A stretch of DNA of 64,000 bases from contig OZ029920.1 in assembly GCA_964023275.1 (NCBI GenBank), positions 5,977,014 through 6,041,013 of the forward strand, read 5' to 3'. Positions 1 to 64,000 of the stretch are shown piece by piece (positions within the stretch are counted from its first letter, which is position 1; each line of letters begins with the position of its first letter). The translations under genes were made by a program, and so were the position numbers. The stretch is from Norana najaformis (Eukaryota > Annelida > Clitellata > Crassiclitellata > Hormogastridae). The notes under the pieces are model-generated. The model had not been told where the DNA came from. It saw nothing but the letters and a program-made list of their open reading frames with translations, and searched no databases.

Positions 1-2510
1 AGCTCATAGACACATTCGGGTATTAATGGCTTACCCGGTGTTCTCTACTTGTGGGTCAGTGGACTTTACAATGTCTGGTTTAGTTGTAGGTGGACTGGGA
101 AATACTATAAAAAATGAAATTTTCAGATCAGGTTAATTACTAATCCTCCAGCAAAGGGAACCTTTACATTCCCAACTAAATTTCACAAGATAAACAATAC
201 AATTTGGTATATATTCGCCTTTTAAAGTAGCTAACCAGTAGATTTTAGAGGAGCTGCACATGAATTAATTCTATAATCTATACGTGCTATAACAAGACTA
301 TATGTATACTACGATCATTTACACAAAGATGATAACGTTTTATAAATAATCTTGGTTACCGCATACCTTAAATTCAACTCAAGCGTTCACAAGGGCAGTT
401 AACACAGCTGCTTTGAAATAATAAGGGACTTGCAGAGAAACAAGAAGTTGTAAGCCAACCGTAACAGGATGATTGGCAGAACTTCACAGGTCTTAATCCA
501 GAGAAACCTTAACTGAAACCCATGCAATAGGGTTGGACAAAGATGAAGGGTGACAACACAGATAAGAGCTTTGAGTTTTACACTGAAGCAAGACTTATCG
601 TAATTTTGCAAATCTAAAACGGTACGCCTTAAGATAAGATGCAAGCATCACTTTAGTTGTATCGGATTTTCAGCGGAAGACTATACGACGGTCATTGCAA
701 GAGAAAGTGCAAAGTCCTCGAGCCACTATACGGGAAAGTGGGAAAAAAGGCCCTTTTGGCTGCACACCATAAAATAGAACTCAACCCTGCTGAACTGACA
801 CAAAACACAGAGCTCCCTGGTGTATTCTGGGGTAACTCGGACCACTGAAGTTCACTCATAGAGAGATAAGCTAAAATTTATATCTGCCCTCGACCTGAAG
901 CCAGTGCATCGAATAAAAACCTATTATCCGATATAGAATCGAATGCAAGAACATCATAGTATATCGCGGAGGTGGCTATGAGCTTATTTATTAGTTCGCT
1001 CATATAAAGAGTCATCATTGGGTCACCTCAGCCATGATAATGCCAGGTCATTATTATTTTCCATGCCTTTTTTTTACAAAAGAAGCTGTTACGGTGTTAA
1101 CAAAAACCAGTGGAATGAGAATTAAAGCAACTGAACTTTCAAAATGACAAAATACGTTTATAATTTGAAAAATGTTTGGAACTTAGAAAGTAGAGAAAAA
1201 TAAGGCTACACAATATAACATAAGATAACAAAACACAGAATAGCATAACGTAGTGTATCATGGGTTTCAAGTAGTTCAGCAGACTTTACATCTATCTTAG
1301 AACTATTTACCTTATACTCTTCAGTAGCTTAGTTCTCTTAACTTCCTCTTTAAATCTGCGTTTGCGTCCACTGAGACATTGCAATCATTCAAGCTATTCC
1401 GCAAGTCTAAACTTCTTGGGCTGAAGAATGTAAGTTTTAACGTTCCTATCGGTTTCTTAAATAATCTTTTTTGGTGCTAATGCAAAGAACCTCTCCCACG
1501 GAACTGCTTCCTTTTATTTTAAAGGCGCTTCAATCAAGTGGCCTCTGCTCCGGCTCCTCTCCAGTTTGTTAGTCCACACTTTTGTAGCCTTTCCTTATCG
1601 CTTAGATCCTTATGACCCGTGATCAGTTTTGTAGAACTTATTATCCCTCTGTACTTATTCTAGTTTCTGTACGTTCTGTTCCAAGGTAGGTATTCTTTAT
1701 TCTAAATTCCCTCCATTTGGAACTCTACCTCCTCATATTCGCAATTCCTTAAATAAGACTATGTTTTGCTATAAACTGAAGACTTGCCTGTTTTGGTTTA
1801 TGGTTCTTAATGTTGTCCGGCTTCAATGTGCACTTCTAAACTTTGTAAGTGGGGCATTGTCAAATTAAAGCTTGAAGTTTTATGTGGATTTATTCTCCAT
1901 TATTTCCTGAAGTATCTGAATAGTTTCAGTTTAAACCATTACAATATAAAATAATTTTGTTTATAGTATTTATTTTTTGTACCATTAATCGAAGCCTCTC
2001 ACATATCATTTCTAGCATTCTCAATTATGTAGCACACACAAATTGTCATTCATTTTGTAGTTGACATCAACGAATAGTTGCCAGCTAATTTTTTGCGCTT
2101 GTTAATGCTTTGACGACTTGAACTGCATATATGGCTTGCGAGAACTTGAAATTTAAACATGCATTTTTGTATATATTTGCAGACTTTGCAAGTTAACTTG
2201 ACTGCATGAAACTCGCTAACGATGCAATATATTTTCAATTTTTATCTGACAGGCAAGCCTTACATCCTTACGATGATTGCTAAAGTGAAAACTGTTAATG
2301 TCGTCAAAACCGAATAATGTTTCGATCATGTCTAAAATTAAAACTCTGAGGCTCAAAATTGTGTCATCTTATGAAGGCAGCTGTCTTAATAACTTGAAAG
2401 AACTGTAAGTGTCTTACTTTATGATCATTTAAATATCCATACGTGAAGTTATGTTTCATGGATAATTTACGGAAACACATTTTGTTCAGATATATACACA
2501 TAATATGTAG
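1..2510. other. No recognisable gene
   Basis: Both strands were read for Ig-domain, transmembrane and YxxL-tail exons because receptor A on the minus strand should continue leftwards into this stretch. None was found. The only open frames are short (under 85 codons), lack similarity to anything I know and have no convincing splice sites. The sequence is AT-rich and looks like intron or intergenic DNA. Confidence 0.5.
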
Positions 2511-2518
2511 GTACGTAG

Positions 2519-2886
2519 ATATGTATGTATGTCTTACCCGTATGTTATATACGTAAGACATACATACATATCCACATACCTATATGTATACCTACATACA
2601 CGCCTATATGCCTACATACATGCATACCAAATGTATACATACCTACCTACGTACCAACATACCTACCTACATGCCAACCCACCTACATACCTAAATACTT
2701 ATATACCTATTACCTACCTATCAATTACGCAACTAATTACCAACCAACATACATGCACCCATGCGCAATTACGTACATACAAACATGTGTATATGCATGC
2801 ATACATACAATCAAAAATACATAAACAAATATATACATACATACATAAGTATGTTCATATATACTTCCATGCATGCATATATACAT
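2519..2886. repeat. Imperfect ATAC tetranucleotide array with strand-switch hairpin
   Basis: This is a degenerate (ACAT/CTAC)n microsatellite. It opens with a perfect 19-bp inverted repeat, 2519-2537 against 2553-2571, with a 15-bp loop, across which the array changes from GTAT units to ATAC units on the plus strand. The Tyr/Thr/His-rich open frames through it are translation artefacts of the repeat. Confidence 0.85.
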
Positions 2887-3133
2887 AATTTACACACTGC
2901 TGGCAAGCTTTAAGCTCAACTTTGATTGCTTGATTGCTTGGTGATACCGTAGAGTTTTTCATTTAGCAAAGAATCCTGTAGTGCATAAGCTATCCATTTT
3001 TCAAACATTTCAGGAGAACTGACTATAAGAAAAAGTCATAAAATTTTTGTTCCAGTTACATGTCACAAATTAAATTTTTTATAAGCTATTGAAAGTTTAC
3101 ATAAGCGTCAATATTATTCAAATGACTGCTAAC

Positions 3134-3253
3134 CTTGGGAGGTCTTCTTGTTTTTCTGACAGTTGACCATTATCACTATTGTTGGAAAGTAAATAATTCC
3201 GGCAAATATTGAGATAAAGACGAAAAGGCAGGTCCAACCGGAACAATCACGTC
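3134..3253 (-). CDS. Receptor A transmembrane exon 2
   Basis: 120 bp, phase 1-1, acceptor CTTTCAG|GACG, donor CAAG|GTTAGC. Encodes a second hydrophobic helix (CLFVFISIFAGIIYFPTIVI) with a basic end (NCQKNKKTSQ) typical of a cytoplasmic stop-transfer. The matching receptor C exon (54476-54598) shares the signature FFPTIVI/YFPTIVI, an NC pair and KKTSQ. Two consecutive TM exons in one gene suggest alternative use; see findings. Confidence 0.75.
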
Positions 3254-6200
3254 CTGAAAGTAAGCAGTTGGAAAGATATTAAATGTAAACTCAATCAGCT
3301 ATTACGATGAATGCCCTATATAAGCAAACCTGAACAGAACACCCGAAAGTTTACGTTTATAGATAAACAAGAAAGCTGACTTGATCATACTGGAGAATGA
3401 GAAAATAGTGATATCAAGCAAATGAGAGTTTTACATACAGAACTGCATTTATAAAGTATGCCTGTTTGATAGACGCCGGTGAATGAGATGGTCTCCTTGA
3501 TGCAGCTTTAGCATGAGGCTAAGAAATTTCGGCAAATTCACATTACAATACATTTTTCTGGTGGAGCTCTTGCAATCTGACAGAAGATACGCAACCTGCG
3601 TTCTGAAAAGAAACTGGTACACTTGCCACCTTGCATTAATCTCCACGTTGGAGAGGTAGACTTTACAGAGGACCTTCAGAATACATCTGAGGCAACAAAT
3701 ATAAAACCCATCCAGTTTCTTGTTAAAGAACTCAGTGGTCGGCCAGTTCTCACAAACGTTGACCTCACAACCGTATTTTCACAACACATCGAATCTAAGA
3801 TCTTAATCCTTATACGAGACTGCTTGGTGGGAATTGCCCCATCCTTTCTGAGGTCCTTCTGTACCTTTGCCTCGTCTATTCCTGGTCGTAGCTTCCTCCG
3901 TTCGGCCTCTCATGGTGCCCTTGTCTTCCATCGGTCCCGGAGCTCTACTACCCAGCATAGAAACTTTGCTTTCGTTGGCCCTGTATCCTCTACTGATGAG
4001 TCTATTCTTGAAATTGCGTTTTAAAAATCTTCATTTACGTTATGTTATGTTATGTATAGCTGCATCGATAAGACGTAACGCTGGTAAATTTGACCTTGAT
4101 GATAGACGCAATTGCAAGGTAGGCAGTTCAATAAAAGAAAATCTATCCTATGAATGAATGAATGAATGAGCGAATGAGTGAATGAATGAATGAATGAATA
4201 TTAAGAGATTAACGTGCCAGACATAAAAAATATTTGAATCTCAGGCACGGTCAGTCGCTCAGAGGGAGATAGCCAGTAGAAAATGGGGGAAAACTAGGTG
4301 ATAGGTGAGTTAGTAAAATAAAAGGTTTTAATTTGCTGCATGATGTATGAGATTGATGGAGCGGATCTGATTGAGAAAGGAATGTTGTTTCAAATCATGG
4401 GCGAGGCCGAATTGAAAGCATGTTCCTTAAAGACTTTTCCCACATATGGTTGTCGCAGCCTCAGAGGGTCAGTAGATCATTCAGATTTCTAAAATCGGGC
4501 GGATACATCAGCGCAGACATCTTACCTTTATTCATACAAGGCAACATCGTCTCCATTTTTTCAAATCGTTCGTTTAAGAGCATGTGACCCGTTTCGCTTA
4601 ATCCATAGTACAGAAGGAATACGGTCATAACCAGGATATTCACAGCCACGAAACTGACGATTCCTATTATGAGTCCGCACTGCCAGCCTGGAATACCGAG
4701 AGTTGCTCAAATTTATAAATAAAACCATAGATAAATGGACCGCAAAAAAGATGTTTCGTGTTCACTAGTAGACTTTGTAGGCTTATTAAAACATAATGCT
4801 TAGCAAACGGTTTGGTAATTATGTGGGTGCATATTATTGGATTCGTATGAAATCTTGTTTACTCTGATATGTAATAATGGCAATCAAACCAACAGTTTCT
4901 TTCAATCACTATATTGTTCTTTAACGGAATAGCATATAGCTATATTGTGAAACTAGGGTCAGCCTTTATTCACTCTCTGGCCACATAGGACACTTTGATT
5001 ATCTGCCTCTTAGCAACTGTAACCTGCTAATTGTATAGGCTCCAAAAATGCATGCAATTCTGCAGCTATTCTATTTTTAATTACTTTCTTTTAATTTATT
5101 GCTTTTATGGAAATGTACATCTTGTAATGCTGCCGCGTGCATTGTTATCCTAATGCTCCATTGTCTTTAATCATGTTGCGACAGTTAGTATAAAATCCGA
5201 TTAATAACAATATTAAATAACATAGATAGTTATGATGATCTATCCCAGATTCCCATATACAGTGCCACGAATACGAGTCACAATTTTAAAAGAGTTAAGA
5301 CTGCAGTTGCAAATATAATGTTGAAACTTACCACAAGTACTAGTATCATTACCACCACCCCCTGCCTCTGCAATAAATAAACTATCCAGTATATGCATAA
5401 TGCATTGCAATTTTTATACAGTGTGCATACTAGTTTATTTAAATCATGACAAGCATAGGGTAATTAAACGTTGACAACCTATAAATGACGCTTATTCATC
5501 ACAGATTAAAAGTAAGGCCTTAGATTTATTGTACATTGATTTAAGACTTTAAATATGTAATGTAATCTATGTGAACATTCATATAGCTTCACTTAAAGGA
5601 AACTTCTCGACAGGTTCCCACCGAATAAAGCCATGCCACGATTAAACAAGATCGTGTTCAGGCACACACCATAGTCACTTGTTCTCCTAGTATTAGAGTC
5701 AATTTTTCCTATACATTGAGACGATAATGGCTATCTTCGGCCTAGCAGATTATGGCTTGATATTAAGACTTGCTATGTTCTACTGAAATCACTCACGTTC
5801 TTCATACATACATATATACATATATATGTATATATATATATAGTCCCCTATTAATACTGTAAGTCACCTATAAATACTGTTATTCCTGTTAGTCACCTAT
5901 TAATAGCTCTTCCTTGTTGTCTGCAAATAGGGTTTTCTTTTAGTTACAGTACTGTAGAATTCCCGACTCATGCCTAGAATCCGCATTTAGGCTGCTAGTA
6001 CTAATGGAATTTGATATTTTTGTTTGGTTTAGTTTATCATACCAAGTTAGATTAGATTACATAATTTCTTTGAAATATTACGAAAGAATTATTGAGTTAT
6101 ACGTTACCACAAATCCTAGTTTCAAGCGATGCTGAAACACAAATTGGGAAATAATTAATTCGATATGTAAAAGAAATAGTGAACTTTGAAATTAATAGCT

Positions 6201-9200
6201 TTCCATTCTTATTCATATCTTCTGGCTCAGTTCAAGATTGCCAATGGCCCATTGCCTGTGAGTCTTCTGCTCCTCCAGTCCACTCAATCGCCTGATCGCT
6301 TGCACACGAGTTTTCTTCATTTCACTCGATCCCGGTTAACTTGCAATGGTTGTCACACAGATTGCTTTTCCTCTGAACCACTTAAAACCCCTTGCTTTGT
6401 TATGTAAATGATTTCCCGTATGGTTTGCTACACCATGGTTGAATTTGCAAAGGGTTGAGTTTTCGACTCCAGGTCAAATGTCTGTCCCAAGATATGACCA
6501 TCATATCCCTCTGGGTTTGGTTTTAACCACCTCCCTCTCTATTAACCCAACCTGTCCCAGTGATTTTCATTCCCTTCTATAATGATTAATGCATTGCTAT
6601 AGATTATGGTTAATTGTCTTAGTAATCTTCATTTTTTTCACTATTTTGTTCTGTTTGGTTGAGCTCAGTATGACCTTCAACAGATGAAGCAATCACTGTC
6701 AGTCTATAAACTTTTCGATGCATTGCCTACAGATAATACATGGCTTCAAGCCTAAATTTTCCGGGTGTTTTTGGAATTTTCAACCTACCCAGGTCAACAG
6801 TCAACCTCGTTGTTTCTTATCTTCGATACTGTGTGCTTCAGGAACTCTGAACATTCAGTCATTTTTCAACTCAAGTTAGAAATCTGTTCGTAGGGCTATG
6901 CGTGCATGAGCGAGCTTGCCCTGGTGACCCTTCTAGTTATCTGAGCAATGTTTGCTAAATAGACGATCGTTCATTGATTTTTGTTTGTTACCGAAGTCTC
7001 GTGCGCCGAGATTCGACTCGTCCATTCTGAGGGGCTACATCACATATCATTGCTCCTCTTCTTTGACGCTGCGTATTCCAGGCACGCTAATTAGATACTG
7101 AAAATGAGTAGGTCTACTGAAACTTAGAATGCCGAAAAGACGTCTGAACGGACTGATCCTGCTTTGCGTGAGGGCTTCTACAATTACATCGGCGTCAATT
7201 GCAAGAGGTGCGTGTTGGTGAGGTGGCAGGTTTGTTCAGATATCTGTGTGTTTCCTAACCACCTGATGTTTCGTATAGTGAAATAAAGTATCCTATAATC
7301 GCAATCGTAATCTCGAGATTTCTACAGCGCCCAACGTAGGCTAAGTCGCGGGAACTAGCTTATTCACAGGCGCTCAGTCAAACGAAATCGATAGGCAAAA
7401 GAGTACGGTTCCAGGTCAAGATCCAGGAGTCAGGCAGTCAGGCAGTCAGACAGTCGGACGGCTACGGTCGATGGTATATATCCCACAAGTTATACGTAGG
7501 AAAGGCGCTCATTTCCTTTTCTGAGGCCTTTGAGCCGACAATGGACGAATCCCAATGTCCTGAACGCGGGGCCAGCGCATCGCAGGAATTGTCGTTTTAC
7601 TTCCCAGCTTACGCCGGTATCAAATACTACTGCTTGATGACAGAGGCACAGTATGTGCAAACAACTTGCCTAGGGTTGTTACATCGAGTCGAACCAGCAA
7701 CCACATGATTATTGACCAAACGCTATACTGATTGACCTTCGTGCAGCATTTAGTACGCTAATCAATATGCATAGTGGCATTCTCAAAGCATTCCTAAGCT
7801 TAGCCAGGTGATTTCCTTAAATAATAAAATAACAGTGATCATTGGTCAATATTTAACAGAAGCAACCTGGCTTTGGTGTTTTGCTTGTCTCATTTCTTTT
7901 GTGTTACCCGCGTAACATTCAATATTGAACTATAAATTTCTATTGCATTACAAACTACAAAAAAGGCTTCACAAAACGTATACATAGATATCGCCAAATT
8001 ATTGGTGCAGATGTAAGCATACATACCGCATCTTTCGACAGTAATATTGGATGAGATTCGATATTTGGTGCCCCGAATTTCATTCTCTGCTGTACATTGA
8101 TACGTTCCATTGAATGTTGCATTGATCGTTTGGCTGGGTATTGTTTGGAAACATCTTTGATCTTCGACGTTACTCCACATATAGCTAGGCATAGGATTTC
8201 CTTCGGTGTTACCTGATAGCATTGTCCATCCGTCGTTGCAGTAGCATACGCTACCGTAACAGTCAGATCCAGTTAGAGTTAAGTTTGTTACTTCGTCTAC
8301 AAAAAACATGTAAATTAAGAAGCTTAAACCTATTTTTCGGGCTACGCCCACTTATTATCAGAAACACTCAGGCATAATGCTTTTGCGAAACGGTGTAAAT
8401 TGTTTGAAATTCAGATTCATGTAAGCATAGTAATTTGATTATATGGTCTGTGATTATATAAAATTGGATATTAGCCTATTCAAGTAATTCTATTAATTAC
8501 ACTAGCATTCGAGAAAAAAGTTCATATGGCATCCATGACCGTGCTGAGCAGACATGTCGTCAATGTTAGCCACATGTTAACTCATGCAAAATCTGCTTTG
8601 ACATTTAGTTCTAGTTATCTGAACGTGAACGTTCTATCTTAAAATCTGAAACATCTCTGTTGTAGGTGTAGTCTTGTTAGGCGCAGGTTTGCACAAAGCT
8701 ATCTGCGTCTGCAGACCTCGGCGGGTTTAGGCAAACCCGTGCCTAAAAAACAATAGCTACAACAGCATTGTTTCAATTTTCAAGCTAGAAGGTTCATATG
8801 ATCCGATATGACAGGATATAGGAAGCCCACATGGGAATATTTTCAGATGGGCTTCATATGGCTTAAATCTGACGTTGCTTTTGGGGTGGCTAGGGTCGTC
8901 CTTAAATAAAGTGCTATAACATATTCATTATATGATCCCATTGAAAACTCTTTAAAATTCTGGGAAAATCGGAAGACTAATTGCGATACAATTTACTTGT
9001 CTGTAATGTAGTTTGCTTAGAATTTATCTTAACTGACCCAAATTTGTTTCTATATGCCATCGGTGGAGTGAGTGTGCACTAAACATAAAGCCATTAAGGC
9101 AACCATTTATTTTTATTGCCTATAATAACTAATATTTTAAAATAATGGCTTCTCATTGGGCCCACTACCTGGTTTGACTCGGAATGGAGAGGTGAGCATA

Positions 9201-12200
9201 GGGCAGTTAGGCATTCTGAGCGCCGTTACAGACGATCTGAATTGCTGAATTGATCATTGATGGATTCGACTTCTGCAGCAAAAGCATTCCTTCTTTCAAG
9301 GCGAAGAACAGCATTACTGGGAGAATATGACTGCCCGCCACTCAAAGTACAGTCAGCGGCTTTGGAGTGATTTATCATCAATCACTGGTCGTAATGGCAG
9401 CTCGCAGAGTCCATTATTCTCTGAAAAGGATTACATGTTTCGCCTTAACAAGCAAGTCATTGATGTCCGCCGAGATACGGAAGGCTCTGCCCCGCCAACG
9501 TATACGACAACTCTAGGAAGTTTGAATAGTGACAGGAGTTAAGCTGAAATCGTTTCGCTTGTCTTCGCCGTCAAAATTGTGTTCGCTCAACCCGATTCTA
9601 ACTTTCCTCCTTCAAGAAATTGGTGATGAGCTGCTTCCGATGTTGGTGCGACTCTGAAATACATCACTAGCTGAAGGATCTCTTCTAGATGGTCAAAAGC
9701 GAGCCCTCATAAAGCCCTATCTTAAGAAGCCAAGATAGGACCATAATGACTTCAACAGCAATCGGTCAATCACGTTCCTCTCGAACACTGCTTAGAAAAA
9801 ACAGGCTTAGCAGACACTGCGCTATCTCGAATCGTGCAACCTTATGCCAAATCTGCAGTCCGACTTTAAGAAGGGCCATTATACAGAGACGGTCATGCTT
9901 ATCTCCGACTTATTTGATGCTGAGGACTCTGGAAAAGTCACGCTGCTTGACGTCAGTGCTGCACTTGACACGGTTGACCACAACATCTTGCTGACTCGAC
10001 TCAGTGCTTCCCATGGTATTGTCAGTCAGCCGTTGGAATGGCAAGGCTCTTTTCTGGTTGGGCGAAAACATGAAGATGGAGATTAGAGTGGACAGATCGG
10101 AGTCGGCAGCAATCCTATACGTTGTGCCACAATTCTCAGTCCTTTGGGCTCTTCTGTACATATTGAACACAAGTCATCACAGCCCTTGGAGCCATGATTC
10201 ATCAATATGCTGATGATGTTCAGCTGTACTCGACTTGTCACTCGTCGGATGCGCTTACTTGTGTAATAAAGGTCAGGTCATTCTGATAAAGGTACAGAGC
10301 TAGATGTAGTCGAATCTGCTACGTTTGAATTTCGCAAAAATGCAATTCATATGGCATGGGTCCCGGCAAAAGCGATCAAAGATAGACAAAGAGACAATAG
10401 CGGCGGTATTCCAGAGTTTGGAACCACTACATATCGTCCGGGACCGAGACGTGCTCCTGAGTGAATATCTATCGATGATATCACATGTCAATACTTCCTG
10501 CAGGTCCTGCTTTTAAGAGCAGTGCCAGATCAAAGTCATTCGGCGTAATCTATCATTCGATACACCAGTGACCCTTGTTCACTCTTTCATCGTGACTCGC
10601 CTGGATTATTGTAATGCTGTTCTTGCAGACCTGACAAAGTTTCAAAATCGCCTGCTTCAGTCTACCCTCAACTTCGTCGCCCGGATTTAGGCCAACTTGC
10701 CAAAATTTTCGCATATCTCAAACTAAGTGCGAAATACACTGCATTGGCTTTCTGTTGACCCCAGAATACATCACGGAGATTCTTATCCTGTCGTGTACCA
10801 GCCGACCGACGAATGCCGAGTTCGGCAGCCCAAGGAAATCTCACAGTTCCGGCCTCCTGAACGACGGTCGGGGCACACCGTGCTTTTGAGTGCATTGAAC
10901 CGTCCCTCAGGAACAACATTACTCTGAAAATTTGATCTCTTTCGCCTCTAACAGCTCAAGAAACATTCTCAGCCAATCTTAACATGCACCTTTATAGAAC
11001 TTCAGCGCATTTTTGAGCTTCTTGAAACGCTCTATGTAAGTCTTTGGATACATGCATACATACATACATATATACATAGCATAACGATATTAACCGAGAA
11101 TGATCTTTTAGAGAAAAATTAGTTAAACTCGCCAGTATTTAAATGCCCAAAACAACTTCTTCTAACTAAAGTGGAAATACGCATTGAACACAAATAAATA
11201 TACAAAAATATGAAAACTCTGCGAGGCCATGCTGTGCGTAATTGACGGAGCATTAGTAACATGACCTGGATGATTCTGCGGCTGTTTTAACTATCCATGA
11301 CCTCATGTAACTGGCTACAGTGTGAACAGACTTTGTTGGTGTATCATCGACTGATGCCTCGTACATTATCGTAACGGCGATATAGAAGTTCTGAGATCTG
11401 ATAAGTTAACATTTAAGTTCCATACAATATACGTTGAAAACCGATGAAGTGGTGCTTTTTGTAATCGTTGGAGCGTTTGTTGCATAATTAAAGGAGGAGT
11501 TCGGAAGATTCTGAGGATGACCAAAATATCCGTGACAGACGAATGGTCCGATTGAATTGCTCGACCTATCAGGCTTCACTAAGATGTTAGACTGAACAGA
11601 ATTTGGCGGTAGTGATGGAGAAAGACTACTGGAAATGTTTTCTCCCGTGGAAGACGTCCAGTAGATGGAAGGAGGCAGATGTGGAGCCGGAGAAACAGAT
11701 CCATTGTATCCAATTGTGCAGGATACGCGTAGAGTTTCCCCCACCACTACATCTGACTGATTTGCAGTAATACTTGGCGGCGAATCTGAAACAGTCAAAA
11801 GCGGAAATTCTGACGAATTTTGGCACGGGGTATGCAATAAGTATTTATTCATTCGACAAGAAAGTAAAAAGATTATTTATCGAAAATTCCACGGACAGCC
11901 AAGAAGAGTCGCTAAAATTAAAGTAACGAGAGTACGCGACTATTTAAAATTTAAGCTTTAGGTAGGCCTATTTTGTTCACCAAATAAGTTTGACGTAGTT
12001 CTCGTTTGCAGAGACGAGGAGCAAGTTCAGCTATTGAACACTTACCGAACTGAAGCACATGTAGACTCAAATTTTATTAGAACATCAAATTTTACTTAGA
12101 ACATAAAACCTCGAAGAATTTTTCGCCCCCATTTTACTGCGTCGAATGAGACGATATGTATTTTCGTTGTTCCATAATGAATGACGGCAATTTTTATATG

Positions 12201-15200
12201 GAAACCAAAATTTATGGTATACTCTTCAAGTACTTGTTTATAAGAGGTTCTTAAAACATGCTATTTAAATGTCGAGTATATATATATATATATATATATA
12301 GACGATACGTACAGACGATGCAGACATAAATACATGCATAGATATATACATAAAAATACATGCATATAAACATGCATATACATATTGCTATCAAAACTTA
12401 ATAGATGCGCTGATGTACATTTAAATACAAACCTATAACTGTCATAAGGGCACGCACATTCTCCTCGAAAGTTATTCCATCAGAACAAATATAAACGCCA
12501 GCCTGCCGCGGAGTAGCGTCGAATACGATCAAGTTGCAAGTAGTCTGGAATCCTCCCGATGGTTCTGTTTTGTAGTGAACAGCGTATCCCGCAGTAACGT
12601 TACAGGCGGACGTGATCCTTTCATTGCTGGATGAGGATAACGTACCATCTCGACTCAAATACCATCCTTGCACCAGAAAATCACTCGTACAGTTGAAAAC
12701 GGCTGTTCCTCCAACTTGAACAGCTGCATTTTGCGGATGCTGTGTTAAACGTCCACTGGAACCTACAATTTCAGGCATAAATGAAGATAGCTATAAAATA
12801 TTTGTGACAACTTCCATGGTTTTTGCATTTGCTGCTTTGGCTGTGCGATGGCAGATAGGACAACGCAAGGGTGCTCGAGCAACCAGGAAGCTGCAAGAGA
12901 GCGATCGGGCGATATAGACTACTGCTGTTGATTGGGCCAAGCGTCTTGAAGACTAGTGGAAGAGCGTAGTATTTTGCGCATTTTCTGAGAGCCGCTAGCT
13001 CAGCAGATTCACCGCCCGACATAGTGCTTGTGGATAGGTAAAAGTATATGGGGTCGTCGAATTCTTTGCCGAATATTTTTAAAATTGAAATTGGCGGTTA
13101 TGGCGGCCGTTGCCCTTCATAGTCAGTACAACCCACTACCAACGGTTGCCTTGGTTGGCCAAGAGCAGATGGTGCTGGGGTTGGTGCAACTGGAGCTCCC
13201 GGTGGCATCCTGGCTGGCATGCTGGAAACTGGTCGACTAGGTGCACCTCCAAATCTCATGGTCTTGTCTTTAATCGCAGGCATGAAGAAGCAACCTTGAG
13301 TCAGCGGTCGCGTAAGTGTAGAGCGTTCTGTCGGCGTTTCTTTGATGGACCGCAAGGTCTTCCGGTAGGGATCGGACGAACATCCAGCACCTCCAACTTC
13401 CTCCTCTTCGTCGCCGTTGTCGTCTGCTTCTATGGCGCCTGCGTCTTGTACTTCGCTGACCCGAGTGCCGACGTCTCCTCGACTTTGACCCGCCGGTTGA
13501 ACTTTGTTAGGCGCTGCGGCTCCTTGACCTTGAGGACCTTAAGGATCGGTTGGAACGCGTTGGCTGGGTCTCGTCGACCAGCTGCAGGCCCTCTCCGCTT
13601 CTTTAATCTCGGCTACAGGAACCGCCTTTTCCCCTTCTTTGATTTGGCTGCAGTCGGTCTTTGTCACTGTATTGTTGTCGATGAAGACCTTAATTTGTGA
13701 GTAGACAGATCGCTCATTACATCGAGTGCAGCTTTTGATATCATGAATTGTCTGACTGCCTCTTCTGGACGAATTCCTTCAGGTCTCGCTCGTCTTTACT
13801 CCATTTAACCTCTGCTAATGCGTCGTCATAACTGAAATCCATCACTTATTCCATCAATCGAAGGTCAGACGGAGACATCTGTTCTCGGTTATGTACAAGA
13901 CGAGGGAAATGACGAGGAAAAGAAGAAACGTGGTCTCTGATAGAATGTTCGTCACACTCAGCTGAGGCTGTCTTCCGAACGAAGATCTTCGCTTAAAGTT
14001 TGGTCCAAGGAAGTGCCAATAAAGGCAACAGCATTAAAGCGCTGGATAGCAACAGAAAGGTTTGAAACTGGAAAGAAGTCTCCCTTTTGTCTCTCGACAC
14101 TTGGGTTAAATAGCGACCAAGTTTTTTTTATAAGGCTTAAGCCTTCTTGAACCATAGGAACGAGAGTCTTGAAGGTCAACAGCGGTGTGTCGAGAAGATA
14201 TCGATGTATTTTGCGATCTCTCGTTCTGCTGCGACCTCACAGCTGCGCCCGTGACCACGCCAGTTCTGGATCGATACTAATCTGCCAGTGTCGATTACTG
14301 TTGCGCCCCAGGTCAAGCATTTGCCCCTCCTGCAGTGGTTTATTATTAGGACTCTTTTTAACTCGATACCTTACTTACTCACTCAATGTTAGAGGCTTAA
14401 TTGCTCTCTTTAGTCACACAAGTACTTGAGCCTACTATGTGTTACAGGCATTGATCTTATGCTGCCATACACCTTACCCAAGCACTTTTCTCTATAAACA
14501 GGTTTCTGGTAGAATTTGGCTCGTTAGAATGTCAATTTAAATGATTTTATTAAGAAGATTTAATCATAATATGTCCAAACTGTTCATTTTACATTTATGC
14601 AATGAAAAACATGTTAACTGCCATGAAATTATCTAATCCTAAGAATTAATAACCCCAAGATGATATTCTCCAGTTCCAATCTTTCTTGAGTCCTGCAGAA
14701 GATAAACAGGATTTACTTCACTTTTCACCTGGCAGTGCGGTCTATCTGGTAGTCTTTCGAGTTGACTAGGGCAATATGGTGAACCCTGCAGACGATCTTG
14801 GATTGTCACCAGGTAGAATTGGAATTTCTCGGTTCTTTCGACAATGATTCGACCGAACGTTACACGTTCGGAGACTCAACTGGATATTTAATTAGTCAGC
14901 AGTTTCACGAACAAATGATTCATTCAGATACGACGATCAATGCTCCTTCAGCTCGTTATGACTCACGACGAATTTCTATCATCTGATGTCAACGACAGTC
15001 GACAAGTTCGATTAGTAAGTCTTTCCGCTGCTCTCTTTACAGCTGAAACTCCACCTTAGATCGAGTCCATCGGCGACTAAGCTCACTTAAATCGCCCGAT
15101 TAAACATTGACTCCGAGAATTAGCCTACGAGGTGTCTTAAACAACCTTTCGCGTCTGTAACCACCGTTAGGCTAAGGCAACTTTTGAACGTTTTACGCTT

Positions 15201-16701
15201 AAATAGTTCACCCAAAAATCGTTTGCAGAATTATGGCTGTCCTTCAAGGTACGTGCTCAGTCAAAACACTGGCGATCCCCAACTGAGCTTGATTAACATC
15301 TACTAATTATCTAAGCAGGCCTTCGTGGCTTAATTATATACCTATGCTATTGCTGGACGGTGTATTAGGCAGGGTGTAATCTAGGCACATTTTGTACTCT
15401 AGAGTTCAGGTTCCTGTAGGCACTGTGGACTCTAGAGTACATCATACCTAGGCACAATGTATTTACCTTACCTGCAGTGAGTCAAAAGTAATTAAAATTA
15501 AAAGCTTTCAGTGAAAAAGAAGCTGGACCTAAGAGTATACAATTTATTAAAAAAGGGGAATCGATGAATAATATGCTTTACCTCCAATAAACTGAACTAA
15601 AAAATATTCATCAAGTAATTAATTTATTTATTATTAAAATTATAACTGCTGTTAATTTTGCTACCATTTTAAAGTCTTCATTTTTTGAATACATAATTTC
15701 TATGAATTAACTAGAGTACACAATGCTTGAGGTACGTTATGCCTGGGTGTGGGCTAGACAGTTCGTGCTCTAGCGTGCATGCTATCACCAGTAAGCGCCT
15801 ACTGCAGGGTGCAATGTTCCTAGCTATGATGTACTCTAGAGTACATGTACGTTGTGCCTAGAGTACACCTTACCTGCCACACCGGCTTAAGATTACAATA
15901 AATTGAAGCATTTTTAATCAGATCTTAACCAACTACAGCATCTAGTCTGTACAATTAAAATCTAGTTAAGTAAGTATGTACACAGCAGATAAAACAACCA
16001 CAGAGCAAAAGCCAATTAAATGGAGACGCACTACACCTCCTAAGGATGAGGGTTGCTCCATCAGGCCAATCAGACCAATCCTGCTGGTTCTTTAGTTGAT
16101 GGAAAGCCAGCTTTCGCGAGGGCGGGACACATGATGTCATTAATCAGGGCGTGTCTTGTGGTTCTAGCGGGGCCCAAAGGGCATGCAACATCGTGAGAGC
16201 CTTCCGTAGTGACCAGAACCCCGCTGGGGCATTCATCGAAGGCGCACACGTCTATCCCAAGTCTTAGACCTGTTGCGATTTGTATAGTCTCATCATGTAG
16301 CTTCAATGCACAAGCACTTATGGCATCGCCAAGAGCCCGTGACCAGCGTGTGGTTAAGAAACTGCCTTAAATCTGGCTTCGTGATACTCGGATGTTATTG
16401 AGGTTTTCAGGATTGCCAGATCGGTTTGGATAATTGGGACTGCTCACTTATCAGTTTGTGGGACATTGGGGCCTCGGGATTGGGACACTGGAGTCGGCTG
16501 GTCAGCCGACCAGCTGGTCAGGTCCGGGCCTGTTCCAAAAGGCCATCCGGGGTCAGGTTGCAAGAAGAAAGAATATAATCCTGTAGCGTCTAGGTACCTG
16601 CAGCTGAAGCCAAGAAGACGAGAAGTGCCAGCGAGGACGTGCGACGTATACCAAAGCCTTTGTAATGATACCTGATCCCAGCTCTGATCAGTTAGAACCA
16701 A

Positions 16702-16749
<48 letters not shown>

Positions 16750-16979
16750 GCTATCAGTGGTAGGAATTATCTATAAGGACTGAAATATTGCATTAAGGGG
16801 TAGAAATGTTATTTCTAGAACATCAAATCTCGTATACTCAACATCATAATAGACCTAATAAATAATAATATTATTATTATTTTATTTTTCTATAATTATT
16901 CTCAGCATGCTTGTGAAGGCTTACCTGTTATAAGCAAAATTCCGAGATTGAAAAACGTTTGACAAATCACTTTATCCAT
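3134..16979 (-). CDS. Receptor A: Ig-superfamily type I membrane receptor (7 exons seen, tail missing)
   Basis: Predicted surface receptor assembled by reading splice sites: leader 16979-16925, V-like Ig 12762-12433, second Ig 11785-11426, third Ig 8296-8027, Gly-rich stalk 5367-5332, TM exon 1 4687-4526, TM exon 2 3253-3134. All junctions are GT-AG and phase 1. The visible exons sum to 1333 bp and end open at phase 1, so at least one more exon (the cytoplasmic tail) must follow; it was not found in 1-3133 and may lie outside the window. Family: IgSF. The ectodomain is a paralogue of receptor B, while the TM exons are paralogous to receptor C. The 4.2-kb first intron and the Ig2-Ig3 intron are filled by transposons. 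The third Ig domain has lost its B-strand Cys. Function inferred only: cell-surface recognition. Confidence 0.75.
3623..4034 (+). mobile_element. CR1/L2-type LINE fragment, RT C-terminal end
   Basis: A 133-codon open frame carries the tail of a non-LTR reverse transcriptase ORF: LILIRDCLVG, FASSIPGRSFLRSASHG, TTQHRNFAFVGP. The same motifs occur in the better preserved LINE at 27860-28838. It lies between the two TM exons of receptor A in antisense orientation. It is followed by a GTTAT run and a TGAA microsatellite. Confidence 0.7.
4035..4200. repeat. Short GTTAT run and (TGAA)n microsatellite
   Basis: Pentanucleotide run at about 4035-4055 and imperfect TGAA tetranucleotide array at about 4150-4200, directly downstream of a LINE 3' fragment. 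Confidence 0.8.
4526..4687 (-). CDS. Receptor A transmembrane exon 1
   Basis: 162 bp, phase 1-1, acceptor ATTCCAG|GC, donor AAAG|GTAAGA. Encodes a hydrophobic helix (LIIGIVSFVAVNILVMTVFL) followed by LYYGLSETG and a charged stretch ending METMLPCMNK. It is homologous to the receptor C exon at 53761-53943, which shares the pattern LYY-[GA]-[LI]-S-E-[TS]-G then KxMLPxMN. The conservation of the post-helix segment in two paralogues supports a coding role. Confidence 0.75.
5332..5367 (-). CDS. Receptor A stalk micro-exon
   Basis: A 36-bp phase 1-1 exon with acceptor TTGCAG|AGGC and consensus donor TGTG|GTAAGT. It would encode AGGGGNDTSTC plus split codons, a flexible Gly-rich linker with one N-glycosylation site (NDT) and one Cys, located between the last Ig domain and the membrane. 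Receptor C has a 15-bp exon at the same place. Supported by splice signals and phase only. Confidence 0.55.
5806..5842. repeat. (AT)/(ACAT) microsatellite
   Basis: Short run of ACAT units passing into TA dinucleotides in the receptor A stalk-Ig3 intron. Confidence 0.8.
5985..6420. repeat. Segment duplicated at 25985-26450
   Basis: About 430 bp that is closely similar, in the same orientation, to 25985-26450 (shared tracts such as GATATTTTTGTTTGGTTTAG and TATACGTTACCACAAATCCT). Both copies lie in the corresponding intron downstream of the third Ig exon, one in receptor A and one in receptor B. They are therefore co-duplicated with the genes rather than independent insertions. Confidence 0.75.
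7088..7232. repeat. Segment duplicated at 27430-27840
   Basis: Shared blocks (TAGATACTGAAAATGAGTAG, GGCTTCTACAATTACATCGG, and a AGAGGT..GTGTTGGTGAG block) in the same order and orientation as at 27430-27840. It marks the homologous intron of receptors A and B. The B copy is longer by a few hundred bp. Confidence 0.7.
7275..7510 (-). mobile_element. LINE 3' end family, minus copy
   Basis: Reading on the minus strand, this matches the 3' parts at 57410-57614 and 63225-63560: a GACTGCCTGCCTGAC-like core, a TTGACTGAGCGCCTGTGAAT block, then TGTAGAAATCTCGAG and a GATTACGATTGCGATTATAG tail. The pattern of blocks, not one ORF, supports the call. Confidence 0.65.
8027..8296 (-). CDS. Receptor A third Ig domain exon (I-set-like, missing one Cys)
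   Basis: 270 bp, phase 1-1, acceptor TTTGTAG|ACGAA, perfect donor TGCG|GTATGT. Contains a GNPMPSYMWS segment of the kind found at the C strand of I-set domains and an F-strand NGTYQCTAENE motif. Where receptor B has SCYAEGNP, receptor A reads SGNTEGNP, so the canonical B-strand Cys is absent. Extra cysteines near the start (SDCYGSVCYC) could provide an alternative partner. A potential glycosylation site is NATF. The exon remains fully open. Confidence 0.85.
8677..8745. repeat. Small imperfect hairpin
   Basis: TTAGGCGCAGGTTTGC at about 8677 faces GCAAACCCGTGCCTAA at about 8730, an inverted repeat of 16 bp with two mismatches. Inside it lies GGGTTTAGGCAAACCC. Located in the intron between the second and third Ig exons of receptor A. 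Confidence 0.5.
9160..11085 (+). mobile_element. CR1-type LINE, near full RT region, decayed
   Basis: Antisense to receptor A in its Ig2-Ig3 intron. In order: a linker with PWFDSEWRGEHRAVRHSERR (near 9165), LWSDLSSITGR (9357), the RT segment LLDVSAALDTVDHN (near 9940), QFIWHGS and VLLSEYLSMI (10340-10470), and a 3' end running into a short ACAT tail (11045-11080). Several frameshifts and stops make it dead. The copy at 29215-29985 sits in the same intron of receptor B, in the same orientation relative to the gene, with matching 3' flank, so the insertion predates the A/B duplication. Confidence 0.75.
11426..11785 (-). CDS. Receptor A second Ig domain exon
   Basis: 360 bp, phase 1-1, acceptor GTTTCAG|ATTCG, donor TATT|GTATGG. 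It begins DSPPSITANQSD, shows B-strand Cys (RVSC), a Trp (SIYWTS) and an F-strand Cys (GPFVCHGYFG). Several N-x-S/T sites are present. The sequence is Ser/Pro-rich around the C'-E region. It differs from the receptor B copy at only 13 of 120 residues by manual count. Donor choice follows the homologous TCAT|GTGAGC donor in receptor C. Confidence 0.85.
12277..12301. repeat. (TA)n dinucleotide
   Basis: About 25 bp of alternating TA just downstream (minus sense) of the receptor A V exon. Confidence 0.85.
12433..12762 (-). CDS. Receptor A V-like Ig domain exon
   Basis: 330 bp, phase 1-1, acceptor TTGTAG|GTTCC, donor ATAG|GTTTGT. Ig signatures in order: B-strand Cys (AVFNC), C-strand Trp (VQGWYLSRDG), and the F-strand motif AGVYICSDG, followed by a G-strand-like end (ALMTVIG). 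Two more cysteines (ITSAC, FQTTC) sit between and are shared with receptor B. There are potential N-glycosylation sites (NCTS, NVT). About 71 percent identical by manual count to the equivalent exon of receptor B (32 differences in 109 residues), the lowest of the three Ig exons. Confidence 0.85.
12780..14180 (-). mobile_element. Retroelement fragments in receptor A first intron
   Basis: Minus-strand frames include ESAELAALRKCAKYYALPLV then KTLGPINSSSL (13020-12900) and NLSVAIQRFNAVAFIGTS (near 14050). They resemble a C-terminal segment common in invertebrate retroelement polyproteins; the copy at 62095-62400 has the same blocks (RKSAKYGLL, LRPVNA, FISELRRCIS, LQRLSI). A Lys-rich piece (VFIDNN, IKEGEKA, STRP) at about 13740-13480 recurs at 59340-59575. 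GC content is higher than in the flanks. Frames are broken throughout. The exact family is not certain. Confidence 0.5.
14430..15367. other. Intron sequence without recognisable features
   Basis: Part of the receptor A leader-to-V intron. I see no conserved frame. A short hairpin (CCGAACG..CGTTCGG) lies near 14850. Confidence 0.4.
15368..15878. mobile_element. Nonautonomous TIR element with nested subunits
   Basis: Left end GGCAGGGTGTAATCTAGGCA (15368) and right end on the opposite strand GGCAGGTAAGGTGTACTCTA (from 15878) form imperfect terminal inverted repeats. An inner copy of the right end lies at 15445-15476, so a roughly 110-bp unit (15368-15476) is nested in the whole. CTCTAGAGTAC motifs recur inside (15405, 15431, 15834). 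No ORF. Probably a MITE derived from an unknown DNA transposon. Confidence 0.55.
16450..16680. other. GC-rich palindromic stretch, unknown
   Basis: Contains GTCGGCTGGTCAGCCGAC, almost a perfect palindrome, with CTGGTCAG repeated. Overlapping open frames on both strands have no similarity I recognise. Probably a fragment of a repeat. Confidence 0.3.
16702..16749. repeat. (ATT)n microsatellite
   Basis: About 16 uninterrupted ATT units, 175 bp from the receptor A leader exon (on its intron side). Confidence 0.95.
16925..16979 (-). CDS. Receptor A leader exon (signal peptide)
   Basis: ATG followed by 18 codons, reading MDKVICQTFFNLGILLIT, then a phase-1 donor (ACAG|GTAAGC). A short polar start is followed by a hydrophobic core (FFNLGILLIT), as in a signal peptide. 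The exon is exactly 55 bp, the same as the three plus-strand leader exons at 42116, 56394 and 58435, and all end in a Thr or Ile codon followed by G|GTAG or G|GTAA. That shared length and phase is the main evidence that it belongs to this receptor family. Confidence 0.75.
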
Positions 16980-18039
16980 TTCAAATGCTGGTATCACAAA
17001 TGTTTCACTGTAGGCCTGTATACGATGGTTGCAAACACTCGACTATAGCATGGCAAATGCATACGTCGACACAGACTACTTCCTTGTCACTACGAAAGAC
17101 TTTATTGGCCGATAGACTGTAAGCAATGTTCAACACGACCTTTGGAACTAGTTTTATGGCGGGTAGGTTTTAGCGACACGACACATACGTTAGCAAATGG
17201 ATCAATATAACGTGATATACGAGAGTCAACAAAAGGCTCATATTATTGTGGCCTAGGTGCTATATGTGGCCTTGGTTCGGTCCTGTGCTCAGGATCCTGT
17301 GGGCGAACTATACTCACAACTGTACTTCCTCAGTGGTGTGTTGAATATTAAAGACTGGCGCCGTAGAAGTTGGTAATTCGAAGTGGTTATACCCTTGAAG
17401 AGGCGTTATACAAGTGCTTTAATAATGAGTGAATAATAAGACAATAGGTTACTATAAAATAATGATTTAATGCATTTACGTTCACAGATTATACGACTGT
17501 ACAGAGAATGTGTGTGAATCGACAGCACTCAGCCTAATCTAATCTCGAATACATTTGTATTAATTAATCTATACAGAACTGTTAATATCTAGATCTGTCG
17601 TCGTCGCCTTAATCTGTTCCGCACTCTTTGTGCTCCATCTGAACTCTTCTTCCAACTGCTCCGTCCGATCTCTTTCTTCCGAATGATCTCTTTCTGCGCT
17701 TTGTTCAACTTATTTCTAGCTACAATCCTTCGGTATCTGGGCAGATTGCCCTAGACTGGCAAGTCCCTTTGACTGTTCTGATTAGAATTCATCTCCATAT
17801 TTGGTTCTGTCTTGTCGACTTATTTGCATATTTCCAGACTGTCTTGATCGTCTAGAACCCTTCATGCCTCTCGTATTTCGATACCCGGATAATTTGTAAA
17901 GCCCTGGATGGACCTGCAGAGTGTTAGGCGCTAAAATTGTGGAAGGGGCTAGAGCTGCTATGCTGGAGATGAGATTGTCTCATTTTAGGGTCAGCGGCTA
18001 ATGATAGAGCCTTTGTCTGCGCTCATTGTGTAGAGCACT

Positions 18040-18470
18040 TTTGGTACGCTCAGTCTGTTTAACAATCGTAATTGTAACCGTCGTCGTAAATTCGAAATTT
18101 CTAAAGCGCTACTTAAAAGCTAAGCGCAAAACACTAGCTTATTCACGAGGGCTGTGTCAAGTCAGTGGAGTTGTCCAAAGATGCCATAGGCTCCGGTTGC
18201 CAGAAGACCAGAGAGAGAAAAGGAAGAGCAGCTGTTAGGGTGAGTTGTGTTTAAGCTGAGAGAAATTGGCAGGCAGCGGATTCGATGGATCAGAGGGGAT
18301 TTCTTGAAAAGGCGAGATTTCACTTTTGAATGGAACACCTGAGAAGTAATAAATAGAGGGGCCTGAAACAGATGATGGTGGGTGAACGACGGAAGGTGTA
18401 GAGGAACGGAGAATTTGCGGAATTCATAAGGGAGATCGTTCCAGAGTCGAGGTGGGTGCAATGTAGTGTA
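18040..18470 (-). mobile_element. LINE 3' end with RT C-terminus
   Basis: Minus-strand frame: PRLWNDLPYEFRKFSV followed by FHSKVKSRLFKK, the usual LWN-LP...F+S+LK..LF end of CR1/L2 RT ORFs. It is followed by a TAGCTTTTAAGTAGCGCTTT..AATTACGATTG tail shared with the 7275-7510 family. Confidence 0.65.
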
Positions 18471-18479
18471 TGGATCGGT

Positions 18480-20480
18480 AATAGAACTTAAGATGAGTAG
18501 CTACAGAGGGACGAGCACGAGAAAACAGCACTAGGGAAACTGGACGATTCTCATGTTGCGTTTATGCGTCTTCATTAATGTTGTTCGCTAAATTACGTAA
18601 ATAACCGCCTGTGCTTAAATTCTGCAAGAAAGCTCTATAATAATTTAGCAGTTCGCTAGGTGCCGCAGATACAGAATAGGGAAGGAACATATTAACGAAT
18701 CCAAGTCTCCTATAGACCTCTGCAATCTTCACATTGTTCCTATAGCACAACAGATAACGATAGTGTAGACTAATTTACTGCCTCTACACCTTCAGCGGGT
18801 TTGTAAGCTTGCAGTTGTTCCTAGAGCAATGCAGAGAAGGGTAGAATAGACAAATTAACTTCCTCAATGCCCTAAACGGTTTCGTTAAGACTCACTAAAA
18901 TGACCAGGCTGATTTGAAAGAAAATGAAAGCCACTTCAAATTTATTTCACTCTGATAATGATCAACAACAGTTCTGCTGATTTGAATGAGGGTGAGAAAC
19001 AGTTACAAATAATCTATGTCGTTAACATTAAGCTTTGCTATTTCCTTTCTCTTCTGTAAAGCGAGCTCGGTTGCAGAATTTCGAAACACAGATACTGTAA
19101 TGTAATCAACTGAGATAACCTAACTGCACAACTGGAGAGCAAGACCAAAACTAGAGCTATATAGTAATCAATAGTCAATGACGAGGGCGTCCGCAAGATT
19201 TTAAGATTGGGGAAAGGAAGTGTCCCAGAGAAGGCGGAGTCCTGTGTAGGCTCTGGTCTCTTCGAGTTCTGATTGGTGTCTTAGTCTGTGGTTTCACATA
19301 CAAAAACACCAATTATATGTTGATAAGAAAGTAGATACATAAGCAAAGCGTTATATTATAGCTTCATGAGCTAGTGACAAAATTTCACGTGGAAAGTTGA
19401 TTTCTCACACCAAATAACTTTCTTATTCGGCTGACTTAATTGAAATCTCTTCAGCAACGATGATAAGGATTTCGACGACAATGATGACGACAATAATGAT
19501 TTGAGTCGTTTCCTGTCTGAACAGAAACGGAAGCGGAAGAGGAAGCAGACAGCAGAATACCCCGGAGACAAAAAACCCTCACATCGAATGCCCCGCATCG
19601 AATGCACCACCACCAACAACCCCAACCGCCTCCGCTGGAAACATCCGTCCACTCCCAACAGGACCCAAGAAGCAGAGCCTACCTCCAATCAAACACCACT
19701 CTACGTCCACCTATGCTCTCGGGGATGGCCGGAGCCTACCCCGAAGACCCTAGAAACCAGGGGTACCGCATACAGGTGAGGCGCTTGCCTTTTAGACAGG
19801 TAGGTTGATAACTTCCGTTATCTTTGTTTCCCGAAACTTCCTTAAATCGATTTTATCCATTACTCATTGTTTTGATACAACGGGTGTTATTAATATCCTT
19901 GATACTCCTTTACTCAATAATGCACTTAAGAGAGGTTACCGAATGCATTTTGTATGCCTATTTAAATGATTGCGTACATGCCTAGAAAATATGTAAACCC
20001 CGAAATGCAGCCAATGGGCGAGTATGAAGTGTTACCAACTTCTTTTCATAGTCTCGACATATTAACCAGTCATCTTCCTCACCCTTCTATCCTATTACCG
20101 ACATTGCCCGCTCGATGTGATCATTAGGGTGGCCGTAATTTTCTCATTTTCGAAATTTATAACTCTCACTCTCTCAGATGGTTTCATTTTAGTAAGAAAC
20201 GTTTTCTTTAAAATTTGAAGCAGATCGATTTGCATTTAGAGGTCGCTCATTGAGGCCAAAGTTTACTATGTTATCAGCATGGCATGAATTTTCAAAAACT
20301 CTTGCGCACAGTGTACACGGCACTTTTGCACACGTGTCCTTTTGCACACGCGACAACTTCCTATATAAGATGGTTAACCAGCCACAACAGATGAGATGAA
20401 CGTCCACTCACCGGGAGACAATCGAGCTAAAGAAGACGAACGTTTGGAGCAGCAGACAAAGGAGACGGTTTGAGCCGAAG
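18480..20480. other. Intergenic, no recognised gene
   Basis: Between receptor A (leader 16979) and receptor B (tail 21984). A Pro/Gln-rich frame at 19602-19776 (MHHHQQPQPPPLETSVHSQQ onward) ends at a possible donor CATACAG|GTGAGG, but I see no homologue or partner exon, so it is not called. Confidence 0.35.
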
Positions 20481-20489
20481 AAGATGGCA

Positions 20490-21570
20490 ACGCGTTAGAA
20501 ACATTATCTAGATAGCCCTGCAGAAGGGATAGAAGAAAGTAAACTACCTTCGGAGAAACAGGTCCTTGGCCACTTCATGCATCGCCACAGTGTACTGAAA
20601 GGGGATATGCGAGCGGCAGCGACCCACATCATACAGCGAGTCGAAGATTTCTGGTCCCGCGCAAGAATTCTAACCAAACATCGCCAACACTCGATCAAAA
20701 AGCTCGAGCAACTATTCTATGAATGGCAGGGGCTGTAGAAGAACAAGAGTCGTCAGTCCCAGACTCAAACAGCCAAAGAAGCTGTTTTCACAGAGGATTG
20801 GGGAACTGTTTGACATTGCGCAGGCTAACGCCATGCAACTCAACGAGAATAAAGGAGACAAGCTCTTCCTCGAATCACAGCGGTTAACTGGGCTGCATGA
20901 AAGGAGTCGACAAGGCGCTGCTCCAACAAGAGCAGAAGCAGATGGAGAAAGAGGAGACGTTGCAAAGGAGACAACAGTGATCCCAACTTCAGAAAGACAC
21001 CCTTTTGGAGAAAGTTATGTTGGAGAGCAGCACCGACTTGGAGGAAAGTAAGTGTGAATATGAAAATCAAGATCCACCTCTCAGAACGAGTACTGCTAAC
21101 CCGCCACGAAAACGAGGATACCAAAATGTTATTATACCAGAACTGGCAGCTATGCTTGATCAAAATGAGCTGAGTGACATGGCGGCCATGATGATGCTCT
21201 TGAAGCGTCTAGGGCTCTCGGATAAGACCCAGAAGCGCTTGTTTCAACGAAGGGGGAGAAGAAACTGCTGTCAAATCCAAAGATATCCACAGGGACTGGC
21301 CATGCTGTGGCCAAAGCTGTACAGAATGGAAGACGAGAATGGGGCCTGGAAGGCCTGATCCGGGGCATGTGTTTTGACACAACCAGCTCCAACATTGGTC
21401 GATTATCACGTGCCTGCGACATTAAGGAGCAGCCACTGGGCCGGCCTTTTCTACACTTCGGCTGTCGACACCATGTCATGCAACTTGTATTGGCTGCCAA
21501 CTTTGGAGTATGTATGGGGCTTAGCCACGGACCAGAAGTCGTGGTCTTCAAAAGGTTTTAAGAACACTGG
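20490..21570 (+). pseudogene. Decayed hAT-like transposon ORF
   Basis: Successive frames read LPSEKQVLGHFMHRHSVLKG (20545), FWSRARILTKHRQHSIKKLE (20650), RKRGYQNVIIPELAAMLDQN (21110), then GMCFDTTSSNIGRLSRACDI and FGCRHHVMQLVLAANFGVC (21365-21520). From memory these are the conserved blocks of a transposon-derived protein family widespread in cnidarian, insect and crustacean genomes with hAT-like features: FDTT-SN-G...CRHH...ELV. Frameshifts separate the blocks, so it is not functional. It lies just downstream of the stop of receptor B. Confidence 0.65.
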
Positions 21571-21983
21571 TCTTCCATCGACAAACAAACTACGATGATG
21601 CCTCATTCTCCGATGATTTTGCCTCATCTGAGCTCATCAACGTCCGAGACGAATTCATTGTATTCTGTGAGGAGCAGGTGCAGGCTTTAAGTATAAGTTT
21701 GACCATGGATATGCAGACTTCTAACTTTTTAAATAGTAGCTGCTTCTGATATGAGTAAAAATTTGTAATTGCGTTTCTCTGCATGTACGTGCCTACAACA
21801 ACAGTCAATAGTCATGAAAGTCAATTCAACTCCTGTTACTTATTGAGTAGATTTGGTAAGGGTGAAAGTTTTCGAAATTTATAAGCCTGTATGCACGCCA
21901 ATGTAAAGGAGTTCGTTTGTTGAATACGTCATTATCTTCTGACGAGTGAGTTTTAGAATGCTGAAGACTCTATAAACAATATG

Positions 21984-22369
21984 TCAATCAACATTATCGC
22001 TCACGTTGTTTATATGGTCTGATTTATTTCTAGGTCTAAGTTCTTGGTAGGTATGTGGTACGGGTTGGTTCAGTTCTTGATAAAATGCATCAATTTGTGA
22101 ACTCAGTTCGTTTGATGTTAGGTGCGGCTGTGACAGCTCTTCATACGCTGCTTCGGTTTGTTGCAGGTGTTGGTTCCAAGTTTCGGGTCGCTTCGGCTGT
22201 TCGTTTAATTTCACGGCTTTGGAATGCGGCTCGAATAACTGTACAGGTTGTAACGATTGTTCGTATGATAGGCCAAGAGTTGGCGAAGTTTCCGGAGAAT
22301 TTGTCGCCGTACATTCAATGTCAGTGTCCCTTTGGTCCAAATAGCGTTTGCTTGAATTCGTTATCGAAC
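21984..22369 (-). CDS. Receptor B cytoplasmic tail exon with ITAM-like motif
   Basis: Terminal exon, acceptor CTCAATAG|GTTCG, about 128 codons to the stop. Tyrosine motifs in order: YEQS at about 22265, YEEL at 22145, YQEL at 22082 and YQEL at 22049. The last two form YxxL-x7-YxxL (22082-22038), within the ITAM consensus. The tyrosine motifs are followed by a recurring Gln-Pro (YEELSQP, YQELNQP), suggesting a short internal repeat. The rest of the tail is hydrophilic and Pro/Gln/Ser-rich with no other domain. The open plus-strand frame over the same DNA is its shadow. Confidence 0.75.
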
Positions 22370-25300
22370 CTATTGAGTACAGTAATGAAGATAGGGTTAA
22401 CCGTTTATTAAACTCAGTTCATCCAAAGTCCTAACAAAGTAGCACGCTACTTAGCATTTAAGTCTTAGGCAAAAGTGGCACAATAAAATTGCAACATTTG
22501 CCAGAGTACATAAAGCACAGGTATGAAGATGCGAATACATCATCAGCGACTTTAATATTTCAACATTTTATCCATTGCTTATAACAATCTTTAATTATAC
22601 AATGGACAATGCAAGGTCTACTCTCAAGAGGTCCTAATCTCTTTTACATGTATATGAACAGTTAACCTGTAATATGAGCAAGGGTCATGTTCAGCGATTG
22701 ATTACTTCTGACTACCGAATATTCGGCATTGAACTTAACAAGGTTAATATTAAAGATGCAAAGTCTGTAATAAGCTTGACTAATAGTGGGTTTATGTATG
22801 TATGTATATATGTATGTATGTATGGATGTATGTATGTATGTATGTATATATGTATGTATGTATGTATGTGTATGTATGTATGTATGTATGTATGTATGTA
22901 TGTATTGGGCAATTTATATAGCATTTTAAGGAAAGTCGTAAAAGCGCTAAAATAGCCTGTTAGGCATCCTCACAGTAGAAAATCTATAATGGACCGTAGT
23001 AATGGCTTACAACATAATGGCAGATTAATGGGATACTTTCTTAAATTATCATCACAGTTATACTTAGGGAGAAAATTGGAAAGATATTTGGCTAGAATAA
23101 AAAGGTAGATAAGAATGGACTACTATTAACCTTTTTATCAAAACTAAATTATTGTAAAAGTACGGACAATAAGTAAAATGCAATTCAAAGTATAACATAA
23201 ACGATGTATTTATGCACGGGAAAGAATAGGGCAATGCAAGTAAAAACAGAGTCACATTTTTGGTTCGTCACTTACAGCTGTAGTGGCCAAAAGCGCTTTC
23301 AGTTAGGCTCAAGGTATAAAATGGAGCAGAAAACTGAAGGGTTTCTAAACCTAGAATCCAAATAAATGATGAATATCGATATATTCAAGTACACAGAGTT
23401 GAAAGTTTGAACAAATTTAAATGAATATATTTTTATATTTGGGTAGGGAACTTGATTCGGGTTAGTAATAATTTGGTATCAAACTGGAATTAGAAAAGCT
23501 TAAATGGGGCAAAGCACTGACTCAATTGGAAAGATATACTATAATTTATATACCTTTTTTCGATGTTGCTTTCGGCAACAACCAGAATACGATCCAGAAA
23601 ACTAATAGGATATTGGTTACGACGGAGACTGCCATAAAAATTCCAAGTACAATTGTCACAGTTTCTTCGCAGCTATGATTTTCATCACCTGTCCCTTCAA
23701 TAAGTCATGCAAGTCAAATAATGTTCAAAAGAGACCAAGTCCCGCTAAATTAGGGTCGCCTATTACAGAACGAAGCATATGGTGACGAAAATGTTTAACC
23801 GATATTAGGTACAATTGAACTATAAAGAAAATCTTAACTAAAAAGAACCTAAGAAAGTGGATCACCATTGTGATCGCTATGAAACTGAAACATAAATAAA
23901 AAATTATAGACTAAACAGATATGAGCGTTATAATCAACAGTCTAGTGACATTATTAGGAAATTACGCAGTTGTTTTTTGAACAAATACAGACTAGGTAGG
24001 TAACAGATTTCTAAAAGTAATTTATTCCAAATTGAAGGACCAATACATTTAATGTTGAAGTATCTAGTGTTAGTTTTTGCAAAAGTACCACAAAAATTAT
24101 CCTGAAATCTAGTGGAATAGCTATGAAGTTGAGAGAAATGTACGAAATAGTTGTCAAATACACAAGGTAGTAATCTTCGTTCATAGCGATACATGAATTC
24201 TACGATTTGAAATTTATTTATATCATCCATTTGTGATAGAATTCAGCTTCATCGGATTATGACGCTGGGTTTCTCATCCAGAACGCACTGTTCGGTTTTC
24301 CATCTTTTATTTGAGATTCACTTTCAACCAGTGTCTGTAGTAACGCGAGGGAGATTCTAGTTCAGTTGTGGAGCAAGCGACCTAGTCTATACGACGAACT
24401 TTAGATTACTCTGCCCATAACAATTACTGTAGCGCCAGAAGACGTTAGACTATCTTCTCTACATTCTACTACGACCTATCTGCCCGATGTCTGAACTCCG
24501 ACTGCTGCTCGCTGTGCGAATCTCCTCTTCTGGTCTTCTCTGCCGACTGACTCTTGTGTGCAATCTGCGAGCTATTTTATACCTGAATCCTCTGGACTCT
24601 GGGCACATTCTGTCTGGGCCGGTCAGTACCCAAGACACTAGTCGTCTGCCCGATGACATCAGCTTTCGTGCGTCCTTTGGTCCTCTTTTTCTTAAATCTT
24701 TTGTATACCTGTGGACATCCATCTGGCTATCACGTGGACCTCTCGTGCTTAGTTGTAAAGCCCCCTGATGTACCTGGAGTTTGCTAACTGTGGATTGCTC
24801 AGCTTATTCCAGCAGAATCCTTTTGTCTAAGTTGCACCCCTGCATTCCATAGCTCACCTGTACTGCTACCAACAATAACCCTGCCTCGCTGTATAACTTG
24901 TGGCCCGTCCGTTTCTAAGAGTCTGACCGCTGTAGTTTGAGGCTACTGGCTAGCTGTGTTGCTGCTCTGAACTAAGGTCCTAATAAATCATTCGCCTCAC
25001 TGCCTACGCACTGACCAGCAACGACTACTGGGTAAGTCTGGTAATTTGCTGACGACTACTACTACTTTACATACTTGCAAACATATCTAAATTAGCTCGG
25101 TTATATATTGTTAAAATATTTAATAATGAAAATAGGCTTATAGTGCATATTCCGCAATGTTGTTTATGTATGTAGGTATGTAAGTATGTATGTATGTATG
25201 TATGTATGTATGTATGTATGTATGTATGTATGTATATATTCGACCTGGCTTTACCAACGGATTGCAAATTTGAATGCGATTTTCACTTGAAACGACCATC

Positions 25301-25431
25301 GGCTTCCTCTGATTTCCACAAAAATGCAGCTCTTATGGCTTGATTATAGCGGCGGTATACCCGAGCGGGGAACCACTACACGCCGTCCGGGCCTGCTCCT
25401 TGGTGAAGCTCTATCGATAGTAGCCCATATC

Positions 25432-25519
<88 letters not shown>

Positions 25520-28500
25520 CTATCTCTGCGGGTCCTGCTTTTACGAACTGCGCCAGAACAGATTAATTCGGTATAATCTTTCATACAACTCAGCAGTGAC
25601 CCTTGTTCAGTCTTCATTATGACTCGCCTGGACTGTTGTAATGCAGTCCTTGCAGGCCCGCCAAAGTTTCAAAATCGCCAGCTCCAATCTGTCCTCAACT
25701 TCGCTACCCGGATTTAGGTCAAACTGGCAAAATTTTCTCAAATCTCGAACTAGATGCGAGATCCACTGCATGGGCTGTCGACTAAGAAGAGAATTCAATT
25801 CAAGATTTTTCTCAGAGTGAGAGCCTTGATTTTCGGTTCGACTTCAGAATACATTAGGGAGCTCTTTCTTCCTGTTGCGAGATGTAGTGCCTTTCATTCG
25901 TCTCACAGGCTCATGAAAGGCAATACAGCAAGTGCCTACATACACACATATACACACACGCATTTAGACTACAAGTGCTTACGGAACTTGATATTTTTGT
26001 TTGGTTTAGTTTATTATACCAGGTTAGATTAGATTATGTAATTTCTGTGAAATATTATGAAAGAATTATTGAGTTATACGTTACCACAAATCCTAGTTCG
26101 AGGCGATGCTGAAATACAAACAGGGAAATAATTAATTCGATATTAAAGAAGAATAGTGAATGAACTTTGAAATTAATAGCTTTCCATTCTTATTCATATC
26201 TTCTGGCTCAGTTCAAGATTGCCAGTGGTCCATTGCCTGTGAGTCTTCTGTTTCTCCAGTCCACTTCAATCGCCTGATCGCTTGCACATGAGTTTTCTTC
26301 ATTTCACTCGATCCCGGTTAACTTGTAGTGGTCGTAACACAGATTACTTTTCCTCTGAACCACTTTAAACCCCTTGCTTTGTTGTGTAAATGCTTTCCTT
26401 TATGGTTTGCTACAACAGGGTTGAATTTGCCGATGGTTGAGTTTTTGACTACTTTGATTATTCTAAGGCATGTGTCCATGGTCGATACTAAGCAGAATCT
26501 GTGGAAAAGGCAAATTTCAGGGTGAGGTCAGCCGATATCAAAAAGGAGAATCGGAAAAGACACGGAAACAGCCTACGGAGTAAATGAGGCCAGAAAGAGG
26601 TGACCCGAAAGAGTGTTTACCAGAGACCTGAAGGCGAACACAGACTCTGCAGAGCGAATATTTGCCGGAGGAGAGTTCCAGAGTCTCTGGCCATCGATAG
26701 AAAGGAGCTGTCGTCGTCCAAGGAAGAGTCAGATTGAGACAGGCAGAGGATCTTGTACAGACAAGTCTTGGGAGTGACAGTTGGCTGAAATCTACTGATT
26801 TTTTGCACGATTAACCCAGTCTTGAAACTTAATCACTTTTCTATAGGCAGCCAATGGAGTGTTTTTGGGATCGTATATATGGGTTACAATTTCGGAGTTT
26901 TAGTGTGGCTCTGGCAAGAGGTATTTAGACTCTGAAAAATTTCATCAAGTTAGCTTTTGAAATGCGAGTAAGAAACTAGTTACAGTAGTCAAGACGGCTG
27001 AAGACCAGGTCTTATTCAAGCAAACCAAGGCAGAAAAGGGAATGTGTCGCGTAATCCTAGGGATGTTACGGATTTGCTAGTGGAAAGAACAACAGTTTGA
27101 GCAAAAGTTAAAATAATGCGACATTTTCATTTTGGCGATATTGCTTGTATATAGCCGATAGTGTTAGATCTTAAATCAGAATATACTAAATACCAATATT
27201 TTTCCGTTAAGTTTCTCTACGATTTTCTTTAATAAGCTGTGATCAACGGTGTCGTTGGGAGTAATACTTGGCACATTCTCGCTGCTTTCTACAGTCTATA
27301 GTGTCCAATATCCGTTAGGGCAAACCAAGGCACTGACCTGAAGCACATTTCGCTTTCATAGAGTAAACTTGTTGATTTAGTTTTTTGTTGTAAATTTGCA
27401 TATATTCGAAGCTAAGAAATTCTTGGTGAAGCTGGTTAGATACTGAAAATGAGTAGATCTACTGAAACTAAGAAAACCGAAACGACGTCTGAACAGACTG
27501 ATACATTTTGATACCTTCACTTTGCGTGAAGGCTTCTACAATTACATCGGCGAAGACTTAGTGACTCCCTTTATCGGTGCCTGAAATGAGCCTATCGTGA
27601 TTTGAACTAAACCTCATTAAATGTCATTTATGACGTCAATTCCAAAAAATAACAACGTATATAAATTACTATAGGTTATATTGACAATTTTGCACTGACT
27701 TGGCATCAGCCTTTTTCGAGATTGTGACCTCATAAATAATTATGGGTTTTCGTTGGCTAGAATTGTTTAAGTCTACTCTGTAATAAAAAAACCTGCACTG
27801 AGATATCAAGAGGTAGGTGTTGGTGAGTTGGTAGGTTGCGACAGATTATTTGTATGCAGTGTATTGTAACGTAATCAAAAATTTATAAATCGCCACTTCG
27901 AGATAAACTCCTCAAAGGCTCCCGGCCCAACAATCCAGAAGCACTGGGAAATAGGAAGGTCTTCAAGCGCTTGCGGAAAAGAGGGGGAGAGAGACTAAGA
28001 AGTTCCTGGCGTAGGTCATTAAGAAGTCCATTCCAAAGACCGGGACCAACCACAGCAAAATTTCTGCGCTGGGCCGTAGCTGTTCGGACCGATGGGACAA
28101 GCAAGTCACCCCGTACCGCCGAACGAAGTAGTATGCGGTAAGGAATGCAGGAAGCCAAAACACGGAGCTCCCGAAGATAAAATGAGGCGCAACCTGAGAG
28201 GCAATTACGTACAAGAGCCAGGAGTTTGAATTTGATACGATCCCGGGCAGGCAGCCAGTGGAACTCCTCCAACATGAAAGCAGAGATGTGGCCGAACTTA
28301 GGAATACCTCCGATCAGACGAGCAGCAGCGTGCAAGACAGATTGTAATTGCGAGATGCAGAAGAGACTCAAGCCAGCAAAGAGAGAATTCCCATAGTCAA
28401 TCCTGGAACAGATAAATGCATGGACCAGAGTGGTAGCAGCCTGGGTCGTGAGAGAGTGGCCTGTAGTGCGCAGTTGACGCAGAAGGTAGAAACACATTCG

Positions 28501-31500
28501 ACAGACTTTATTCACATGCTCCTTCAAAATAAGTTTCTGGTCCAAAATTACTCCTAGGTCACGGACTGAGGAAGAAAAGGAGATATCAGGAAACAGCCTA
28601 AGTAATCTGGCCAGGTCAATCTTAGAAACCTGGGCACGGCTGCCAAACCAGATAAACTGAGTCTTATCAGGGTTCCGACACAGATGGTTTGAGTTCAACC
28701 AGGCCTCAAGTGCTTCCGATGCCCGAAACATTTGGTGAACAAAGGCGACAAATCAGATCCACCTGCTGGGCCATGAATATATGCCTGGGTGTCATCAGCA
28801 TACTGGTGAGACACTACCCCGGTTGGACACAGGATAGTGCAGATGTAAGCATACATACCGCATCTTTCGACAGTAACGTTGGCTGAGGTTGAATATTTGG
28901 TGCCGCGAATTTCATCCTCTGCTGTACATTGATAAGTTCCATTGAATGTTGCATTGATCGTTTGACTGGCTATGGTTTGGAAACATGTTTGATCTTCGAC
29001 GTTACTCCACATATAGATAGGCTTAGGATTTCCTTCCGCATAACATGATAGCATTGTCCATCCGTCGTTGTTACAGTAGCATACACTACCATTACAGTCA
29101 GATCCAGTTATAATTAAGTTTGTTGCCGCGTCTACAAAAAATAACATGCAAATTAAGAAGTTTAAACCTATTTTTCGGGCTGCGCCCACTAATTACCAGA
29201 AACACACAGGCCTAACGTTGAAAAGCTACTCTCTTTTCTGGATGGGCGAACCATGAAGGTGGAAATTGGATTGGAAAAATGGGAGTTTGCACAATCCTAA
29301 ACGGTGTCCCACAACGCTCGGACCTTGGGTCGTTTCAGTACATATTGTAAACAGCTGACCTGACACAAGTCAACACAATTACTGCGAGGTCCGATGTTAT
29401 GTAAGTTGTTAAGATGTACCTGACTTGTCACTCATCGGATACACTTGCTTGCGTTTTAAAGTACAGGCCATAGTGATAAAGGTACAGATCTGGATGTCAC
29501 CAAATCGGGTATTTCTGAAAGAGAAATTCATTTGGCTTGGCTCTACACAGGCCCGAGCAAAGATGGACAAAGAGATGATAGCGGCGGCATTCCCGAGTTG
29601 GGCATCACTACATGTTGTCCGTGACCTAGGCGTGCTCCTGGATGAACACCTATCGATGGTGACCCAAGCCAACTTTCTCTGCAGGTCCTGGTTTTACCGA
29701 CTGCGCCAAACAAACGTTACCACAAAAGCTGCGTTCGGCGGCCCGTGGAGATCTCACAGTTTCGTGTTCTCGTGCGACGACTCGGGCACACCTTGCTTTC
29801 GGCAGTCCCACGGGAACAATCTTCCTCTGGAAATTCGAACTCTTTCGCCTCTAACGGTTCAAGAAACATTCTCAGTCTATCTCAGAGCACATATTTTTAG
29901 AACATTTAGATAGTCATGCTGCAGCGCCTTTGTGAGGATCTTAAAAAGCAATATTTAAGTCCTTGGATACATTCATACATATGGCATAATGACAGTAATA
30001 TGAGAATGGTCAAATGCAGAGAAAAATTAGTTTAACTCACCAGTTTTTAAATGTTCAAAACAACTTCTAGGTAAAGTGGAAAAGCATACTGAACAAATTA
30101 AAAAAATGAAAAATCTGAGGCTATGCTGTGGACAATTAACGGAGCATTTGATGCATAGCCTGGCACATTCTGCAGCTGATTTAAATATCCATGACCTTCT
30201 GCAACTGGCCGCCATATGAACAGACTTTGTCGGTGTGTCATAGGCCGGTGCCTCGTATATTATCGTAACGGCGATATAGAAGTTCTGAGATTTGATAGAT
30301 CACATTTAAGTTCCATACAATATACGTTGAAAGCAGATGAAGTCGTGCTGTTTGTAATCGTTGGAGCGTTCGTTGCATAATTAAAGGAAGAGTTCGGAAG
30401 ATTCTGAGGATGACCAAAATATCCGTGACAGATGAATGGTCCGACTGAATTGCTCGAGCGATCAGACTCCACTAATATGTAAGACTCGACAGAATTCGGC
30501 GGCGGTGATGGAGAAAGACTACTGGTAATGTTTTCTCCCGTGGAAGATGTCCAGTAGATGGAAGGAGGCAAACATGGAGCTGGACAAACAGATCCGTTGT
30601 ATCCAATTGTGCAGGATACGCTTAAAGTTTCTCCCACCACTACGTCTGACTGATTTGCAGTAATACTTGGCGGCGAATCTAGAACATTCAATCACGGAAT
30701 TCTGACAAATTTGGACACAGCATTTGCAATCAGCATTTATTTGTTATACAAGAAAGTAACTAGATTATGTTTTTGAAGATTGTACGGTCAGACGAGAAAA
30801 GTTCCTACAGTTAAAGAAAAGCGATTACGCGACTATTTAAAAATTAGGCTTTTGGTATTCTTGTTCGCCAGACAAATTTGGCGTATTTCCGGTGGAAGTC
30901 ATGCAAAGATGAGCAGTAGGTTCAGCTATTGAACAATTACCGAACTTTAAGATGAAATCTAAGAAATTGGAAGTAAGTGAGTTTTGCATATTTTAAGAAA
31001 ACGTAACTTTTAAACATTTAAAGGTAAAATCTGCGAAATTTAGGGCAAATGGTTTTGGAGCATTAAATAAGCAACTTTAGGCACTTTGAAATAAGTGATT
31101 TTATGAGTTTATCTGAGCAATCCAGAGCATTGATAAACAATAGAGCCATTTGAAGCAAACGTACAAAATTAAATACAAACCTATGACTGTCAAAAGAGCA
31201 CGTGCATAATCCTCTAAATTTGGTCCATCGGAACACACATAAACGCCAGCTTGCCGCAGAGTAGCGTTGAAAACGACTAAGTTGCAAGTGGCCTGGAATC
31301 CTGTCGATGGTTCTGTCTTGTAGTGATCAGTGTAACCCGCAGTTACATTACAGTAGGTTGTGATCCTTTCACTGTTGGAAGAAGTAATCGTACCATTTCG
31401 ACTCAAGTACCATCCTTGCACTACAATATTACTTCTACAGTTCAAAACGGCTGTTCCTCCAACTGCAACAGCTGCATTTTGCGGAAACTGTTGTATGAGT

Positions 31501-31510
31501 CCGCTAGATC
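21984..31510 (-). CDS. Receptor B: Ig-superfamily receptor with ITAM-like tail (leader not found)
   Basis: Exons: V-like Ig 31510-31181, second Ig 30678-30319, third Ig 29131-28859, transmembrane 23688-23554, tail 22369-21984 with TGA stop at 21986-21984. All joins are phase 1. The five exons sum to 1484 bp; adding the family 55-bp leader would give 1539 bp, exactly 513 codons. The leader itself was not found upstream, where LINE fragments occupy 32.1-32.5 kb. Ectodomain paralogous to receptor A. The membrane module is not. The tail has three YxxL motifs, two of them spaced as an ITAM. The Ig3-TM intron is 5.2 kb and holds an inserted LINE starting 20 bp after the third Ig exon donor. Predicted role, by family and motif only: surface receptor signalling through phosphotyrosine. 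Confidence 0.75.
22795..22905. repeat. (TATG)n microsatellite
   Basis: About 110 bp of tetranucleotide repeats in the receptor B tail-TM intron. Tyr/His-rich frames through it are artefacts. Confidence 0.95.
23554..23688 (-). CDS. Receptor B transmembrane exon
   Basis: 135 bp, phase 1-1, acceptor GGGACAG|GTGATG, donor AAAG|GTATAT. Encodes DENHSCEE, then a hydrophobic helix (IVLGIFMAVSVVTNILLVFW, continuing IVFWLL), then a basic end PKATSKK. Acidic outside and basic inside fit a type I topology. Only weakly similar to the TM exons of A and C. Confidence 0.7.
23934..24230 (-). mobile_element. LINE fragment, RT C-terminal end
   Basis: A 98-codon frame reads HSYSTRFQDNF, AKTNTRYFNIK, GPSIWNKL and SLYLFKKQLRNFL: the characteristic order Y-TR, TNTR+F, GP-IWN, F+K+L+..L of non-LTR RT C-termini. 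One frame is intact over 300 bp, but it lacks the rest of the ORF. Belongs to a different LINE lineage from the 9160 copy. Confidence 0.75.
24290..25040 (+). repeat. Interspersed repeat, copy 1
   Basis: Matches 47205-47710 in the same orientation: shared blocks TTTTCCATC.TTTAT, CAACGCGAG, GATTCTAGTTCAGT, CCCATAACAATTACTGTAGC and a closing CAACGACTA. Part of 17830-17930 (TTGTAAAGCCC..GATGTACCTG) appears related. GC-richer than the flanks, no conserved ORF; family unknown, possibly an LTR or nonautonomous element. Confidence 0.5.
25166..25240. repeat. (GTAT)n microsatellite
   Basis: About 70 bp of GTAT units in the receptor B intron. Confidence 0.95.
25320..25900 (+). mobile_element. Decayed CR1-type LINE fragment with internal microsatellite
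   Basis: Same family as 9160-11085 and 29215-29985: GVLLDEHLSM-like block (PGLLLGEALSIVAHIN), CDSSLL-like MTRLDCCNAVLAG frame and a KIQFKIFLRVRAL block. A CT/ATCT microsatellite (25434-25527) has expanded inside the coding remnant between the VAHIN block and the RSCFYELRQ-like block. Confidence 0.6.
25434..25527. repeat. Compound (CT)n(ATCT)n microsatellite inside a LINE
   Basis: About 45 bp of CT followed by about 40 bp of ATCT units, embedded in a LINE RT fragment. Confidence 0.95.
25985..26450. repeat. Segment duplicated at 5985-6420
   Basis: Receptor B intron counterpart of the receptor A intron segment; see 5985-6420. Near-collinear with small indels. Confidence 0.75.
26450..27430. other. 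Receptor B intron, no gene recognised
   Basis: Holds a possible LINE-derived minus frame (26808-26617) but nothing I can identify with confidence. Confidence 0.35.
27430..27840. repeat. Segment duplicated at 7088-7232
   Basis: Receptor B intron counterpart of 7088-7232, longer and containing about 250 bp absent from A. Confidence 0.65.
27860..28838 (-). mobile_element. CR1/L2 LINE, 5'-truncated insertion in receptor B
   Basis: Sense to receptor B. It begins with the RT catalytic motif region (VSHQYADDTQAYIHG, near 28800), then after one frameshift at about 28750 a 282-codon open frame to 27883 with TQFIWFGSR, DLGVILDQKL, SRIDYGNSLFAGL, AARLIGG, LEEFHWLPARDRIKFKLLAL, RNFAVVGPGLWNGL and FRKRLKTFLF. 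Ends near a GATTACGTTACAATAC tail. The 5' boundary is sharp: up to 28839 the sequence follows the receptor A intron, then switches. The long open frame suggests a fairly recent insertion. Confidence 0.85.
28859..29131 (-). CDS. Receptor B third Ig domain exon (I-set-like)
   Basis: 273 bp, phase 1-1, acceptor TTTGTAG|ACGC, donor TGCG|GTATGT. One codon longer than in A (CYCNNDGW versus CYCNDGW). It retains the canonical B-strand Cys (MLSCYAEGNPKP) and F-strand NGTYQCTAEDE. About 80 percent identical to A by manual count. Confidence 0.85.
29215..29985 (+). mobile_element. CR1-type LINE, internally deleted copy in receptor B
   Basis: Same intron and orientation as the receptor A copy at 9160-11085, with matching 3' flank up to the second Ig exon. 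Preserved block: KFIWLGSTQARAKMDKEMIA, VVRDLGVLLDEHLSM, CRSWFYRLRQ (29520-29705), then a jump to the 3' end (SLAVQETFS-like, AGCGCCTTTGTGAGGATCTT). The part encoding RT palm is missing. Confidence 0.75.
30319..30678 (-). CDS. Receptor B second Ig domain exon
   Basis: 360 bp, phase 1-1, acceptor TTCTAG|ATTCG, donor TATT|GTATGG. SVSC, SIYWTS and GPFICHGYFG mark B, C and F strands. Compared with receptor A it has two additional cysteines, GSVCPAPCLPP where A reads GSVSPAPHLPP. N-glycosylation sites are conserved with A. Confidence 0.85.
31181..31510 (-). CDS. Receptor B V-like Ig domain exon
   Basis: 330 bp, phase 1-1, acceptor ATTGTAG|GATC, donor ATAG|GTTTGT, the same as in receptor A. Ig signatures: AVLNC, VVQGWYLSRNG, RQAGVYVCSDG; extra cysteines TTYC and FQATC. 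The intron sequence just upstream resembles that of receptor A. The first 110 bases of intron before it contain an open frame but no convincing signal peptide. Confidence 0.85.
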
Positions 31511-32129
31511 CTACAATTACAGACATAAACGAATATAAATATATAATCTTTGTGACATCTCTCATAGATTTTGCAAAGGTCTTTATTTTGCAATCATAAA
31601 ACATTATTTTCAGTCACTTTGCTGCATAGTCACACGTTTTATGTGATTTTTTTAAATTTTGGCTAGCAACCTATCGCATCTGCACTCTTGATTTCATTCT
31701 ACGTTGTAAGGGATCCGATAGCCAGTATCTATAAATACATATTGAAATTTGCTTCCACGGTTGATTAGCTGAAGTATTAGTACTAGTGGCAACAGCCAGC
31801 TGCAGTAGTAGTAATGGTAATAGAAATTATAGTAGTGATCGTTCTTGCAGTTGTAGAAGGCCTAGTAGTAACAGTAAATAGCTGCTGTTGAAGAGATATG
31901 TTAACCGAGCTATAAACGATTGCTTAGCAAAAGTAGGTAGTAAGTAGATTGATGATATATTTAAACTAATGCCGTCATTTATTTAGAGATTCAACTGTTA
32001 ACTCTCATCATCCTGAAATACTTCTCATTTCTTAAACTTCTCTGTCAACCCTACTGTAGAATCTATGGCTTCTTACTGTTCTGTCGATCTATTCATGTAA
32101 TCTACATCTAACACTATGAGCTTGACTCT

Positions 32130-32530
32130 ATGCCTACATGCCTTCTAAAATCTCAACTTCAGATATTTCCCATTACTTTAGCTTCCCTTATAAACCATCC
32201 AATCTCTACTGGACACTTCCTAGCCCTCAGAAGAGGCCACGTATACGTCTTCGACTCAAGCAGGTTGATCCTGACCTAATGCTGCTTCCTAACTACAGGC
32301 CTTCCTCAAGCATTTCTTTCCTATCTTAGATGATGAAGAAAATAGTCCGCGCTCGTATCTGTTCTTACCTATCTGCAAACAATCTACATTCGACTCTCCA
32401 GTCAGGCTTCAGACGATTCCATTCCACTGAAATACCTGTCATCCAAGTCTGTATATCTGCTGTTTTCAAATTCATTTTCCTCTTTATAATACAAACGCGA
32501 AAACACGATTATAACATGATCGCAACTTTT
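32130..32530 (+). mobile_element. LINE RT fragment
   Basis: PNYRPSSSISFLS, then a stop, then MKKIVRARICSYLSANN and LQSGFRRFHSTEIPVI: the NYRPIS-LPFLSK...E+...YL..N.L...QSGFR..HSTE block that begins non-LTR RT domains. It lies where the leader of receptor B would be expected. Confidence 0.75.
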
Positions 32531-32922
32531 TGAAGACACCGCATTACTTGAAGCAAACTGTGCAGAGACACATCGAATATGCCAAACCTCTCAGTCAATG
32601 CGGCAGTGAGTTAGAAGGTTTTCCCGTATTAAAACCGTATCTGACATGCGATAAGATATATAATAAGACATATAATAAGACATAAAATACAATGAATGTC
32701 ACACTGACAGACAAATAAGCAAACGCTTTTAAATAGATAAGCATGCTAAGTTCGCACCGCTCTGAGATTAATAAAGAATTGAATAGAGGTTTTAAGTGTT
32801 GATTATAATGGTCTTTGAATTCAATTACGATTTCACTTAAAGTAACCATCAATGTCATTAGATTAGATTAGGTGTACTGTTTTGAAAAGTACTCTGGGTG
32901 ATATTATATTTCTAATTTGCAG

Positions 32923-33086
32923 GAGATGACGTGGTCAGAAGTGATAGCTATGTGGTGATTGATCAGCATGCTATGGATCCATGTGTCTTCGTGGCTGCAG
33001 TTACCGTTCTCTTTGTTGCTTACTACATCTTCAGTGTGACATATCCTGATCCCAATGTGAACACACTGGAATTTGTCCAACAGTAA
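32923..33086 (+). other. Exon-like ORF, probable TE C-terminus
   Basis: After a good acceptor (TAATTTGCAG|GAGATG) a frame of 54 codons runs to TAA: GDDVVRSDSYVVIDQHAMDP, VFVAAVTVLFVAYYIFSVTY, then PDPNVNTLEFVQQ. The closing YYxFxxxYPxxxxxTLEFxQ pattern resembles the end of TE-linked proteins I recall from fish and marine invertebrates. The hydrophobic stretch could alternatively be a membrane segment. No partner exon seen. Not part of the receptors on present evidence. Confidence 0.4.
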
Positions 33087-33549
33087 AAAGCATTTCTAGT
33101 TTGCTGTTATGCCAACTGCAACAATTTTTAAACTTGGTATCTATGCTCTGGTTATATCGAGCAATATTTTAATAATTGTAATAGAAATGCATTTACTTTT
33201 AGAGTAAACTGCCCTAGTGGTGTAGACTAAAACATTTTTATGTTACCGCTGATCTCACTGGTCAACAAATTTTCAAAAGTCTTTTGTTTCCTTGATAATT
33301 TTATTTGTCCCTATCTTTTATAATGATATGATTACAAAAAGGACTTAATTAGCTCATGTACTGAAAGTACGAGCCTAAGATTTTATTACATATATTACAC
33401 TAAGTTCAATAGTTAAAAAGAAACGTTAAAGCAGAACTGCACTAGATATTTTATTTAAAAAATTATTCAATTTAAAAATAACACTTCTAAGTGTTTGTAT
33501 AATAGTTTTAAGTAACGATAAATGACATAATTATTTGGATGACACATAT

Positions 33550-33790
33550 ATTCCATTAGATGACACATTTTCCGTTGCCTGTCACTTGCACTCTACATCA
33601 AAGGCATCTCTCACCACAGTCCAGCAGTAGTCTGCTAAAGCAGCAGAACTCCACTTTCCTTGTTAACTGCTTTCCATCACTGAGATGTCCTGGTGGAAAC
33701 ATGAACCCTGTTCACCACTAACTGCACCACAGTTATCGAGGAAAAGTGCAAATGAGAGTGCAGAAAGTCGGTATTCAACGACATGTCATG
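33550..33790 (-). pseudogene. Fragment of a TE-linked protein
   Basis: Minus frames: FLHSHLHFSS, then after a one-base shift DNCGAVSGEQGSCFHQDISV, a stop, then QGKWSSAALADYCWTVVRD. The blocks H-HLDFF-ENLGAVSDEHGERFHQDI and YQGKWxxxMLADYCW are conserved in a transposon-associated family that I recall from many invertebrates. One frameshift and one stop show that it is dead. Confidence 0.55.
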
Positions 33791-33983
33791 TATAAGAGTA
33801 ATTGCAGAGTATGCAAGTAATTATTATGGGCAGTATTATGTTATTCATATAGCACCACTTTGTAACATGTTTATCTGTAAGGTAGGTAAACATGTATCAC
33901 ACCACGCTATATCAGAATCCACCATGGATATCTTACATTTTCAATGGTTAAGGTTAAATTTGATTAATGATACACTGGCGCGT

Positions 33984-34209
33984 GGCACTGTAACCACTGT
34001 AATTTGGTATAACCACCATAGGGAAAAAAAATTTTCCAGTTAACAACAAATCATCATCACTATAGCCTCTTCCCAACACTATAAAAGCACTGTAACCACT
34101 GTAATTTGGTATAAATTACAGTGGTTACAGTGCCACCTATGGTGGTTATACCAAATTTGCTTTTATAGTGTTGGGAAGGGCTATAGTGATGATGATTTGT
34201 TGTTAACTG
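33984..34209. mobile_element. Foldback MITE with nested palindromes
   Basis: Outer arms 34037-34089 and 34158-34209 start and end CAGTTAACAAC/GTTGTTAACTG and are complementary over 52-53 bp with a single indel. The loop holds a second palindrome (34088-34132, CACTGTAACCACTGTAATTT with its complement). A third block at 33984-34022 (GGCACTGTAACCACTGTAAT, ACCACCATAGG) is complementary to the inner right side. Predicted to form a near-perfect hairpin. Near identity of the arms implies youth or correction. Confidence 0.8.
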
Positions 34210-34940
34210 TAAAAATGTTTTTTCTGTTTCAGTGCTTTCACCGAAAAAATCCTTCGCGAGGACCAAAGACTTCTAAGTCAAAGTTTTGGAATGTTCCACC
34301 TGCTGTTGTGCATCTCATCAGAACTTTTGACTTTAAGCTAAATTGTTCTGCATCACGAAATAACTATTGTATTGGGTGATCGTTTCATTATGGAAAATTG
34401 TTCAACAACATACATAAACAATTAGACAAACTTTGTCTTTATTTTCGTTGTAGCAGTACAGTTTCATAGTTATTGTTATTATAAAGTGTATTTTAGTATT
34501 GTTACGATGCTGCTTGAAATATGTGCTTTAATTTTATGTTGATTTCAGTTGATGTGATGTATTTTATGAATACTTGCTTGCCAAATTAAAATCTAATTTC
34601 AATGTCATCATTATTCTAGTTGCTTAGCATACAGACTGTAACAAAACAATACTTTGTAAGGCATTAGATGGGAGGTCAGCAGTGAAGATAACCCCTGCCT
34701 ATGTCCGCTTTTTATCTGCTTTTAGATAAACCTTATCCATTCTTTTAATGGACTACCCACAGTGAATTAGAACTTCTTTGATATTCTCAAAAAGCTACAT
34801 CTTGATGCAATGATGATCTGAGGTATATTTGAGCAATGTTTCATATGAATGCATTGTCTCATATGAATGTATTTTTTTTAAACTCGTTACAATTACCTGA
34901 TTTAATTTGCCATTGACTCATTCTCGTTACATGTAACCAG

Positions 34941-34941
<1 letters not shown>

Positions 34942-34998
<57 letters not shown>
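34942..34998. repeat. (AT)n microsatellite
   Basis: 57 bp of uninterrupted AT abutting the MITE-like repeat downstream. Confidence 0.95.
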
Positions 34999-35001
<3 letters not shown>

Positions 35002-35362
35002 AAAATACGCCGAATGGCCCTAAAATATACAGAAAATCTCAGTAAAAATACGAAGAATGAACCGTTAATAAAAGGCCATTAACCGTAAAAGTACGGTGCT
35101 AAACCGTTAATTACAGGCCATTTACCTTAAATTAGCGCAAAATCGCCGTAAAATTTAGGAAAATTGCCGCAAATAAAAGGGCACCCCCTCGTCGTAAAAA
35201 AACAGGAATTCCCCGTTAAATAATACGGGGATTAACCGAAAAATGACGGGCCACTCGTAATTGAGAAAACGGGTCGCCCGTAATTTTACAGTCAATGTTC
35301 TGGCAACTCTGTTGACGCGTCATTTAACCGTAAATTTACCGACAATTTCTTACAGTGTAGCG
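34999..35362 (-). mobile_element. MITE-like repeat of CCGTAAAT/CCGTTAA motifs
   Basis: On the minus strand it begins CACTGTAAGAAATTGTCGGT and continues with AACAGAGTTGCCAGAACATT and a run of diverged units around CGGTAAAAT/ACGGGG. Elements starting CACTGTAAAAAA..TTACGG with a TTGCCAGAA block are common interspersed repeats in fish and other animals. No ORF. Confidence 0.55.
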
Positions 35363-35444
35363 ACCTGGTCCTTGATATGGACAAGGCAAGTGTAACTGCC
35401 TTAAAACTGTTTGATTTCCCTGCCTTAGGTCCCTGAAAGCAATT

Positions 35445-35760
35445 GTGCCCTGTTCAAAGTCTTGCAACAGTTCTTTGGAATATCCTGGGTTTGTTTGTCG
35501 CCAACCTCTCCCTATATCTGTTTTCTCCCTGTATCTGTCCGTTCTGCTGAGTCGCGTGTGTCATTTCGTTCTCAACTGAAGTCTTACCTTTTAAAAAAAA
35601 ATTATCCCTATACGCTGCCTCTCTGTCATTGGACTGACCTTCTAGATATTGACCTAATTGCTGCTTGTCTTTGGTGTGCCATCGGTTGATGAGTTGTATT
35701 TCAGACACCGGCGCGATAGAAGTTACTACAATAATTACAATTACGATTACTCTCTACTCG
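35445..35760 (+). mobile_element. LINE 3' end
   Basis: FLPVSVRSAESRVSFRSQLK followed by SYLLKKNY, then a 3' part with GAAGTTACTACAATAATTAC and ATTAC units: the end of a CR1-type RT ORF plus its short-repeat tail, like the copy at 55655-55880 (SLPASVRS, YRSQLKAHLF). Confidence 0.65.
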
Positions 35761-35989
35761 AATAGTACGTTCGCACTGGCTCTCTCATATCACCTATCAC
35801 TGCTGTGCTCTTTGGTGTTCTCAGTATTAGAGCCCCTTCTGTTCATCCTCTATACTGCTTCATTGGCAGTCATTAACTCTCGTCATGACAGAAATATTGA
35901 TCACTGTTGTATCCCCGTGCATGTATATTATCGTACTTCACCGAACAAATGCAACATCATCTGATGTTCACCATTAGTCAGCTACAGTC

Positions 35990-38900
35990 TAATGGGGTCT
36001 TTTGTGTATGGGAGGCACATTCCACCTTCACGTGTCAGCTGCCCTATATGATGTCATTCTGAAAAATAGCCATTTATTGACTGAACGTCAACACCATTTT
36101 ACAGCAATAACATCAATCAGATAAAGTCGTTATTCACAGTGATTGGTGTTGGATTCAAAGGTCAATTCAAAAGGGTCAAAAGGACCTGTTGAGTGTAGAT
36201 TGGCCTATTTCTAGGTTGCATCATGGCAAAATGGAGAAAAATACTAATGACGGGAATGGATTTTGCAAACTACTCTGGATCACAGCTACTTTTGAGCGGA
36301 CGCCGAGTTCGAGGCCCAAGCAAAGGTTGCCTCATAGTCTAGACAGAAACCACAGGATACAATTTGAAAAGCGGTTACCCAATCACCATACTAATTGAAA
36401 CAGGCAGTTGTCAAACTAACCGTGGTCAATTTACAGGGATTTATCGCAAGCTCCCTGTTTCTTTGGTGGAGGATCAAGGACAGCAATACTAAAATATCTT
36501 GGCTTGCCCACATGAAATCTACGGTAAGTTGTATGAATATGGTTCAGTTGATCAAGAGAGCAGATTAGAGTTTCTAAATAGTCTCAGCCATATAGTTCGT
36601 TGGCTGTCTTTATGTCATTTTGACGGTTTATATGGTCAAAACTTGAAATTTGCATGTAATTCTGTTAGTGTCGACTTTTGCTTGGCCCGAGTCTGCGTGT
36701 CGGAATTATATTTTAATCTCAGCACCGATTTACTGCGTTGTGGACTGTTTTATTGCATGTTATTGTAACCTTCTGTGACTGGAATAATCCATCTACACAG
36801 AGGGGACAGGATTCCGGCTGAACAGTCAAGCCTCATAATTGAAACTACGCAGGGAAATCTTGGTTTCGGTGAAGGAAGGGCGAAGGCAGTCTTTGGAGCG
36901 ACACCGACCGTCAGTCACGAAATGGCTCAACTACCCATCGGCCGGTGAGCGATGAGTGCTTTTCCTTCCTATATTCGACGCTTCGAGGGATATCCGGAAA
37001 CCGCGTCGCCACATCGCCCATCGTCGTTTCCTCATCCTCAACGCTACGCTCTTCAGAAACTCTGAACATGCTGTCATCATTCAACTCTAGTTAGGAACCT
37101 ATTGGTTGGGCTTTGCTTGTGTGCATTAGCTCGCCGCTGATAACTCACTTAGCTATCTGAGCAAAGTTTACCAACGGATGAATGTTCTATTCTTTAATTA
37201 CATTTAACTTTGTAAGGGCCTCTGATTAGTTTCTCTTGAAGTTCATTATAAATTTCTGATTAGAATTACAATTACCACCATGCACTCTTTGCGCTTGTTT
37301 CCATTGCAAAACTGTGAACCACTTCGATGCATTTGCTTAAATCTTCATTGCCTAGGTAAATAATTGTCGTTAATGTTGAATAAATCGCATAGTTTAAACA
37401 CATCATTCTTTTTGATAGTACCACCTTCTTCCTACTTCTGCATCAGAGAACTGAGTTCTGTATTACAATGACATACGAATATACTGACCTCTTAATGATG
37501 CAAGGAAAAATAAACTTAAACTCCATAATTTGAAATCCATGTGTGTGGTTGACGAACGCCTTCAAACAAAACACTTCTGCATGTCAGATTAATTGTGTCC
37601 ATCATAAAAATAGATTCCTGTTTAACTGCATATGGATGATAAACTCAGCACAAGATTTCGCAGTCACGCGCAACATTTTGCTGACCATATCAGCGCTTTT
37701 GAATGAATTGCAATATCATTGGCCCTGCAGAAGACTCCAGAGTCAGTCCGATTGACTTAATGCATCTGAAACGAATTTTATATTTGGAGTTCTAATATCA
37801 GATCTGATTGAAATGTTGTTATCAATTCTAATAAAGCTTTATAAAATACTCCGATGAAATAGTAAAATAATTTTCTGACAGCAATAATTTTAACCTTTGA
37901 ACCTTGTCCATATGCTCTATTGCGTTATCGTAATCACGAATTTGTTAAGCGCTGCTTTGACATACTTTAACAGAAACTCCTCAGAGACCCTGTCTACACC
38001 CGACAACGAAAGACATAAAGTGCTTTAAGGCGCAGGATGGTTTAACGGAGTCTTCTGTCTAGAGGCCTATTGGTTTATATATGTCTGTTGTAGTCCAGAT
38101 TGCGTAGGCAGCCAATATTCAAGCTGCGTTATAAATTATCTGCCATCCTGTTAAAGTGGATGACGTAATCTTGAATTGCGATATCATGCAAGAGACGAAG
38201 CAAAATATGATTGTGAAGTACTAAGTCCGCTTAAACTTCGATCTTTCGCATTGCGATGAAGATTACAGGCTGACTGCAAAAGTTTGACACGCAAAAATAA
38301 TTAACAAGGGTTCATTTACTGTTCGAACCTTTCTCATCAGTGGTTTCACCAAACTTTCAATAGCATTTATGCTTTATATTGTATCTGCGTAATTTCTGTG
38401 TTGTGCACAGGTAGCATTATTCATTTTTGTAAAAATGTAGGTCACAATTATGAGATTACACATTAGTTTGGATTTGAAAGGATTTAATACAAATACCGAA
38501 GCACTACAGAATAAGCATTTATTTAACCTCAAAAGACCTAATATTCACAGCCAAAACATACTGCTAATAATTTCAACAGGCAATACAGAGAACCTTGATT
38601 ACAAATGCACTAAATACCCGGCTGATATTCAGACAGGGTTCCGGGTATTTGTCCTCTTATCTGCCACCGTCAGTAGAATCTAGAACGAATGTGAGCTGGA
38701 AAGTAAACTGCAAGTCATGCTCTGCGCTGGTCCTGTTTTCAGGACCTTGGGATTCGTCCAATGCGGCGACTCAGTGACCTAAGAAAAGGAAATAAGAGCC
38801 TCCCTTACGCCGCACTGTAGGATGTGGGAGAGTTCACTTCACATATGCGCCAAATACTTGTAACACATGTAACACATAAATTACTTTCTCATTGCACGAA

Positions 38901-39380
38901 ACGGTATCGTAGGATTTCTCAAACACAGCTATAGGCTGACACAATGCACAACATTGTAAATTGAGACCACTAGTATCTGTGTCAACAGGAGGTCAGCTGA
39001 TTTGAGAGTTCGAAAGTCCGTTGCCTTGATGTATCAGGATCTGCAATTGCATATAATAGCATGCTTTTACTTCCTTGTCACGAAAACTTGCCAACTACTG
39101 GCTAGTTAGGCATAGAGCACTCGAAGTCCATAGATGCGTTGCACACTCATAGTAGATTGCTGACATCTAGTGAATGGAAACTGAAAAAGTTCTCTTAAAC
39201 CTCGCCCAGCGCAATTAAGTAACCACGACAATTAAACTGTCCTAATGCGGTCCCAGGAATCCAACAACTTCATTCTTCAATGTGCGCGACACGGTGGTCG
39301 ATTCTGAGTGTGTAATCCATCGATTGCGAGTTTCAGTCTGCTGAGAGGACTCCATGTGATAGTTCTGGATAAGTTGTTCG
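35990..39380. other. Spacer between divergent receptor groups, nothing recognised
   Basis: Short open frames only. I looked for minus-strand leader exons for receptor B and for further Ig or TM exons and saw none. Codon-like structure is absent. Confidence 0.4.
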
Positions 39381-39660
39381 TGCACAAGTGCCTGTGTCAC
39401 AAAGCATAATATGGTACCCGCGTAAGCTTGGAAGCAAACGGCAAGTTCAGGCGATGTGCACATCCCGTGCATATGACTTTGGATCACCCACTGCTGGCCT
39501 CAGAGTACGAATGGAACACCTTTCTCTGTGTTCCACTATGGCATATAGGAGATCTTTACTTTATTTACATTCACTTTGCGCCTTGACATTTATTTCTTTG
39601 GCTCCTTTGTTTGTATAGGAGCCATTCATTATTCTGTCAACAGTTTTCGGTTTTCTTTAG

Positions 39661-39857
39661 CCGTCCATTTTCTGATTATCCTCCCAACGCTATTGCCAGA
39701 AGAGAGTTGTTTTATGGTGCAATCAACAATGAGCAACCTTTCGTCATGGATTGCAAGAATAAACAACTTTGCGTAATGCATTGGGATTCGGATCCTGAAT
39801 GCAAAGTTGAAAGACAAACTCGTCTGCTACCGTGTCATATTTCCATTATTTATCAAG
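39661..39857 (+). CDS. Candidate orphan exon, function unknown
   Basis: Acceptor TTTTCTTTAG|CCGTCC and donor ATCAAG|GTAATG bracket an open frame reading RPFSDYPPNAIARRELFYGA, then PFVMDCKNKQLCVMHWDSDP, then ECKVERQTRLLPCHISIIYQ. Amino-acid composition looks protein-like with four Cys, but the incoming phase differs from the receptor exons and no neighbours were found. It may be a fragment of another gene or of a TE. Confidence 0.25.
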
Positions 39858-39859
39858 GT

Positions 39860-41810
39860 AATGGCTTGATGTAGTCAAGTTTCTAGCATCCCATGGACAA
39901 CAGACCAAATTCGCGGTCTGCTTACATGAATATTCCTTAAATTAAATTCTAAATGCATAAATGTATGCAGCATCTTTATTATTTATTTAGTTCCTCATAT
40001 GCACGCATGAAACATATGAACAAAAATGTCGTTACATGAAGCATCAAGTTCCGTACCTACGCGTTCAAAGTTTTGATTAACATTTGGAAATTAGTTCGAC
40101 GTTTGTAAATGCTTGAAGATGTTTGTTTTATCGTAAAGAGATGGGTCAAGTATTTGAAGTTAGGGTGCGAAGAAAATACGGTTTAGTGTGTAAACAATAG
40201 GCAAAACGTGACTCCGCCAAGTTTAGGAGCGTACGTCTCCACGAATCCGCCACGTGTAAATGTATATTGTTTTTAATGGTGCGACAGTCTTGATATCGAT
40301 GTGCCGATGGAGCCGCTCACAAACTAGTCTTGCCATCAGTTAAACAAAGCGCAGATGTGAGTGCAATTGGGAGGTAAGAGCTGTACTCGTGAGCGAGTTT
40401 ATTTGGCTTTAGGATGGTGCGAAAACCAATCTCTTCCACAATTGTAAAGAATATTCCTCTATCTCAACATAAATTGTTCAGCTTCAGAAAAGTTTAAAGG
40501 CTGGGCTGTGAAAGCTTCGCCAAATCTCGTACGCGATGCTGTCTTCTTCTCCAGGACTCGTGTTCTTCTTGCACTTCAAAACGGCTGTCCAGAGCAACCG
40601 AAGGTCGAAAGTCTTGCTGAATGCACGGTCGTTTGGTGGGGGGTCGTTAGTCTCGGTGGAGTTCCTGTCGAAGTCGCTCTTCGAAGGCTGCCTTACAAGT
40701 CTGGAATAATATCGTAGAAGAGTTTCGACTGCTCAAGACCTTGGAAAGGTAGTTCCCGAAGAGTTTGATTGTCCTGAAAGTGCCATCCTTTTTGGGAGCT
40801 AGAATGAAAGGCCCTCAGATAACTCCTAACATTCATCTGACGGTCCTCCATACTTTGTCTACCTTGTCTACCTTGGTCTTGTTGCAGAGTGAATTCGCGC
40901 CAGCTGTTCGGCTGGATTTCTTAGCGTTCCTGATCATCATGTGTGCAAATTCTTTCTCTCGTGATATTCTTTAATATCTATTTGACGTCCTCTGCATCAG
41001 CTTCACTTTTCACAGCTTATACGTTTATTTCAAGTGAGTATAATTATTGGAATACCCTACAACGAAGGACAATTACTGGTTGCTTGTACCACTGCCGTCT
41101 GGCGAGTCTTGCAGCACTCTGTTGAGTCTATCCATAAGTAACAGATCAATTTACAATTATTTAACATACAAACAATATGGAATCTCTATAGATTAAAAGA
41201 GCTAATTGACTACCATTGCCCAAGTAACATAATAATTAAAAAATTGTTAAGCATCATCGCTAGCTGTAACTTCAAACTTAGGGGAATCAAGTCACTAGTT
41301 TGCTAGTTTTCTAATAAATTTACAGAAAGATAAGATTTGTAGAAGAGTTTGTTCGACCAGTTATTATGTCTCCAAATACACAATGGATTTCTTGAGCCAA
41401 GCTGCCCGTGGAGACCTGTTTGTCCGGCGATCCCGTACGACGTTTTTAAATATCGTGCTCTCCCTTGCTCGTCCTTCTAAAATAATTTTAAGCTGAAAAT
41501 CTAGACTGTTTCTCCAGAAACAATTAATACGGCTTCTCCTAATTTTATGTTGAGCCTGTTTAGATAATAGTCAGTTTTGGGCGACTTTGAGAGGTTCGTA
41601 AAGTCCCTGTATAGATATTGAGGTATAGCATGTATGTAGGCTACAAAATTGCAATGTTCATTTAAATATGCAATAATTAGGCCATCTTTCTCGATCTCTA
41701 TTACGCCATTGTTCACTTTAAAATCTGCTAACCCGCTACATGTAGAAACATAAAATTTTTATATGCATCGTTAACATTTCTTTCGCGTACCTGCATCAAC
41801 AACACACTTG
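39860..41810. other. Spacer, no recognised gene
   Basis: Short frames, including one of 69 codons at 40508-40714, without similarity or splice support. Confidence 0.35.
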
Positions 41811-41814
41811 TAAC

Positions 41815-42115
41815 CGAATAAAGTCCGCGGCTTAGAGACCTTCACCACCGAAACCAGTAGCGTTTTCACTTTTAGTAGCTTATATAACTTCACATCTAAT
41901 TTAGCATACTTTATTACCATTTATGGTACAGTAGCTGTTTATCTTGACAAGACAAGTGTTGACTAAAGCCTGAATATCTATTGAACTTTTTAGAGTAAAC
42001 GGTTGAGATATTTAGGAACTACACTTTGGTTTACACATACGGTTTTGAGTACTAGCACTTAAGCCTAAACTTTAAACTTGTGTAAAGGAAGTAAAACGGT
42101 ATTCATGCAGAAACT
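41815..42115 (+). promoter_or_regulatory. Receptor C 5' flank, conserved with E and in part D
   Basis: Blocks AAAGTCCGCGGCTTAGAGAC..CACCACCGAAACCAGTAGC (41820) recur at 58163 upstream of leader E. A CACTTA-GCCTA-ACTTT block recurs about 60 bp before each of the three plus-strand ATGs (42056, 56336, 58378), with TATTCATGCAG just before the ATG in C and D. The pattern of conservation upstream of the start codons suggests a shared promoter and 5' untranslated region; no TATA box is assigned. Confidence 0.55.
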
Positions 42116-42170
42116 ATGGCGGATGAAAAGATTAGAAAATTTGCTCTGCTGAGTATTTGCTTCATAACAG
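42116..42170 (+). CDS. Receptor C leader exon (signal peptide)
   Basis: ATG at 42116; MADEKIRKFALLSICFIT then ACAG|GTAGTC, phase 1, 55 bp. A charged start (DEKIRK) is followed by a hydrophobic core (FALLSICFI). Nearly identical in plan to leaders D and E (MTNKAFLKFARLSIFIIT, MANKGIIKFAQLSIFFII). Confidence 0.8.
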
Positions 42171-45100
42171 GTAGTCTTTTATTTAACTAGTTAATTTGAG
42201 GTCTGTTTTGATTGTAGTAGGCCGGAAATGTTAATTATTGCAGCTTATGTGCTAGTACAGTTTAACACAATTGTTTTTGCAGATACCGTTGACTGGTATT
42301 GTTGCTAATAGCGTCTTTTCAAAAATTTATTACTTACCAGAACCTTTTTGAGCTCCGTAAACGTGTTAGATTTGTTTGCCATCGCTAGATTGACTAATTT
42401 AGTTATTTTCCACTCATATTAACGTATAAGGTAAAATTGGGTAACTTTGACACATTTTTGTAACAGTAGTTATATTGAAATTATCATTAATACGAGTTCA
42501 TATATTTTATTCGTATTACATTGTTGAACTATTCATTTCAATAATTACATTAATTCTGAATGCTAATATGTTACAATAACTGATATTTTTGATTGTTTGT
42601 ATCACGACCTAAAATGACATCTTACCCAAATTGAAATCTCCTCCGAAAGTCCATTTGGAAGTGTTACAGTTTAAAGGAACATTATCTTCCTCACATTTGG
42701 TCAAGTACTTCTGTTCGTGCAATATATACACTAAATAAAAATAATAATTAAATTACAGGGATTTCGCATACTTCATCAATTCAAGTGTTTTAACGTAAAT
42801 GTCATTAACAGCAAAATGATTAACAAAAACATATTGGCGTTTCGTTGCATTCATTATAGAAACGGTGACAAGACAGCAGCAGGCACTTGCCGATCCCTTA
42901 CCTGTCCAACAGTTCAAGAAACATTTTCTGCCCGTCTCAAGACGTTCCAATTTAGAGACCGTTAGGTAGTCGTGCTGCAGAGCCTTTGTGAGTTACTTAA
43001 AGGCGCTTTACAAATTTACTGATACATACATACATACTTCCATTGGAACACATCTGTAAAGAAATGTCAGCTCATGTTGCACAAATTTTTACCATAAAAT
43101 GACAGTTCCGTGCCTAAATTTTGCAGAAAACGGCCACTACTCTTTTAATGTCAAAGTTACCCCACAGTTCGGGAAACATTGACATGGTTATGGGAAACAT
43201 TGACACACCATATCAGTGTTCCCCACATTGTCTATAGTTTGAAGTTTGTTGACTGCAAGTATGTCAAAGTGCGTTAGCTTGCGAATGTTGCGGGTACCGT
43301 AAAACTTGCTCGCTGAAAGATGAACAGGAATCTCAGAAGATGGATGCTGAAGCTTATCATTAATGTCATGGTGTGAAACATCTACCTGAGCAGCTGATGA
43401 AACAGTGTCAGTTGACACCGGTTTGACATCAGAAGCATTAGCTAGCGAATGCTTTTCCTAACAACCACTGTTCAGCCAAATTGGTTTTCGCAGTACCAAA
43501 TGCCGTTTACTAAGCAATGGCTTGCGACACTTGCAACTCCTCTTTTGCCGCATGTGATTAACCAGTCGTGCCTTTTACTTTGGTAGCTTTCGCGGTTTTG
43601 TGGTAGGTTCTGTTTCTAGTAATCCAAGGACATTTACATTCGGTGTGCTTCTGACCTTCTTCTTTGCTGCCACCTGTTTTTTTTCTTCATCATACCTCAA
43701 GCGCTTACTTGCCACCCTCGGAAGTCAGACATTCAGCCTATGTTCCCTTAATACGAACACGCTTGTCATCTGTAAGCTTACACTTAGGAGTGATCTAACT
43801 CAAGTGGGTCAGAATTGCCTTTTCAATTCCTTTACGATGTGAATTCATCGTTGTTGTGTCTGATGATGGTGATGACACGCTTACTGAACAAAACCTCTGT
43901 TTCCAGTAATAAGCCTGAGCTTATTCGGGATAGATTTACCGCTGTCAACATCATGCTCAACTGGATGTGTTAACGGCACAGATGACGGCAGTTTGTCACT
44001 AGTAATCTTCTGCCTGTTCCGTGGATATATTCCATAGGCCTCGAAAGCACTTATTGTACTGCTTGTTTCAAGTGTCCGTCAAAGATTTCAGCAACCCAGG
44101 AAAAGTGAGTGCGTCCTGAATGATGAGTTTCGGTGTGGCCAAAGGAAAATTGGTTCAAACTCTGCCAAATTAACGACAGCGATCGTAGGTTTCTTAATCT
44201 AAGTTATAAAAGACGAGTTCTTTAAGGGGTAGATTTAAGTGAATTTCTGCTCAATCGATTCGTTTAAATTTAAGGCGGCTCGTGGGAACTTTGTGTATTC
44301 GAAAGAAACTAACTCGAACCTCTGGAGTCCTGGGTTCGATTCGCACCGCGTTAAAGCAGTTGGACCTGCGGTTCCAGATATTTTCAAAGAGAGATTCGAC
44401 ACTCAGCGTTCAGGGTCTTGAAATCGTCGGAGTCGGTTCGGTGCATCGTCTATTCGCGCTCAGTCAAATCGGGCTGGGGACATCTCTTCCGTCCTGTGGC
44501 ACGCCGAGGGGAAGACCATCGAGGCCAAACCTCAACTTCCGAGCAGGGAGCTTAATTGATTTCCCTTTTACCTTGTCTTTAATTTCTTTAGAGAAAGAAA
44601 TTTGGGCTAAAAGCTCCGAGTATATAGAATATAATTAGTTAAATGATAGATAAGAACTTTTGAGAGAAACTGATCTCTTTTACCGTAATTGGACTCTTTC
44701 ACTGAGAATTGCCCAGGTTGCAGATAAAGTTGATTATTAATAATTTGAGAAATCCAATTGTGTGATTGATGAAAAGTATGGCTGAGACCGAAATAAGTGA
44801 TACAGCTTCCGAGCAGGGTAAAGGCGTAGTCGCTGCACCTCTGCTAAAGTCGATTGCCGACTATGACCGAACTCATACAGCTCTAGGCCAATTTGCAAGA
44901 GCCAATGCAAGAAAGTCATAGGCGCCTAGAAGAAACATTTCTACACTGCCAAGCAGACTTAAAGGAGAATGTGAAGGAAAGTTTTGGGCGTTTAGAAGAA
45001 ACATTTATGCAGCGCCAGTTGAAGATGAGTGAAGGATTGTTGGAGGAACCCTTTAGACTAAAGGAGGAGTTCATGCTGCGCTAACTTCCTCAAGAAAATT

Positions 45101-48100
45101 ATATAGCGAACGAAGATAAATCTATTGGAGGGGAAAAGAACCCTTATCAGCTAGGGGATGCGATAACCCTCTGTTCGAGGGTTGCGGACTCTAGATTCAA
45201 GAATTGAATGGCCACCTGGTAAACCAACTGTTGGTATTGCCCCACAAGAAATATCGATCTTTAGTCGCAGTGCCAGATTGCAAAGCAAGATTCCTCCCTA
45301 TTACGTTGAGAGACGTCATCGAGTACGTTTGGCCACATCCTACGATCGGGATTCGAATCCTGACGAGATATACGAAAGAACTGAGGTGCTTGAGTCTTAC
45401 TCCCTACAACAGCAAGCTACGGTCCATAGTCGTAAAAAAGGGGTGAGCGTTTCAGATACTTGCTAAGCCTTATTTTAACTAAAAGGTTAACTGATAGAAT
45501 GTATCATGCAAATATGGGATAACATTGACACTATGTCAATGTATATCCCAAAACGAAAAACCGACATATAATTCAGTCGTCCAAAAATTACTCTTACATC
45601 AAGTTTGCGACATATAAAACGACATTAATGTTAATAATTATTAATTAAAAAGTGGACACATACCGATCAGAAAGTAGAGTTTTTAACTTTGAAAATAACG
45701 AATTTCCTACACTCGATAATACTGCCTCTAAATTTTTGGAAGTTTAAGCACCTGTCCTTAAAAATGAATGTAATAATCGTAAGCAGCACTTCACATATGT
45801 CAAAACACCAAAGAGACGTAGTAATTAAGCGCGTTATCATTATAATATCATATACTGTTGTTAGTAAAATGTGTCAAAGTGTCCCCATGTCAAAATTTAC
45901 CCGACATTACCTTACTGTTAGCCTTTGTTATAGGCTGTTTAATTTGGAACCTTTTTTGCTGAAAAAGGTGTAATATACCTTGTCTCCATATTTTGCTGTG
46001 TTGAATTTTCTACACCATAATGGATGGTGTTTTGCAAAAAAGTGTGGATATGCACTATACTGTAGACAGTCTGGTCACCTACAAAATTGCTGCAGAGAAG
46101 TCTACACATTTGGCGATGAACCACACCTCGAGATTACACGTTGAGCCTAAGTCCACACGTTTAGACAGATTCTTTACACTACGTTTACAGAGTTCCTCTC
46201 TCCTTAAACTGCTTTCAGCTGACCACCTAACGGCCGTGTAAGCCTTCAATAAACTTGCCTATGGCGGGTGGCATACGAAGTCTAAATATGAATAAAGCAG
46301 TCTTTTGCTTCTTGACTGAGGAGTGTTAGCATTTCTGAGTTTTGTCCGTGATTCAAGAAGAGTAAATGTTGTTAATGACCTTCGTCTTTGTTTTAAAGGC
46401 GTGGGCGGAGCATTGATACAGAGACCGTTTAATGCGGCTACGGGTGTTGGTGGCCAAACAGTCTTCAACTGTTCTAGCGATACTACTGGTAATCTAACGT
46501 GGTTACATACAACCGATTGCAACACTGCCGGTGGCACCTCTTTAACCGAAAACAATTGCAACCTCATCAGCAGCTACGCCGCTCATTACAGAACAGTGAA
46601 ACCAAGCAGTTTATCGTGCAATTTGATCGTATTCAATGCAGCGATGTCTCTTGGTGGATGTTACGCTTGCGCTGATGGCATCGGAACCGGAAGAATATAC
46701 CAAGCTATGCTAATTATCGTTGGTAGGCAGCTCAATTATGTATGCTGTTTCTAAGTATCCTTAAAATTTGAATGAAGTATATTGCCTGGTAGAAATATGA
46801 CGACCAGATGCATATTTGGTTTTAACCTTAATGAAGATTTGACTAGTTATATTTAACTTGTTAGTTTTAGAAATAAGTCAAGCTTAACTGTAAGTCGTTA
46901 TTACCGTTGTTTGTCGTTTCATATTCGCTAGATTTTAGTTTTGATGTTTAAAGAGGATTTGGGCTATATTTGCCATCTGAGATTTTGAATCAGCATTGCT
47001 TTGCATATATAGAAATATGATTGATGTTCTCTTCCTCCACCGATTATGATGGAAGGTTCTATATCAAATATAATAGAAGTTCTTTTCCAGCGATTAGGAT
47101 ATTGTTTCTCCATCAAATATGGTAGATGTTTAGCTCCGCATCGATTATGATATAAGTTTCTGCTTCCACCAGTTACGATATTGGGTTCACAGCCGGAGCG
47201 CATTGTTCAGTTTTCCATCGTTTATATCGGATTGTCTTTCTTCAATGTCTGACAACGCGAGCGTGATTCTAGTTCAGTCAGAGTTATTTACCCATAACGA
47301 TTGCTGCAGCGCCAGTAGACGATGGACTTTATAAGAGACTACATGTCAACTGTTACTAGCTCTGAGAGCGAACCCTGAGTTCCACCGTATTCTGTAGTGC
47401 CCAGAGCTCGACTGACTTCTCTGGCGTCTAAACCTCGTCTCTAGTATAAGTCCTGGTTGTTCAATCTACAGCTTACTCGGCGTGGTCTGTCTGCGTATCT
47501 CTCTCTGTACCTGTACCCGTCTGACTTCCTGTCTCTCTTACGCTCTCTACGTGGGCAGGGTGAGTCACTTTTCAGTTATCAGATCCCATCTCTCTGTCTC
47601 AACAAAACAATTAATCAGACGTCTTACTCCCCACTTCGTTGACTCAGCCTGGCGTTGGCATCAGTTGATGTTTCTCCCCTCTCTTCCTCCAACAACGACT
47701 AAACTGACTAAGGTTAGTAATACTTTCATACGTACTCAAATTAACTTGGTAATAGAAAGATTGCTGTAAATTTGTTTAGTTAGATGTCTAGTGTAAAGTA
47801 GGCTTGAGCCTATATTATTTTCGTCCATGTGATTGTATATCCCTGCAACTGCAGCGAATAGGAGCTTGTGTTACTATATTTTCCCTCTTTTTTGGTACAT
47901 TTTTCTTATTGTTAGCTTATTATAACGTTCTATATTAATTCAGCGTTATCACAAAATTGACCACTTCAGAGGCAAGAAAGTACACAATATTTCCAAACCG
48001 ATGAGCCAGTTTTTCCAGGTCTCCACACTCTATTATATATATATTTTTTTAAATTTTATTTGCCTGCAAGGGGCAATATTGTTCCTAATCGCTCTATAAT

Positions 48101-51100
48101 TTACTCATTTACTTGAAGTAGTGAAGAACTCATGATACCCAATCTTAGCAGTCTTTTACGGATAGCATTTATTTAAACCTGTGATAACCTTCTGATTTTG
48201 AGCAAATAATTGGAGCAACAGTTTCTAGTATAATTATATCTAGAAACCAGTGTAGACAGTACAACATTTCTTTTTTTCGGCCTTGACATATAACATATTT
48301 CAAATGGTCTATTTTGTATCACGTAGCAACGAATTTTATTTTATTCTGTTTTTATACTATTGTCATGCACATACCTCTTATACAAAAATATTATTTCCAG
48401 TCTAAGTGATTTGTACAAAGACTTTTCCTTGTTAGATTCAAACGTCAACATATCTTCCAATTCAACTGATTTCCTTGCTGGAGAAAAAGTTATGATATCA
48501 AGCAGCGTCGCCTATAGGGGACCCTCGATACAACCTCCTCCGTTGTCTCCGTTGTTTACCTGGAAGCTGCAGTCGGATCCCAGTCAGGTTATCACCAGTT
48601 ATCCATCAACAACCAACACGAGTGCATCTTCTAGCATCATAGTTACACCTCAAAAGCCAATTGTTCCTTCATATCGCTGCGAACTTTTCTTCCATGTGCC
48701 GACTTATGTTCCTACAAGCTGTGATGCTGATGCCCCGAACTATCGCACCAGCTGGGAGACACCGGCTTACTACAGCGTTTCATGTGAGCAATTGATATAT
48801 TTTATAGCTTATTTATAATTATTTCATTGTTTCAAGACTTGCATCTTATACTTCTTAACTCAAACAGACCTCTATATAAAAACCGATAAAGGTGTTTGAG
48901 CTGATAGTTTGTCTGCGTGACTTGATGTTCTTTTATTAGAACGTACAAACGTCAAATGATTTTAAAAATTCTTTTTACTCTAAAATAAACTAGTTAGAAT
49001 CTATTTAAATGCAGTTTCAATAATGATAACTGAGCAGTTTGGTGCAACAGAGTGTACCCGCTTTACTCTACAGAGTCAGAGGAAAAGACGACAGAATATA
49101 GTAAATATACGTTTTACTCAAGCTGGGCATCATACCAACTTCAAACAGCTCTTCAATTTAATGCATGTTTATGGAGATGGTAATTTTTGGATTAATATGC
49201 AAACATATTCAACGTTCTTTGAATTCATTCTATGTCTACCCAGTCTTGGATTCTTCGCGTCTTGTTTATCTTTTTGAGTTAATTTAAAGAACTTCTGTAT
49301 AATCTACTAAAACAGTTTTAACTTAAACCAAAGCTTTCCTTCACTTTCTTTCACATACGACCATACATACATACACAGACATACTTATCTACCTACCAAC
49401 ATACGTACATATTTACATACATAGATATATACATACATATTTACATACATGCATACAAGCACACATACAAATATACATACATACATTGATACATACATAC
49501 ATGCATACATATATAGATACATACATACTTACCTACATACATATATTCATACATATATGCATAAATATACATATGCAAATATACACACATGCGTACATAC
49601 AAATACACTAACTAGGCGTTCTGCTTTGCGTGCTAACTCCACAATCACAAGTGATTCCAGATTTAGTCCAATTCAAATCTTTGCTAGAAACTGATCTCTG
49701 TCAAATACCGTCTCGATCAAAGGCCACCATTATTTCTGAAAACGTTTGTCCCTCTCCGCACAACATATGACCGTCCTGCAAATCGCTTCACTCTGTGTGT
49801 CTACTTTTAATAATACGTTTTATGATATGCTTGTCATGGGTTTTAAGAGTAGCTAATTATACAAAATATTATTGTTTTTATAATTGTTGTTTTTGTTATC
49901 ATTGTTGTTGGTATTATTGTTGTTGTTATTATTATTTTTATTATCATGATAAAATTATTTTACCAAATGCACCGCTAGTGCGAAGAAAGGAAACTCAGGA
50001 GAACCAGTGTTTAAGATAACATAATACTGAATGATATATCTAGTATTCCCGATAAAATGTCTTAGGTATTTACTGGTTCTGCAACCTTTTATCGTGTTTG
50101 ATAGAGTGCTTATTTCTTTCACAACAGATCCGCCTGAAAATATTAGTATCTCAGGAAACCCAAATCTATGCCAGTCTGAAACTGCAAAACTGACATGCAG
50201 TGCATTGGGTTATCCACCCCCAGCATATATATGGTTCGACTTAGCCAGCGGCAATGTCATATCCAGTGAAAGTACTGCTTCAATTAAACAAAAGGGATTG
50301 TATCAGTGCGTTGCCTCAAACACAATCGGAAGTGTGCTGCATAGTATACTTACCAATGCCAATGTTGCCGATTGCGGTAAGTGGAGATTTTCCATCAAAG
50401 TGCAAAAAGCTAAGAAAACTGTGGTTGACCGGCCACAACGCAAAATGTAAAAGATTCATAAATAATAACAATTTTATTTAAATAGCACAAGAATTGCACA
50501 TTAGTATCATATTTAAATTGTTCTGTTCGCTGCCGTTTATTTCTATTATTTTAATTATTTATGTTTTAATTTGATATGAAACAATTAAGGCCCTATTTCA
50601 TTTCATTTTGTTTCATTTCAACGAACTTCCCCGCTGTTCAATAATTGCCGACGCTGGCCATCGCTTTAGGCCAGTGGTGGGTGGCCTAGTTCCCCAGAAT
50701 CTCGATCTTCCTACTGTCGGGACTTAGACGGTCCCGTGATCTTACAACAGGGTGAACCCGAACCCTGTCGGATCAGCGGAACCAGCCAGGATCCAGACAG
50801 TGTTTTGTTAAGGCTGCGACTCTGGAGCGCACTGATTAGCCTTTTACCCGGACCCCATCTCGTCTCGTCCGAATGTATATTTTGTAACTTGTATCTAGTA
50901 CGGGCTTGACTTGTATGCGTTGTGTTCACAAACCACACAAATGTACTGTGTATATTCGTGACCAAACGATATCAGGATGTGTTGACATCCTGTAACAAAT
51001 AGGATGCATGAACATGCAGTACATGCAGAGCGCACGATTCGCCTCTCCACGACTTAAGCGATGCACAGTGTGACAACCCTTATTCAACCTCTTTTTCGCT

Positions 51101-54100
51101 GTATGCATCCTATACTGAAGCTCGGACGACGCTTTCTTTGACTTCCGCACTTGTTAGAGAGCTATAATTGCTATCGTGCGAAAGCATGCAGAGAAACAGT
51201 TAACACAAGCGTCAGATTGCTCGAAGGCCACCCTACTGTAAACATACGCTACCTGCACTTGCTCGAGTTCCTTGTCTGATCCTCAGGGCTTTACCACAAT
51301 CAAGCTTTTACTTTTAGTTTCGATCTCGATGCAAGCCTTTCTATACAATATAGCTTTATTCCTAGTTTATTTGATACTAATCTAATCTATTGACTTTTAC
51401 AGCGCCTTTGTCATAATGCTCAAGGCATTAATTGATGCTTGCTTTAAGCGAAATGGTGATCAAAACTTGTAATACTTTAGAGAAGCCAGGTCGAGTTCAA
51501 ATTGTTGCCTATGTTCGGTTTGGCTGTCATCTCCAGTTAAAGTCTTATTTGCTTTAGCTGCATAGTATAAAATAAGTCTGTGATTTGGTTTAATTAATGC
51601 ACATTTTATCACTCAGTTAAATTATGTATTATATTGCTTAAAGTTCTAATTTAAAAAAGCAAGAACCATTAATATGACTAACGATCTGAAGACAAGATGA
51701 CTGAGTACATCATTGAAGCAATTTACTTATCAGTGAGCATTACGAAAGCCAATTCTGATAGTTTAGTTTCTCAATTTAGCTTCTACTTATCTAGCACATT
51801 TACTTTGGGGTCGTCCTTAAAGAGCGTGCGCATGTTTGACCGAATTAGGACCCCTCCCTCCCTTTATTCGCGTTTGGCATTAGACTTACCATTCCCCTTT
51901 GCGGATGTCCACTCTTCAACGCTATACTAAGACCTAGATTAGACTACTGTGTTGACTTGCATTGCTAACTGTGCTGCGGGGTGGAATTCCTGCTGCGTAC
52001 AAAGCAAAGGGCCTCTAATTAAATTCAACTCAGTAAAAGACAGTGTGCAGTTTGACTGAAGTTGTTGTTTAAAGTAAAGGCTGTTCAAAAATAAGCACCT
52101 AGACTATTTTTAGAAGCGGATGTCCGATTTGAGCATAACCCCTTCACTTTAGAATCACCGCAAAATGTAAAAATAACTGCTTCATATGGCCCATGTGAAA
52201 GCAGTGCAGACTCCTGTAAAGATCTCTCTTCCGACACTTTGACTTGCGAAGCTTCCGGCTTTCCTGATCCACAATATGAATGGTCATATTCTGGAGGGAG
52301 CTAAGTTGGACCTACAATTGTTGCCAAGAAAAATATTGAATATATAAGTGCACAGCAACAAACTATTATGGCGGTCAACCACATTCTGCTTCTTCTACTT
52401 TGACAGTTCATTGGTTAGGTAAGTATTTTGGTGATCGATTTCAATCAAACATCATCTGCTGCTGTACTAAGCAACAATCGGAAACTAAGGCTGCTGAAGC
52501 TCGGTCCAACGACAACCCAATTTTACTTTTTTATCATACGCTATTCAACTTTGCATAAGCTAAGAACTTTTTTGGCAAAATGTTGTGCTACTTTGGAGCT
52601 GAAGACAACATGATAAGACACCTTAATCCCAAAAAAAATATTGAATATAAATGCATCGCAGCAAATTATTATGGCGACCAATCACATTCTGCTTCTTCTA
52701 CAATAAGAGTGTACTGATTAATTAAGTGGTTTGATGATCGATTTCAATCTAACATTTAATTTGTCAGTGCATATTACATAAGTCAATATTGATAATTAAA
52801 GTTTTAATTATTAGCTCTCAGTTTTGGATTCTGTTTACTATAAACATATTCAGTTTCTAAAAATGAAAACTAGTACAGACTTTCTGTTTAATTTTCAGCC
52901 CTTGCTATTTGCGGTAAGATACCGTTTAACTCGTCACTCGCTTTTCTTCAATACTTTGTATCCTGAAGAACAAAGTGCGATTTGTGGGTTCAAACAGTGG
53001 AGTAAGACCTGTTGGCAGTGAAATTGCCAGGAGGTGGTGTTCGGGGGTTGGGATGAGCACCCGAGCCGCCATAAATGTTGCAAGTAATGTTAATCGACTA
53101 AGTTACCCAATAACCATCGTTTAGCAAACGAAGCTGCAAATGTGCTTTGGAAATGTTACTAAGGCTGTGTATATTAATAAAAAAGTTAATTTTTATAAAA
53201 GGTGAATGAAGTTACTTTGATGAAGCATATTGCAGACAGCTTTTTGCTGAGTGAATGACAATCACTGTGGCCATTTTATTCACACAGCATCTCTGTGTGG
53301 TACCTAAAAGGCGCTTTATTAATTGTCTATACATACATACATAGATACATAAAATTGCACTTACATACATGCATACAAACAAACATAAATGCATACATAT
53401 CTACAAACAACTATATACGTAGATCATTATATCGATATTCGCTACTGAGTGAAGCACAAAGACAACATAAAGGACATCAATCAATTGTTATCGCCATGCG
53501 AAGAAGGTTGTTCCAGTGCTTAGAATTTCTTAGCGTTTATAATTACGATTGTATTATCTAACTCATACGACCTTCTTTGCAAAAAATCACTTGATGTCTT
53601 TTCGTACACTTAGGTCGCGTCCACTTCGTGAAATTTGAGCGAGTTATCCATACAAAAGGCATCGATGACGATGACAGTAGTTGAGATGTATCTACTTTTT
53701 ATATTAAACTGATCTTTTCGTCAATTCTATTTTCATTTTTCTTCAATGTTATAATTTCAGTACATCTGGGAATTTCCGATACTGTATGTATCACTCTATT
53801 AGTCATCGTGATATTTTTTATACTAAATCTGTTGTGCTTTGCTGGATTCGTCCTATACTACGCCATTTCTGAAAGTGGTCTCAATAAACTGAACCACCGA
53901 TCTCCATGGCTTAAAAAAATGCTGCCTAGCATGAATAATGAAGGTAAGTCTTCGATATAAATTAAATAAATAGGTAAAGATATAAATTCTGGTTGCCTTA
54001 ATTTCAACTTACTTCCTTTTACGCCTTTACAAATCAAATATTACTAGTTATACTGTTTGATAGACACTGTACTATAAGACTAATTTTTTTTGAGCAAAAG

Positions 54101-55553
54101 TTTAAACTAGAACATAGCAGTTTATATTGGTTGGCGCCTATTGGTAATTTATGCTAAAATCTGAAGCGCAGTTTCTTTTGTTTTCTTTTGAGTTTCCTGA
54201 TTGGCACTATAGCTCTGCCTGTGTGGTGTAGCCTAACCGTATGCAACGATTGAATTAAGTGATCAGTAAAACTCATTCCAGATTGAGATTACTTTCATAA
54301 TCATTGTTTTTCTATTAGGGTATTTTAAACTTTTAAGTAAGGTTTCTTTAAAAAAATTATGATGGTTAATACTCAATGTATGTTCCCATACATGCATACA
54401 TATGCATAATTATAATTAAGTCATATTAACTGAGCTTGGACTTATGAATTTTATTGACGGACCACGTTTCCATAGGTTGCATATGCTCCGTTTGGATTTT
54501 CTATTTCGTCATCTTGTCGATATTTACTGCTATCGTTTTCTTTCCAACAATAGTAATTGTGGCCAACTGTTGCGAGAAAAGCAAGAAAACATCTCAAGGT
54601 ACAATTGTATTTCATTAACAGATTTAACCTAATAGGTGAACTGTGAACAAAGTTGCAATGCAATAATTGTAGATAGAGAAATGCGTGACTTGCCATGCCT
54701 TTTTAACGCTTTGTTAGGTTGTAAACGACTGACAAGACCCGAATGTATATTGCTTCAATAAAGTCGTGTGCGATTGTATAAGAGAAAAGTGACCAAACCC
54801 ATTTTGCTTTCCTAAGAAAACTGAAAAATTGTTACTAAGGATATCGGACACATTGAACTTGAAAGACTGTTACACAGCTCTGCAATGCAATGCCTATCTT
54901 AAACAACGATAAATATTTTGGATTTTGGATCCAGTTGTCTCATCCAGTTGCTCTTTATTAAATATTCAAGACGTAACTGATAAGAAACTACAGGCTATGA
55001 AAATTCATTGTGATAATCTAGCTGAGCCTGTACGAGTATGTGCTTGCATTTCGGGCTCTATAATCAGTATCTGTGTTCCAGTAGTAACTGAAGTCGTCCT
55101 GAACAAGGCCCAGGGCTCATATTAAATATAGTATAATAGAGTTACGCAGACGTTCTAAAGAATAGAAATTCCCCTGTATAGTTTAATGCTTACTATTGTG
55201 AAAGTCAATGGATATACGGTCAAGGTTGCATTTTCTGGGCATTACTGACTTTTAGTTTGCAGCTATAGTTACAATCGGCAATTTTTTAACAGTGCATATG
55301 TATGACTACTTATATTGTGAACGCCTGGGCTTCAATGGCTTTTATGTTGTCGAATAGCTTCAATGGCTTTTATGTTGTCGTTATTCTTCTATGTGTTAAT
55401 ACAGGCGACATTAATCTGCGCCGAGAAGCCCATGTCTATGAAAACGTAGTGGAGTCGATCACTTTGCCTGAAACTTCGTCATACGAATCGCTGCAACAAC
55501 CCACACCAGGATCGACAATATCTATTTACGAAGAACTCAGAGATTTTCAATGA
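42116..55553 (+). CDS. Receptor C: complete Ig-superfamily receptor with tyrosine-motif tail
   Basis: Exons: leader 42116-42170, V-like Ig 46399-46722, second Ig 48436-48783, third Ig 50128-50376, stalk micro-exon 52899-52913, TM exon 1 53761-53943, TM exon 2 54476-54598, tail 55405-55553 (stop at the end). Every join is GT-AG, phase 1. The total is 1446 bp, or 481 residues plus stop, which checks as a whole number of codons. A decayed fourth Ig exon (52143-52419) lies between the third Ig and the stalk and is assumed to be skipped. The membrane module is homologous to that of receptor A. Its tail has YENV, YESL and YEEL. Expected to be a type I surface protein; role inferred as recognition and signalling. 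Which TM exon is used is unresolved. Confidence 0.75.
42855..43040 (+). mobile_element. LINE 3' end with ACAT tail
   Basis: VTRQQQALADPLPVQQFKKH-like frame followed by GTCGTGCTGCAGAGCCTTTGTGAG, AAGGCGCTTTACAAATTTAC and (ATAC)n. The same 3' end is seen at 10960-11080 and 29860-29985. In the leader-to-V intron of receptor C. Confidence 0.65.
43040..44200. other. Receptor C first intron, nothing recognised
   Basis: Short open frames on both strands without similarity. Confidence 0.35.
44220..45470 (+). other. Possible decayed gag-like sequence
   Basis: Three broken plus frames: MAETEISDTASEQGKGVVAA (44780), a Glu/Lys-rich coiled-coil-like stretch with RRLEETFLHCQ and GRLEETFMQRQ repeated (44893-45084), and a polar frame (45182-45466). 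The organisation of short acidic start and heptad-like repeats resembles gag regions of LTR retroelements, but no protease, RT or LTR pair is visible. Low certainty. Confidence 0.3.
46399..46722 (+). CDS. Receptor C V-like Ig domain exon
   Basis: 324 bp, phase 1-1, acceptor TTTAAAG|GCGTG, donor GTTG|GTAGGC. B-strand QTVFNC, C-strand NLTWLHTTD, F-strand GGCYACADG, with additional Cys at TTDC, NNCNL and SLSC. Aligns with A and B over CNL-[IV]-VF-x-A and over the HY-[KR]-T block (AAHYRT versus VHYKTEP). More diverged than A and B are from each other. Confidence 0.85.
47205..47710 (+). repeat. Interspersed repeat, copy 2
   Basis: Counterpart of 24290-25040 in the V-Ig2 intron of receptor C; shared blocks listed there. 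Shorter, with internal deletions. Confidence 0.5.
47710..48435. other. Receptor C intron, nothing recognised
   Basis: AT-rich with poly-T stretches leading to the second Ig exon acceptor; no frame or repeat identified. Confidence 0.4.
48436..48783 (+). CDS. Receptor C second Ig domain exon (B-strand Cys lost)
   Basis: 348 bp, phase 1-1, acceptor TTGTTAG|ATTC, donor TCAT|GTGAGC. Homologous to the second Ig of A and B by start (DSNVNISSNSTDFLAGEKV), Trp (LFTWKL) and F-strand (VPSYRCELFFH). Where A and B have VSC, C reads MISSSVAYRG, so the canonical first Cys is replaced by Ser; another Cys (PTSCDADAP) follows the F strand. The Ser/Thr-rich centre (STTNTSASSS) may carry O-glycans. Confidence 0.8.
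49357..49608. repeat. Imperfect (ACAT)n array
   Basis: About 250 bp of ACAT-type units with interruptions in the Ig2-Ig3 intron of receptor C. Confidence 0.95.
50128..50376 (+). CDS. Receptor C third Ig domain exon (I-set)
   Basis: 249 bp, phase 1-1, acceptor CACAACAG|ATCC, donor TGCG|GTAAGT. A clean I-set plan: AKLTCSALGYPPPAYIWF at B-C and KGLYQCVASNTIGS at F-G, preceded by DPPENISISGNP. Both canonical Cys are present. Corresponds to the third Ig of A and B (all end in a Cys followed by the split Gly). Confidence 0.85.
50380..52140. other. Receptor C intron, nothing recognised
   Basis: Includes a moderately GC-rich stretch at 50640-50830 with an antisense frame; no similarity recognised. 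Confidence 0.35.
52143..52419 (+). pseudogene. Decayed fourth Ig exon of receptor C
   Basis: After a CTTTAG acceptor comes a recognisable I-set domain: SDTLTCEASGFPDPQYEWSY, then an in-frame TAA, then NIEY, a two-base AT insertion, KCTATNYYGGQPHSASSTLT and a donor TTAG|GTAAGT. The stop and the frameshift mean that inclusion would truncate the receptor. The splice sites are still good, so it could still be used as a poison exon. Confidence 0.7.
52632..52750 (+). pseudogene. Partial second copy of the decayed Ig exon
   Basis: Repeats about 120 bp of the end of the 52143 exon and its following intron (NIEYKCIAANYYGDQSHSAS, then TGGTTTGATGATCGATTTCA). Here the reading frame around EYKC is intact, lacking the AT insertion. 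A local tandem partial duplication. Confidence 0.65.
52899..52913 (+). CDS. Receptor C putative stalk micro-exon
   Basis: 15 bp, phase 1-1: AATTTTCAG|CCCTTGCTATTTGCG|GTAAGA, encoding LAIC between split codons. Strong acceptor and donor flank a frame-neutral length at the position where receptor A has its 36-bp stalk exon, and both end in Cys plus a split Gly. Plausible but supported by splice signals alone. Confidence 0.4.
53283..53415 (+). mobile_element. LINE 3' tail with ACAT array
   Basis: AAAGGCGCTTTATTAATTGT runs straight into (ATAC)n, the same junction as at 43005-43030. Confidence 0.6.
53761..53943 (+). CDS. Receptor C transmembrane exon 1
   Basis: 183 bp, phase 1-1, acceptor ATTTCAG|TACAT, donor GAAG|GTAAGT. 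Hydrophobic helix ITLLVIVIFFILNLLCFAGF, then VLYYAISESG and WLKKMLPSMNNE. Homologous to receptor A TM exon 1, with a 21-bp longer juxtamembrane part. Confidence 0.8.
54476..54598 (+). CDS. Receptor C transmembrane exon 2
   Basis: 123 bp, phase 1-1, acceptor TTTCCATAG|GTTGC, donor CAAG|GTACAA. Helix WIFYFVILSIFTAIVFFPTI continuing VIVANC, then CEKSKKTSQ. Homologous to receptor A TM exon 2, one codon longer. Confidence 0.8.
55405..55553 (+). CDS. Receptor C cytoplasmic tail exon with paired YxxL motifs
   Basis: Terminal exon, acceptor AATACAG|GCGAC, 49 codons to TGA. Tyrosine motifs: YENV at 55437, YESL at 55482, YEEL at 55527, spaced by 11 residues each. YESL-x11-YEEL is at the long end of the ITAM range (x6-12). 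As in receptor B, a Gln-Pro follows one motif (YESLQQP). The acceptor is preceded by a 28-bp tandem duplication (55331-55386) that may affect branch-point use. Confidence 0.75.
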
Positions 55554-55654
55554 AACTCCTTCACATAGCGACATATCGTATAACAACTATAGCGCCCGAT
55601 CTCTGTCTAACGCAGTAGCCTTTTATAGCGCACACCGTCTGCAAAAAACTAAAA

Positions 55655-55880
55655 TGTTCTTGGTAGATGACCTTTTCGGTTAATGCACCTAAAGTTTGGA
55701 ACTCTCTTCCTGCATCTGTTCGTTCTGATTAGTTTCTTGTCTTTTATCGATCTCAACTTAAGGCTCATCTTTTTCAGTTAACGCAACCTCTATAACCTAC
55801 CTCTCTGTTTCAGCGGATTGACTTTCCAGGTGTTGACCTGTTTGTTACATGATTTTGGTGCGCCATTGGTTGGTGCCTTA
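55655..55880 (+). mobile_element. LINE 3' end
   Basis: APKVWNSLPASVRSD, a stop, then YRSQLKAHLFQLTQ; downstream of receptor C. An AATAAA at 55930 lies just after it and could serve as polyadenylation signal for the gene, though this is unproven. Confidence 0.65.
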
Positions 55881-55932
55881 TAAATGATATACCGACACTG
55901 TAGAAACAGCAAATTAGAACTACATGTACAAT

Positions 55933-55934
<2 letters not shown>

Positions 55935-55995
<61 letters not shown>
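55935..55995. repeat. (AG)n microsatellite
   Basis: About 60 bp of AG dinucleotides. Confidence 0.95.
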
Positions 55996-55998
<3 letters not shown>

Positions 55999-56393
55999 AA
56001 GAAGACGTAAAGAGTTAACGAATCTTTCGCACACCTGCTTAAATCTTTTAACCTGGACTTTGAACGTACAGCTCATACTCATTTACCACCAATATCAACA
56101 GCGTGCTTAACTTCGTGGGCTACATCTTTTTAGAATATGTGTTGCTCACTTCTTAAGAAATTACACTATTTATTTAGTCTAGTTTATGCATGTTGTCATG
56201 TTGTGAAGTAGATCTGTTGAACTTATCGGGCATAGTGCCGCGTTATACATATTCTGAAGTAGATGTTTTCGAGTTGTCTGGGTGGGATGCCGCGCTATCA
56301 ATGATCTACGCTCTGACTTAGCCCTGGTACAAACACTTAGGCCTAAGTTTTATTCATGTATATAGGAAGTAAATTGGTATTCATGCAGGAAAC

Positions 56394-56448
56394 ATGACGA
56401 ATAAAGCATTTCTAAAATTTGCTAGATTGAGTATTTTCATCATAACAG
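56394..56448 (+). CDS. Relic D leader exon (signal peptide)
   Basis: MTNKAFLKFARLSIFIIT, donor ACAG|GTAGGC, 55 bp, phase 1. The open leader and conserved upstream region show a third plus-strand gene start, but the V exon that follows at 56961 is dead, so this is probably a pseudogene head or a donor of alternative 5' ends. Confidence 0.6.
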
Positions 56449-56960
56449 GTAGGCTAATTATTTTTGCTAATTACTATGTGGAACACTGCTTCTTGTAGTC
56501 GTGAGATAAAAGCCATGCAGACATCGTTGGCCAATTCCGTCCAATATCTTTACCTATCAATCATGGATTTGAAAGCTTGTCAGCTTTTGAAAGCTTGTCG
56601 CCCAATGAAGTTAATTCACCAGTCACTCTCACATATTAGTAGTTCTTTGTTATTGCTAATTTAAATTACGCCTTTCATTTTGTACAACATGTCGTTGAAA
56701 CGTCTTCCTTACTGAGCTCGTAAAAAGCTGGCTTGGTCTGACTGCCATATGAACGCACGAGCCACTAATAAACTTCACCATGGCGCCAAACAACGAAGCA
56801 TCATACAATATTGGAATACTTATGAACGGTATTTGAGCCACTTAGATATAAAGTGATAGCGTTGCTTTATTTGGTCCACTAGTTAAGATCAATCTTCATT
56901 ATTAACAAATAAGACGCTGTTAACGATGTTGTTATTAAACTATGTCGTTGGTTTTATTAG

Positions 56961-57735
56961 CGTGGACAGAACCATAGTTCAGAGACCGTTGAAAGTGAAT
57001 ATAAATATTAGCGGTTGAGCTGTATTCTACAGTTCTAGTGACACTGAGCACTGATATTTAACGTGGTCGTATGGAATAACCTCCCGCCAGAATTACGATA
57101 ATTATCTGATCAATCAAATGAACTCACCAGCACTTTACCTCTTGCAATTTCTGCACTGGTCTTTCACTCACTCCGGCTAGTATTCCTCAATTTGTCTCTT
57201 CCGCAGTTTCACAACCGCCTGAAGTCTGTATTATTTGACAGTGGTCTCACTGGTTCGGGTCGGGAGCGCTTCTGATGAGTCTTTTCTTGAAGTGGCGCTT
57301 TATAAATGTCAGATTACAATTACAATTACAATTAGAATTACTCAAAACTAAAAACATTACTTTTCCAAAAGTCTTATCTTAATTCTTCACCTTCCCCTTA
57401 TCTCTCTTTTCGCTTCAGTTCCAAGTACCATCCACCGTAGCCGTCCGACTGACTGCCTGCCTGACTTCTGGATCTTGACCTGACAGCAAACCCTTTTGCC
57501 TATCGAGTTTGTTTTGACTGAGCGCCTTTGAATGAGCTGCTTTCCGCGACTTAGCTTTCGTTAGACACTGTAGAAATCTCGAGCTTACGATTGTGATTAT
57601 TCAAGTGATTGTAACGTTGCGGTGGTATCTACTTGACATCGAATAATTGCGATCTCAACAGCAGCTACGCAAGTCATTACGAAACCGAAAAGCAGGTGTA
57701 ATCGCGTGCAATTTAATCGCATTCTAAATTTGCGA
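56961..57735 (+). pseudogene. Relic D V-like Ig exon, split by LINE-derived insertion
   Basis: First part 56961-57085 matches the receptor C V exon (RTIVQRPLKV, AVFYSSSDTE, YLTWS) but has a one-base deletion at the acceptor, two in-frame stops and Cys replaced by Tyr. Homology breaks at about 57086 and resumes at about 57615 with DLNSSYASHYETEK and ACNLIAF-like remnants to 57735. The interval is LINE sequence. Clearly non-functional. Confidence 0.75.
57086..57614 (+). mobile_element. LINE 3' sequence inserted in relic D
   Basis: NNLPPELR..LSDQSN then LNLSLPQFHNRLKSVLF (RT C-terminus), followed by GGCGCTTTATAAATGTCAGA and an ATTACA run, then a second 3' block (CCGTAGCCGTCCGACTGACT, GTTTTGACTGAGCGCC, TGTAGAAATCTCGAG, ATTCAAGTGATTGTAAC). 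Its exact right edge can be set because the V exon resumes next to it. Confidence 0.7.
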
Positions 57736-58434
57736 ACTAACCTGACCTGTTCTCACGCAGGAATTGGTGGACATGTGACATCTGACTACTACCCACTATT
57801 GTTACTCGTTCGTCCTGACACTGTTCCCTCTCTCGTCCTCAGGTCACTTCCTCTCTGAAATCTAGTAACCGTTCTTTACGCTGCCCCAACTCCATGAACA
57901 GTTGCTGTAAATTAAAATTCTCTTATGCAAAAATATTTTATAGATAAAATCTATAAAAATAACTAATTTTCTCTGTCTTGTAAGTAAGTTACCATCTTAT
58001 TAGGGCTAGAAGGATATAAATAAATTTTAAATAAGTGGAAAGATGTTTTGTATCCAGAGAGTTAATATAGCGCCTTTAGTACCTCACATAAGTCGTACCT
58101 AGGTGGAGCTAATGTTTATTAAATTATCTCTAAGCAAATAATGCTCAGCTAATTAAACTGGTTAAAGTCCGCAGCTTAAGACGTTTACCACCGAAATCAG
58201 TAGCTACAGCCTATGTAGCCTACTTAATCAAGTCTTACAATAGCTATTTATTTAGTCTAGCAGACATATAGATCTATAACCTAGATATATTGCGAAAGTA
58301 CATATAATGAACATTTCATGGTAACCTGACGAGCCATTTAGGACCTACTCTATTACCAGTCTCCCACTGGTAAAACCACTTAGCCTAGACTTTCCGTAAG
58401 TATGTAGGATATATTGTGGGACTTGTGCAGAACT

Positions 58435-58489
58435 ATGGCGAATAAAGGAATTATAAAATTCGCTCAGCTGAGTATTTTCTTCATAATAG
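58435..58489 (+). CDS. Relic E leader exon (signal peptide)
   Basis: MANKGIIKFAQLSIFFII, donor ATAG|GTAGCC, 55 bp, phase 1. The 5' flank from 58163 resembles that of receptor C, and the intron at 58890-59095 resembles the 3' part of the first introns of C and D. The expected V exon after the acceptor at 59095 is missing; a SINE starts there. Confidence 0.6.
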
Positions 58490-59096
58490 GTAGCCTAATT
58501 ATTCTGCCAATTAGTAAGTATGCCTTTTTGTTTGTAACAAGCATAAAATGATAATGAGTGCACCTGGTGTACATGTAGTTTTTCAGACAAACATTGTGGG
58601 CCTTCAAACGGGTTTGACCTGGTTAGCTACATTGGTTAAAGCGTATTTCAAGGGGTCTCTATGCGTGAGGATGTCGGTTTGTACACCAATTATGGCTATA
58701 TTTGAGGATTTGAATATCGGGCTAGCACGGTCCGCACACGGAATCCTTTAATGGATGGCGCCCATTCAAACGGGCAGCGGTGGTGAAGGATCTCACCCGA
58801 TTAATTCAAAAATGAGCGAAGTCGATGCCATACGGTCGCTATATAGAATCGTGACGTTTACATTTGCATTTGGTGAAACTGCTCGTGTAATGCGTGCAAT
58901 AGCCTTTATTAAACTTGACAAAGGCGGGAAACTGTGTATTGCATACAAAATCGATAAGCTTATATTTGTAAACCAGTTTTTGATCTTCTTCAAATTGTTA
59001 GCACTGTTCGGTCCACCATTCAAAACAGTGGTCTTATAACAAAGACATAAGCATTGTTAAACGTTGCTATTATTTAGGACAGTAGTCATTTGCTTT

Positions 59097-59274
59097 AGGG
59101 CACGGTAGCCGATTCGCTAGAGCGCTCGGCTTGTAACGTGTAGACTATGGGTTCTAACTTCCCTTGAAAAGGTTACTGAAGAGACCTTGAGCAAGTCCTT
59201 CACTCACAATTGCTTTGCGCCTCATTCAGTTGTACTGACTTTGTGTGTAAAAATGCAATAATAATAATAAAATA

Positions 59275-59329
<55 letters not shown>

Positions 59330-59337
59330 TAATTATC
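59097..59337 (+). mobile_element. tRNA-headed SINE with (ATA)n tail
   Basis: Head GCACGGTAGCCGATTCGCTA to GGGTTCTAACT carries box A- and box B-like promoter elements. A shared core ACCTTGAGCAAGTCCTTCAC, ACAATTG follows, then an (AATA/ATA)n tail at 59256-59337. Lies exactly where the relic E V exon should begin. Confidence 0.7.
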
Positions 59338-59339
59338 AG

Positions 59340-59575
59340 AACTAGCACTCAATGCAACGAGCGAGCTTATCCAGTCGCAAATTAAGGTCTTCATCGACAA
59401 TAATAAAATTAAGAAGGCGCCTACAGCCGAAATTAAAGAAGGAGAGAAGGCAGCGCCTGTAACCAAGATTTAAGAAACGGAGCGAGCCTGAAGCTGTTCG
59501 ACGAGACCCTGCCGACGGGTCCCAATCGGTCCTCAAGGTCAAGGAGCCGCAACGCCTGACCTAGGTCAGCCGGCG
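59340..59575 (+). mobile_element. Retroelement ORF fragment
   Basis: Plus frame with QIKVFIDNNKIKKAPTAEIK, EGEKAAPV, STRP and RVPIGP; corresponds to the minus-strand piece at 13740-13480 (VFIDNN, IKEGEKA, STRP, RVP). Cut by the N gap at 59576. Confidence 0.55.
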
Positions 59576-59608
59576 NNNNNNNNNNNNNNNNNNNNNNNNN
59601 NNNNNNNN
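59576..59608. other. Assembly gap (33 N)
   Basis: Run of N. The flanking sequence is retroelement on the left and simple repeat on the right, so the true gap size is unknown. Confidence 1.
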
Positions 59609-59650
59609 AAATAAATAAATAAATAAATAAATATATATATATATATATAC
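59609..59650. repeat. (AAAT)n(AT)n microsatellite
   Basis: Simple repeat immediately after the gap. Confidence 0.9.
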
Positions 59651-59686
59651 ATACTACGCGCTATCGTGCATGTAGCGTAGAATGGG

Positions 59687-59900
59687 ACGCGGTGGTGTAG
59701 TGGTATGGTCTGTGCCTCGTAACCGAATGGGCGCGGGTTCGAAACTACCCCAAGCCACTGCGTAGCGACCTTGGACAAGTTGCTCACCCCCCACAATTGT
59801 CTGTGAGGAAGGCAACGGCAAACCACCTCAGTCATCTCATCCCCGGGTGGCATAAGCCAATGGACCGCACAGAACTCATCATCATCATATATACTATGTA
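59687..59900 (+). mobile_element. Second tRNA-headed SINE
   Basis: GGACGCGGTGGTGTAGTGGT and GCGCGGGTTCGAAACTACCC give A- and B-box-like elements. The body shares GACCTTGGACAAGTTGCTCA, ACAATTG with the SINE at 59097. Ends in an ATC run. Not a functional tRNA gene: no acceptor stem pairing beyond the head. Confidence 0.7.
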
Positions 59901-60089
59901 TATTTATATAAAGACCGACTTTAGTTAGCCTAAACATCTCGTTGCCTTGTCGATGGGTTTTGTGACCTCTGCACTGGACTCGTAATCCATCGCTGAACGC
60001 CATCTATCGATTGCGATCGAACGCCACCTGTCGAACAGAGAGAGAACTTATCACAGCGCCATGGAACTATACTCTCCTTGCGCCATCTG

Positions 60090-60780
60090 CTATTTCTTTT
60101 CCTCTGCCTTCCTACTCGTATATATGCCAATCTCTCTCTGCCTCACTGCCTGCCTTCGACTCTGAGTTTTTATATATTCTCTCAACCACCCTCTTTCCTC
60201 TCTCCCTCCTTAATCTTTCGCTCCCTATCTCCAATTCTCTACCTCCCTCTCCACTTTCATCCTTTCTCCATCTCATTCCCTACTTCTCTCCTTCCTTCTT
60301 ACATCCATCCGTGCGTTCGACAGTCCTACCTCCCATCCGTCCTTCTGTCCTTCTACCCGTCCGTTCGTATTTCCTTCCATCTGTCCTTCCATCCTTCCTT
60401 TCTTTCCTCCCATCCATTAATTCAGCTTTGGTTTAGACAATGATTCAAAGAATATGACTTGTCTTTGAGAAGTTCCTATAATAGGCGCTATATTAAGATC
60501 CAGGCACATACGGTATGCGCATGTGTAGCTGTCGGTCGGCATGCGTGTGCCTGTGTCTGCCTGGCTCTCTCTCTCGCTGTTTCTCTCTCTATCTCTGGCT
60601 ATGTCTGTCTGTCTGCCTGTCTCTCTGTCTATCTATCTATCTATCTATCTATCTGTCTGTCTATCTAATCTATCTATCTAATCTATCTATCTGTATCTGT
60701 CTTTATCTCTAACTCTAACTCTATCTCCATCTCTATCTCTAACTCTACTTGTCTCTCTCTCTCCGCTTCCTTTTATGTTG
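60090..60780. repeat. Pyrimidine-rich tract with (TCTG)/(TCTA) arrays
   Basis: Long C/T-rich plus strand (CTTC, CCTT, TCCGT units to about 60420) followed by TCTG and TCTA tetranucleotides (60560-60690) and TCTAAC/TCTATC units. Ser/Leu/Pro-rich frames are compositional. A second weaker tract lies at 61255-61320. Confidence 0.85.
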
Positions 60781-62090
60781 CTTTTCCTGTCACCCGAACA
60801 CCATGAGATGCTGAGGTCGGCCTACACGCAACAATGATACATGACATCAGCATCCGTCTGTCTGCTTCTCTCACCCTCTGCCTCTCCCTGTCTGTTAGTC
60901 CGTTTATTTCTCTGTACCTCTCTGCCTGCCAGTCTGTGACTTTCTCTGCGTCTCTTAAAAGCTCTTAGACTACCATAAGATATGACATTCCTACCTTCGC
61001 TATGTAACTTGTGTATGCGGGAGTCTAAAAAGCAAAACAGACGCGCCACCTTGCGAAGAGTATGATAACGATCAGGGTAAGATGATTCAGCCGCATTCAT
61101 TTTGAACCTTTGCATAACAATATTACCTCGGTGATTCTGCCATAAAATGGTTCGATTGCTGCGTCACCAGGTTGTTGGGATTCTATAGGGTAAGGGTCTT
61201 GAAAGTTAAGATGCGTTGAGTTTCATATCTTTGTGCAATATAGGATCTTTGGTCTCGTTGTCTGTTAGCCTGTCTTTCTCTGCGCCTCTCTGTCTGTCAG
61301 TCTGTGTCTTTCTCTTTCGGTGATAGTAAAACTGATGGACAGAGAAAGTTTTAATATGCACCTCTACAGATTCTCAGAATTCATTTCTTAAGTTCACACT
61401 CGATTTATCGTTGTACAGTCTAAGGATTGTGCGCTATATAAATCTGATAACGTGTATTTAGTGATATATAGGCTTGTGTCATAGATGACATTCCAAATTT
61501 CGGTTTTACTTACGCCCTCTAGCAAATTCTGTTATAGAATGTTTACACTGACTGTACTCTGTCGGTGGGGAGTTCAGGCGGCGAGGGAGAGGACTGAACC
61601 CGGTCTCATATGCCGAGGCCAAGAAAAAAGTCATTAGTACTTCATATGCATGGTACCTGTCTAGATTAGCTCACGGACTGCTCCTGTTCTTTTGCATAGT
61701 AGGTCTAAGCTCTACTATATTCTATTAAAGTTTGGACTTCATAACTCAATGCACGTGCTTGTCACTTTCTGAAACAAGGATAACCAACTTACTTTCTTGT
61801 TGATCTGCTTGCTTACTTACTTTTCTTCAGCCAATTGTATGACGGCGACTCTATAAGGCTTAAACCTATCAATTAACAATTAACAAATGTTGCAATTAAC
61901 AGCCCCACGAGAACAGAGAGATATTTAAAGCTTTCTGTTCTACCAATACCCTTAGCGAACTCGGCTTTAAGAAGAGTACACTAACCGTACACTGTCGGTG
62001 GGAAGACCAGGGGACGAGGGAAAAGACTGGCCACCTTCCGTGATATGGTTCCTCTAATTTTCGTTTTTGAATGGCCTGTTTCCTTTCAAT
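60781..62090. other. No recognised gene
   Basis: No Ig, TM or tail exons for relic E found; short frames only. Confidence 0.4.
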
Positions 62091-62094
62091 CAGT

Positions 62095-62400
62095 TCCAGA
62101 TGTAATAATAACTTGTGCCACCTTCTGTTTGTCGCAGACAGCGGTTTCAGCAGGCTCTGCAGCTGAACAGGCAACAGTACGTAAGTCTGCCAAATATGGT
62201 CTGCTGCTATACAAACTGCATGTTTGTTCCATTGTCTTTCAGGCCCTTCGTCCTGTAAATGCTTAGGGTGCAGAATTCATCTCTGAATTGAGGCGTTGCA
62301 TTTCAGCAACCTCTGGAGATGAACGTGAGACTCACTTCCTGTTGCAACGTCTTTCCATCGGTTCTAGCATCCCAATGCCACTGAATGCTGGATGGATGTG
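62095..62400 (+). mobile_element. Retroelement polyprotein C-terminal fragment
   Basis: AGSAAEQATVRKSAKYGLL, VFQALRPVNA, a stop, then FISELRRCISATSGDERETH and FLLQRLSIGSS. The block order (RK.AKY..L, ..P.N, F+SELRRRIS..SGD.RE..FL.QRLS) matches the minus-strand fragment at 12780-14180. Confidence 0.6.
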
Positions 62401-63224
62401 AGAATTGGGACGAATCCTGCTGTGTCAAACACTCCTAATCTAACATTTTTTTTCGTTCCTGAGGGATCATTTCTACAACGGGTAAGAAATTTAAAAATAT
62501 AATAATAATCATAAAAATGATTTTAGACGTAAAATTGTAAATACCTCTATTACATCTTCCAGCATATTAACTGTTTATGCAATTAATCTGTCACGTGCAA
62601 CAACAGAAACTTATAGCCCCAAATATTGCACATGACACACTTAAAATTGCCCGCCTATCACTGCAAAAAAGAGTTGAAGGAGGCATAGACTTTTGCGAAA
62701 TTTGGCCACGCCCAATTCACCCGATTACTCAAATTAGGTTTACTGCGCCGTGATAAGCCTAAACTTTGGACGCGGGCACCTGCTATCAGCTTTATGAATC
62801 AAGCCTAAGCTCTACTTTCTATCGCCCAGATGCCCTTAGTACACGCGTACTTTTCGAAATCCGCAACGTGCGTGTGAAAGTGTTCTCAATTCGGCGTCTA
62901 TCATTCGTCGTCGAAATAATGAGGCTATGGTCAGCAGGTCCTCATTGCCAAAGCAATGCCCATCGACAGCCAATTGCTGCGCAGATCTGTTATTAGTCCA
63001 ACAATTGAGTTTTCAGTTTGTGGAGTTAGTCGTTTAAATGACGTCATTTGACGTATAAGCGCCATCTGGTAACTAACAAAATTTACTTTTATCTAAGACA
63101 TGTGATGTAGTTACCAAACTTTATAATGGGTTTAAATATGCTTTTAGACATAATACAACGAATGGAAACTTTGATTTTCGGTCAAAGTGGTGTATTTATT
63201 ATAAATTAGACGTTAGACATCCTC

Positions 63225-63559
<335 letters not shown>

Positions 63560-63560
<1 letters not shown>

Positions 63561-64000
63561 CACAAGGTGGCGCGTAAAATTGGTATTTTGTTAACAACAG
63601 ATGAGCAATAGAATCAATGTCATAATATGTACTCTGTTCTAGCTACATAGTAACATAGAGTTCAGCAGTTGGGGCTTAGTCAAGGTCTATGGTGCCTAAG
63701 GCGGGGAGGGAAGGATCAATTACATTTTATTGCCATCTTCTTCTGTTGTTTTTGGGCAAGGGTACAACCTTGAAGCGTATTACCCCACTTGTCACGCCAC
63801 CGTCGTCGACGTATCCTAGGGTCACTTCCTTCGGTTACTGAACTGATGATTTTTACTAAGCCAGTGACACAAAAATAAGGCGCAATATAAGCTATATTTG
63901 GTTTACGGATCGTGGAAGGTAGTCGCCGAATTTAGGAAATTTTATTGTTCAAATGGCGTTTAAATATCTTAAAAGAGATGTTCTCGCCGGATTCGATAAA
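63560..64000. other. No recognised feature
   Basis: Nothing identifiable on either strand to the window end. Confidence 0.4.

Follow-up and report, generated by a model that had tools for sequence, protein, structure and literature searches.

A partly decayed cluster of V-set receptor genes with ITAM-type tyrosine tails

Genes and relics of the cluster

The DNA analysed (the window) is a stretch of 64,000 nucleotides at positions 5,977,014-6,041,013 of contig C8, and the genome searched comprises 608,420,607 bases on 17 contigs. The window carries a receptor cluster which is genuine and bigger than first noted. An earlier note had described one family of five loci, A and B on the minus strand and C, D and E on the plus strand. 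Checked one exon at a time, A, B and C are intact, but D and E are relics rather than full loci.

Gene A (minus strand) starts with a 55-bp leader exon ending in phase 1 (16925-16979), which has homologous leaders in the neighbouring genes F, G and H. It is followed by a V-set exon (12433-12762), whose profile matches TCR V-beta chains in the PDB, by a domain 2 exon (11426-11785), Ig-like and of ambiguous class in profile comparisons, and by an I-set exon (8027-8296). A short linker exon (5332-5367) is a weak prediction from the splice rule and its symmetric length only. Two transmembrane (TM) exons complete the gene, TM1 (4526-4687), with homologues in C, F and H, and TM2 (3134-3253). No tail exon was found within 15.4 kb to the left of A, hence A is probably tail-less.

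Gene B, also on the minus strand, contains a V-set exon (31181-31510), a domain 2 exon (30319-30678), an I-set exon (28859-29131), a TM exon of a second type, common to G (23554-23694), and a tail exon (21984-22369). A and B share a duplicated block, which includes the V, domain 2 and I-set exons as well as intron sequence. The 55-bp leaders reported for the family exist at four loci of the window (A, C, D and E), but none resembling them was found for B: an exact 55-bp scan gave no match, and a looser scan of 31560-42100 returned six rows, all unlike the family. A signal-like stretch lies in frame directly upstream of the B V exon.

Gene C (plus strand) begins with a 55-bp leader exon found by the leader scan (42116-42170), followed by a V-set exon (46399-46722) and a domain 2 exon (48436-48783), neither of which has a Pfam match on its own, and by an I-set exon (50128-50376) reaching 35.9 bits for Ig_3 against a 30-bit cut-off. 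An extra I-set exon (52152-52419) has decayed, with a stop and a frame shift. A second partial copy of it is present at 52631-52714, and stop-free homologues sit in gene G. The TM1 (53761-53943) and TM2 (54476-54598) exons were recognised by homology, and the tail exon (55405-55553) encodes the motifs YENV, YESL and YEEL. The V and domain 2 exons of C share just 25-37% identity with their counterparts in A and B, so C does not form a strict pair with B.

Downstream of C, locus D consists of a 55-bp leader exon (56394-56448; leader scan) and a V pseudogene recognised by homology, in two pieces about 550 bp apart: a 5′ piece with stops (56961-57067) and a 3′ piece (57621-57724), all on the plus strand. 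For locus E, also on the plus strand, the leader alone is supported (55 bp, 58435-58489; leader scan): it has no V match, and the rest of the window and the adjoining 30 kb gave no subsequent exon (E up to 1e-3).

The analysis also took in 70 kb of left flank and 30 kb of right flank. Leftward lie three intact neighbours, F, G and H, all on the plus strand and each with a further 55-bp leader. F is ordered leader, V, domain 2, I-set, TM1, TM2 and tail, and H has the same layout (predicted proteins of about 510 aa each), while G is ordered leader, V, domain 2, three I-set exons, a single TM and tail. The right flank yielded no more family exons at E up to 1e-3, so the window is the right edge of the cluster. 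This flank carries an ORF for a CDP-alcohol phosphotransferase.

Every internal exon had been claimed to be of phase 1-1. This holds for 15 of 15 in the window, all multiples of three with AG..GT borders, and for 31 of 31 once the 16 of F, G and H are added. The borders were picked under the symmetric phase 1-1 rule, and several flank exons allowed more than one, in which case the border matching the homologue was taken. The symmetry alone is therefore no independent proof. Independent support for the exon models comes from F, G and H, which repeat these exons at corresponding lengths (e.g., 330-333, 360, 162 and 120 bases), from the Pfam Ig matches and from dN being lower than dS.

In the whole genome, the V exon of A has at least 76 matches at E up to 1e-3, of which 74 are stop-free within the match. 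Sixteen are on C8, spanning 5.25-6.02 Mb; larger sets elsewhere are on C16 (28), C12 (13), C2 (11) and C11 (4), and C1, C5, C6 and C7 have one each. A V exon followed by domain 2 was found again at three other sites that were read, on C12, on C11 and on C8 at 5.25 Mb. A C-like putative gene, K, lies about 0.7 Mb away. Two other copies on C8, J and M, have stops inside their tails. Together with the relics D and E, they bear out the birth-and-death evolution proposed in the earlier note.

Domains, membrane anchors and tails

Profile comparison upholds the view that these genes are paralogous Ig receptors, with a V-set first domain and an I-set third domain. A V profile built from A, B and C retrieved 175 PDB sequences at E up to 5, and the best 60 of these carry TCR or antibody names, except for two ('G5-8' and 'Receptor B') which leave the type unstated. 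Its best E-value, 6.4e-6, belongs to a chain with two V domains, the better of which has an i-Evalue of 0.029 alone; the best single-V chain has an E-value of 3e-4. With a profile of six V exons, the best match is a TCR and TCR chains make up 14 of the 19 rows, the other five being contactin-2 and NCAM2. The matches to TCR and antibody V chains span positions 4-96, and the B- and F-strand cysteines are both invariant in the six V exons. The Pfam V-set model remained under its 26-bit cut-off (B 21.8, A 15.8, C none). On this profile evidence, domain 1 is assigned to the V-set of the immunoglobulin superfamily.

Domain 3 is likewise assigned to the I-set, its profile matching I-set domains, with contactin-5 at E 2e-16. 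Taken alone, it is above the Pfam Ig_3 and I-set cut-offs in C and below them in A and B; on the joined proteins, Ig_3 is above its cut-off in A and C and reaches 27.7 of 30 bits in B. Domain 2 is Ig-like and its class is ambiguous: alone, it gives weak Ig_3 matches in A and B and none in C, its best PDB match is a sushi protein, complement receptor 1, at a weak E of 0.035, and Pfam found no sushi match in it at E up to 1. Domain 2 of C lacks the B-strand cysteine, as does domain 3 in H and in A, whereas B has it there. AlphaFold failed to model the V domain (pLDDT 38) and gave a weak model of domain 2 (pLDDT 53), so the structure prediction proposed in the earlier note neither confirms nor refutes an Ig fold.

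The TM1 and TM2 pair is found in A, C, F and H, and TM2 retains the motif FPTIVI in all four; a TM2 relative is still present in the broken gene M. The C-terminal flanks of F TM1, F TM2 and G TM carry charges of +2 to +3 and the N-terminal flanks 0 to -2, a pattern as expected of N-out, C-in anchors. Since using both segments would put the tail outside the cell, this charge pattern suggests that TM1 and TM2 are most likely used alternatively and not together. On read-through past the TM2 donor, a stop follows after one residue in A, F and H and after six in C, so TM2 could also form the end of a silent isoform.

The YxxL tails reported for B and C are present, and their immune-type character is supported, the tail of B fitting the ITAM pattern (D/E-x2-Y-x2-L/I-x6-8-Y-x2-L/I) and that of C the ITIM pattern. 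In B, the full ITAM (DAFYQEL-x7-YQEL) is preceded by an upstream YEEL. The tails of B, F, G and H are homologous and, by reading the tails of F, G and H, the full ITAM recurs in F and H and only its core in G. Across the four sequences, the ITAM segment is identical in 19 of its 21 columns (omega 0.28), compared with 11 of 15 in the block round the first YEEL (omega 0.58) and 34 of 79 in the remainder (omega 0.83). The six frames of the window contain the full pattern once, against 0.2 expected, and at least one occurrence was obtained in 5 of 30 simulated windows. Hence the ITAM is convincing because of its conservation in the neighbours, not because of its count.

The C tail aligns with the same three tyrosines, with its last two YxxL motifs spaced by 11 residues instead of 7. 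An ITAM in C was ruled out by this spacer. The loose ITIM consensus [SILV]-x-Y-x-x-[LIV] fits the C tail twice, at SSYESL and SIYEEL. The spacer of C has probably been lengthened, as suggested by the C-like K, whose tail keeps the 7-residue spacing. By eye, both tyrosine motifs of K also bear the ITIM-type serine.

Selection and divergence

Between A and B, dN/dS is 0.50 for V, 0.28 for domain 2 and 0.40 for domain 3, with bootstrap ranges below 1. For the whole V exon, omega was below 1 in all 10 pairs computed; over further pairs it ranged over 0.41-0.53 for V and 0.28-0.69 for domain 2. Domain 3 is without constraint between F and H (omega 1.04), and the TM of B and G reaches 1.34 on few changes. 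Whole-tail values span 0.55-1.39, including 1.01 for F-G, 1.08 for G-H and 1.39 for F-H, the last with 2 silent changes.

The dS of V exceeded that of the other exons in five of eight pairs (A-F, A-H, F-H, B-G and G-H; P at most 0.0065); it was not higher in B-H and F-G, and A-B was marginal (P 0.053). This excess fits either old V lineages whose other exons were homogenised, or exon shuffling.

Variability was examined in an alignment of six V exons (A, B, F, G, H and J), in which loops were defined as the columns between the first Cys and the Trp (CDR1-like) and those after the second Cys (CDR3-like). The two loops have 3.00 and 2.78 residue types per column compared with 1.76 elsewhere, and none of 109 circular shifts was as variable as the observed loop sum, the loop limits having been set after the variability was known. 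Pooled over 15 pairs, which share branches and are not independent, omega is 1.32 in the loops and 0.40 in the framework, the latter set including other variable stretches (columns 43-49 and 55-60). In the loops, pN exceeds pS in 10 of the 15 pairs and is at or below it in B-H, B-J, F-G, G-J and H-J, while in the framework it exceeds pS in none of 15. The V frameworks are thus under purifying selection and divergence is focused on the CDR-like loops.

Proposed function and known receptor systems

The cluster is real and partly decayed, and its V-set receptors, with ITAM-type tails under selection, are most likely recognition receptors. We consider it probable that the genes of the window form the right-hand end of a set of single-chain, germline-encoded V-set recognition receptors which signal through ITAM-like tails. 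Such a receptor would comprise a signal peptide, a V-set domain, a second Ig-like domain, one to three I-set domains, an anchor and a tyrosine tail, the anchor being drawn from one of two TM cassettes, either TM1 plus TM2 or the single TM. The CDR-like loops of the V domain would bind a surface or microbial ligand, and clustering would lead a Src-type kinase to phosphorylate the paired YxxL motifs. The 7-residue spacing in B, F, G, H and K would suit an activating tandem-SH2 kinase of the Syk type, and the longer spacer and ITIM-type flanks of C would favour an inhibitory SH2 phosphatase. The tail-less A may be a competitor or signal-less form. The earlier proposal of a candidate recognition-receptor complex is partly supported, and the loop-focused variation adds support for recognition.

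More tentatively, the locus may be an undescribed germline recognition complex where selection diversifies the TCR-like V loops while the remainder of each gene is homogenised, one ancestral ITAM tail having given rise to three kinds of output: ITAM (B, F, G and H, and K by its spacing), ITIM-like (C, through a spacer change from 7 to 11 residues) and tail-less (A, through loss of the tail exon). The TM cassettes would then choose between signalling and silent forms. Two general problems, in allorecognition and in how immune receptors originated, are touched on: how germline receptors become highly specific, and how activating tails evolve into inhibitory ones or the reverse. Here, neighbouring paralogues vary at the CDR-like V loops, and homologous tails differ in spacer length or presence, so that spacer or tail swapping with an activation readout offers a concrete test.

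The same receptors could be innate receptors for microbes, and not for self, diversified by pathogen pressure and without a role in allorecognition, which we judge plausible at a little below an even chance. A CARD-domain ORF in each flank and the many loci spread over several contigs, which suit a repertoire, agree with it. As to the ligand, nothing in the present data separates self from microbial.

It appears unlikely that the cluster is a system of fester and fester co-receptor (FcoR) genes of the Botryllus type, or close kin of it in another tunicate. In the part of the published account available (PMC12065747), FcoR proteins of 520-610 aa are described with a signal sequence, a V-type Ig domain, a sushi domain, two C2 Ig domains, a TM segment and a long tail bearing ITIM, hemITAM or YxxI/L/V motifs; their genes are clustered on three chromosomes, one cluster lacking fester genes, and a HECT ligase adjoins each fester locus. 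By that description, the likeness covers the order of the parts (signal peptide, V-type Ig domain first, a second domain, further Ig domains, TM and immune-type tyrosine tail), the size of F and H, the clustering with birth-and-death evolution and the alternative exons near the TM, whose alternative use is predicted here, and the best, weak PDB match of domain 2 is itself a sushi protein. However, compared by description only, the sushi domain of FcoR was not detected by Pfam in domain 2, and its hemITAM or ITIM differs from the full ITAM, with ITAM spacing, found here (PMC12065747). Furthermore, unlike at fester loci as described there (PMC12065747), no HECT ligase was found near the cluster: among 81 genome matches (best candidates of an exon-wise search), none is on C8, and the shortest distance between a HECT match and one of the 76 V matches is 1.26 Mb, on C2. 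An FcoR-only cluster might lack HECT, which could explain this absence. A search of the genome for GH6 gave 0 matches, and its controls were likewise silent, so that it weighs little against this reading. To our knowledge, the GH6 family is tunicate-specific among animals.

YxxL is also an endocytosis signal, and the tails might carry such signals and not immune motifs, the genes being neural or adhesion Ig genes in a cluster under decay. The likeness of the I-set domain to contactins and DSCAM would agree with this, as would the relics D and E and the stops in J and M. We nevertheless find it improbable, given the V-set first domain, the loop-focused divergence and the conservation of the paired-YxxL segment with its 7-residue spacing. 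Finally, it is very improbable that the cluster is an allorecognition complex of the Alr type from a hydrozoan or another cnidarian, although Hydractinia Alr1 and Alr2, compared by description only and as far as the available parts of the sources go (PMC3276163, PMC11067881), are similar in their hypervariable V-set-like first domain, their immune-type tail motifs and their location in a large IgSF cluster rich in pseudogenes, the proteins being single-pass TM receptors.

These genes also resemble the vertebrate paired receptors (FcR, KIR and Xenopus XFL). In the portion of the source available (PMC2413239), the latter are Ig receptors encoded in clusters, some activating and some inhibitory, with domain shuffling and phase-1 exons. 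Classical activating members borrow an ITAM adaptor according to that source, whereas the ITAM here lies in the receptor's own tail. An ITAM in the own tail of an Ig receptor is found in the oyster CgIgIT2, which is described in the accessible part of its report (PMC11999971) as one protein with five Ig domains, in contrast to a V-set multigene cluster.

Divergence within the A/B duplication

The blocks shared by the two minus-strand Ig-receptor genes, A and B, extend over positions 5982-12827 and 25526-31575, respectively, and have diverged unevenly along their length. Around the I-set exon and past it, the noncoding distance is approximately 0.07-0.10; close to the V and domain 2 exons it is 0.19-0.28. 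Such unevenness points to gene conversion, or to several events rather than a single one.

Leader-proximal sequence, repeats and mobile-element remains

Mutually similar sequences lie 5′ of the start codons of the plus-strand receptor gene C (42040-42116) and of the relic loci D (56320-56394) and E (58360-58435). In each, a CAG is found a few bases 5′ of the ATG, and it may serve as an acceptor for a 5′ UTR intron or as a trans-splice site.

Copies of a short dispersed repeat, 81-86% alike, occur at 7295-7476, 57426-57600 and 63430-63513, the second of which is located within the insertion splitting the V pseudogene of D. An imperfect self-complementary repeat of 200 bases (76%) is present at 34024-34222. 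By eye, reverse-transcriptase-like and transposase-like ORFs at 27883-28752 (minus strand) and 20674-21557 (plus strand) appear to be mobile-element remains inside the receptor cluster.

Flanking ORFs

In the right flank, an ORF matching CDP-alcohol phosphatidyltransferase (L016, 69666-70037 in window coordinates) delimits the receptor cluster on that side. Another right-flank ORF (67545-67793), for which Pfam returned no match, looks by eye like the same gene.

Each flank also contains one CARD-domain ORF, at −67899 to −67552 on the left (L009) and 92172-92576 on the right (L018), both in window coordinates. Two more ORFs, one per side, resemble them by eye.
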